Assembly (NCBI GenBank): GCA_029858425.1
Contig: JAOUFE010000006.1
Span: 1 to 37,803, forward strand
Source of the DNA: Spirochaetia bacterium
GTDB lineage: Bacteria; Spirochaetota; Leptospiria; Turneriellales; JAOUFE01
DNA: 37,803 nucleotides
Direction of reading: 5' to 3'
Shown here: one piece after another, positions 1 to 37,803 of the stretch
How the letters are laid out: the number at the start of each line of letters is the position of its first letter
Numbering within the stretch: the stretch's first letter is position 1
Made by a program: the position numbers and the translations under genes
The notes under the pieces: model-generated
What the model was told of the DNA's origin: nothing
The model's input: the letters and a program-made list of their open reading frames with translations, nothing else
Database searches by the model: none

Positions 1-163
1 AAAAGAACATGAAAAATATATCTTTTTTAATAATTTTTATTATTGCGAAATTATTTTTGTGAGGAGTTATTTTCATATACGGGGCAAAACCGGAGTGGTC
101 TATGTTTCCTTATAAAAATAGATAACCCCGGCAGTACCTCTTCCCTCTGGTTATTGTGAATTT

Positions 164-265
164 TTATTTTGATTTCTTTTTTTCTTTTTTTACAGTCTTT
201 TTTTCTTTCGCGGTTTTTACCGGTTTTTTCTTTACATCTTTTTTTGTACTTTTTTCTTTAGCCAT
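164..265 (-). CDS. Lysine-rich 33-residue peptide, histone H1 tail-like
   Basis: A 33-residue protein with 17 lysines, built from KK, EKK and KKP/KT units and no hydrophobic core. The start is chosen because ATG at 265 is preceded by AAAGGA with six bases of spacing; the reading frame is open further upstream to 406, but that part has no such site. Its composition resembles the C-terminal tails of bacterial histone H1-like proteins, which bind nucleic acid through lysines, and also resembles the tail of the receiver protein at 31101-31772 (shared KKPVK strings). Nucleic-acid binding is inferred from composition only. No neighbour gives a functional hint, because the window edge lies just downstream. 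Confidence 0.5.
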   Translation of the reverse strand: MAKEKSTKKDVKKKPVKTAKEKKTVKKEKKKSK

Positions 266-505
266 TTTATTTCCTTTAATGTTTAATATGGGATGTTTTC
301 TTGCGGATAACATCCTTGAAGTCCAATCATATTTTTTAGTACTCATGTCCAGCAATTTCCAGAATTTGATTCTGCCGTTGAATGCGCTATTGATCAATTT
401 CGTCACGAGTATCCTGTAATAACAGGTAAAATTATACCGGTTTTATCCAGCTTGATATCTCCATAAATAAATCTCAATGATTTTTTAACGTACAGGAGAA
501 AACGA

Positions 506-598
506 ATGGGGCGCCGAAGAACGGCGGTTTGTAAAGGCATTCTGTCGCGCTTTTTTCCAAACGCCGGTCGCAGGCAGGGGAAAGACTTTTCCCCTTAA
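506..598 (+). CDS. Possible 30-residue basic peptide
   Basis: A short frame starting MGRRRTAVCKG with a well-placed AGGAG eight bases before ATG. It ends in a small hairpin (GGGGAAA at 577-583 pairing with TTTCCCC at 588-594). The product is arginine-rich and matches nothing I recognise. It lies in the 420-655 gap upstream of the TPR gene, where the DNA is locally GC-richer than its surroundings. It could be a real small protein, a leader peptide, or chance; only the ribosome-binding site argues for it. Confidence 0.25.
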   Translation: MGRRRTAVCKGILSRFFPNAGRRQGKDFSP

Positions 599-655
599 AA
601 AAATACCTGCAAAAAAATTGTTGTCAATACATAAATCCATGCAAATTTCATCTCT

Positions 656-1477
656 ATGGAAACTGATCTGAACCAATTGTTTAATAAAGCTATAAAACAT
701 GAAAAAATGAAACAATGGAGCGATGCTTTGACCTGCTATAAAAGTATCCTGAAGGAAAATCCGTCTCATTTCGAATCATGGCTAAACCTTGGGGCGATTT
801 ATTTTCAGCTAAAAATGAACTCCAAAGCGATTGAATGTTATAATCAAAGTTTGAAAATCAGGGAAGACGATCGTGCATACTACAATCTTGGACTTATTTA
901 TTATAAATCCGCAGATTATGGTCTGGCCATTGATCAGTTCTTGAAAAGTATTCAGCGAAATCCGGATTTTCTTCAGGCCTATCTTATGTCCGGTTATTCA
1001 TACATTGAATTAAACTCCATGGATCATGCGGTCAGTATTTTAAAAGATGGACTAAGTCGAGATGTTAAAAGCGAATCTCTGCTTTTATGTCTCGCTATTG
1101 CATATTACACAGGCAAGAATTTAAAAATGGCATCTGCCGTTTTGGGGGAATTGCTTCAGTATAATGAAAACAATCTTACCGCACTAAAAATGAAGGCAAT
1201 GATTTCTATTGAAGGTAATGTAAACCGTGATTCGGTTGAAAGTTACAGAAGTTTGCTTATTAAGGACAATGTGATTTTTGAGATTGAGTCTATGATAAAT
1301 GAACCGAAAAACCGGATGGTTCATGATAAAATAATGTCCGTAAAAAATGAACTCATTCGGAAAAAAATAAAAACAAACCAGGATTATCTGGATCTGTCTC
1401 TAATTTCCATTTTCCTTGGGAATGGAAATGCGGCAATGAATTATCTATTGTATTCCATAAAAAACAATGAAACTTAG
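656..1477 (+). CDS. Tetratricopeptide repeat (TPR) protein
   Basis: A 273-residue protein with at least four TPR-type helical pairs in its first 150 residues. Examples are W-x-x-A-L-x-x-Y near residue 23, then S-W-L-N-L-G-A-I-Y, and Y-Y-N-L-G-L-I-Y. TPRs form scaffolds for protein-protein contact. There is no signal peptide, so a cytoplasmic location is expected. The C-terminal third (from about residue 185) is helical but not clearly TPR. ATG 656 lacks a convincing ribosome-binding site. The stop codon overlaps that of the convergent fapA-like gene by 4 bases. The interaction partner is unknown. Confidence 0.85.
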   Translation: METDLNQLFNKAIKHEKMKQWSDALTCYKSILKENPSHFESWLNLGAIYFQLKMNSKAIECYNQSLKIREDDRAYYNLGLIYYKSADYGLAIDQFLKSIQRNPDFLQAYLMSGYSYIELNSMDHAVSILKDGLSRDVKSESLLLCLAIAYYTGKNLKMASAVLGELLQYNENNLTALKMKAMISIEGNVNRDSVESYRSLLIKDNVIFEIESMINEPKNRMVHDKIMSVKNELIRKKIKTNQDYLDLSLISIFLGNGNAAMNYLLYSIKNNET

Positions 1478-3105
1478 GTACTGGTATTTTTTCCGAAACT
1501 GACGACTCTCTCTTTTACGCCATCGTATTTTTTTTGTAATATTATTATTTCCGGAGTAAAGTTATATTGATCGCCGCTTTTTTCCAGTTTTTCGAGGGCT
1601 GCCGAAGCTTTTCGTATCCATTCGTTCATCGTATTCATTTTTTCCAAAACCTGAAGAGCTGATTTCTTTTTATCTTCCGGAAGAGCGCTTATGAAATTAA
1701 GAGGATTTCTTAGAAAACTTGCAGAAAATGATTGTTTTACTTTTTCGTGTAGCAGGCGTTTTGCTTCTTCAAGGCGCATGAGTTCTCTTTTTCGTACCAT
1801 GATCTTGTCGTCTAACTCCTGATCTACCCCGCAAATCAGTTCTGTTGCGAGTCCGGATTTATTGCCTGCGATGTTGGCTTCAATTTTCTTTAGAGCTGTA
1901 GTTACTCCGCCGAGAATGACTCCTGTTTTTTGGGTAACTTGAATTGTACCATTGCATCTGACCCGGCTATGGTAGATAAAATCATCTACGATTAAATCTT
2001 TTTTTACGAATACGTCAGAGCTTTGAATAAATTTTGCATACATGTTCCCCATACATTGAATTTTATATCCTTCCTTGCTTAAAACGCCTGACATTAAATT
2101 CATATTATTTTTTGAAAAAAGGTGCGCGGCTTCAACGATCCCGTGAACCGTGATATTTCCAAAAGAAGTAACTGAAAAGCCATCGGAAATTTTTCCCCTG
2201 ATTTCAATATTTCCTGAAAATTCAATGTTGCCGGTATTGTAATCGATATCGCTTGGAATAATAAGCGTTTCATTTACATCTAATATATTATTCTTGATTT
2301 CGAGAAATCCGTTAATAAGAGATCTGACTACATTTTGATTTTCAGAATCCACATAAAGATTTTTTCCGGGAGCTGGACCCTTTACGGATTTAATAACGGC
2401 CATCCGCTGACCATAAACCGTAAAACCTTCTTTCCCTTCAGATCCTTTTACAAACTGTCCAACGATGTCCCCTTCAAATACTTCTTTGATCGATCCGCGC
2501 TCTTTATAGTCGATCGTGCCATCGTCTTTTAGTTTTCCAACGCTTTTTTCCAGCGATATGTTTGGAATAACATAATCTGCAAAAGCCATTTCCATGGCTC
2601 GTCCCTGGGCAATCAAAACAAACGCATTGCTGGTTTTTATGCATTCATCAAGATTTTTTTGAATTTGATATTGATCCAGGCTTGGAAATAATTTTAAATT
2701 TGTTATTATTTTCAGGATGTCGTCTATTTGGGGTATTTTTGCCTGCTCAAAACCGGGCAGGTATAAATGGGCTTTGGATTTGCTTTCATCAACCACAAGT
2801 GGGGGAATTACGACAAGATACCCCTTTAGCACTCCGGCAAAACCAAATATTTTTGCCATCAAGGTATTTCTCACGGAATCTTTGAAAACCGTATGCGAAT
2901 CAAAGTCTAACTTTTTTGAAGGCCCTTTTATGACCGGCATTTTATTTACTGATGGCTTTTCAGGATCAACCATTTGCGCAACAATAATATCACCGGGCAT
3001 TTTCAGGTTGTTTGGGTAGGGGATTGTTAATTGATAATTTCCGCTTTCAACGAAATATTCAAACGGCTTTTTATCTCCGTATGTTATGTAATACCAATCC
3101 TGCAA
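1474..3105 (-). CDS. FapA / DUF342 family protein
   Basis: A 543-residue protein of the FapA (DUF342) type. Residues about 150-330 contain the family's N-terminal region ending in a phrase like EGFTVYGQRMAVIKSVKGP. A repetitive beta-rich segment follows, with many G/N turns (GNIEFSGNIEIRGKISDG), as in polymer-forming cytoskeletal folds. A helical, coiled-coil-prone tail covers about residues 430-535. Family members are called flagellar assembly protein A in some bacteria, but the biochemical role is poorly defined. The start is TTG at 3105, supported by GAGG seven bases upstream; no ATG fits. It is convergent with the TPR gene and divergent from lptD. Confidence 0.8.
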   Translation of the reverse strand: MQDWYYITYGDKKPFEYFVESGNYQLTIPYPNNLKMPGDIIVAQMVDPEKPSVNKMPVIKGPSKKLDFDSHTVFKDSVRNTLMAKIFGFAGVLKGYLVVIPPLVVDESKSKAHLYLPGFEQAKIPQIDDILKIITNLKLFPSLDQYQIQKNLDECIKTSNAFVLIAQGRAMEMAFADYVIPNISLEKSVGKLKDDGTIDYKERGSIKEVFEGDIVGQFVKGSEGKEGFTVYGQRMAVIKSVKGPAPGKNLYVDSENQNVVRSLINGFLEIKNNILDVNETLIIPSDIDYNTGNIEFSGNIEIRGKISDGFSVTSFGNITVHGIVEAAHLFSKNNMNLMSGVLSKEGYKIQCMGNMYAKFIQSSDVFVKKDLIVDDFIYHSRVRCNGTIQVTQKTGVILGGVTTALKKIEANIAGNKSGLATELICGVDQELDDKIMVRKRELMRLEEAKRLLHEKVKQSFSASFLRNPLNFISALPEDKKKSALQVLEKMNTMNEWIRKASAALEKLEKSGDQYNFTPEIIILQKKYDGVKERVVSFGKNTST

Positions 3106-3251
3106 TGTATGACCTCGCTATAAACATTTTATTTTTTTTATATTAGGTAACATTTTATAATAATCCATATTATTACAAGAAGAAAATATTTACTTATTTA
3201 CTTTTCATTGCGTCATATCTTTATTTTTTGATACCAATATTGAAGTCATCC

Positions 3252-5852
3252 ATGCCAGTCCTTTATAAATCTAAAATCCGGTTGCTTGTTTTCTTTTTCT
3301 CTACGGCATTATTGGCACAAGTTCAACCTGCAGGAAAAGTTCCGCCCAAGAATGACTGGAAAGTTGAAAATTTCCAAAGTTTAACGGAGAATAAAGAATT
3401 TTCCGGGGTGGAACTGATACATGCCGAAGAAGGCAAATATCTGGGAGCCCAGAAAAGTAAAGAGGGCATTATCATTTTTCACGGAGGCATCAAATTAAAA
3501 ATAAATAATTATTATATTCTTGCAGACACAGTAAAAATCAATCCGGATACAGGCGAAATTCTTGCAGAAGGGAATTTAACTTTGACTGATGGAGTTCAAA
3601 CTCTTAAGGGAAGCCGGTTTTTATATGACAATGCTATTCAGGCTGGAGTTTTATATTCCCTTGAGGGGAAACTAAACCAGGAGAATCCAGGTAAAAAGAC
3701 GACTACAGGCGCGTCTTTGGAACAAGAATCATTAAAGCCATTGTATCTCATGGGCGATTATACCAAAATTTCTTCCATGGAAAACTTTTTAATTAGCGCC
3801 GCATTTTTAACTTCTTGTGAGGCTGAGAATCCTCACTATTACATAAAAGCTCAAAAAATCTGGATACAGCCAGATAATCGTTTCGTTATTCTTGGAGCCA
3901 TTTATTATGCAGGAGGTATTCCCGTATTTTATTTTCCCTTTATTTTTGAAACAGACTTTGGCACAGGTATAAGAACCCTCTTTGGTAGCAGTACAGCTAA
4001 GGGATTCTATTTGCAAAATTCATTTTTTTACGGGTTCTCGAGAAGTGCCATACTACCTGAAAGCTCCATACTTATGTTTGACTTTTATCAGTATGATGGT
4101 TTGTATCTGGGTACTTTTCTTCATAAAAAAACCAGCGACCTGGGTTATGGAATATCACTTGGGATTGCTTCTCATATGGGCAAAATGATTACAAAAACCG
4201 GTGAAGGTTCCTCAAATTCAGGGCAGATCATTACCAATAATATTATAAATCCAGACGGATCTATTGAGCACCTGCCTCTCGAATATGAAATCAATGCCGA
4301 AATAAATAAGAGCTGGAATCAATCTTTTCAAAAAGATGCCAAATCGCAGATAAAAATAAATTTTCAGCAGTACAGTAGCAACGATTTTGAGGTTTTCTTT
4401 AAAAACCGTAAAATTCCGATGAATACATTGGATTCTATTGCCCTTCAAAATGATCCAGCCTCATTGATCGGTGTTCGAGATAGACTGGATTGGTCAGCTA
4501 TTTATTCAGAGGACTGGCTGGACAATCACTTTACACTGGCAGTTTCCAAGCTGTGGAAATGGAATATACTTCCGCAGATAAAAAATTCTTTTGGTTATTA
4601 TCCGGATTCGGATGTTTTTCCAGGTATTACATTTTCAAAATCTTTTTATGTTGTTAAGCCTGCCGGGGCAATGTTCCAGGGAATTCAAAATAGAACCGAC
4701 TTGTCTACCGGAATCAGTCATGTATATTCCAATACTCCGACAAAAGAACAATATTTAAATAATGATAATATTTTTCATACGGTAAATTCTTTGAATATTA
4801 CGAATGGATTTTATGCCTTTTTCCCTTTGCACAATTTATTGAACTTTCAGCCTTCGGTTGGCTATGGAATTACAACTACATCTTATAATGCCGAGACGCC
4901 TGTAGAAACGAAAGAAAATGCAATAAAAAGCTATCAATATGTTTATTCTCAAAATAGTTTGCTTCTTGGTCCTACATTTTTCAGATCCAGTATAAATTAT
5001 TCTTTGCGGTATGCTACAGTACAAAAAATTCCAGATCCATATTTTGGAGCTTTTCGGGAAAACAAAATTTCCATGTCTATTTCTTCCGATCTGGCTCCCT
5101 ATGGCGTTATTTCTCTTGGGACGGCGCGCGATATGCGCCAGTTTCCTGGTAAAAGTTCAGAAATAGATCACTGGGATCCAGTTTCAGCCAACGTTGATTT
5201 TGACGTTGATTTTATAAATAACGATAATTTATTTTTTCCAGCGGCATCCAGGCCAGACAACTTTTTTTTTGGAATGGGGGCTGGAGATACTTTTTATTAT
5301 AATATTCGTTATAATGCGCCGGGGCAAAATATTTTTGATTTATATTTGCAGGCAGGAGGCTATCAGTTCTTTTTTCTTGACAGAATTCAAAAAATCAGGG
5401 CGGGCATCGCATGGTCGCATGATTTTTTAAATTACAATAATACCAACTTCAGGTTATATCTGGAAGCAAGTGTCTATTTGTTTAAATACTGGCAGTTATC
5501 ATTTTCCATAAGTGGACTTGCATACAAGCTTGGAACCCAGAACAAGCCATACTTGAATCTTTCAAATATATTGAATTTTGAAAAAACTCCGTTTTATCTG
5601 GATCAGATGAGTCTATCTCTGGAGCATGATATTCATGACTTGACGATTCAATTATCCTATGCTTTAAAACAAAGCTGGATTCCATTTTACATTATTGCCG
5701 GGAATTACACCAACTATGCCGGATTTTATGAAAGTCAGATTCTCCTGGTTTTTAGTTTGAAGGGCTTTAAAGGCAATAATTCATGGTCAAATCCAATTTC
5801 TTCCAACGATAACCCAAGACAAAAGCCAGGAAATTATGGTCTGAGTCAATAA
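3252..5852 (+). CDS. lptD: LPS-assembly outer-membrane protein LptD (OstA)
   Basis: About 866 residues. A signal peptide (basic start, then LLVFFFSTALLAQ) is followed by an OstA/LptA-like jelly-roll domain from about residue 50 to 150 (EGIIIFHGGIKLKI...ILADTVKI...GEILAEGN). A long beta-rich region then contains the LptD-type stretch SCEAENPHYYIKAQKIWI and IPVFYFPF. LptD is the outer-membrane barrel that places LPS in the outer leaflet. I prefer ATG 3252 over TTG 3228: it gives a cleaner signal peptide, and a weak promoter (TTTACT 3197-3202, 17 bases, TTTATT 3220-3225) would start transcription near 3232. The 3' end overlaps nadC by 7 bases, convergently. LptE and other Lpt genes are not in the window. 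Confidence 0.85.
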   Translation: MPVLYKSKIRLLVFFFSTALLAQVQPAGKVPPKNDWKVENFQSLTENKEFSGVELIHAEEGKYLGAQKSKEGIIIFHGGIKLKINNYYILADTVKINPDTGEILAEGNLTLTDGVQTLKGSRFLYDNAIQAGVLYSLEGKLNQENPGKKTTTGASLEQESLKPLYLMGDYTKISSMENFLISAAFLTSCEAENPHYYIKAQKIWIQPDNRFVILGAIYYAGGIPVFYFPFIFETDFGTGIRTLFGSSTAKGFYLQNSFFYGFSRSAILPESSILMFDFYQYDGLYLGTFLHKKTSDLGYGISLGIASHMGKMITKTGEGSSNSGQIITNNIINPDGSIEHLPLEYEINAEINKSWNQSFQKDAKSQIKINFQQYSSNDFEVFFKNRKIPMNTLDSIALQNDPASLIGVRDRLDWSAIYSEDWLDNHFTLAVSKLWKWNILPQIKNSFGYYPDSDVFPGITFSKSFYVVKPAGAMFQGIQNRTDLSTGISHVYSNTPTKEQYLNNDNIFHTVNSLNITNGFYAFFPLHNLLNFQPSVGYGITTTSYNAETPVETKENAIKSYQYVYSQNSLLLGPTFFRSSINYSLRYATVQKIPDPYFGAFRENKISMSISSDLAPYGVISLGTARDMRQFPGKSSEIDHWDPVSANVDFDVDFINNDNLFFPAASRPDNFFFGMGAGDTFYYNIRYNAPGQNIFDLYLQAGGYQFFFLDRIQKIRAGIAWSHDFLNYNNTNFRLYLEASVYLFKYWQLSFSISGLAYKLGTQNKPYLNLSNILNFEKTPFYLDQMSLSLEHDIHDLTIQLSYALKQSWIPFYIIAGNYTNYAGFYESQILLVFSLKGFKGNNSWSNPISSNDNPRQKPGNYGLSQ

Positions 5853-6748
5853 CCCTCAATTTCCAGGCTAAAATCAAAAGGCCTGATATGGTTTGTAAGC
5901 GATCCCATGCTTACATAGTCCACCCCGGTATCTGCCAAAAGATGAATATTTTCCAAACTGTATCCTCCTGAGGCCTCGCAAATAATCGCGGTATGATTTG
6001 TATTATTGAAATTTTTTATGGCGCCTGCACAGATTTTTACCTGAACAGGGGACATGTTATCTAAAAGTATCATGTCGGGTTTTTCAGAAAGCGCGTCTTG
6101 CAGTTGAGGCATGTTTTCAACTTCGACCTCGCATTTTTTATCAGGATATCTACTGCGGAACATTTGCAGAGCTTTTTTAACGCCGCCGGCTGCTGCAATA
6201 TGATTATCCTTGATTAAACCCATTTCGGATAAATTGATTCTGTGATTCATGCCTCCGCCAATATTTACCGCGTATTTGGACAGTATCCGGTAACCGGGAA
6301 GAGTTTTTCTTGTGTCCAGAGGTAATATTCCCCAGGGACGTAATATTTCCAGAGCCTGGCGGACATGGCTGGCGATTCCCGACATAAATGACAGAAAATT
6401 CAGGGCTATTCTTTCTGAGCGTAAAATACTTTGTATGTTTCCGGAAATTTCAGCAACGCTATCTCCAAAATTCAAATCATCTCCTTCGGAGTATCGAAAT
6501 TTTATTTGGACAAGTTGATCTACTGTTCTCAAGACATCGGAAAATACCTGGCTGCCGCATAGTATTCCTTTATCTTTTGAAATGAGAATCGCGTTGGTTT
6601 TTTTACTCTCAGGAAATATTGAATTTGTCGAGATATCCCTTTTTATATCATCTTCCTCAATGGCAAGTTCAATTAAATTTTGATAATTCTTTTTGTCAAT
6701 GGTTTTTACAGCCTGTATATAAGCCCTGTCATTTTGTTCTGACTTCAT
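5846..6748 (-). CDS. nadC: Nicotinate-nucleotide pyrophosphorylase (quinolinate phosphoribosyltransferase)
   Basis: A 300-residue enzyme converting quinolinate and PRPP to nicotinate mononucleotide, CO2 and pyrophosphate in de novo NAD synthesis. It carries the family signatures: SERIALNFLSFMSGIA, then DTRKTLPGYRILSKYAVNIGGG and HRINLSEMGLIKDNHI, then EVEVEN and LLDNMSP, with SGGYSLENI and GVDYVSMGSLTNH near the C-terminus. The length matches the family. It is the last gene of a tight reverse-strand cluster with the TtcA-like gene (19 bases between) and the helicase. nadB, from the same pathway, lies 23 kb away on the same strand rather than alongside. nadA is not present. Confidence 0.96.
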   Translation of the reverse strand: MKSEQNDRAYIQAVKTIDKKNYQNLIELAIEEDDIKRDISTNSIFPESKKTNAILISKDKGILCGSQVFSDVLRTVDQLVQIKFRYSEGDDLNFGDSVAEISGNIQSILRSERIALNFLSFMSGIASHVRQALEILRPWGILPLDTRKTLPGYRILSKYAVNIGGGMNHRINLSEMGLIKDNHIAAAGGVKKALQMFRSRYPDKKCEVEVENMPQLQDALSEKPDMILLDNMSPVQVKICAGAIKNFNNTNHTAIICEASGGYSLENIHLLADTGVDYVSMGSLTNHIRPFDFSLEIEGY

Positions 6749-6767
6749 TATGGTTCATCCAGCGGTT

Positions 6768-7556
6768 TTACGGCTTTTCCTCAATTATTTCTTTCTGAAT
6801 GAAAGATTCGGATATCCATTTGTTATCCCAAAGATGTCTCGGTTGAACATTTTTTAATGCATTTTTCATAGAGGCTTTAATATTTGGATTTTGCAGCGTC
6901 TCATGGTTTAAAAATTCTTTCATTCGTTTGCGCTGCAGTTTTTCCTGGGTACCGCACACGGTGCAGGGTATTATGGGTAATTTCATTGCAGAAGCGGTTT
7001 CTATAATATCTTTTTCGTTGACTTCAATCAAGGGTCTGATGACCGTATTTTGTCCATCATCGCTGACCAATTTTGGCGGAATTGCGGCAAGTCTGCCATT
7101 GTAAAATAAATTCATCATAAGCGTTTCGGCAGCATCATCTGCATGATGTCCCAGGGCTATTTTCGTTGCCTTTAATCTTTTTGCCTCTGAATATAAAATT
7201 CCACGGCGGATTCTTGAACACAAAAAACAAGGGGTTTGATCCGGATCCAGTTTTTCCTTTAGAACAGAAAAAATATCGTAGCTGCCAATTTCATATTCAA
7301 TTCCCATGAGTTTATAATGATCTTCAAGAATACTCTTGTTAAAATCAGGCTGCCCCTGATCCAGAGTGTAGGCAAAAATATCAAAAGGAACAGGTGATTT
7401 GTTTCGGAGAATTTGCAAAATGGAAAGCATTGTCAGGGAATCCTTGCCACCCGAAATAGCCACCATCACACGATCATTTTTTTCAATTAAACCGTATTCA
7501 AAATTTGTTTTTCCTACAGTTTTAACCAATTTTTTTATCGATCTGGAGGGAATCAT
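6768..7556 (-). CDS. TtcA-family tRNA 2-thiolation enzyme (PP-loop ATPase)
   Basis: A 262-residue N-type ATP pyrophosphatase. The PP-loop SGGKDSLTML is near residue 35. A CxxC (TPCFLCSRIRRG) and a second CxxC (IPCTVCG) sit at the spacing used by TtcA/TtuA-type enzymes to hold an Fe-S cluster, and GHHADDAAETLMMN lies between them. TtcA thiolates cytidine 32 of tRNA. The match is to the TtcA group, but exact substrate specificity is inferred. The start ATG is 6 bases after the helicase stop, so the two are probably co-translated. Confidence 0.85.
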   Translation of the reverse strand: MIPSRSIKKLVKTVGKTNFEYGLIEKNDRVMVAISGGKDSLTMLSILQILRNKSPVPFDIFAYTLDQGQPDFNKSILEDHYKLMGIEYEIGSYDIFSVLKEKLDPDQTPCFLCSRIRRGILYSEAKRLKATKIALGHHADDAAETLMMNLFYNGRLAAIPPKLVSDDGQNTVIRPLIEVNEKDIIETASAMKLPIIPCTVCGTQEKLQRKRMKEFLNHETLQNPNIKASMKNALKNVQPRHLWDNKWISESFIQKEIIEEKP

Positions 7557-7562
7557 ACCTGT

Positions 7563-9056
7563 TCAATATTTTTTTTTAGAGCTGGATGGACTTTTTTTCC
7601 CTTGACCCTTCCAGGATTTGCTTTTTTGGCTAAATCCACCTTTTCCTGAAGACCCGCCCTTTCGAAAGGGTTTTCCTCCTCCGAAACTTCGATTACCTCC
7701 GGAGCGACTCTCATCGCGAGAATGTTTATCGGGAGCTTTGATGGAATGGCCATTTTTGTAAAAATCTAAAAAGGGCTTTAGCTCAATCGTTAAAAATCGT
7801 TGAATAATTTCATCTTTATCCAGATTTTCCAGTTTTTTATAAAATTCATTCATATGGGGGGAAAGATGTTTGTGATCAACTTCCAGGCCTTCAATGCGCC
7901 GGGCAAGACTGGCAATTCTGCTTTCTAAAATCTGGGATGCTTCGGGAATTGGGGCTTCGGTAAATTGTTGTTCAATAATTTTTTCGATGCGTTTTATTTT
8001 TCCAATATCCCGGGGGCTGATAATGGCAATAGAAGTTCCGGTCGCGTCCTTACGGCCAGTTCGCCCGCTTCTGTGAGTGTAAAGTTCCAGCTCTTCCGGC
8101 AAATTATAATGAATAATATGAGTTAGATTTGTAACATCCAGGCCTCGAGCGGCAACATCGGTTGCCACCAGAATTTGAAGATTTTTATGTCTAAATTTAC
8201 TCATGACACTTTCGCGTTGGGCATGGGAAAGATCTCCATGCAGAGCATCTACATCATATCCGTCTTTCATGAGCAAATCTGCCGTATCCTTGGTCTCATG
8301 CCGGGTTCTGCAGAAAATAATACCGTAAATATCCGCGTTTAAATCCAGAATTCTTTTTAAAATGGCATATTTGTCTTTAATATGCGCAAGGTAGTACATG
8401 TGTCGTATATTTTTTGACCCAACATTTTTTTTCCCAACTGTAATTTCCAGAGGGTCAACCATATAATCCATGGCAATATTGGCGATTTCTTTTGACATGG
8501 TTGCCGAAAACAACAATGTATTTTTTTGCTTTGGCGTTTCGCTTAATATGGAGTTTAAATCTTCCTGAAAACCCATATTGAGCATTTCATCGGCCTCATC
8601 AAGAACTACTGTTTTTATACCGCCAAGATCCACTTTTTTTCGTCGAATGATATCCTGCATTCTGCCTGGAGTTGCAACGATCAAATGGGTTCCTCTTTTT
8701 AGGCTTTTTATCTGACTGTCGATATTGGCGCCTCCGTAAATTGCGGTCAAATGAATTTCTGGCATATATTTGCAAAATTTTTCCAGCTCAGTTGCAATTT
8801 GAACACATAGTTCGCGAGTTGGACATAAAATTAAGTATTGAGGAGTTTTGCCATGAGGCTCGGCATTTTGCAAAAGAGGAATTCCAAATGCGGCAGTTTT
8901 TCCCGTTCCGGTTTGAGCAAGGGCTATTAAGTCGCGCTTATGCTCCAGCAAAAAGGGAATTGATTTTTCCTGGATGGGCGTGGCTTTTTCAAATCCCATC
9001 TCTTGAATTCCTTTCAATAATTTCGGATTGAGACCATAACTTTCAAATTTATTCAT
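7563..9056 (-). CDS. DEAD-box ATP-dependent RNA helicase
   Basis: A 497-residue helicase with all core motifs in order: Q motif region, AQTGTGKTAAFG, PTRELC, TPGR, DEAD, SAT, then domain 2 with ATDVAARGLD and HRSGRTGR. The tail after about residue 440 is rich in Gly, Ser, Lys and Arg (SGGNRSFGGGKPFRKGG), a low-complexity RNA-binding extension common in RhlE/DeaD-type proteins. It probably remodels RNA, for example in ribosome assembly or cold adaptation. ATG 9056 has AAGGA about seven bases upstream. First gene of the helicase-ttcA-nadC cluster. Confidence 0.93.
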   Translation of the reverse strand: MNKFESYGLNPKLLKGIQEMGFEKATPIQEKSIPFLLEHKRDLIALAQTGTGKTAAFGIPLLQNAEPHGKTPQYLILCPTRELCVQIATELEKFCKYMPEIHLTAIYGGANIDSQIKSLKRGTHLIVATPGRMQDIIRRKKVDLGGIKTVVLDEADEMLNMGFQEDLNSILSETPKQKNTLLFSATMSKEIANIAMDYMVDPLEITVGKKNVGSKNIRHMYYLAHIKDKYAILKRILDLNADIYGIIFCRTRHETKDTADLLMKDGYDVDALHGDLSHAQRESVMSKFRHKNLQILVATDVAARGLDVTNLTHIIHYNLPEELELYTHRSGRTGRKDATGTSIAIISPRDIGKIKRIEKIIEQQFTEAPIPEASQILESRIASLARRIEGLEVDHKHLSPHMNEFYKKLENLDKDEIIQRFLTIELKPFLDFYKNGHSIKAPDKHSRDESRSGGNRSFGGGKPFRKGGSSGKGGFSQKSKSWKGQGKKSPSSSKKKY

Positions 9057-9360
9057 ACATTGTTCCTTATTAGAATAGAAAAAAATCTCGCTTTATTTCC
9101 GGGATTTCCCTGTTCATTGCCAATTTTACATAAAAGGAGTTAGACAACTAATACGTTCATCCGGGATATTTTTTGTAGAACCAGAAAATATTGTTTTTCA
9201 ATATCGGAGCCATGCCATGAGCAGAAGAATTTTTCAACATTTATGATTTATAGACATATCAAATGATACATTCTATTGAATACATAAATAATGGAGATGT
9301 GGTGTCAAGTTAAATGCCCGGGGCTGCTAAGTAAATATTTTTATGTTTTTGAAATAAAGC

Positions 9361-9474
9361 GCCTGGACTGGACTCAAAAATTATTCCCATCAATGAGAAG
9401 TTTTTGCACGCTTCGCGCAGAAACTGCAAAATCCCGCTCGAATGGGTTGAATTTTAAGTTCATGCCTGAACTCT
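9361..9474. repeat. Dispersed palindromic repeat, copy 1 (divergent)
   Basis: An imperfect palindrome whose arms share the outer motif of the other copies (GGACTCAAAAATTATTCCCAT on the left against rc GCATGAACTTAAAATTCAAC on the right). The centre GCACGCTTCGCGCAG is the GCGCGAAGCGC-type loop read from the other strand. It is the most divergent member of the family. No transposase frame lies inside or beside it. Confidence 0.55.
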
Positions 9475-9544
9475 AAACTTGGCCGTTAAAAGCAGATAAT
9501 CCCATTTAAGGACATTGTCAGCCTCCAGGCCAAAGGCTAAATGA

Positions 9545-9654
9545 TTTAAATTAGTGCGTTTTTGGGGCGCTTCGCGTCCCAAAAACGCGCATTTTAATAC
9601 ATTTTGATCTGACTATTGAGGTTCATGCCCAAGCTCAAGGCTAAATGATAATTT
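9545..9654. repeat. Dispersed palindromic repeat, copy 2 (left arm partly lost)
   Basis: The inner stem GTGCG(TTTTTGGG)/(CCCAAAAA)CGCGC and right arm ATTTTAATACATTTTGATCTGAC...GGTTCATGCCCAAGCTC match the copy at 31984-32111 closely. The left outer arm has been replaced. A 13-base direct repeat AAGGCTAAATGAT at 9533-9545 and 9637-9649 brackets what remains, which could mark a rearrangement or insertion. Confidence 0.65.
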
Positions 9655-9764
9655 TTATGGATTTATTCAAAAAATATCGACAACTTATCGAATATTATAT
9701 TATATGTAGAATTAGAAGATGTATAAATACATTGTTCAAGTCTAAAGGGAATTGAGGTAAAAAT

Positions 9765-10052
9765 ATGAACGTAGTATCTTTTTGTAAAAAAGTAGATTAT
9801 AGCGAGTTTTTGGATAATCATGTATTTCAGGTATTGGAACAGGATATTCAGGATTTAAATAATCCGGAATATCCTCTTCAGGTAATCATTGCAGATGACC
9901 ATGATATAATTGAATCCTTGAGGAAAAAGTTTAAACAGGATTTGCTGTTACTGATCCCATTGATTGGTTTGTTAGGAAAAAATTTATCTTATTCGGCCAT
10001 TCATAACTGCATTGCATCCGGAGCTACTATTCTGGTGGTTAGAATACTTTGA
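9765..10052 (+). CDS. Hypothetical 95-residue protein with a faint receiver-like pattern
   Basis: A 95-residue protein with a plausible ribosome-binding site (GAGG, about eight bases before ATG). I do not recognise a family. The string VIIADDHDIIESL recalls the first strand and acidic pair of response-regulator receivers. The C-terminal LLLLIPLIGLLG...AIHNCIASGATILVV recalls the last strand-helix-strand of that fold. The segment between is about 20 residues too short to hold the usual phospho-Asp strand. It may be a degenerate or internally deleted receiver, or unrelated. It starts a small cluster with the gene at 10099. Confidence 0.5.
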   Translation: MNVVSFCKKVDYSEFLDNHVFQVLEQDIQDLNNPEYPLQVIIADDHDIIESLRKKFKQDLLLLIPLIGLLGKNLSYSAIHNCIASGATILVVRIL

Positions 10053-10098
10053 AAAACACTCCATAAAAAGTTCAAAATTCAAATTTATATGAGGTTTT

Positions 10099-10308
10099 AT
10101 GAAATGGAATAACCTGATGGCGGATACATGGATCTTTATTGGGCAAAGCGCTCTCAATTTTTTTAAATATGAAAATCTATATATTAAAAAAGAAATACAT
10201 CAAAACAGGAATCAAAAACTTTTTGGTGAGGCCAGTAACATAAAATTAAAAATAATAGATACTTCTCCTGTTCGCAGGATTAAAGTTTATATTAAAAATG
10301 ACCCATAA
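10099..10308 (+). CDS. Hypothetical 69-residue protein
   Basis: A short basic protein (MKWNNLMADTWIF...), not recognised. ATG 10099 is preceded by GAGG at a slightly short four-base spacing. It lies 46 bases after the previous small gene and overlaps the start of the next short frame at 10298, so the three could be one transcript. No signal peptide and no clear motif. Confidence 0.4.
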   Translation: MKWNNLMADTWIFIGQSALNFFKYENLYIKKEIHQNRNQKLFGEASNIKLKIIDTSPVRRIKVYIKNDP

Positions 10309-10426
10309 TAAATATGTTTCAATTGTATTTATTCTCATTGGGTTATTTTCAGCTTTATCCGTCCAGAAACTCAAAATATTTGTCAGGCTTCTGTGGGAAC
10401 TTTATCAGGTTCCCACAGGGAGGTGA
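10298..10426 (+). CDS. Possible truncated 42-residue secreted or membrane peptide
   Basis: A frame starting at an ATG that overlaps the previous gene's end by 11 bases. The first 23 residues read as a signal peptide or membrane anchor (MTHNKYVSIVFILIGLFSAL). The frame then runs into the structured element that begins near 10380 and stops. This looks like the N-terminus of an exported protein cut off by that element, though a genuine tiny membrane peptide cannot be excluded. Confidence 0.3.
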   Translation: MTHNKYVSIVFILIGLFSALSVQKLKIFVRLLWELYQVPTGR

Positions 10427-10440
10427 CAATCTTTTTTCTT
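10380..10440 (+). terminator. Long hairpin followed by a T-rich run
   Basis: CTGTGGGAAC (10391-10400) pairs perfectly with GTTCCCACAG (10409-10418). An outer TTGTCA (10380-10385) pairs with TGACAA (10424-10429) across a five-base internal loop, and TCTTTTTTCTT follows. It has the form of a Rho-independent terminator for the small genes at 9765-10426, but it is also the left end of the structured element. Confidence 0.45.
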
Positions 10441-10639
10441 CCGATTGATTTAAGAAATCCTGAATTACAGGGTTTACCAATGCACTCCGTTTGTTTCTTC
10501 CCGACGAGGACAACGCGCTTTGCGCTCAGAACCTTCGCCCTGCGGGCTCGGTTGCGAACCGATGCCACTTGCATATTCGCGATCCCTATTACGGCTCTGC
10601 CTTGTCCCAGGTTGAAATACCGATCAGATATATAAAACA

Positions 10640-10663
10640 AAAGCCCGCAAGCGCGGGCTTTTT
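10640..10663 (+). terminator. Rho-independent terminator
   Basis: AAAGCCCGC (10640-10648), loop AAGC, GCGGGCTTT (10653-10661), then a run of T. A strong nine-pair stem with a classic T-tract on the rightward strand. It closes the structured element. Confidence 0.7.
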
Positions 10664-10664
10664 A

Positions 10665-11008
10665 GGATGCTCCAACAAAAAGACGAAATCCGAACCGTTA
10701 TTCAGGGAATTATTGTAGAAGTTTGGGAGTCGTTGGCAGCCTGAAACTGGAAAATATCCCAAAATCATATAAATTAAATAGCGATTTTAATCAAAATTGA
10801 ATGAAAATAATTCATAATTAATTCAAAAATATTAAAATATATATGGAATAAAATCCATTGAATATTAAATGAGTGATAATTAAAACCGGGTATCGAATTA
10901 TTTACGCCATATCACAGCTTTAAAGCGACTACGATTTAACTTCTCCGGTCTGCAAAAAAGATTATTGAGGTAGCATGAAACCGTTTAAAACATCATTTAA
11001 CGCTAAAA
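10665..11008. other. AT-rich intergenic stretch
   Basis: Very AT-rich from about 10750 to 10900. A 25-codon frame beginning MLQQKDEIRTV follows the terminator but has no ribosome-binding site and could be a gene fragment. Nothing else can be supported. Confidence 0.4.
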
Positions 11009-11299
11009 TTAAGTATTTTGACTTGTAACCGCAATTTGAATCATTAATTTGCATTTTCTGGTCACAATAATGCAAACATTCACAGACCCAAGAATATACA
11101 AACACTCGACTTCGAGTGTTTGTAACCTATCTGATAGGTGATTGCAGGTATATTTACATGAATGTAACCAGAGATTAATCAGGTAGATTACAAAACCCTG
11201 CTTTTCTAAAAAGTTTTCGATAACTGTGTAATTCATTTGAAGTCCTTTAGAAGCAATGCGCATAATTTGCGCACTTTTTTCTTGACTTTCGGTCTCCAT
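11009..11299 (-). CDS. Doubtful 96-residue reading frame over hairpins
   Basis: The first 38 residues (METESQEKSAQIMRIASKGL...) read like ordinary protein, and the ATG is divergent from the ribbon-helix-helix gene. The rest is Cys-rich and covers three adjacent hairpins: an 11-pair stem at 11099-11122, ACCTAT/ATAGGT at 11125-11139, and TTACAT/ATGTAA at 11154-11167. Coding in that part is therefore doubtful. No ribosome-binding site. It could be a truncated gene or chance. Confidence 0.2.
   Translation of the reverse strand: METESQEKSAQIMRIASKGLQMNYTVIENFLEKQGFVIYLINLWLHSCKYTCNHLSDRLQTLEVECLYILGSVNVCIIVTRKCKLMIQIAVTSQNT
11257..11273. promoter_or_regulatory. Operator-like pair of TGCGCA palindromes
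   Basis: Two identical six-base palindromes TGCGCA separated by TAATT, centre to centre 11 bp (one helical turn), eight bases upstream of the -35 box of the ribbon-helix-helix gene. Such paired sites on one DNA face are typical operators of ribbon-helix-helix autoregulators. The link is inferred from position. Confidence 0.45.
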
Positions 11300-11316
11300 T
11301 TCGTTATATTGAACAT
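11282..11316 (+). promoter_or_regulatory. Sigma-70 type promoter placing +1 at the start codon
   Basis: TTGACT (11282-11287), exactly 17 bases, TATATT (11305-11310). The ATG begins 7 bases after the -10 box, so transcription should start at or next to the A of ATG. No ribosome-binding site exists or could exist on such a leaderless message. Confidence 0.65.
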
Positions 11317-11529
11317 ATGGAAAAAAAGGTAAGTTTTAAAATAGACTCTGAAAAGCTGGATGAATTAAAATCAATCACCGGTATTTCTCAAAGTCAGGAA
11401 TTATTAAATGAAGCAGTAACCTTATTGGTATGGGCTGTAAATGAACGAAAGAAAAAGCATATCGTAGGTTCATTTGACGAAAAAAAGAATACATACAAAG
11501 AAGTAGTTTTACCGGCGTTAATGCAATAA
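11317..11529 (+). CDS. Ribbon-helix-helix type small protein, antitoxin-like
   Basis: A 70-residue protein with the pattern of a ribbon-helix-helix DNA-binding dimer: a basic strand (KKVSFKID), helix A (EKLDELKSITG), a turn, and helix B (SQSQELLNEAVTLLVWAVNERKKK). It ends in a charged extension. Such proteins are often antitoxins or autoregulators. The strong promoter, upstream palindrome pair and a tightly following gene (10 bases) fit a toxin-antitoxin-like or regulator-partner pair, but the partner is frameshifted and not recognised. Family assignment rests on the pattern only. Confidence 0.6.
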   Translation: MEKKVSFKIDSEKLDELKSITGISQSQELLNEAVTLLVWAVNERKKKHIVGSFDEKKNTYKEVVLPALMQ

Positions 11530-11539
11530 AAGGTCTTTA

Positions 11540-11964
11540 ATGCCACCGAGACCAAAAAAGGAAACCGTCCAACTAACGACAAATCAATATTTAAAAACCT
11601 GTCTTCACCAACCGCTCAAACGATTTTAGCGGCAATTGATCGGGAAATATTACAATCGAACCGGGAACATCAGCTATCGCATCAAGTAAGCAATCTACCT
11701 CCATTTGAGACTTATGTAAGCGAATTGGAAGATGCTCTTGTGTGGTGGTTGCAACCTGATGCAGCAAAACAGAAACTTCAACCGTATCCAGGTGCAGAAG
11801 GAGAATTAGTAAAACAAGTTTTATTTCCAACAATAAATTGGAAAACGGGCCAGACTCCTTTGGATATAAAAGCGCATATAAAAGCGCTTATTTATGCTTG
11901 CATTTGCAGCCAATTATTTTTTTTATGGATATGTGGACGCAAACCGATACGTCTTATATATTAG
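11540..11964 (+). pseudogene. Frameshifted partner gene of the ribbon-helix-helix gene
   Basis: ATG 11540 (AAGG eight bases upstream) opens MPPRPKKETVQLTTNQYLKT and stops at TAG 11627 after 29 codons. The neighbouring frame is open from before that point to 11964 and reads like real protein (PPFETYVSELEDALVWWLQP, INWKTGQTPLD). Restoring one T in the TTTT run at 11624-11627 joins both into about 141 residues. The last 20 residues look less natural. I do not recognise the family. Single-base loss is the simplest reading; programmed frameshifting is less likely because no slippery heptamer is present. Confidence 0.5.
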
Positions 11965-12009
11965 AGTTGTATTGACTAAAAAAAACAATACTCGAAAAAG
12001 GTTATAAAA

Positions 12010-14589
12010 ATGTTCGATTTTACAAACAGAGTTAAAAAAATTATCAATGAATTTGCCCCAAAAGAAGCAAAGAGACTGGGACACGAATATCTTGGCCCAG
12101 AGCATATTTTGCTTGGGATGTTGAAGGCGCAGGATTCGGTTGCCGTCAAGGTTATGATTAGTTTGAATATTGATCTGATGGAACTTCGTCGTGAAGTAGA
12201 AAAAAGGTGCGATCACGACGGAATGACTTTGCTTGTTGATCCCGGCAACAAAGACAAGGTGCAAAAAATATTGGAGTTTTCCCGTGAAGAAGCCAGGAAA
12301 TTGAGACACAGCTATATTGGATCAGAGCATATTTTGCTTGCCCTGCTGAGGGATACTACATCCATTGTTTCTGCGGCGCTGGCATCGTTTTCCATTACTT
12401 ACCAGGTAATACGAACAGAATTAAATCAAACTCTTGGCGTGCCGCAGGCGGGTCCGGCCAATATCAGAGCCCAGATGGCCGCTAAAAAAGAAGCTGTTCG
12501 AACTCCCATTCTTGAGGAATATGCCAGAAACCTGACGAAGCTGGCCATTGAAAAAAAAGTGGATCCTGTCATCGGAAGGGAAGCAGAAATCGAAAGAGTT
12601 ATCCAGATACTTTCCAGAAAAAGCAAAAACAATCCAATTCTGATTGGCGAAGCCGGGGTTGGTAAAACCGCCGTTGTAGAAGGACTGGCTCAGCAAATAG
12701 TGGGTAGAAAAGTTCCAGAATCGCTTTTCAACAAAACAATTTTCTCTCTGGATGTGGCAGCATTGATTGCCGGTACAAAGTATCGGGGCGAATTTGAGGA
12801 TCGTATAAAGAAAGTGATGAAAGAGGTTAAAAACAATCCGGAAATAATATTGTTTATTGATGAGGTACACACCATTATCGGGGCAGGAGCGGCCGAAGGC
12901 GCCGTGGATGCCGCCAACATTTTGAAACCCGCGCTTGCCAGAGGAGAGCTGCAATGCATTGGGGCAACAACTCTTCGAGAATATAAAAAGTATATTGAGC
13001 GCGATGCCGCGCTCGAAAGAAGATTCCAGACAGTACTCGTTGAAGAACCTACTATCGAAGATACAATTCGTATTTTGTCCGGATTGCGAAAAAGTTATGA
13101 AAAGCATCATGGTGTAATATATACCAAAGAAAGTATCAAGTCTGCCGTAAGATTGTCAGACCGATATATTGCCGACAGATTCCTGCCCGATAAAGCCATT
13201 GATGTTATCGATGAAGCGGGAGCTTCGGTTCGCTTAAAAGGTTCGCAAATGCCCGAAGATCTCAAGGAAATCGAAACCAGAATTGCAAAAACCATAAAGG
13301 ACAAAAACGATATGGTAAAATTGCAGGAATACGAAAAGGCCGCCAGACTTCGAGATGATATTGTGATGTTGGAAAAGAATCTTGATGATAAAATTGCCGC
13401 CTGGAGAAAGGAAAAACAGGAAAAGCCTGTTTATATTGAAGAAGAACATATTATGCGGGTTCTTGCCGACTGGACAGGGATTCCACTTCAACAAATGCAG
13501 GCTACCGACCTTGAAAAACTAATCAACATGGAAGAGACCATTGAGGAAAGGGTGGTTGGTCAAAAAAAGGCAATTGAAAAAATATCCAAGGCCATAAAGC
13601 GAGCCAGAACAGGACTAAAAAGTCCCGGATCGCCCATCGGATCTTTTATTTTTCTGGGACCTACCGGCGTTGGAAAAACCGAATTAGCCAAGGCTCTGGC
13701 TGAATTTCTTTTTGGCGATGAGGATTCTTTGATTCGCTTTGACATGAGCGAATATATGGAAATGCATTCTGTTTCCAAATTTATCGGGTCGCCTCCGGGT
13801 TATGTGGGCTACGATGAAGGAGGGCAAATCACCGAAGCGGTGAGGAGAAAACCTTATTCGGTTCTTTTGTTTGACGAGATAGAAAAAGCTCATCCTGAAA
13901 TTCAAAATATTATGCTTCAATTGCTGGATGAGGGTGTACTGACGGACACAATGGGCAATAAGGTAGACTTTAAAGAAACTCTGATTATTATGACTTCCAA
14001 TGTTGGCGCAAGGGATTTATTGAAAGGCGGAAAAGTAGGTTTTAACTCGGACAATCTTCAAAAAGATTCCAAAAATGAGTTGGTGATGGAAGAATTAAAA
14101 AGACAGTTTTCGCCAGAATTTTTAAACAGAATTGATGAGGTAATTATATTTGAGTCTTTGAGAAAAGAAGATATATCGAAAATAGTGGATATAATGATAG
14201 ATGATATAAATGTCAATGTTATTCACCAAAAATTGTTTATTTCCATAAACAGCAAGGCGAGGGAATATCTGGTGGAAAAGGGTTACAGCGAAACCTATGG
14301 CGCCCGACCCTTAAAAAGACTGTTAAGATCAGAAGTCGAGGATGTCCTTGCCGGATTGATGCTTGAGCGCAAGAACAAAGAGCCTGTAAAATATGCCATT
14401 AGCGCAGTAAACGATAAGTTAACCTTTAAGGCAAGTCCGATGGCCGTCAAGAAATTTGAGGAAATAAAAAAAGAGTACGTTATTGCCGAGCAGGATATTG
14501 ATTCATATTGGGATGATGAAGTCTTTGCCGGCGGAGCCGATGAAGAATCGAATAAAAAAATGGATGCCCCCGAATTAGCCCAAACCTGA
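12010..14589 (+). CDS. clpC: ClpC-type AAA+ unfoldase (Clp ATPase)
   Basis: An 859-residue class I Clp/Hsp100 ATPase. Two N-terminal Clp repeats (YLGPEHILLGML near 28 and YIGSEHILLALL near 103) precede the first AAA+ domain (Walker A GEAGVGKTAVVEG, Walker B ILFIDEVH). A UVR-type coiled segment near residue 430-450 (LQEYEKAARLRDDI) marks ClpC rather than ClpA/ClpB. The second AAA+ domain has GPTGVGKTELAKAL. It unfolds proteins for ClpP, which is not in the window. ATG 12010 has AAAGG eight bases upstream. The upstream 45 bases hold a short stem GTATTG/CAATAC but no CIRCE. Confidence 0.96.
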   Translation: MFDFTNRVKKIINEFAPKEAKRLGHEYLGPEHILLGMLKAQDSVAVKVMISLNIDLMELRREVEKRCDHDGMTLLVDPGNKDKVQKILEFSREEARKLRHSYIGSEHILLALLRDTTSIVSAALASFSITYQVIRTELNQTLGVPQAGPANIRAQMAAKKEAVRTPILEEYARNLTKLAIEKKVDPVIGREAEIERVIQILSRKSKNNPILIGEAGVGKTAVVEGLAQQIVGRKVPESLFNKTIFSLDVAALIAGTKYRGEFEDRIKKVMKEVKNNPEIILFIDEVHTIIGAGAAEGAVDAANILKPALARGELQCIGATTLREYKKYIERDAALERRFQTVLVEEPTIEDTIRILSGLRKSYEKHHGVIYTKESIKSAVRLSDRYIADRFLPDKAIDVIDEAGASVRLKGSQMPEDLKEIETRIAKTIKDKNDMVKLQEYEKAARLRDDIVMLEKNLDDKIAAWRKEKQEKPVYIEEEHIMRVLADWTGIPLQQMQATDLEKLINMEETIEERVVGQKKAIEKISKAIKRARTGLKSPGSPIGSFIFLGPTGVGKTELAKALAEFLFGDEDSLIRFDMSEYMEMHSVSKFIGSPPGYVGYDEGGQITEAVRRKPYSVLLFDEIEKAHPEIQNIMLQLLDEGVLTDTMGNKVDFKETLIIMTSNVGARDLLKGGKVGFNSDNLQKDSKNELVMEELKRQFSPEFLNRIDEVIIFESLRKEDISKIVDIMIDDINVNVIHQKLFISINSKAREYLVEKGYSETYGARPLKRLLRSEVEDVLAGLMLERKNKEPVKYAISAVNDKLTFKASPMAVKKFEEIKKEYVIAEQDIDSYWDDEVFAGGADEESNKKMDAPELAQT

Positions 14590-14590
14590 T

Positions 14591-15511
14591 TTGCACAAGT
14601 CTGTTCTAATAAGGGAGTTTCTCGGCTTCTCGTCCTGCGCCAGTCCAAAACCATCATTGTGGGACGGAACTGTGGGAGCAGCGGGGCATGTTTGCGGATG
14701 GTTAAAGCAAAATTCTGACGGACATGCGTATGCATCTGATCAGGATTTTCAAATGCTTGAAATTGCAAAAAAAGAAATATTTTCGCAAAATCTTCAAAAT
14801 CGCGTGAATTTAAAAAATGCAAACTTTTCGGAAAATCCATTTTCAGAATACTCTCCTTTTGATACGATATTCCTTGATCTGGGGATATCGTCGTTTCATC
14901 TGGACTCGATTGAAAGAGGCATAAGCATTAAAGACCATGGCGTACTGGATATGCGATTAAACCCCCGTGAAGGAATTCCCCTGTGGAAATGGCTGAAAAA
15001 AACATCTATGGTGGAAATTCGGGATGTGATTTACCGGTTTGGGGAGGAAAGTTATGCTCCGAGAATTGCTCAAAAAATAGTTGAAGATCGTCCAAATCAT
15101 GAAGAGTTAACTGCTGACTGGTTGAATCGCATTTGCATCGCCTCATATTCTGGAGGGAGGCACTCTCGATATGTTAAAAATCCCGGCATTAAAACCTTTC
15201 AGGCTTTTCGTATTTTTATCAACAATGAAATTCAGCATCTGGAAAATGCCCTCGATTTTTTACCTTACCTGTTGAAAATTCAGGGAAAGCTTATTATTAT
15301 ATCTTTTCATTCTCTGGAGGATCGGGTTGTGAAACATGCTTTCAGATCATTGGAAAAAATAGAAAATAAATCGGACTTTGCCAGGAGCGCTTATCGGGAA
15401 GGAGATTTTTCAGTCTTGACGAAAAAGCCTGTCCTACCCTCGCAAGAAGAAGTGGAGTCTAACCCAAGATCACGTTCAGCAAAAATGCGGGTTTTGCAGA
15501 GACTGCGCTAA
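14591..15511 (+). CDS. rsmH: 16S rRNA m4C1402 methyltransferase RsmH (MraW)
   Basis: A 306-residue SAM-dependent enzyme that N4-methylates C1402 of 16S rRNA. Seen: the start MHKSVLIREFL, DGTVGAAGH (SAM loop), DLGISSFHLD, GVLDMRLNP, TFQAFRIFINNEI, ISFHSLEDRVVKHAF and the terminal NPRSRSAKMRVLQR. The start is TTG one base after the clpC stop, so translation is probably coupled to clpC. Usually this gene opens the division/cell-wall cluster (mraZ-rsmH-ftsL-ftsI); none of those genes is here. The stop codon touches a dispersed palindromic repeat. Confidence 0.95.
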   Translation: MHKSVLIREFLGFSSCASPKPSLWDGTVGAAGHVCGWLKQNSDGHAYASDQDFQMLEIAKKEIFSQNLQNRVNLKNANFSENPFSEYSPFDTIFLDLGISSFHLDSIERGISIKDHGVLDMRLNPREGIPLWKWLKKTSMVEIRDVIYRFGEESYAPRIAQKIVEDRPNHEELTADWLNRICIASYSGGRHSRYVKNPGIKTFQAFRIFINNEIQHLENALDFLPYLLKIQGKLIIISFHSLEDRVVKHAFRSLEKIENKSDFARSAYREGDFSVLTKKPVLPSQEEVESNPRSRSAKMRVLQRLR

Positions 15512-15634
15512 GCTTGGGCAGAAACTCGAAATTCAGTAAGAATGATTTATATTAGCTTGTTTTTGGGCGCGAAGAGCCACAAAAACAAGCATTTTGTTGC
15601 ATTCTGATGGGAATCTCAAAGCTCTTGTCCAGGC
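15511..15634. repeat. Dispersed palindromic repeat, copy 3
   Basis: A complete imperfect palindrome. The left arm begins AGCTTGGGCAGAAACTCG, and the right arm ends GCTCTTGTCCAGGC. The inner stem is GCTTG(TTTTTG)/(CAAAAA)CAAGC and the centre GGGCGCGAAGAGCC. It begins on the last base of the rsmH stop codon and lies about 40 bases before the hrcA promoter. Its inner stem carries paired changes relative to copies 2 and 4. Confidence 0.75.
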
Positions 15635-15676
15635 ATCGTTAAATAATCAAAAAACCACCGCAAACTTGAATAATTA

Positions 15677-15705
15677 TTGACAACATGATTTTAAAAACAT
15701 ATATT
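15677..15705 (+). promoter_or_regulatory. Promoter of the hrcA-grpE-dnaK-dnaJ operon
   Basis: A consensus -35 TTGACA (15677-15682), 17 bases, and -10 TATATT (15700-15705). Transcription should start near 15712, right at the CIRCE element. Confidence 0.85.
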
Positions 15706-15712
15706 GCCAATG

Positions 15713-15739
15713 TTAGCACTCGAGTTGCTTGAGTGCTAA
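15713..15739 (+). promoter_or_regulatory. CIRCE operator (HrcA binding site)
   Basis: A perfect CIRCE inverted repeat: TTAGCACTC, nine bases, GAGTGCTAA. It starts at the predicted +1 and ends 6 bases before the hrcA ATG. HrcA is known to bind this site and repress the operon until heat shock. It is the only CIRCE seen; clpC lacks one. Confidence 0.97.
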
Positions 15740-15745
15740 AAAAAG

Positions 15746-16855
15746 ATGTTGGAACGAATTACAAAAAGACAGGCAGAGATTGTGCGTGCTGTGGTGAATG
15801 GTTATGTTTTAACCGGGCAACCTGTAGGATCGGCTATTATCGTAGAGCGGTTTATTTGCGATATTTCTTCGGCTACGGTGCGCAAGGAAATGTCGGTACT
15901 TGAGCAAATGGGTTATTTGTTTAGCCCCCATACATCGGCCGGCCGTATTCCGACAGATCTGGGAATGGAATTATTTATCGATGAATTAATTAATATTTAC
16001 GAAGATTCTATTGAAAATATTTCTGAATTCGAGGATTTTTATAAATCTGCCAATATGCAGGTTGACAAATTAATGAAGGTAACGGCGCAACAATTGGCCT
16101 CTGCATCCCAAAATGCGGGTTTTGTCTTGACTCCGGCAGCTACGGGAGCAGTAATTAACCGCATTGAAATTGTTTCTGTTACAGATAATATTGGTCTGGT
16201 AATATTAATCAGCCAGACAGGAACCATTTTTCAAAAAAAAATTAAATTTGAAACTGCACATTCCCAGGAAGATTTTTATAAGATAAGCAGATATTTAAAT
16301 CAAATGTTAAAAGGTTACGAAATTGAGGATATTAAAGAAAAAGGGCTTGCCTTTTTTTTCGATTCCAGTACCGACCTGGGCGATCTTGGAAACTCAGCCA
16401 TGATTGTTGCGCAGAATCTGATTTATTTGCCGCCGGATCAACAGGTATTGTTTGAAGGGGAAGCGGCGCTTTACAAAAGGCTGCTTGAAGAACACCCGAA
16501 TACCGGAGAGGCAGAAAAACTGGTGAGAATTCTGGATGATAAAGAATTTCTTATGGAACTTTTAAATACCTTAAAATCAGATAAAAGAATCAACGTCCAG
16601 GTAGGACTTGATATTGATGGAGAACATATCTCAGGAATTTCTGTGTTAAGTCGGGGTTATTCTGTGGGTGGCCGAAATATTGGATCGCTTGGAGTAATTG
16701 GAGTAAACAGAATGCCTTATGAACAGATTATCCGGAGTATGGATTACAGTTCAGCCATACTTTCCAATGTATTAAAAGAAACAGGCGAATTAAATTTTAA
16801 TGGAGAAATCATAGTGAAAATCGGCAAATTGCCAGAAAGAATTTTTAATATATAA
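15746..16855 (+). CDS. hrcA: Heat-inducible transcription repressor HrcA
   Basis: A 369-residue repressor of CIRCE-controlled chaperone genes. The winged-helix N-terminus (RQAEIVRAVVNGYVLTGQPVGS, then SATVRKEMSVLEQMGYL and SPHTSAGRIPTD) is typical; the GAF-like effector domain follows. It senses folding load through GroE in other bacteria. The gene starts right after its own operator, so autoregulation is expected. There is no clear ribosome-binding site, only the CIRCE right arm and an A-run. The length is close to the usual 340-360. Confidence 0.97.
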   Translation: MLERITKRQAEIVRAVVNGYVLTGQPVGSAIIVERFICDISSATVRKEMSVLEQMGYLFSPHTSAGRIPTDLGMELFIDELINIYEDSIENISEFEDFYKSANMQVDKLMKVTAQQLASASQNAGFVLTPAATGAVINRIEIVSVTDNIGLVILISQTGTIFQKKIKFETAHSQEDFYKISRYLNQMLKGYEIEDIKEKGLAFFFDSSTDLGDLGNSAMIVAQNLIYLPPDQQVLFEGEAALYKRLLEEHPNTGEAEKLVRILDDKEFLMELLNTLKSDKRINVQVGLDIDGEHISGISVLSRGYSVGGRNIGSLGVIGVNRMPYEQIIRSMDYSSAILSNVLKETGELNFNGEIIVKIGKLPERIFNI

Positions 16856-16868
16856 TTACGGGGTGACG

Positions 16869-17522
16869 ATGAAAACAGAAAAAGAAAATGCCAGAAAAGA
16901 TGACACCAATCAGGACATTCATTTGCAAGAACCTGTTCAAAATGATGGTTTTATTCCAGATGTATTTCCGGATGAAACAGGCGGGGATGAGTTGTCGGAA
17001 TCTGCCTCAGACGATTCTGACGAAGGAGCTTCCTTGCTTGAATCCAGGATAGAACAGTTAACCAGCGAAAACGCCCGCTTAAACGATCAGGTTTTGCGTG
17101 AACGCGCAGAGTTTGCAAATTTGCGCAAACGTCACAATCAGGAAACGCTTCAACTGGAAGGAAAAATTGCCGGGAAAATATTACAGGAAATCTTACCGGC
17201 GCTTGATGCATTAGACCAACTTCTTGTTGCCGGAGAAACCGGAGTCCAGGTATTGGATCAATTTCTGGATGGGTCAAAACTGATTCGAAAGCAATTATGG
17301 CAGGCATTTGAAGGTCTTGGAATTGAGGAAGTCAATCCTGTGAGTCTGGAGTTTGATCCCCTTTCCATGGAAGCCCTAAGCGTGACCGAAGTTGAAAACA
17401 TAGAATTTGAAAGAGTCGGTGTGGTTTATCAAAAAGGTTATAAATTCAAGGAAAGAGTAATCAGGCCGGCGCGAGTTGCTGTTGAAAAACCCAAAGTAGT
17501 TGAAAATGATAAAGCTAAATAA
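16869..17522 (+). CDS. grpE: Nucleotide exchange factor GrpE
   Basis: A 217-residue DnaK co-chaperone releasing ADP. An acidic disordered N-terminus (about 55 residues, rich in Asp/Glu) is followed by the long dimer helix (LTSENARLNDQVLRERAEFANLRKR) and the beta-wing domain (VNPVSLEFDPLSMEALSVTE, GVVYQKGYKFKERVIRPARV). I choose ATG 16869 because GGGG sits five bases upstream; a GTG at 16863 in the same frame would add two residues. It follows hrcA by 13 bases. Confidence 0.96.
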   Translation: MKTEKENARKDDTNQDIHLQEPVQNDGFIPDVFPDETGGDELSESASDDSDEGASLLESRIEQLTSENARLNDQVLRERAEFANLRKRHNQETLQLEGKIAGKILQEILPALDALDQLLVAGETGVQVLDQFLDGSKLIRKQLWQAFEGLGIEEVNPVSLEFDPLSMEALSVTEVENIEFERVGVVYQKGYKFKERVIRPARVAVEKPKVVENDKAK

Positions 17523-17548
17523 GTATTTTAAATTAAGGAGAAAATAAT

Positions 17549-19456
17549 ATGAGCAAAGAAAAAATTATTGGTATAGATCTTGGAACAACCAATTCCTGCG
17601 TTGCAGTAATTGAAGGGGGCGAGCCCGTTGTCCTTCCCAATTCAGAAGGCGGCAGAACAACTCCTTCGGTTGTGGCTTTTACAGATAAAGGCGAGGTTTT
17701 GGTAGGTCAGACTGCCAAAAATCAGATGATTACAAATCCTGAGAATACTCTCAGGTCAGTAAAAAGATTTATTGGACGAAGATTTGAAGAAGTTACTGAA
17801 GAAAGACGATTGGTTCCTTACACATTAAAAGAAGCACCCGGAAAATCTATTGTTATTCAAACCAGGGAAAAAGACTACCGTCCCGAAGAAATTTCAGCAA
17901 GGGTACTGCAAAAAATGAAGCAAACGGCTGAAGATTATCTTGGTTATAAAGTGGAAAAAGCGGTAATTACGGTTCCGGCGTACTTTAATGATGAACAAAG
18001 ACAGGCAACCAAGGATGCCGGTAAAATTGCCGGCCTTGAAGTGATGCGTATTATTAATGAACCAACTGCAGCGGCTCTTGCCTATGGCCTGGACAAGAAA
18101 AAACAAAGCGAAGTGATTTCTGTTTTTGACCTCGGCGGGGGTACATTTGATATTTCCATTCTGGAGCTTGCCGACGATGTTTTTGAAGTAAAATCTACAA
18201 GCGGGGACACTCACCTGGGAGGAGATGACTTTGATCAAGTGATCATGGACTGGATTATCGCAGAATATAAAAAGGAATCCAGTATTGATATTGGAAAGGA
18301 TAAAATGGCGCAGCAACGATTGAAAGAAGCGGCTGAAAAAGCCAAAATAGAGTTATCCAGCAAGGAAACAACGGATATTAATATTCCGTTTATTACGGCA
18401 GATTCATCCGGCCCGCGCCATTTAAATATGAATTTAACCAGAGCCAAGTTTAACCAGCTTACTCACCATCTTGTGGAAAGAACAGTTGAGCCTTGCAAAA
18501 AAGCATTGGCAGATGCAGGTTTGTCTCCTTCTGAAATAAATGAGGTGATTTTGGTGGGTGGGTCTACCCGTATACCCGCTGTACGCGACAAGGTTCGGGA
18601 ATTATTTGGAAAAGAACCCAACAAAAGCGTGAACCCGGATGAGGCGGTTGCCATTGGGGCGGCCATACAGGGCGGGGTATTAGCCGGAGAAGTGCATGAC
18701 GTACTTCTTTTGGATGTAACGCCGCTTTCTCTGGGAATTGAAACGCTGGGCGGGGTGATGACAAAAATTATCGCAAGAAATACAACAATACCAACCAAAA
18801 AATCAGAAGTTTTTTCTACGGCAGCAGATAATCAAACCTCTGTGGAAATTCATGTTCTACAGGGCGAGAGGGAGTTGGCCCGGGATAATCGTACTCTTGG
18901 ACGTTTCCATTTGGCGGAAATTCCTGCGGCTCCTCGCGGCATGCCCCAGATAGAAGTGAGTTTTGATATAGATGCAAACGGAATCGTTCATGTGTCAGCA
19001 AAAGATCTGAAAACCTCGAAAGAACAAAAAATAAAAATTGAAGCGACAGGCTCTTTAAATGAGGATGATATCAACAAAATGGTGAAGGATGCCGAACTTC
19101 ATGCTGAAGAAGACAAAAAAATCAAGGATACGGCAAAAGAATTCAACGAGCTTGATCAATTGATTTATACCATAGAAAAGACTCTTCAGACTGCAACAAA
19201 ACTGGATGAGAATATACGAAAGGAAATTGAAGAGTCTGTCAGATCGGCCAGAGATGTAATGCATTCAAATGATCTGCAAAAATTAAAAAATGCGAAAGAA
19301 AATTTAACAACCATTCTGAATAAACATTCTCAAGCCATGCAAAATGCGGCTCAGGATCAATCGGCGCCCAAAGATCATGAGTCAGAGCAAAAAGAAGGCG
19401 GCGAAAAACCTGATGAAAAAATTGTTGATGCAGAGGTAGTAGAAGACGATAAGTGA
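17549..19456 (+). CDS. dnaK: Hsp70 chaperone DnaK
   Basis: A 635-residue Hsp70. The ATPase domain starts [14 protein letters not shown] and carries [26 protein letters not shown] and [11 protein letters not shown]. The linker [16 protein letters not shown] leads into the substrate domain, and the acidic tail ends DAEVVEDDK, as in most bacterial DnaK. A strong AAGGAG precedes ATG. It works with the flanking grpE and dnaJ products in protein folding and is under the upstream CIRCE. Confidence 0.98.
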
Positions 19457-19486
19457 TTCATCCTGGGAGTTTTACAGAGGTAGATA

Positions 19487-20623
19487 GTGTCAAAAAAAGA
19501 TTATTATGAATTATTGGGGATATCGCGATCAGCAACGATTGAAGAAATAAAGAAAGCCTATCGAAAACTTGCCCTGAAATTTCATCCGGACAAAAACAAG
19601 GGCGATGCTGGAGCCGAGGAGAAATTTAAGGAAGCTACGGAAGCCTACGAAATTCTTCGAGATGAAAAAAAGAGAAAAATGTATGACCAGTTTGGTCATG
19701 CCGGGGTATCTGGTTCTGCCGGATATAACGAAGGTTTTGGACGGGGCGCATATACTGATTTTTCGGATATTTTTCAAGGCAGCACCTTTGAGGATTTATT
19801 TGAAAATATTTTTTCAGGCCTTGGCGGCGGTTTTTCCGGAGCCCGATCTTCATCAGGACAACGAGGTGGAGCCCGCCGCGGATCGGATTTGCGCTATAAT
19901 CTGGAAGTTTCTCTCGAAGATGTTTATCATGGAAAAGAAATCAAGATTCAAATCCCCCGGGATGAGCATTGCGACAAGTGCCATGGAAGCGGTTCCGCTG
20001 ATGGAAAAGTAGATGTGTGTTCTACCTGCGGCGGAACAGGACAAATCCGCAAGAGCTCCGGATTTTTTTCCATTGCATCAACCTGCAACGCATGCGGAGG
20101 AGGCGGTTCTATAATAAAAAACCAGTGTCCGGCTTGTTTTGGTTCAGGACTGGTCGCAAAAAAAAGAACCATTAATATTCGAATTCCAAATGGCATTGAA
20201 ACCGGGACGCGTTTAAAAGTTTCCGGGGAGGGGGAGGCAGGACCAAAAGGCGGTCCGGCAGGCGACCTTTATGTCGTCATTCAGGTAAAAAGACATGCCA
20301 AATTTGAAAGAGAAGGTTCTGATCTTCTCACAAAATATGAGATTCCGGTAACAATGGCAATTCTTGGCGGAGAAGCAGAAATTGAAACTATTTCAGGCAA
20401 CTCTGTAAAGTTGAAAATTCCAGCCGGGACCCAGCCTTCCACCATTTTTCGGGTACGCGGAAAAGGGCTGCCTTATATGGGTGGCCATGACCGTTATGGA
20501 GATTTTATGGTGGAGGCTGTAGTGAAAATTCCAAAGAATATTAACGCGAAAGGGAAGCAGCTTGTTAAGGAACTTGAAGACGAGATTATGGGAAGTACTG
20601 GTTTTTTTGGCAGGTTTAAATGA
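19487..20623 (+). CDS. dnaJ: Co-chaperone DnaJ (Hsp40)
   Basis: A 378-residue type I Hsp40. It has a J domain ([23 protein letters not shown], with HPD in FHPDKN), a Gly/Phe-rich linker, and four zinc-binding CxxCxGxG repeats ([32 protein letters not shown]). The substrate-binding C-terminus follows. The start is GTG 19487 with GAGG six bases upstream. Its stop overlaps the next gene's ATG in an ATGA, so the oxidoreductase downstream is probably made with it. Confidence 0.97.
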
Positions 20624-21609
20624 GCCATAAATTCCCTTTAAAAACCGGGGTTGTGGGCGTAGGCCATATGGGCAAGTATCATGTCAATGTGCTTGCCGGA
20701 TTAAAATCTGACCAGCATGAGCTAAAGGGAATATATGATATAAACAAGGATATTGCCGGCGCAATATCCAGACAATACAATGTAAGAAATTATGATAGTC
20801 TTGCAGAATTATTTGAAGATTGCGATGCGGTTACTATTGCGGTTCCAACCGGGAATCACTTTGAAGTGGCAAAGCAGGCGATTCAATGCGGTTGTCATGT
20901 TCTTGTCGAAAAACCAATTACCTCAAAAGTGGAGGAAGCCATTGAGTTAATGGAATTGGCTCAAAAAGAAAAAATAATTCTTCAAATAGGGCATGTGGAA
21001 AGATTTAACGGCGCCGTAATTGAGCTTCAAAAAATCGTTGAAAATCCAATCTATATCGAAACAAAACGAATGGCGCCTTTTACACCGCGCATTCAGGATG
21101 CAGGCGTTGTACTGGATATGCTCATTCATGACCTCGATATAGTTTTGAATCTGGTAAAATCACCTTTGAAAGAATATCATGCTCTGGGACAGAGTATAAA
21201 AGGGCAGAATGAAGATATTGCGCTTGTTACTTTAAAGTTTGAAAACAATGCTATTGCTTCACTAATGGCCTCGCGTGTTAGCCAGGCTAAGGAAAGAAAT
21301 CTTTACATTACCCAGGAAAACAGTTATATTATACTGAACTACACAAATCAGGATATTGAAATTCACCGAAAAGCCAGCAGCGCAAATCAGACCACGCCGG
21401 AGGAAATCCGGTACTCATCAGAATCGTATGTAGAAAATTTGTTTGTTCACAAGGACAATCCTTTAAAAAGCGAGCACATCCATTTTCATAAATGTATTTT
21501 CGGCGAATCTGATCCCGTTGTATCCAGGGAAAAAGATATTCAAACTCTGAAAATTGCCCTTGCAAGCGTTGAGATGATAAAAAATGGAAAAACAAAAGGA
21601 ACTTTCTGA
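20620..21609 (+). CDS. Gfo/Idh/MocA-family NAD(P)-dependent sugar oxidoreductase
   Basis: A 329-residue enzyme. The Rossmann motif [12 protein letters not shown] is near the N-terminus. The family Glu-Lys-Pro (VLVEKPIT) lies near residue 90, and an HDLDIVL catalytic-type stretch ([10 protein letters not shown]) near residue 170. Such enzymes oxidise or reduce a sugar hydroxyl. One possibility is GnnA, which oxidises UDP-GlcNAc at C3 for the amide-linked lipid A known in Leptospira; the window holds LPS genes but no GnnB-like transaminase, so this is a guess. It overlaps dnaJ by four bases and the lipoyl gene by 26. Confidence 0.88.
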
Positions 21610-21871
21610 TTCGCGCGATGTGCTTGATTTGCTGATCCCTGATGTTGGTCAAACGGGGAACATTGAATTGCTCAAATGGAATATCTCTGTGGGAGATACA
21701 TTCTCGGCAGGAGATGAAATCTGCGATCTTGTTACCGACAAAGCCGCATTTAGTCTGGAAGCGCCAAACTCAGGTATTCTGGTCTCTCAATTTATCAGCA
21801 ATGGATCTATTGTGAAATCCGGCGAAATTGCCGGTAGAGTTCGTATTATGCAGACTTTACCTTTTGACTAA
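21584..21871 (+). CDS. Free-standing lipoyl/biotinyl-domain protein
   Basis: A 95-residue protein that is essentially one lipoyl domain: LLIPDVGQTG...LLKWNISVGD, the modified-lysine turn DLVTDKAAFSLEAP (Lys53), and ...SGILVSQFISNGSIVKSGE. This is the pattern of the E2 subunits of 2-oxo-acid dehydrogenases, but catalytic and E1/E3-binding domains are absent and no such complex is nearby. It could be a carrier for an unlinked complex or a remnant. The start lies inside the oxidoreductase gene (GAG upstream), and its end overlaps the convergent decarboxylase gene by 26 bases. Confidence 0.85.
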   Translation: MEKQKELSDSRDVLDLLIPDVGQTGNIELLKWNISVGDTFSAGDEICDLVTDKAAFSLEAPNSGILVSQFISNGSIVKSGEIAGRVRIMQTLPFD

Positions 21872-22964
21872 AATCTTCGATTTCATCGACAAAAGTAATT
21901 TCAGGGGGCTCCAGCCCGTTAAAATAAGATGCATAGGCAAGGGTATACGCGCCGGTTCCGCTCATGGAAATTATATCTCCTACTTTTGGCTGCGGTAAGG
22001 TTGCCCGGTACATTTTATCGGCTCCGTCACAGCTCGGTCCGCATAGCATTACGGATTCATTTTCTCCGGATCCATTGGAATTTAGCGGATAGGTGATACC
22101 GTCGATAGTTTCCATTAAACCACTAAAAACTCCCGTGTCGAGAAATACCCATTTTTCACTTATGCCTTTTATATCACGATCAGCAATCCCAATGATGCGA
22201 GAATACAAAGTTCCAGCTGAGCCGCTTATAAACCGTCCGGGTTCTGCATAAAACTTTTTGAATACAATTCCTTTGGATGCGAGGCGGGAAATAGCCTCAT
22301 AAACAACGGCGGCAATTTCCTGGATAGATGGCACCTCCCGCCCAAGATATATTGGGTAACCCCCTCCGATATTCAATATTTCTGTATATATATTGTATTT
22401 CTTTGCCATAATGGCTGCCTCGCCGACAATATCTATTGCTTCGCCCCATGTTTGAGCTCTTTCGCATTGTGAACCTACGTGAAATGTAAAGCCTGCAAGA
22501 GGCATTTGATTTGTTTGCATATATTGGAAAACTTCAGGCCATATTCTTTTCGGGCAACCAAATTTTCCGCTTAGCATCCACAGGCTTCCCTTATTTGGAA
22601 CATCCAGACGCAATATGGGCTTGATTTGATTTTTATATGGTAAAAACTTTTTTGCCTCTGCCAGCGAATCAAAAGTCATGGTGAAAACTTTTTTTTCTAT
22701 GGCAGTCTTTATGGCAGATTCCGGTTTTACCGGGTTCGAAAATATGATTTTTTCAGGCGCCACTCCCATATCCAGAAGATGCAAGATTTCCTGGATCGAT
22801 GCAGTTTCAATGTCTGCATTTTCTTCCAGGAGAGCACGGAGCATATCATTATGCGAGTTTGATTTCATTGCATAGGCAATATGAAAATCAGAAAAAGCGT
22901 TTTTCATTTCCCGATAGTTTGACTGAATTCGGGATCGATCCATTAATAAAAAAGGTGTTTCCAT
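21846..22964 (-). CDS. PLP-dependent ornithine/lysine-type decarboxylase (alanine-racemase fold)
   Basis: A 372-residue group IV decarboxylase. Lys34 in YAMKSN is the expected PLP lysine, FHVGSQ carries the ring-stacking His, and GGGYP and AEPGRF bind the phosphate. GPSCDGAD is the cysteine motif found in ornithine/lysine decarboxylases of this fold. The length and this motif favour a polyamine-forming ornithine (or lysine) decarboxylase over diaminopimelate decarboxylase, but substrate choice is not settled by sequence reading. No ribosome-binding site; the promoter sits directly on the start codon. No other polyamine gene is near. Confidence 0.88.
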   Translation of the reverse strand: METPFLLMDRSRIQSNYREMKNAFSDFHIAYAMKSNSHNDMLRALLEENADIETASIQEILHLLDMGVAPEKIIFSNPVKPESAIKTAIEKKVFTMTFDSLAEAKKFLPYKNQIKPILRLDVPNKGSLWMLSGKFGCPKRIWPEVFQYMQTNQMPLAGFTFHVGSQCERAQTWGEAIDIVGEAAIMAKKYNIYTEILNIGGGYPIYLGREVPSIQEIAAVVYEAISRLASKGIVFKKFYAEPGRFISGSAGTLYSRIIGIADRDIKGISEKWVFLDTGVFSGLMETIDGITYPLNSNGSGENESVMLCGPSCDGADKMYRATLPQPKVGDIISMSGTGAYTLAYASYFNGLEPPEITFVDEIEDFSQKVKSA

Positions 22965-23000
22965 CAGTTGTATAATACAACAAATCTGTCATGCTGTAAA
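22965..23000 (-). promoter_or_regulatory. Promoter with embedded palindrome, leaderless type
   Basis: Read leftward: TTTACA (23000-22995), 17 bases, TATTAT (22977-22972), then seven bases to the ATG at 22964. The predicted transcript begins at or within a few bases of the start codon. The -10 box lies inside a perfect 15-base palindrome GTTGTATAATACAAC (22967-22981), a possible repressor site. Confidence 0.55.
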
Positions 23001-23064
23001 GAAAATATTATGTCTGATATAGCCTATTGCAGCAATTCAAAAATATACCATATATCGATCAATA

Positions 23065-23835
23065 TCAATCGTTAACTTTTGCAATAGATTTTTTATTTTC
23101 AAAATAAACATGATTGTATTTTGCAAATACATGAACGCCAGATAAGACGCATGCTACAAATCCGGGATATCCATCCAGGAATCCTTTTTTTAATAAATAC
23201 ATGCGGATAAAAGTAGCAAATGCCCGTAGGATCGGGGTGAAAGCACTTATTTTCTTATTTTTTTTTATTATCTCCTGCGCGCCAATCCAAGAGAACTTTT
23301 CCAAGGTTTTTATATGATCTGCGATTGAATCAAAAGAATAGTGAAGAATATCTCCTTTAAGCGGTTGAATCACCCCTCTTTGGACGATCACCTTATCGTG
23401 GGGATTAACTCCACCCCAAGAAGCAGTTTTTCGGTTGAAAAGGCGCACTCGCTTGTCAGGATAAAAACAATAGTTAAACCATCGATAGACATAAAATGTC
23501 TTCCGATTAATTATAAATCCTCCTTTTTCAGGAAGATCATTTTTTATTGATTCTATAGATTTTGAAAGTTCCCCAGAAAGTCTCTCATCACAATCCAAGC
23601 TCAATATCCAGTCGTATTTGGCCTTTGAAATTGCAAAATTTTTTTGTTCTATATAGCCCAGGAATTTTTGAGCTATTACACGTACTTTGAATTTCTTCGC
23701 AATATCAACTGTCCGATCCGCGCTTAACGAATCAACCAGCAATACTTCATCGACAACCGATAGCATGCTTTTGATGCAATCCCCAATTTTTTTTTCTTCA
23801 TTATACGAAATGATAACTCCGCTGATTTTTGCCAA
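23065..23835 (-). CDS. Family 2 glycosyltransferase, WaaE/KdtX-like LPS core enzyme
   Basis: About 256 residues of GT-A fold. The start reads KISGVIISYNEEKKIGDCI, followed by VDEVLLVDSLSADRTVDIA, then QKNFAISKAKYDWILSLDCDERL (DCDE in the place of the DxD metal motif), then NRKTFYVYRWF. A basic C-terminal membrane-binding region follows (FIRMYLLKKGFLDGYPGF). This layout is that of WaaE/KdtX core glucosyltransferases. I start at TTG 23835 (GGGGA shortly upstream). An in-frame TTG at 23886 would add 17 residues that do not belong to the fold. It is divergent from the heptosyltransferase across a palindromic repeat. Confidence 0.87.
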   Translation of the reverse strand: MAKISGVIISYNEEKKIGDCIKSMLSVVDEVLLVDSLSADRTVDIAKKFKVRVIAQKFLGYIEQKNFAISKAKYDWILSLDCDERLSGELSKSIESIKNDLPEKGGFIINRKTFYVYRWFNYCFYPDKRVRLFNRKTASWGGVNPHDKVIVQRGVIQPLKGDILHYSFDSIADHIKTLEKFSWIGAQEIIKKNKKISAFTPILRAFATFIRMYLLKKGFLDGYPGFVACVLSGVHVFAKYNHVYFENKKSIAKVND

Positions 23836-23891
23836 TTTTCTTCCCCGATCTTTGCCCAAGAAACAATATCCGTGAGGTTTCGTCAAGATAT

Positions 23892-23919
23892 TTAGTAATA
23901 GGCTATTAGTAATAGGCTA
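23892..23919. repeat. Tandem 14-base duplication
   Basis: TTAGTAATAGGCTA occurs twice in a row (23892-23905, 23906-23919). Its core AATAGGCTAT also occurs inverted at 23019-23028, on the other side of the glycosyltransferase gene. Confidence 0.8.
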
Positions 23920-23931
23920 TGAAAGCCTCTG

Positions 23932-24055
23932 GGGCTTGGGCATGAACTCAATAATCGACCCCATCATTGGTAAAAATAGGCGTTTTTGCTCGCGGAGCGC
24001 CCCAAAAAAGCAAAATTACCTCTTGATCGGGCATGAATTTTGAGTTCAAGCTCAG
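23932..24055. repeat. Dispersed palindromic repeat, copy 5
   Basis: Left arm GGGCTTGGGCATGAACTC...; right arm ending GAGTTCAAGCTC; centre TTTTTGCTCGCGGAGCGCCCC. The outer arms match each other and those of copies 2-4 well; the inner stem is less perfect. It fills most of the space between the divergent glycosyltransferase genes. Confidence 0.65.
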
Positions 24056-24149
24056 ACTCTGTCTGTTTATATATCTCAAAGAATGAAAATTGGTTGATTG
24101 CATATACAGACAGACTAAATAAACCTATATCATATCTTAAGAACATCAA

Positions 24150-25163
24150 ATGGTCGCTAACAACAATATTAAGAGAATTATTATCAGTCGAACAGATGCC
24201 ATTGGCGATGTTATTCTTACATTACCAATCTGTGGCATAATAAAAAATAAATTTCCTGATGCGAAAATTATTTATCTGGGACGAACATATACAGAATCTG
24301 TAATAAAATGCTGTGAATACGTGGATGAATTTTTCAATGCTGATATAATTTTGGAGATGGAGGAGGGCGACGCGATTGCAGAATTAAAAAACAAAAATGC
24401 AAATTATTTTATACACGTTTTTCCAAACAAAAAATTGGCTTCTTTTGCGAAGAAGGCAGGAATTAAAAATCGGGTAGGAACTACCAATCGTTTGTTTCAT
24501 TGGGGAAAAGTAAATAACCTAATCTGGTTAAGTAGAAAAAAGTCCAGTTTGCATGAATCACAATTAAATTGTAAATTACTAAGGCCATTAGGGATAAAAA
24601 ATATACCTGCAATTGAAGAGCTTGCAGAGTTTACCGGTTTTTCAAAACTTCCATTGTTGGAAAAAAAATATCAGAGCCTTGCTGATCAGTCGAAAAAAAC
24701 TCTTGTTTTGCATCCAAAATCAAGCGGGAGCGCAAGGGAATGGAGTTTGGAGAATTATAAGTCTCTGATTGATATTATACCGGCCAACCGCTTTAACGTC
24801 TTTATTAGCGGAACAAACAAAGAAAGAGTATCGCTAACGGACTGGATTAAAACTCTTCCTTCTCATGTTCACGATATTACCGGGAAATTTGATCTGGAAC
24901 AATTTATTGCATTTATCAGTAGGGCTGATTATCTCGTTGCAGCCAGTACTGGACCATTGCATATTGCTTCGGCCTGCGGAATTGGAGCCATTGGTCTTTA
25001 TCCTCCCATTAAACCAATGCATCCGGGTAGATGGAAACCAATCGGCCAAAATGCCCGTTATGTTTGTATCGACAAATCCTGCCACACCTGCCAAAAAAAA
25101 AACCAGAACTGTACATGTATAAACGAAATTAGTCCGGCGCAGGTCGCGGCATTAATACTATAA
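24150..25163 (+). CDS. Family 9 glycosyltransferase (LPS heptosyltransferase type)
   Basis: A 337-residue GT-B enzyme. The N-terminus IIISRTDAIGDVILTLP is the acceptor-side signature of ADP-heptose:LPS heptosyltransferases. VLHPKSSGSAREWSLENY and AASTGPLHIASACGIGAIGLYPP form the nucleotide-sugar site. The C-terminus has five cysteines within 16 residues (CIDKSCHTCQKKNQNCTC), seen in some family members. It probably adds heptose or a related sugar to the LPS core. It ends two bases before the convergent phosphohexomutase gene. The ribosome-binding site is weak. Confidence 0.9.
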   Translation: MVANNNIKRIIISRTDAIGDVILTLPICGIIKNKFPDAKIIYLGRTYTESVIKCCEYVDEFFNADIILEMEEGDAIAELKNKNANYFIHVFPNKKLASFAKKAGIKNRVGTTNRLFHWGKVNNLIWLSRKKSSLHESQLNCKLLRPLGIKNIPAIEELAEFTGFSKLPLLEKKYQSLADQSKKTLVLHPKSSGSAREWSLENYKSLIDIIPANRFNVFISGTNKERVSLTDWIKTLPSHVHDITGKFDLEQFIAFISRADYLVAASTGPLHIASACGIGAIGLYPPIKPMHPGRWKPIGQNARYVCIDKSCHTCQKKNQNCTCINEISPAQVAALIL

Positions 25164-25165
25164 TT

Positions 25166-26533
25166 TTACAGTAGAGCAGTACCCAGGAGTTCCGCCAATA
25201 ATCTTTTGCTGTTTGCTTCGGCCAGAATTCTAATAATGGGTTCAGTATTTGAAGATCGAACATGAATCCACCCTTCTTGATGAGGAGAGATAAAATGATA
25301 ACCATCCGATTTATCTATTTTCCATTTCGGGTATTTATTTTGAATCTGATTAGCAATTTTGATTATATCTTTTGAATTTCCAGTAATAGCCTCTTTTCTC
25401 ATAAAGTACTCTGGAAAATCTTCCAAAATAGCAGGAAGCGACAACTTTGTCCGCAGCATGAGCGACAAAATCCACCCCATCGCAGAAATGGAATCTCGTC
25501 CAAAAGATGGAATAACCGGATCAATGACCCCGCCGTTGCCCTCGCCGCCAAATACGGCTTTTTTTCTTTTCATTAAATCAACTACATTTGCTTCTCCGAC
25601 TTTGCTTCGGAATACCTTACATGAATACAGCGAAGCCGTGTATTCATTGTACAAAGATGAGGAAAGGTTTACTACAACGCTGCCTTTTTTCCGGAATAGC
25701 GCTTCTTTCATGGCAATTGGCAGAGTCAGTTCCTCTCCGATTGCTTTACCGTCAGGCGCAATTATTGCAAGGCGGTCGGCATCCGGATCAAAGGCAAAGC
25801 CGATATCGCACTTGTTCTCCACTACAAATTTTGATAATTTTCCCAATGAAGAGGGTACAGGCTCCGGAGGTCTTGGAAATGAATACTGAATTTCTGGAAA
25901 AAGGGAGTAAAATTTAATCCCCATCCTCGATAAAAGTGCCGGAGCTGCCTCTGTGGCACATGCGCCCAGCGTGTCGATGGCCACCTTTAAATTTCCGGAT
26001 GGAATTTTATTTCCCGGAAAAATTCTGTCAAGGACATAGTTGATATGTAGCGCAACAGAAGCATCATGCGCATCGATTAAATTCCCCTGCTTCTTATAAA
26101 TCCCCCATTGCCCACTTTCTGGATTTTTTTTCAGGTTCTCCATTAAAATGTCATTTTCTTTGGCCGTGAAGAAAAAACCTTCCTGTTTCATAAATTTAAA
26201 GGCTGTATACTGAACCGGATTATGGCTGGCCGAAATCATTATTCCGCCAGAAAGTTTATGATGCTGGACGTAGGCTTTTATAGTAGGTGTCGGGACAATT
26301 CCAAGAGAATGAACATTGCGTCCAAGCGATTGCAAAACACCTGTAACTATTTTTTCGACAGCTTCTCCTGTGGGGCGATTATCCCTTGCTACTGCTATTG
26401 TACCAGGTTTAACTGATTGATTGAATGCATGCATGATTAGAGGAATATTGGCTGCATTGATATCATCCGGAAATAAGCCGCGCATGCCAGAAACGGATAA
26501 TTTCAGGGTAGTGGAGTTTAAATTAACTTTCAT
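25166..26533 (-). CDS. Phosphohexomutase (phosphoglucosamine/phosphomannomutase family)
   Basis: A 455-residue alpha-D-phosphohexomutase. The catalytic serine loop is ISASHNPVQY (near residue 100), the metal loop DPDADRLAI (near 245), the sugar loop GEGNGGVIDP, and the phosphate-binding loop RSSNTEPIIRI near the end. It could be GlmM (glucosamine-6-P to glucosamine-1-P for UDP-GlcNAc), ManB or a phosphoglucomutase; the GEGNGG loop favours GlmM-like enzymes. It overlaps the upstream small membrane gene by four bases. Confidence 0.9.
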   Translation of the reverse strand: MKVNLNSTTLKLSVSGMRGLFPDDINAANIPLIMHAFNQSVKPGTIAVARDNRPTGEAVEKIVTGVLQSLGRNVHSLGIVPTPTIKAYVQHHKLSGGIMISASHNPVQYTAFKFMKQEGFFFTAKENDILMENLKKNPESGQWGIYKKQGNLIDAHDASVALHINYVLDRIFPGNKIPSGNLKVAIDTLGACATEAAPALLSRMGIKFYSLFPEIQYSFPRPPEPVPSSLGKLSKFVVENKCDIGFAFDPDADRLAIIAPDGKAIGEELTLPIAMKEALFRKKGSVVVNLSSSLYNEYTASLYSCKVFRSKVGEANVVDLMKRKKAVFGGEGNGGVIDPVIPSFGRDSISAMGWILSLMLRTKLSLPAILEDFPEYFMRKEAITGNSKDIIKIANQIQNKYPKWKIDKSDGYHFISPHQEGWIHVRSSNTEPIIRILAEANSKRLLAELLGTALL

Positions 26534-26907
26534 TCTTTTTCAATGTTTGAAATAATCAAATTTTTTTCATGGATACTTTCATTGTAAAGTTTGTGGATCA
26601 ATAATTGCGAATGGACTCTGCATGAAACATGTATTAGTATTCCGAACAGTACGCCATATAATGCCAGTCGGTTGAATTTTGCCCGATAAAAATTTTTCCA
26701 TTGATGCCTTGCTTTATCTATGCTTATATTCTTAAAAAATTTATCTTTATACAATTGATTAGCTAGGTAGGCAGCAGAAACAAGCCCTCCCCACCATGCG
26801 ATAATCGGCATCAGGGAAATAAAAAAGGCCAGCAACAGGATTACTTTAATGACAATCCAGGGGATTTTGTCTGGTGCAATGTTTTTAATTATGTTCCATA
26901 CTTTCAT
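26530..26907 (-). CDS. Small membrane protein of unknown function
   Basis: A 125-residue protein with a hydrophobic stretch from about residue 16 to 50 (IPWIVIKVILLLAFFISLMP, then IIAWWGGLVSAAYLA) and a second near residue 80-95. A basic loop (KARHQWKNFYRAKFNR) lies between. Not recognised. It overlaps the phosphohexomutase start by four bases and follows the next membrane gene by 10 bases, so it belongs to the M23 lipoprotein-to-mutase operon and may act in the envelope. Confidence 0.75.
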   Translation of the reverse strand: MKVWNIIKNIAPDKIPWIVIKVILLLAFFISLMPIIAWWGGLVSAAYLANQLYKDKFFKNISIDKARHQWKNFYRAKFNRLALYGVLFGILIHVSCRVHSQLLIHKLYNESIHEKNLIISNIEKE

Positions 26908-26917
26908 ATTAGCGCCC

Positions 26918-27343
26918 TTAAATTTTATTTTTTCTGAATAATATCCTTTTATCGGAAAACGGGGCTGATATTTTTAGAGCGCCGGATTGAGTTTGATCTT
27001 CATCATCGGGATTATTCTCGCGATCCGGGGGCGCCTCATGCCTAAAAAAACCTCTCAATCCAGATCGAAATGCATCAGAATCGCCTTGATCGCGGTAGAC
27101 CTGCGCTACATGAGAAAAAAGGTAAACCACAAGAAATAATGCAGAACCATGCATTGCCAGCAATAAAAAAGAGCGGAATATTTTCCTTTTTTTTCGGAAT
27201 CTGTGGATAAAAATAATCAAACTAAGAACAAAAAAGGAAAACTGCAATCCCATTGCCATTATGGCCGCATGATAAGGGAAGATTAAAACAACTATAATAT
27301 TGCCGATACTGACAAATAAAAAGAGGAAAAGCAAAAATAGCAT
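26918..27343 (-). CDS. Membrane protein with three predicted spans
   Basis: About 141 residues from ATG 27343. Three hydrophobic segments (MLFLLFLFLFVSIGNIIVVL, an AAIMAMGLQFSFFVLSLIIF region, and SFLLLAMHGSALFLVVYLFS) are followed by an acidic, Pro/Asp-rich cytoplasmic-type tail. The start is uncertain: the frame is open to 27490 inside the M23 gene, and a TTG at 27376 is possible, but ATG 27343 has GGA at suitable spacing and begins the first span. No family recognised. Confidence 0.65.
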   Translation of the reverse strand: MLFLLFLFLFVSIGNIIVVLIFPYHAAIMAMGLQFSFFVLSLIIFIHRFRKKRKIFRSFLLLAMHGSALFLVVYLFSHVAQVYRDQGDSDAFRSGLRGFFRHEAPPDRENNPDDEDQTQSGALKISAPFSDKRILFRKNKI

Positions 27344-27380
27344 GACATTCCATTTTATGTTTATTTGAAATGTCAACTCT

Positions 27381-28421
27381 TTATTCTCTGACCGGAAGAA
27401 ACAAGAGAGAAAGGGGGTCGGCTGAGATACCGCTGATATATAAAGAAACATGCAAATGCGGGCCGGTTGCCATTCCTGTGGAACCGGCAAAACCGATGAG
27501 ATGACCCGCTTTTACCATCTGACCCGTGTAGGTATTCAGTTTACTCATGTGCATATAAACGCTTAAAATTTTATTTCCATGATCTATCCAGACACAATTT
27601 CCCTCAAAATATAAATTCTCTGCAACCACAACCTTGCCGTCAATCATTGCATATATCGGCGCCCCTGTTTGTGCGTAAAAATCCAGACCTCTATGTACGG
27701 ATATTTTGGGTTCCCTTGATATTTTCCGGCCATTTAGCATTTCATATTGGTCATAAATTCTTTTCGCATAAAATGGCGAAGTAATCCGGTGGAAATCTCG
27801 CGGATAAGCGGTAGAACTCTTGATATGATCCGGATCAAGGGCAGAAAAAAGTTTTTCCTTGATTTTCGCTTCGTATTGAATTTTTTCTTGAATTATTTTG
27901 TCTTGTTGCAGGTCGGTTCTGGAGTATTTCCCAAGATTTAAAGCGGTTTTATATACCGGAAATTCTTTTTTCTCCAGAAACAAATCATGCGAACAAGTCT
28001 TTTTGATGCCATTTAATTTATAGGCGATTGATATATTTGCAGAGTTTGCATTTTCTTCCGGATTGATGACAAAGAATCCACGGTATCCCCATTTGAGAGA
28101 CGTTAATAAAAATTGTTTTTTATCAACGATAAATGATGGAATTTCGTCAAATTTATTTTTTGCAGATGGAATCAGCTCCAAATAAATAATATCCCCATGA
28201 ACAAATTTGCGGGCGTAGAGATTTATTTGATAATCAGCGCTTTCCATTTTTTTATATTGAGCTGAACCCTGATCATAATTTTTGGGCGCAATGAGAGTAG
28301 TGTGCTTTGAAATGGATATAGTTTTCACGGGTAAAAAGGTAGCGTCAGATTTTATTATGCCAGCGCCAGTATTACAGGAAAGCAGAAGTGTATTTAGAAG
28401 GATTGTTCCTGATATTCGCAC
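27381..28421 (-). CDS. M23-family metallopeptidase, lipoprotein
   Basis: A 346-residue protein with a short signal and lipobox ending LLLSC (Cys16). An N-terminal region follows (about 20-200), then a C-terminal LytM/M23 domain beginning HRITSPFYAKR. Zinc ligands H243 and D247 (HRGLD) and H324 (HLH) are all present, as are H291 and H322, so it should be an active peptidoglycan endopeptidase on the outer or inner membrane. The start is GTG 28421; the signal has only one early basic residue and the ribosome-binding site is weak, so the true start is not certain. First gene of the run ending in the phosphohexomutase. Confidence 0.88.
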   Translation of the reverse strand: MRISGTILLNTLLLSCNTGAGIIKSDATFLPVKTISISKHTTLIAPKNYDQGSAQYKKMESADYQINLYARKFVHGDIIYLELIPSAKNKFDEIPSFIVDKKQFLLTSLKWGYRGFFVINPEENANSANISIAYKLNGIKKTCSHDLFLEKKEFPVYKTALNLGKYSRTDLQQDKIIQEKIQYEAKIKEKLFSALDPDHIKSSTAYPRDFHRITSPFYAKRIYDQYEMLNGRKISREPKISVHRGLDFYAQTGAPIYAMIDGKVVVAENLYFEGNCVWIDHGNKILSVYMHMSKLNTYTGQMVKAGHLIGFAGSTGMATGPHLHVSLYISGISADPLSLLFLPVRE

Positions 28422-28549
28422 AAGGTATACTTTTTTATGATATGGATACGGTGTACATGATTTTATGGAACCTGAATTCGTTGCGTGTCTGGAAACCTAA
28501 TTTCCCTTGAAGGTGATGAGCCTTTTCAAAGTATGTCATCTATCATTTT

Positions 28550-29071
28550 ATGGATAAAGCGCATTTACGAGAAGAATATGGAAAAAAATTTCGGGATTTT
28601 GAGAAAAGTCCGCTAAAGATTGACGCGCTTGTGGGGATTCGTCAAAGAATTCACGTTTTTTTCCACAGGAGAATCGTAAAAAGAATTATGGCCTATTCTC
28701 CCATGAAAACGGAATTGCCCATTCTGGATTTAATCAAGGATTTAAATTACGATATATATATCCCCCGAATACAGGGAGAGCAACTGATTCCAGTATCTTT
28801 AAGTACCGGGGAAATTGACAGTATTTCTTCAATGGATTTTATTATAGTACCGGGCCTTTTTATTACAAAGGAAGGTATACGATTAGGCAGGGGAGGAGGC
28901 TACTATGACAGGCTTCTTTCTGGTTATCCCCGAAACAAGACTGTATTTATCGGTTTTGATTGGCAGATCAAAAATGAACTTTCAGAAGATCCATGGGATA
29001 AAAGGGTAGGTTTCTGGATCACCCAAAACGAAGATGGCGCCTGCCCTGAAAATAAACAGTTTACAGAATAA
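28550..29071 (+). CDS. 5-formyltetrahydrofolate cyclo-ligase
   Basis: A 173-residue enzyme converting 5-formyl-THF plus ATP to 5,10-methenyl-THF. The signature RLGRGGGYYDRLLSGYP is present, preceded by DFIIVPGLFITKEGI and IYIPRI. The N-terminus (KAHLREEYGKKFRDFEKS) is the usual helical start. The length is slightly short but complete. It is divergent from the M23 gene. A weak ribosome-binding site precedes ATG 28550. Confidence 0.92.
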   Translation: MDKAHLREEYGKKFRDFEKSPLKIDALVGIRQRIHVFFHRRIVKRIMAYSPMKTELPILDLIKDLNYDIYIPRIQGEQLIPVSLSTGEIDSISSMDFIIVPGLFITKEGIRLGRGGGYYDRLLSGYPRNKTVFIGFDWQIKNELSEDPWDKRVGFWITQNEDGACPENKQFTE

Positions 29072-29174
29072 AATTTTTTTGAAATATGACTGGAAAATAT
29101 AGAAAAAGTAGGCGAATACATTAGTATATTATAATATATTAATATCATCAAGATGAGGATAAAAAGGAGTATAA

Positions 29175-29417
29175 ATGACAGTAGAAGCAAAAAAGGGTGA
29201 AAATGCCAATGGATGGACTAAATCGCAAAAAATGGCCGTGTGGTCTATGGTCGCGTTTACCATTTTGTTGATTCTTCACATATATTTTTTTCGGGGTGAC
29301 TGGAGCTTTATTACCGCTTTTTTTACGGCTGACCTGATACCATGGGTAATGCTATTATTTTTTGTGGCAATTGGCTTGTGTTTTTATGTGACATATCACT
29401 ATATTCGCAACCTTTAA
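29175..29417 (+). CDS. Small two-span membrane protein
   Basis: An 80-residue protein with a strong AAAAGGAG ribosome-binding site. A polar N-terminus of about 20 residues is followed by two membrane segments (MAVWSMVAFTILLILHIYFF and LIPWVMLLFFVAIGLCFYV). Not recognised. The promoter region is extremely AT-rich with the inverted repeat TATATTATAATATATTA. It stands alone between the cyclo-ligase and convergent nadB. Confidence 0.7.
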   Translation: MTVEAKKGENANGWTKSQKMAVWSMVAFTILLILHIYFFRGDWSFITAFFTADLIPWVMLLFFVAIGLCFYVTYHYIRNL

Positions 29418-29469
29418 CCTTATTTGGGTATAAGAAAAATGGTACGAACACACAGAGAAGAGAGAATTT

Positions 29470-31089
29470 TTATTCGATGGATTCAGGTAAAATAATTGTA
29501 TCCATCCTGGAATCTTCTCTGTGTTCCGGCGCTTCCAAAAGAAAATGTAATCCGCGACTTTCGTCTCTTTCAAGGCAAGAACGGATAATTAATCTGGCGC
29601 AAAGTATAATGTTGCGAAGCTCAAGTATTTCACGGGTGAGTCGGGCACGCTGGTAATAATCGTTCACATCTTCTTGAATAATATCCATAATTTTCAGGGC
29701 GCGATCCAGCCGGGGTTTTGACCTTACAATGCCTATATAATCCCACATAATATCCTGAATTTCCCTTCGCAGATGATTGATGATTCCCCACTCCTGAACA
29801 TGCACAGTTTCCTTATTGTTCCAGGGAGGAATTTTCCCAAAAGCATCCCGGTCGTTTCTTTTGGCGTCATATCTGTGAACAATATCCTGAACAGCCCGGT
29901 AACTAAAGACCAGAGATTCAAGAAGCGAGTTTGACGCAAGCCTGTTTGCCCCATGCACGCCGGTAGAAGCAGTTTCACCTGCTGCATATAGGTATTTTAT
30001 GTTGGTCAGGCCATTGTAGTCGGTTAGAACTCCACCACAAAGATAATGGGCGGCTGGTACAACAGGTATGAGATCTTGTGCGGCATCCAAATGATATTTG
30101 GACTTAAGAGTTTCATAAATATAGGGAAAACGATCAGCCATTTTTTGTTGTCCAATAGAGCGGCAATCCAGATAAACAAATTTGTCACCGTGTTTTTTTA
30201 ATTCAGAATCAATAGACCGGGCTACTATATCTCGCGGAGCCAGTTCTTCCATGGGATGATAGTTTTTCATAAAATATTCCCCTTGTTTGTTTATCAATTT
30301 TGCTCCTTCACCCCGGATAGCCTCCGATAAAAGAAAAGCAGGATCAGAGTCAAAATAAAGTACTGTAGGGTGAAATTGAATAAACTCCAGGTTGCGGATA
30401 TTACAGCCGGCGCGATAAGCCATGGCGACTCCATCTCCCGTACATTCGGAGGGGTTTGTGGAAAACGGATAGACTCTACCTGCTCCGCCAGTAGCAATTA
30501 AGGTGAAGTTTGCCAGAATAGTACAAATTTCGTTTGTTTTCGTATCTAATGCATATATGCCATAGCAATTTTCAATTTTTTCCCTATTATTACGATTCAT
30601 ATGATGCTCTGTTATTAAATCAACAGCCATCTGGTTTTCCATTAGTTTTATATTGTTGTTTTTGGCTATCTTTTCAAGAAGAAAATTCTGGATGTTTTTA
30701 CCTGTCTGGTCTAAAAAGTGTATGATACGTTTATCGGAATGTCCTCCTTCCATTCCGAGATCCAGGTTACCGAGTTCATCTTTGGTAAACAGAATTCCCA
30801 TATTCAGGAGGTCATGAATTCTTTCAATGCCATCATTTACCAGAATTTCTACTGATTTCTCATCACACAAACCGGCTCCCGCATTTAAGGTGTCCTTCAT
30901 GTGCTTTTCAGGAGAGTCCCCTTCTCCAATTGAAACGGCCACTCCTCCTTGTGCAAATCTTGTTGATCCCGACAGAGAATTGTCCTTGGTAATTATGATT
31001 ACTTTACCATACTCGGCAGCTTTGAGGGCAAAATATAAACCGGATATACCAGATCCAATAACCAGAAAGTCACAGCGATCTGATTTCAT
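29470..31089 (-). CDS. nadB: L-aspartate oxidase
   Basis: A 539-residue FAD enzyme oxidising aspartate to iminoaspartate, the first step of de novo NAD synthesis. The FAD motif is DFLVIGSGISGLYFALKAAEYG. Then come STRFAQGGVAVSIG, GGHSDKRIIHF, ATGGAGRVYPFSTNP, EFIQFHPTVLY and CGGVLTDYNG...GETASTGVHGANRLASNSLLE. The helical C-terminal domain is complete. SGSTRFAQGG and HFLDQTGKNIQN separate it from succinate dehydrogenase flavoproteins. It starts 11 bases after the receiver gene's stop without its own ribosome-binding site, so translation is probably coupled. Confidence 0.95.
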   Translation of the reverse strand: MKSDRCDFLVIGSGISGLYFALKAAEYGKVIIITKDNSLSGSTRFAQGGVAVSIGEGDSPEKHMKDTLNAGAGLCDEKSVEILVNDGIERIHDLLNMGILFTKDELGNLDLGMEGGHSDKRIIHFLDQTGKNIQNFLLEKIAKNNNIKLMENQMAVDLITEHHMNRNNREKIENCYGIYALDTKTNEICTILANFTLIATGGAGRVYPFSTNPSECTGDGVAMAYRAGCNIRNLEFIQFHPTVLYFDSDPAFLLSEAIRGEGAKLINKQGEYFMKNYHPMEELAPRDIVARSIDSELKKHGDKFVYLDCRSIGQQKMADRFPYIYETLKSKYHLDAAQDLIPVVPAAHYLCGGVLTDYNGLTNIKYLYAAGETASTGVHGANRLASNSLLESLVFSYRAVQDIVHRYDAKRNDRDAFGKIPPWNNKETVHVQEWGIINHLRREIQDIMWDYIGIVRSKPRLDRALKIMDIIQEDVNDYYQRARLTREILELRNIILCARLIIRSCLERDESRGLHFLLEAPEHREDSRMDTIILPESIE

Positions 31090-31100
31090 TGGCGTTATGT

Positions 31101-31772
31101 TTAAGAATCAGCCTTTTTTTTGCTTTTGCTGATTTTTTTAACAGGTTTTTTAATGGGAGTTGATTTCTTTGTAGTTTTTGAAGTTGTGGTTAATGAACGA
31201 GAACGTTTTTTTGTTTCTACACCGGGAGCTCGTGTTTTGATTCCATATTTTTTTATGAGTTCTCCAATTTCCTGTTCTTTTTGCTTTAAGGAGTTAAGAT
31301 GCTCATAAACCATCTTCATGAGTTGATCTTTTTTCACAGGCTTCTCCGCAAATGAGATTTTCAATTTCTTTGCCAAAGCCTCTACGCGCTGCGCATCGCT
31401 GCTTAACAGGATAAAATTTTTTTCGCTCCATTCTTTTCGGTTTCTTAAAATTTCCTGTATAAAATGAGTGCCTTTCAGGCTGGGTTCGGCGTCATATTCC
31501 AAAAATACAAGCGCATATCCATCTGGATTTATTAATGAGCCGTTTAATTCAGGAAGGCCAGGATTTGATTTTCCATTGCTTTTGGTTATGGTGTCATGGT
31601 AACGTAATACTTCATTTACATTGAGCTGATTCAGGTAACACCCATTTTTGAGAATCATTTCCCGGGCATCTGAAAATTTGTAAAATGAATCAATTTGCAA
31701 TCGAAAAGGTTTCAACGCATTTTTCAGAAGATCAATAAAACTGTGATTGTCGTCAATAATTAATGCTTTCAT
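31101..31772 (-). CDS. Divergent receiver protein with histone-H1-like basic tail
   Basis: A 223-residue protein. Residues 1-160 follow a response-regulator receiver: ALIIDDN (Asp7, Asp8), FILLSSDA (Ser124/125 at the Thr/Ser position) and FAEKPVKK (Lys144, the switch lysine). At the end of the third strand (ALVFLEYDAEP) the usual phospho-Asp is Glu92, with Asp94 two residues later. An extra 20 or so residues separate helix 1 from that strand. Residues about 178-223 are Lys/Ser/Thr/Arg-rich (KKRSRSLTTTSKTTKKS, KKPVKKISKSKKK). There is no standard output domain. DNA binding through the tail is inferred. It precedes nadB by 11 bases. Confidence 0.8.
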   Translation of the reverse strand: MKALIIDDNHSFIDLLKNALKPFRLQIDSFYKFSDAREMILKNGCYLNQLNVNEVLRYHDTITKSNGKSNPGLPELNGSLINPDGYALVFLEYDAEPSLKGTHFIQEILRNRKEWSEKNFILLSSDAQRVEALAKKLKISFAEKPVKKDQLMKMVYEHLNSLKQKEQEIGELIKKYGIKTRAPGVETKKRSRSLTTTSKTTKKSTPIKKPVKKISKSKKKADS

Positions 31773-32253
31773 TTTTAATAAATACCATCATTTTTTTAAG
31801 TCAGTATTCACCAGATCCTGGAAGTTTAATACATGGACAAGTACTTTAGGTATACAAAACCGAAAAAGCGCTTTTCATACAATCGGACACAAACATCAAG
31901 TTTTTTGCTTCTCCGTCAATTATGAATGATAATAGTATATTAAAATATTAGAATATCAGCAACAAGAAAAACATATGAGTACTGAGCTTGGGCCGGAACT
32001 CGTAATTCAGTCAGAAAGATTTAAATTAGCGCGGTTTTGGTGCGCGAAGCGCCGCAAAACCGCGCATTTTAATACATTCTGACGTGAATATTGAGGTTCC
32101 AGCCTAAGTTCTACTGAGCTGGTTCAGTATGTTTTTTTGTGGGGGAGAAAATTATTTGTTAGGGACGGGGTCAGCAGAGCCCGGGAAGGCGTGCGGCTTT
32201 GAATTGAATCTGCTTGACGTGCTGACGAAAATTCCAAAACTGCTTTTGCATTC
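31773..32253. other. Intergenic region between receiver gene and tRNA genes
   Basis: AT-rich DNA upstream of the receiver gene, then the palindromic repeat at 31984-32111, then about 140 bases leading into the tRNA genes. No protein-coding frame with a ribosome-binding site. A TTGACG in 32213-32220 could be a -35 box for the tRNAs, but no matching -10 box is clear. Confidence 0.5.
31984..32111. repeat. Dispersed palindromic repeat, copy 4 (best preserved)
   Basis: A near-complete 128-base palindrome. GAGCTTGGGCCGGAACTC pairs with GAGGTTCCAGCCTAAGTTC. AATTCAGTCAGAA pairs with TTCTGACGTGAATATT. ATTTAAATTAGCGCGGTTTTG pairs with CAAAACCGCGCATTTTAAT, and the centre is GTGCGCGAAGCGCC. TACTGAGCT occurs on both sides (31980-31988, 32112-32120). 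Confidence 0.8.
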
Positions 32254-32325
32254 GGCGTCGTGGCCAAGTGGCTAAGGCAGGGGCCTGCAAAGCCCCGATC
32301 GCCGGTTCGAATCCGGCCGACGCCT
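32254..32325 (+). tRNA. tRNA-Cys (anticodon GCA)
   Basis: Acceptor GGCGTCG pairs with CGACGCC (32318-32324). The anticodon loop CCTGCAAAG gives GCA. The T arm CCGGTTCGAATCCGG is canonical. The 3' CCA is not encoded. Confidence 0.96.
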
Positions 32326-32334
32326 GAGAAAAAT

Positions 32335-32418
32335 GCCCGAGTGATGGAATAGGTAGACATACAGGACTTAAAATCCTGGGGACGCAAGTCCGTGCCGGTT
32401 CAATTCCGGCCTCGGGTA
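32335..32418 (+). tRNA. tRNA-Leu (anticodon TAA)
   Basis: Acceptor GCCCGAG pairs with CTCGGGT (a G-U pair at the end). The anticodon arm AGGACTTAAAATCCT gives TAA, reading UUA/UUG. It has the long variable arm of class II tRNAs and T arm CCGGTTCAATTCCGG. CCA is not encoded. Nine bases after tRNA-Cys. Confidence 0.96.
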
Positions 32419-32426
32419 AATATATA

Positions 32427-33215
32427 ATGTCGGAATCATATGATCTAATCGATACGCACTGTCATATTGACATGCTTCTGAACAAAGGCGCAGCAATTCA
32501 GGAAATGGAAAAGGCTCTCGCCGAAAATGGTGTAAGCTCTGTTGTTCAAATTGCATCCGATGCTGATGCAATGGAATTTTCTCCTTCTTTTTGTGAAAAG
32601 CAGTCCGGGGAGATACAGTATTATTATACGATTGGTCTGCATCCAAACGAAGCGCATGAGCTGGATATTCAATCGGGAGTTTACCATATTCAGAAAAATG
32701 TTCATGATAAAAGGTTCGTGGGAATAGGGGAGGTGGGTCTCGATTATTATTACGGACTGGAACATCGCAAGCTTCAAATGGAAACTTTTGAAATTTATCT
32801 GGATACAGCCCAACAGTTACGAAAACCTGTAATTGTTCATACAAGGAATGCACATGATGATACCCTGCATATGATTCGAAAATATTGTGCCGATATTGAT
32901 TTTTTAATTCATTGTTTTTCTGGAAATGCTTCCCAGATGAAAGATTATCTGGATTGCGGGGCATTTATATCATTTTCGGGAATTGTTACTTTTAAAAATG
33001 CCGATGAGCTCAGGGACGCCGCCCGATATTGTCCGATAGATCGAATTGTTGTGGAAACAGATTCTCCGTATCTGGCTCCAGCTCCCTATCGCGGGAAAAT
33101 GAATCAACCGGCATGGGTGCGATTGACAGCCCAGTTTATTAACAATCTCAGAGGTGAAGATTTAAACAGATATTATTTTGAAAATTCGGTGAGATTTTTC
33201 AAATTATCAAAATAG
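32427..33215 (+). CDS. TatD-family metal-dependent hydrolase (deoxyribonuclease)
   Basis: A 262-residue TIM-barrel hydrolase. LIDTHCHIDM carries the first two metal His. GIGEVGLDYYYG has the conserved Glu; then KPVIVHTRNA, FLIHCFSGN and VVETDSPYLAP complete the metal site. Family members act as 3' exonucleases or other nucleases in DNA or RNA quality control. The ATG lies only 8 bases after tRNA-Leu, leaving almost no room for a ribosome-binding site, so it is probably transcribed with the tRNAs and released by tRNA processing. Confidence 0.93.
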   Translation: MSESYDLIDTHCHIDMLLNKGAAIQEMEKALAENGVSSVVQIASDADAMEFSPSFCEKQSGEIQYYYTIGLHPNEAHELDIQSGVYHIQKNVHDKRFVGIGEVGLDYYYGLEHRKLQMETFEIYLDTAQQLRKPVIVHTRNAHDDTLHMIRKYCADIDFLIHCFSGNASQMKDYLDCGAFISFSGIVTFKNADELRDAARYCPIDRIVVETDSPYLAPAPYRGKMNQPAWVRLTAQFINNLRGEDLNRYYFENSVRFFKLSK

Positions 33216-33236
33216 AATTAAAAACGGCTCAATCTT

Positions 33237-33274
33237 AAAAATAATGAAACCCGCATAGCGGGTTCATTATTTTT
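33237..33274. terminator. Bidirectional terminator
   Basis: A stem of about 17 pairs, AAAAATAATGAAACCCGC / GCGGGTTCATTATTTTT with loop ATA. It has a T-run on both strands and lies between the convergent tatD and the secreted protein gene. Confidence 0.85.
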
Positions 33275-33292
33275 AAAGGAGATTTGTTCTGG

Positions 33293-34198
33293 TTATGGAG
33301 TAATTGCAATGGTTTCATCCCGGTTGATGACATCCATTATGTGACTATACTCGGGACTATCTTTACCATACAAGATTTCCGTCGCTCTTGCAAGATGTTT
33401 ATTTTTCTCATGCTTAAAATATTTCAGATCATGTTCAGAGCCTGCACCATATTTTTCCAGTATTTTTTCCTGGAAGGCATAGGCTGAAGCAAGATACTTG
33501 TGGGGTTCAGCAATAGTCTCATATTTTGGATCAAGGGCAAGATATCGATTGAGCACATCAATAATTTGAGGAATATTGCCAAGATCATATTGTGCCATAG
33601 CCCAGTCACGGTATATGTTGGACAACAGGGCTTTAAAATCCGGAGATTCCTTTATTTTCACATTTTCAATTTCATCCAGCTGGTGTACAGCCTTTGTAAA
33701 ATATGTTACTGCCTTTAATTTTGCTGATCTTTTTTCATCGCTTTTCTTTTTTTCTTCCCGGTTTTTCCTGTCCATAGTTTGCCAGTACCATTTCTCATTT
33801 AAGCGAAGTGTTTCTTCAGATTCTTTGGTTGAACGTTCGATGGCTTCTCTCATTTTTATCAATAGTGATTTTCCCACCTGATAGTTGCTTAATGCAAGAT
33901 TTAATTGACCCTGTGCATAATTATTATCCAGTTTTATCAAATCGTCCAGAGCCTTTACGTAGGATTTATAATCTTCATTTTTCCACGCATTGGTTTCGGT
34001 TGTTGGTTTTGCGGCAGTTGTGTCCGTAGTTGCGGCAGTACCTGATCCTGTAGTACCTCCAGTTGTGCCTGGAGCTGTATTTTGCTGCGCACTTCCCTGT
34101 GCATTGGATTGCCCCTGGTTCGCATTACCGGTTTGCGCAATTAAAGCGCTAAACAGAGGCAATGCAGCGGCAATTATTATGTATTTTAGCCATTTCAT
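33293..34198 (-). CDS. Secreted helical (TPR-like) protein, possible FcpA-type flagellar coiling protein
   Basis: A 301-residue protein with a signal peptide ending SALIAQ. A 45-residue Gln/Asn/Thr/Gly/Ala linker follows, then an all-helical domain: YAQGQLNLALSNYQVGKSL, LNEKWYWQTMDRKNREEKKK, MAQYDLGNIPQIIDVLNRYLALDP, and a C-terminal helix with LYGKDSPEYSHIMDVINRDE. The size, signal and helical repeats resemble what I recall of FcpA, a periplasmic-filament sheath protein confined to the leptospiral group. I could not compare sequences, so the name is tentative; a generic secreted TPR protein is the alternative. AAGGTAGG precedes ATG. It stands alone before a bidirectional terminator. Confidence 0.6.
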   Translation of the reverse strand: MKWLKYIIIAAALPLFSALIAQTGNANQGQSNAQGSAQQNTAPGTTGGTTGSGTAATTDTTAAKPTTETNAWKNEDYKSYVKALDDLIKLDNNYAQGQLNLALSNYQVGKSLLIKMREAIERSTKESEETLRLNEKWYWQTMDRKNREEKKKSDEKRSAKLKAVTYFTKAVHQLDEIENVKIKESPDFKALLSNIYRDWAMAQYDLGNIPQIIDVLNRYLALDPKYETIAEPHKYLASAYAFQEKILEKYGAGSEHDLKYFKHEKNKHLARATEILYGKDSPEYSHIMDVINRDETIAITP

Positions 34199-34313
34199 TG
34201 TATACCTACCTTATTATTAAACAAATCATGTAAGACTTCCTTTTCTTACTCATGTATTTTATCGGGCATTTTTGATCCCAAACTTAAAAAAAATCTTTAT
34301 AAGTCCATATTTT

Positions 34314-35312
34314 TTATGATATAAAAGATAATATTTTATTTACTTCTTTTTTTTCTCCAACAATGAGGGGAACTCTCTGGTGAAGTGAATGCGGCTGGAT
34401 TTCCATTATTCTGGATTTCCCATCGATTGCCATGCCATTTGCTTGCTCTGCAATAAACGCAATAGGATTTGCTTCGTACATGAGCCTGAGTTTTCCTTCT
34501 GGCGATTTTTTTGTGGTTGGGTATACAAATATTCCGCCCTGGATGAGGGTGCGGTGAAAATCGGCCACAAGCGAGCCAATGTATCGGGCAGTATATGGTC
34601 CAGCATCAGGGCTTTTTACATAATCAAGCCATTTATGATAGCCTTCTGAAAAAGATTGTGAATTTCCTTCATTAATACTAAAGCATTTTCCATTTTCCGG
34701 GAATGTGATATTGCTGCGGCTTAGCAGGTAATCTCCCACATGAGGATCCAGCGTAAACATATGAACCCCTTTACCGGTTGTAAACACAAGTACCGTGCTT
34801 GATCCATACATAATATAGCCTGCTGCAATTTGTCGGTGGCCTGGTTGCAATATTATTTCAAGCGGATCGGTGTAGGATTGTTTTGTTTTTTCCATAATCG
34901 AAAAAATAGTGCCTACAGAAATACCCACATTTAAATTGCTTGATCCATCCAGGGGATCAAAAAAAATTATATACTTTCCGCCGGATTCCTGTAAAATTAC
35001 AGGATTTTCATTTTCTTCAGAGGAGATAATGGCGACATCGGCATTTAATCCAAGGCTTTCTATCAGCATTTTATCTGCCAGCTCATCCAGTTTTTTTACT
35101 TCTTCGCCATGAACATTTGTGGAGTTGGTTTTGTCAGAAACACCTGTAAGACCGTCTCTTTTTACGTGATTGGCAATGTGCTTGCTGGCCAGCGTAATCC
35201 CGGATAAAAGCAAGGCAAGTTCTCCTGTCAGGTTTTTATTTTCCGAATATTCCCGCATTAAAAACTGCTCAACACTTGTCAGGGCACTTTTAGACGATTT
35301 GTATGGCAACAT
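34314..35312 (-). CDS. fbp: Fructose-1,6-bisphosphatase class I
   Basis: A 332-residue gluconeogenic enzyme. Metal and phosphate motifs are present: SSEENENP, FDPLDGSSNLNVGISVGTIFSI, YIMYGSSTVLVFTTG, YTARYIGSLVADFHRTLIQGG and KLRLMYEANPIAFIAEQANG. The length equals the usual class I size. Gluconeogenesis fits an organism living on non-sugar carbon, as Leptospira does on fatty acids. GGA upstream of ATG 35312 serves as ribosome-binding site. Confidence 0.96.
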   Translation of the reverse strand: MLPYKSSKSALTSVEQFLMREYSENKNLTGELALLLSGITLASKHIANHVKRDGLTGVSDKTNSTNVHGEEVKKLDELADKMLIESLGLNADVAIISSEENENPVILQESGGKYIIFFDPLDGSSNLNVGISVGTIFSIMEKTKQSYTDPLEIILQPGHRQIAAGYIMYGSSTVLVFTTGKGVHMFTLDPHVGDYLLSRSNITFPENGKCFSINEGNSQSFSEGYHKWLDYVKSPDAGPYTARYIGSLVADFHRTLIQGGIFVYPTTKKSPEGKLRLMYEANPIAFIAEQANGMAIDGKSRIMEIQPHSLHQRVPLIVGEKKEVNKILSFIS

Positions 35313-35393
35313 AATCTATTCCGGTTGAATCCTTTGTTATGTAAAGTAGTTTTTGCGCTGCACATCAGGGCAGAGGTAAGCACTTTCTTTTAA

Positions 35394-36923
35394 TCAATGT
35401 TTTTTGGGCTCTCGATGGGCTTTTTCAAAACGCCCTTCCCATACCACTCCTGGAGCGATCGGGTCGGTCGGGATGGCGAGTTCATAGTCAAAATTCCCCA
35501 TGACATAGTCATGGATATACTTTGCAGCTTCCTTGGCCTGTCCCATAGCCAGGATTACTGTGGCTCCTCCGGTCACGCTATCCCCACCCGCGAAAACACC
35601 TTTCATGCTGGTGTGGTAGGTTTTTTTATCAACCATGATGATTCCCCATTTGTTTTTGGTGAGTTCCGGGGTTACATCAGTAATAATCGGGTTTACATCG
35701 CAGCCAAGAGAAAATACAGCAGTATCAATTTCATCGGTAAAAAATTTTCCAGTAGGCATGGGTTTTCGGCGACCGCTTTCATCGGGTTCCGATAATTCCA
35801 TAATTTCGCACTTAACGGCCTTCACGGCGCCTGTTTCGTCGCCAATAAATTCTACAGGATTCGATAGCCATTTAAAATTAATAAATTCCTGCTCGGCATG
35901 CTCCAGCTCCTCGGTTCTTGCCGGAGATTCTTCGCGGGATCTTCGGTAATAGCATACTGGATTTGCACCGAGTCTTTTGGCCGTTCGCAATACGTCCATA
36001 GCGGTGTTCCCGGCTCCAATAACCGCTACCTTTTCCCCTTGAACAATGGGTGTTGGATAATTCGGGAAATCGTTGGCGTGCATCAAATAAATTCGCGTTA
36101 AGTATTCATTGGCAGAATATACTCCATTTAGATTTTCGCCTTTGATTCCCAACATCTTGGGCAGACCGGCTCCGGTGGAAATAAACACAGCGTCAAAACC
36201 CTCCTTGTCTCGAAGATCTTCAATGGAGAAGACCTTCCCAATGACCATATTGTAAACAAAGTTTACTCCCATGTCTTCGAGAAGCTTTAAATCTTCATCA
36301 ATAATTTCAAGCGGCAATCTAAAGCGCGGAATACCGTAGACCATAACTCCGCCGCCCCGATGAAATGCCTCAAAAACAGTAACATTGTGTCCCCGTTTGC
36401 GAAGCTCATAGGCGGCAGTTAAACCTGCGGGACCAGCTCCAATAACGGCAATATTTTTTCCTGTATCGGGTTCTATTTTTGGAATTCGATCTAATTTATG
36501 CTCTCTTTCATAGTCAGCAACAAATCGCTCGAGGTTCCCAATAGCCACAGGTTCATGCTTTTTGCCGACGATACAAACCAGTTCGCACTGTTTATCCTGA
36601 GGACATACTCGTCCACAGGCAGCCGGCAGAAAATTGGTTTCGCGGATTTTTCTGGCAGCAGCGGCAACATCGCCTTCTTCAACAAGTTTTATAAATGCGG
36701 GAATATCAATACCCACCGGGCAACCGGGAATACAGTCGGGTTTTTTGCATTGAATACATCGAAATGCTTCGGCTTGCGCCTGGTCGAGTGTATAGCCAAT
36801 AGGTACTTCTTCAAAGTTGGTTACCCTTTTTGCCGGATCATTCAATGGCATTTCATTACGAGGCTTTGCCATTCGATCCTTTGCTTTGATTTTAACCGGT
36901 TCGTCTTTTACTGTTTCGCTCAT
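35394..36923 (-). CDS. NADPH-dependent glutamate synthase-like flavoprotein, NfnB/GltD type
   Basis: A 509-residue GltD-family protein. An N-terminal domain has two sets of 4Fe-4S cysteines (CIQCKKPDCIPGC and CGRVCPQDKQCELVC). An FAD site (IAVIGAGPAGLTAAYELRKRG) and an NAD(P) site (VAVIGAGNTAMDVLRTAKRLG) follow. Paired with the gene just upstream it matches NfnAB (NADH-dependent reduced ferredoxin:NADP oxidoreductase) or sulfide dehydrogenase SudAB, rather than glutamate synthase, whose large subunit is not here. Good AAAGGA ribosome-binding site. The carbon/electron role is inferred. Confidence 0.88.
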   Translation of the reverse strand: MSETVKDEPVKIKAKDRMAKPRNEMPLNDPAKRVTNFEEVPIGYTLDQAQAEAFRCIQCKKPDCIPGCPVGIDIPAFIKLVEEGDVAAAARKIRETNFLPAACGRVCPQDKQCELVCIVGKKHEPVAIGNLERFVADYEREHKLDRIPKIEPDTGKNIAVIGAGPAGLTAAYELRKRGHNVTVFEAFHRGGGVMVYGIPRFRLPLEIIDEDLKLLEDMGVNFVYNMVIGKVFSIEDLRDKEGFDAVFISTGAGLPKMLGIKGENLNGVYSANEYLTRIYLMHANDFPNYPTPIVQGEKVAVIGAGNTAMDVLRTAKRLGANPVCYYRRSREESPARTEELEHAEQEFINFKWLSNPVEFIGDETGAVKAVKCEIMELSEPDESGRRKPMPTGKFFTDEIDTAVFSLGCDVNPIITDVTPELTKNKWGIIMVDKKTYHTSMKGVFAGGDSVTGGATVILAMGQAKEAAKYIHDYVMGNFDYELAIPTDPIAPGVVWEGRFEKAHREPKKH

Positions 36924-36933
36924 ATTATTCCTT

Positions 36934-37788
36934 TTAATTGGCCTGGACTGATTTCAGCATATCAAAGGCAACTTTTTCTTTTACCACAAACATTTTTTGT
37001 CGTTTCATCAGCTCGTCAAAATTGACATCGGCGCCTTTAAAATCGGGGCCATGAAAACAGGCAAATCGCGTTTTCCCTGCAATGGTAACTCTGCATGCTC
37101 CGCACATTCCAGTTCCGTCTACCATGATTGCGTTTAGGGAAACCCAGGTTTCAATTTCTTTTGCCACCCCAATTTCGGTAATGGCTTTCATCATGGGAAC
37201 AGGGCCTACGGCCAGAATCATGGAGACCTTTTCCCGATTTACAATAAAATTTAATCCATCGGTTACCATTCCCGATATTCCCAGAGACCCATCGTTGGTG
37301 GTTATTATAACTTCGTCGCATACCTGATTTAATTCATCGATCATTAGAAGCAGGTCTTTGTTTCGGGCGCCTACAACACCATAAACTTTATTGCCTCGAT
37401 CTTTGAGATCCCGGGCAGTAGGGATTACTGCTCCAGTTCCATACCCGCCGCCAATGACCACACAGGCTCCGTCATATTTGGCCACATGCGATCGCTGACC
37501 AAGAGGGCCTACGATATCCTCAAAACAATCGCCCACATTTTTTTGCGTTGCTTCGGTAGATGTAACTCCAGCGGCCATAATAATAATTTCAAGATATCCT
37601 TCTTCCCGGTTCCACCCACAGATAGACAGCGGCATTCTTTCGCTGTGGGAGCCAGGCCTTACAATAATAAACTGGCCCGCTTCAATTTTTTTTGCGATAA
37701 ATGGGGCATGCACCCTGAAGTAAAATGTGTTTGGGGAAAGCTCTTTTTTTAAGAGAACTTTGTAATCCTGTTTAAAACTTTTTCTCAT
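36934..37788 (-). CDS. Ferredoxin-NADP reductase-like FAD/2Fe-2S subunit, NfnA type
   Basis: A 284-residue protein of the PyrK/NfnA group. The FAD-binding barrel has ERMPLSICGW. GGGYGTGAVIPTARDLKDRG starts the NAD domain. The cluster loop VDGTGMCGACRVT...FACFHGPDF carries three cysteines and an Asp, the 2Fe-2S ligand set of NfnA. It should take electrons from or to NAD(H) and pass them to the NfnB-like subunit 10 bases downstream. ATG 37788 has a GGTGAGG site. The gene is complete just inside the right edge. Confidence 0.88.
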   Translation of the reverse strand: MRKSFKQDYKVLLKKELSPNTFYFRVHAPFIAKKIEAGQFIIVRPGSHSERMPLSICGWNREEGYLEIIIMAAGVTSTEATQKNVGDCFEDIVGPLGQRSHVAKYDGACVVIGGGYGTGAVIPTARDLKDRGNKVYGVVGARNKDLLLMIDELNQVCDEVIITTNDGSLGISGMVTDGLNFIVNREKVSMILAVGPVPMMKAITEIGVAKEIETWVSLNAIMVDGTGMCGACRVTIAGKTRFACFHGPDFKGADVNFDELMKRQKMFVVKEKVAFDMLKSVQAN

Positions 37789-37803
37789 ACCCTCACCTTT
37801 TTA

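Follow-up and report, generated by a model that had tools for sequence, protein, structure and literature searches.

The window analysed here, a stretch of 37,803 nucleotides, holds five palindromes, which raise the questions of what kind of sequence they are and why their two arms change in a paired way from copy to copy. A sequence-only reading had offered a mobile element or a processing site among its options, and had attributed the paired changes either to selection on the folded form or to copying from arm to arm. All five sites are present at about the coordinates it gave, and all belong to one family of dispersed, imperfect palindromes of about 128 bp. The palindromes are a family of MITEs, non-coding mobile elements, and the sites are very probably non-autonomous MITEs moved by an IS1182-type transposase, with arms homogenised by template switching.

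HMM searches (E ≤ 1e-3) covered 909 kb of the 2.65-Mb genome, a sample weighted towards contigs with matches, and placed the family at 160 or more distinct sites, where 84 of the copies are nearly full length. A covariance model (CM) built from 31 copies, whose alignment also served for the HMM, gave at least 149 matches on both strands in a whole-genome search. Genome-wide there are no fewer than 160 copies and more likely a few hundred, far beyond the five of the window. The consensus is roughly GAGCTTGGGCATGAACTCGAAATTCAGTCAGAATGATTTAAATTAGCGC[AG]TTTTGGGGCGC-GAA-GCGCCCCAAAA[CT]GCGCATTTTAATACATTTTGATCTGATTATTGAGGTTCATGCCCAAGCTC, in which terminal inverted repeats of about 16–19 bp (GAGC[TCA]TGGGCATGAACTC) enclose an imperfectly paired middle and a central, perfect 17-bp hairpin. 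Both ends are described by a common 19-bp end matrix. The 128-bp element has no coding capacity and no long ORF, and the flanks of the aligned copies, dispersed over the 160 places, are unrelated.

Three of the window sites are clear members of the family. The best is a full-length 128-bp copy on the forward strand at 31984–32111 (CM 150 bits, E 9e-28), flanked by the target-site duplication TACT at 31980–31983 and 32112–32115. Its inner 17-bp hairpin lies at about 32029–32065; this stem had been ascribed to the fourth copy and is actually part of the fifth site. The copy is 99% identical to a young copy at C70:18081–18208 (= L094:18081–18208), where the duplication at the flanks is 15 bp (CATTTTTTAATATTC), not 4 bp. 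The second clear member, at 15510–15636 (forward strand, CM 121.7 bits, stem GCTTG/CAAGC), begins within the stop codon of rsmH (MraW) and lies upstream of hrcA, as judged from the Pfam matches of the neighbours. A CIRCE-like inverted repeat, TTAGCACTC..GAGTGCTAA, is also found upstream of hrcA at 15716–15745, and is present in the congener too (L047). The third, at 9533–9636 (forward strand, CM 116 bits, nhmmer positions 25–127), is truncated at its left end and retains the inner hairpin and right arm intact; at 9530–9650, this copy without a left end has a 13-bp direct repeat, AAGGCTAAATGAT, on both flanks. Its GTGCG/CGCGC stem had been read as a paired change, and it contains a T-G mismatch, so that the change is one-sided. 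The remaining two sites lie on the reverse strand: a diverged copy with a variant centre at 23932–24059 (CM E = 1.4e-5) and a very diverged copy at 9359–9473 (nhmmer E = 7e-4, CM E = 0.09). The latter is, with 31984–32111, one of two window copies with an exact 4-bp duplication, here TAAA at 9355–9358 and 9474–9477.

The host is an uncultured Leptospirales-like spirochaete. The named relatives recovered with the HrcA encoded in the window are spirochaete MAGs: a close one, 'Spirochaetia bacterium 4_1_July_SF_Bin56' (78% protein identity), followed by Leptospiraceae and Turneriella. The congener G001 is taken to be this MAG, as both give identical blast coordinates against the window. The search of related spirochaetes, also raised by the sequence-only reading, confined the MITE to one genus among the members of the class that were searched, with many copies here, two in a congener and none in the others. 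One congener copy (L032) sits between two TATT tetranucleotides, read directly off its sequence. No relatives were found in phage and plasmid collections, and no exact match to one arm pattern was found in viral contigs. A loose regular-expression scan for the arms performed no better than its reversed-sequence control, and arms were thereafter searched for with HMM and weight-matrix scans.

Evidence for mobility comes from the target-site duplications. Of the 84 full copies, 17 have exact 4-bp duplications adjoining their ends, where 0.75 would be expected and no more than 5 occurred in any of 300 shuffles of the flanks; other duplication lengths showed little or no excess in the same copies. 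In a scan for convergent pairs of end motifs up to 300 bp apart, which ignores the element interior, 23 of 129 pairs had a 4-bp duplication, compared with 0–3 at a shifted right flank. Since the elements with a duplication range from 36 to 241 bp (36, 63, 65, 66, 95 and 121–241 bp are included), the mobile unit is defined by its ends and not by its interior. The minimal, 36-bp element (L155:585–620, equivalent to C84:22312–22347) has a terminal repeat on either side of a 4-base spacer and nothing else, and is flanked by the duplication TTGA; such a two-repeat copy suggests that the terminal repeats alone appear to be sufficient for movement. Two 66-bp deletion derivatives (L074:14081–14169 and L082:7567–7683) share the same junction, at which CATGAAC is joined to GCGCATTTT, and the L082 derivative has the duplication CAAA. 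Exact 4-bp duplications are limited to about 20% of the full copies, and to 8 of 27 among the best, and MITE insertions with readable ends mostly have one. Copies without an exact duplication may have decayed, may be nested, or may have arrived by a stem-loop-replacing route of the IS1272 type. The congener yielded no empty orthologous site because gene order breaks there at the sites examined.

A candidate source of the transposase is found in the same genome. The end-pair scan revealed a 1704-bp insertion sequence of the IS1182 family at C84:22362–24065, flanked by the duplication ATTG and enclosing a 508-residue protein (C84:22454–23977) that matches the NCBIfam IS1182 model NF033551 with 346 bits (cut-off 270). 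The 36-bp minimal element sits just outside it. Its ends, GGGGCCAGGCCGGAACTCG and GAGGCCAGGCCGGAACTTC, compare with MITE ends of the form GAGCTTGGGC[A/C][T/G]GAACTCG and reach 18.1 and 19.8 bits with the matrix of MITE ends. Of 1.8 million windows, just 196 and 171 score as high, and most of those that do are MITE ends. A diverged MITE at L097:6840–6998 has the end GAGGTTAGGCCGGAACTCG, which is nearly that of the insertion sequence and intermediate between the two types. The intact insertion sequence and the MITE have only the terminal ~19 bp in common, and the ends fit the consensus at about 13 of 19 positions. Because of this imperfect match, the C84 element may be related to the actual partner rather than being the partner itself; since the MAG is about 95% complete, a better-matching insertion sequence could be absent from the assembly.

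Relics also connect the two kinds of element. In the IS1182 relics of C41 and C132, a similar end lies about 105 bp beyond the transposase fragment. In the congener (G001), a 245-bp element at L164:1442–1686 combines a MITE end (88% identity over 52 bp to window 23931–23982), an IS1182 transposase fragment (90% nucleotide identity to the C41 relic) and a second similar end. We take this element, whose flanks have no duplication, as a putative internal-deletion step from insertion sequence to MITE. Other transposases were considered as partners and rejected: the IS5-like C123, the IS1380-like C36 and the rve proteins of C208 and C207 have no matching end pairs, and two convergent half-elements of C108, 1352 bp apart, enclose a housekeeping gene rather than a transposase. 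A further half-element at L100:14904–14964 adjoins a DDE transposase at C36:15374–15925, which is weakly similar to IS1380/IS701, lies at a contig end and has no matching end pair. From the transposase, the ends and the duplications of this genome, we infer action in trans: an IS1182-family DDE transposase would recognise the terminal repeats and move the MITE, making a 4-bp target duplication on insertion. It is very probable, judging from sequence, that an IS1182-type transposase of the same genome moves the MITEs. The mobile-element option of the sequence-only reading is strongly supported by the 4-bp duplications, the cognate IS1182 element and the near-absence of the family from the congener.

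The paired changes in the inner stem also greatly exceed chance, in agreement with the sequence-only reading: the covariation score is 0.279 against 0.121 after shuffling, is equalled by none of 500 shuffles and collapses when the partners are slid, and in the outer six pairs 277 of 336 cells are Watson-Crick against 184 shuffled (maximum 206 in 2000 shuffles), figures in which stem changes common to many copies are partly inherited and independent events are not exactly counted. Among 56 hairpins, the three-base loop reads TTC in 20 and GAA in 15; GGA/TCC and AAA/TTT loops likewise occur in both forms, and the loop flips between copies with the closest arms, such as L075:3525 and L117:1996. 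Mismatches comprise 18 G-T and T-G against 36 A-C and C-A, or 15 G-T against 21 A-C without the outermost pair, and pairing is perfect by the tip and poor in mid-arm. Since the loop inverts, G-T does not exceed A-C and pairing is perfect at the tip, the cause seems to act on DNA: template switching in replication, with one arm serving as template for the other, is the best account of the paired changes, ahead of selection on RNA structure, and selection on the DNA itself may contribute. Template switching between the arms would copy one arm from the other and invert the loop. Polymerases that switch template in inverted repeats homogenise the arms and invert the spacer (PMC8604942); the likeness to the MITE hairpins extends to both effects, GAA to TTC included, whereas the published cases are in yeast genes and not in a bacterial mobile element (PMC8604942). 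Of the two causes first put forward, copying is thus favoured and selection on the fold is not.

The strong covariation of the inner stem, together with a fold of very high stability (z from about −8 to −11), would also be expected if the hairpin were kept as an RNA structure, as a terminator, mRNA stabiliser, processing site or small RNA, with mobility incidental. We consider this improbable. Besides the freely flipping loop and the lack of a G-T excess over A-C, the 36-bp and 66-bp copies have moved without an inner stem, and two tRNAs were the sole Rfam matches in the window, with no known structured RNA beyond them. The genomic positions point the same way. Of the 160 places, 152 are outside predicted genes (simple ORF calls, with 90% of the DNA coding), and copies are found in both orientations. 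The neighbouring genes are divergent at 58, tandem at 72 and convergent at 7, while divergent, tandem and convergent gaps account for 39%, 52% and 10% of intergenic length. Between convergent genes there is no enrichment (7 of 137, where intergenic length gives about 10%), and neither the terminator nor the processing-site option finds support in these orientations and positions. Since the neighbour classes are near the intergenic background, the copies seem to be tolerated insertions rather than terminators, and we infer that they persist mostly between genes through the loss of insertions within genes. It is more doubtful still, to the point of being negligible, that the family consists of REP/REPIN palindromes mobilised by a transposase of the RAYT (Y1/HUH) kind. 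REP sequences are likewise palindromic, intergenic and present in many copies, but no Y1_Tnp protein (PF01797) is found in the genome, of which about 5% is missing, and 4-bp duplications with IS-like terminal repeats are ill-suited to a single-strand HUH mechanism.

Nested elements raise the possibility of a different kind of selection. In five copies (L113:14190–14375, L140:90–285, L095:19290–19545, L089:70–335 and L074:16860–17130), the hairpin tip GGGGCGC-loop-GCGCCCC is replaced by an insert that starts with GGGGTTGTCTAA or a variant and ends in its approximate inverse; not every one of these cases need be an independent event. A second repeat family of roughly 60–200 bp, with ends GGGGTTGTCTAA[AC]AAGTCG, occurs in MITE tips and by other G/C hairpins, with further sites at L131:6060–6290 and L137:3800–4070. 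Tip replacement resembles, by analogy, the inverted-repeat-replacing insertion of IS1272, a relative within the IS1182 family (PMC5678879). The tips may tentatively be regarded as preferred landing sites, exactly replaced by the inverted repeats of another element, giving nested hairpins that would move as composite MITEs and whose layers template switching would keep paired; we hold this as a possibility with the odds against it. A step less likely is that the hairpins are kept because they serve as landing sites for stem-loop-replacing IS1182-type elements, the paired changes being partly selected in DNA, which would add to the MITE reading. IS1272 does replace inverted-repeat targets (PMC5678879), and the second element does replace the tip in five copies. 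On the other hand, tip replacement shows use as a target and not a benefit to the MITE, some of the five replacements may stem from one event, and most readable MITE insertions duplicate 4 bp instead of replacing a stem-loop.

Among known repeats, the ERIC elements of enterobacteria are imperfect palindromes of about 127 bp, non-coding, intergenic and dispersed. The spirochaete MITE is like them in length, imperfect palindromy, intergenic position and lack of coding capacity, a likeness drawn from descriptions of the two; ERIC is not known to us to have an IS1182 partner. MITEs that derive from IS1182 elements and have 4-bp duplications are already on record, and since the ISMac2 MITEs and the 4-bp direct repeat of ISPse1 are published, the spirochaete MITE is a further case, unusual in its copy number and near-complete palindrome. 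In Methanosarcina acetivorans, the MITEs that belong to ISMac2, of the IS1182 family, have 4-bp direct repeats (PMC3852290), and resemble ours in being non-coding, multicopy elements, about 160 bp long, with IS1182 terminal repeats (PMC3852290). They number 14, with 26-bp inverted repeats (PMC3852290), against at least 160 in one third of the spirochaete genome, and as far as descriptions go the present MITE is set apart by its nearly full-length palindrome, central 17-bp hairpin and spirochaete host. ISPse1, of the same family, is 1653 bp long with inverted repeats of 16/16 and a direct repeat of 4 (PMC3281130); IS1272 has 16-bp inverted repeats and makes no target duplication (PMC5678879). 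The C84 element and the MITE agree with such insertion sequences in transposase family, size and terminal-repeat length, with ISPse1 in the 4-bp direct repeat and perhaps with IS1272 in palindromes as targets, whereas the MITE itself has no transposase.

The puzzling palindromes of this spirochaete thereby become a recognised type of mobile DNA for which there is a likely transposase, and the series from 36-bp to composite elements is a rich natural data set on what an IS1182 transposase requires. Since replication can yield the same pattern, a repeated hairpin may covary strongly without this alone counting as evidence of RNA function; loop inversion and the balance of G-T and A-C mismatches help to separate selection on RNA from the effects of replication.

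Follow-up and report, generated by a model that had tools for sequence, protein, structure and literature searches.

An order-restricted orphan pseudo-receiver family with glutamate in the phospho-aspartate column and a lysine-rich tail

How pseudo-receivers of bacteria are switched was regarded as an open question in a 2025 review (PMC12632262). The question also arises for a gene in the window, i.e. the whole stretch of 37,803 nucleotides of spirochaete DNA analysed here, since its product and the relatives described below combine an invariant Glu with an otherwise intact pocket and possess no folded output domain, which makes them a clean case for asking whether a natural Glu is a phosphomimetic. 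The gene consists of one open reading frame of 223 amino acids, which fills positions 31101..31772 of the minus strand (start codon ATG at 31772, stop codon 31103-31101). A first-pass annotation had described a receiver with Glu92 at the phospho-acceptor place, and the residues on which it relied (D7/D8, S124/S125, K144 and the motif FLEYD with E92 and D94) were all recovered in the translation. The features discussed are the following:

31101..31772, minus strand: entire gene for a 223-aa pseudo-receiver of the aspartate-less (Glu) kind, carrying an insertion and a Lys-rich tail
31746..31754, minus strand: Asp7-Asp8-Asn9, acidic pair (DD1 = D/E, DD2 = invariant Asp) and start of the invariant D-N-H-S motif
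31521..31637, minus strand: inserted segment, residues 46-84, at the junction of helix 2 and strand 3 (in the model a helix, 49-64, and loops)
31497..31499, minus strand: Glu92, at the very end of strand 3 and in the phospho-Asp column (Glu in 18/18)
31491..31493, minus strand: Asp94, position D+2, outside the acceptor column (Asp in 7/18, Asn in 11/18)
31485..31487, minus strand: Glu96, likewise an invariant Glu (18/18), situated in the loop that follows strand 3
31398..31403, minus strand: Ser124-Ser125, Thr/Ser switch position and T+1
31341..31343, minus strand: Lys144, active-site Lys kept in 17/17, and after it the likewise invariant Pro145
31245..31331, minus strand: long helix 5, residues 148-176, extending past the receiver core in the AlphaFold2 models
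31104..31241, minus strand: C-terminal tail rich in Lys/Arg and disordered (pLDDT ~40), residues 178-223, net charge +15
29470..31089, minus strand: nadB (L-aspartate oxidase, TIGR00551), adjoining downstream after an 11-bp gap

Receiver fold and the place of Glu92

Pfam Response_reg was matched with 22.3 bits (E 1.6e-4) over residues 4-42 only, below the cut-off of 30.2, and at E<=0.1 it was found in 7 of 17 family members; the sub-threshold score most likely results from the 31-65 inserted residues by which the domain is split. A phmmer search of the protein against PDB sequences gave no match, and weak Pfam matches to SpoU_sub_bind, RlmN, ValRS and TFIIF-alpha were read as tail composition or chance. 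Structure prediction, which the first-pass annotation had proposed for placing Glu92 and Asp94, confidently yielded a CheY-like (beta/alpha)5 fold with a mean pLDDT of ~95 over residues 1-60 and 81-170 (AlphaFold2; input alignment of the window protein and four orthologues, five sequences). The elements are beta1 (2-6), alpha1 (10-19), beta2 (26-30), alpha2 (33-43), an extra helix (49-64), beta3 (86-92), alpha3 (101-111), beta4 (120-124), alpha4 (127-136), beta5 (140-143) and alpha5 (148-176). An identical architecture was predicted for an orthologue of 33% identity, again from a five-sequence alignment. Foldseek against the PDB returned 105 matches at E<=0.001, and the best 50 of these 105 were all receivers or receiver-containing proteins. 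Judged by its modelled fold, the protein belongs to the receiver (REC, PF00072) superfamily.

The residue that closes strand 3 is Glu92 in the first model and its equivalent, Glu110, in the second. The same assignment was obtained when a profile of 17 family members was aligned with a profile of 16 canonical receivers, all 16 from the same genome (hhalign, E 4.5e-7, probability 92.6%): Glu92 lies opposite the invariant Asp of receivers, and the conserved Gly is preceded by one additional residue. Glu occupies this column in 18/18 orthologues, so that the Asp which ends strand 3 in a phosphorylatable receiver is absent throughout, and the protein fits the definition of a pseudo-receiver or aspartate-less receiver as a receiver fold without phospho-accepting Asp (PMC12632262, PMC4395418). 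The earlier suggestion that Asp94 might serve as acceptor instead had to be abandoned, since this residue falls into column D+2 and is replaced by Asn in 11 of the 18 orthologues. As far as alignment columns and the strand boundaries of the models show, neither a placement of Asp94 in the acidic pocket nor orthologues with normal Asp and no tail were encountered, the two observations named beforehand as speaking against the first description.

The remaining parts of a phosphorylatable receiver, i.e. acidic pair, Thr/Ser and Lys, are present. DD1 is Asp or Glu and DD2 is Asp in 18/18, the equivalent of Lys144 is kept in 17/17, and the switch position holds Thr or Ser in 14/17 (Ala in two, Gly in one). 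The aromatic residue at K-3, on which Y-T coupling depends, is kept in two and lost in 15 of 17. At K+2, 16/17 members have Leu, Val or Ile, residues which bias CheY towards active forms (PMC12632262). Going by these columns, the pocket of the family is nearly intact and is accompanied by features that would favour a phosphate-independent state. As about 80% of pseudo-receivers are non-acidic at DD2 (PMC12632262), the invariant Asp is unusual among them and hints that the pocket may still bind a metal or ligand. It is plausible that Glu92 acts as a phosphomimetic; Glu at D together with Leu/Val/Ile at K+2 are, however, permissive features only for the constitutive (phosphomimetic) class. A natural Glu need not be phosphomimetic either, since replacement of the corresponding Glu in ChxR did not abolish DNA binding (PMC4395418).

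The inserted segment and the basic tail

The insertion which had been noticed before strand 3 is a family trait: it lies between helix 2 and strand 3, comprises 39 residues here and 31-65 across the orthologues, is partly helical and is poorly conserved (mean pairwise identity 20%).

The last 45 residues contain 17 K/R and 2 D/E, resulting in a net charge of +15. The C-terminus of the window protein is the most basic in a set of 263 proteins (length >=120 aa) from the genomic contexts analysed, in which family members hold eight of the top 12 places; in the other open reading frames of the window (24 ORFs, 9,808 residues) no 46-aa stretch reaches +15. Tails of the orthologues are 28-77 residues long with 25-39% K/R, conserved in composition and not in sequence. 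All 17 orthologues with a complete C-terminus possess a basic tail, although two of these (G003 and G009) are short, with 25% K/R and many acidic residues, and nearly neutral. The survey of orthologues that had been called for thus bore out both traits, Glu and tail. Of the supposed likeness to histone H1, the basic, Lys-rich and disordered C-terminal region (pLDDT ~40) was confirmed, whereas the resemblance itself concerns composition only, since it is composition rather than sequence which is conserved. Nucleic-acid binding by such a tail is plausible from its composition: the basic H1-like tails of AlgP and PhaF are thought to bind DNA, and for AlgP the Lys-rich tail was linked to DNA binding, while the protein associates with polyphosphate granules, for the spacing of which the tail is needed (PMC9239181).

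Two further observations concern basic tails. Those of seven genomes of the Turneriella genus, g7 (G007, G008, G010, G012, G013, G015, G016), share the motif KGLRDLLKINR and variants of it amid low complexity, possibly an amphipathic helix or a partner-binding motif. The C-terminal tail of a DEAD-box RNA helicase encoded in the window (7563-9056, minus strand) is likewise basic and rich in Gly, Lys and Ser, with net +13 in the last 45 residues.

Distribution and genomic neighbourhood

A profile search covering 48 genomes of the class and 296 of the phylum found one orthologue per genome in all 18 sampled genomes of the order, including Turneriella parva, and none in the 278 other spirochaete genomes sampled, 30 of them of the same class. 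One of the 18 orthologues is interrupted by a contig end, and C-terminal counts therefore refer to 17. Two weak additional matches (E 2.8e-5 and 3.7e-4) did not extend the family, as they are partial and in members of the order, one of them being an ordinary receiver. When 84,980 genomes of bacteria and archaea were scanned for the window protein, in a search which reaches close relatives only, five genomes were hit, including three Spirochaetia MAGs and one Leptospiraceae. Synonymous changes in the family are saturated and dN/dS is unusable. The features are not due to chance, since orthologues as low as 22% in identity retain them. As far as these searches extend, the family is real, previously undescribed and restricted to the order. 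It is new but of a known kind, since Glu is already the commonest natural substitution in aspartate-less receivers (26%; PMC12632262, PMC4395418).

The neighbouring gene had been correctly recognised as nadB (TIGR00551, 543 bits, cut-off 453). It lies 11 bp downstream on the same strand, and because of this spacing both genes are probably co-transcribed. With short gaps or overlap, nadB adjoins downstream on the same strand in nine of the 17 genomes in which the family gene is complete, from seven genera and four families (G000, G001, G002, G003, G004, G006, G009, G011, G014). It does not adjoin in G005 and the seven genomes of the Turneriella genus, most of which have nadB elsewhere, and hence this neighbourhood is not required for function. 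Gene order indicates that the linkage is old within the order, not universal, and that it was broken or gained on one or more occasions; co-expression is thereby suggested rather than an obligate tie to NAD synthesis. In other families of the class (L094-L108) the gene directly before nadB encodes an S41-type (Ctp-like) peptidase, and in most cases the two genes overlap or almost do; this peptidase-like protein, recognised by eye, was considered as a hidden counterpart and is unrelated. A search of the literature for nadB and a response regulator in spirochetes yielded nothing, and no kinase gene was seen to recur beside the family gene in the neighbourhoods of the sampled orthologues. Upstream of the gene ~0.5 kb are followed by two tRNA genes on the opposite strand; an NAD riboswitch or other RNA was looked for there, and the window holds these two tRNAs and no other known RNA element.

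Elsewhere in the window, between the DEAD-box helicase gene and a clpC-like gene, ~2.9 kb (9057-12009) are devoid of any ORF >96 aa lying wholly inside. A small ORF at 9765-10052 contains IIADDHDIIESL and resembles the start of a decayed response-regulator gene, with no match to the Pfam receiver model.

Possible modes of action and known counterparts

The reading we prefer, tentatively and at somewhat less than an even chance, is that of an order-specific orphan pseudo-receiver which serves as a Glu-locked, constitutive docking or dimerisation module with its tail on a polyanion. Phosphotransfer to Asp would not switch the protein; instead, Glu92 reaching towards Lys144 would lock the domain in one fixed conformation, and the locked domain would dock or dimerise via the surface of helix 5 or the insertion. 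Through electrostatic attraction the basic tail would anchor the protein to a polyanion, with nucleic acid as the likeliest candidate, and activity would depend on partners and on the expression level (often through co-transcription with nadB) instead of on a histidine kinase. While fold, Glu column, conservation, insertion and disorder of the tail were obtained computationally, we infer locking, docking and polyanion binding from them. A conserved docking face is not obvious, since helix-5 and insertion sequences vary (~20% identity), and it counts against the polyanion anchor that the tail is unconserved beyond its composition and nearly neutral in two genomes.

Gating by a metal or small ligand is the main rival and would better account for the invariant DD2, Glu92, Glu96 and Lys144. 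D7/D8, E92, E96 and K144 would bind a divalent metal or a metabolite, and the protein would be ligand-gated, not permanently on. A mere scaffold would not need DD2, Glu92 and Glu96 in 18/18 and Lys in 17/17 despite the divergence of the family, and both constitutive (PMC12632262, PMC4395418) and ligand-gated pseudo-receivers (PMC12632262) are known. However, the ligand sites described for pseudo-receivers lie mostly on surfaces other than the acidic pocket (PMC12632262), no ligand or partner gene is indicated, and the nadB linkage is absent in Turneriella. We regard this explanation as rather unlikely. Somewhat less credit is given to a tail directed at polyphosphate granules, ribosomes or RNA instead of DNA, by which the protein would be a granule- or ribosome-associated factor; the precedent of AlgP at polyphosphate granules (PMC9239181) speaks for it and composition without conserved sequence would suit any polyanion, but the neighbourhood contains no pointer to polyphosphate or ribosome genes. 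Equally unlikely in our estimation is a core, order-defining regulator in which the intact metal pocket with Glu for Asp, preserved for as long as the order has existed, would have become a phosphorylation-independent, ligand- or metal-gated switch of a polyanion-binding arm, with neither kinase nor folded output domain.

A dedicated regulator of NAD biosynthesis, acting on nadB or its enzyme, could be expected from a gene directly upstream of nadB in nine of 17 genomes from seven genera and four families, but it becomes quite improbable in view of the unlinked genes in G005 and the Turneriella genus, the S41-peptidase-like gene before nadB in other families of the class and the window's lack of known RNA elements besides tRNA. 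Hardly to be expected is a working response regulator still phosphorylated on Asp94 or Glu92: D8, K144 and T/S are retained in most members and Asp94 exists in the window protein, yet position 94 is mostly Asn and belongs to column D+2, the K-3 aromatic is largely lost, no recurring kinase gene adjoins, and no phospho-Glu is known in bacterial signalling (PMC4395418).

The locked-module reading and its main rival concern a family that may provide a molecular signature of the order including Turneriella, and it has a cultured host, since a member is carried by Turneriella parva, a cultured, free-living species (PMC3746428).

Several known systems share single traits with the window protein. AlgP, PhaF and other H1-like bacterial proteins resemble it in the composition of the C-terminal tail, but the window protein has a different N-terminal domain, no KPAA repeats and a much shorter tail. 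A CheY-like receiver of the same genome (G000:C64:11594), which the family profile matches best outside the family itself (E 2.8e-5 over 37 positions), starts with IIDDSHS, compared with IIDDNHS in the family, but it has the phospho-Asp (LIFLDIEMPGWNG) and neither insertion nor tail. This receiver (G000:C64:11594-11944) and a second stand-alone canonical one (G000:C208:4197-4547) start with IIDDSHSM and IIDDSRSM, respectively, near the IIDDNHSF of the family; when an origin of the family from the G000:C64 receiver was considered, only the same genus yielded close relatives of these stand-alone receivers. Among orphan regulators of the OmpR family, the atypical CosR and HP1043 likewise have an atypical receiver, and CosR (8uvk) is among the lowest-rmsd PDB matches listed (2.0 A over 161 alignment columns, 19% identity). 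Both possess a winged-helix DNA-binding domain, in place of which the window protein carries a disordered tail only. The closest likeness in kind is to aspartate-less receivers of the Glu subtype (PF00072 ALR/PsR), e.g. ChxR of Chlamydia, with which the family shares the CheY-like fold, Glu in the phospho-Asp column, reduced Y-T coupling and the lack of a recurring kinase gene next to it. Unlike these, it keeps the acidic pair and Lys, stays sub-threshold for Pfam Response_reg and combines a helical insertion and a disordered basic tail with the absence of a folded output domain.
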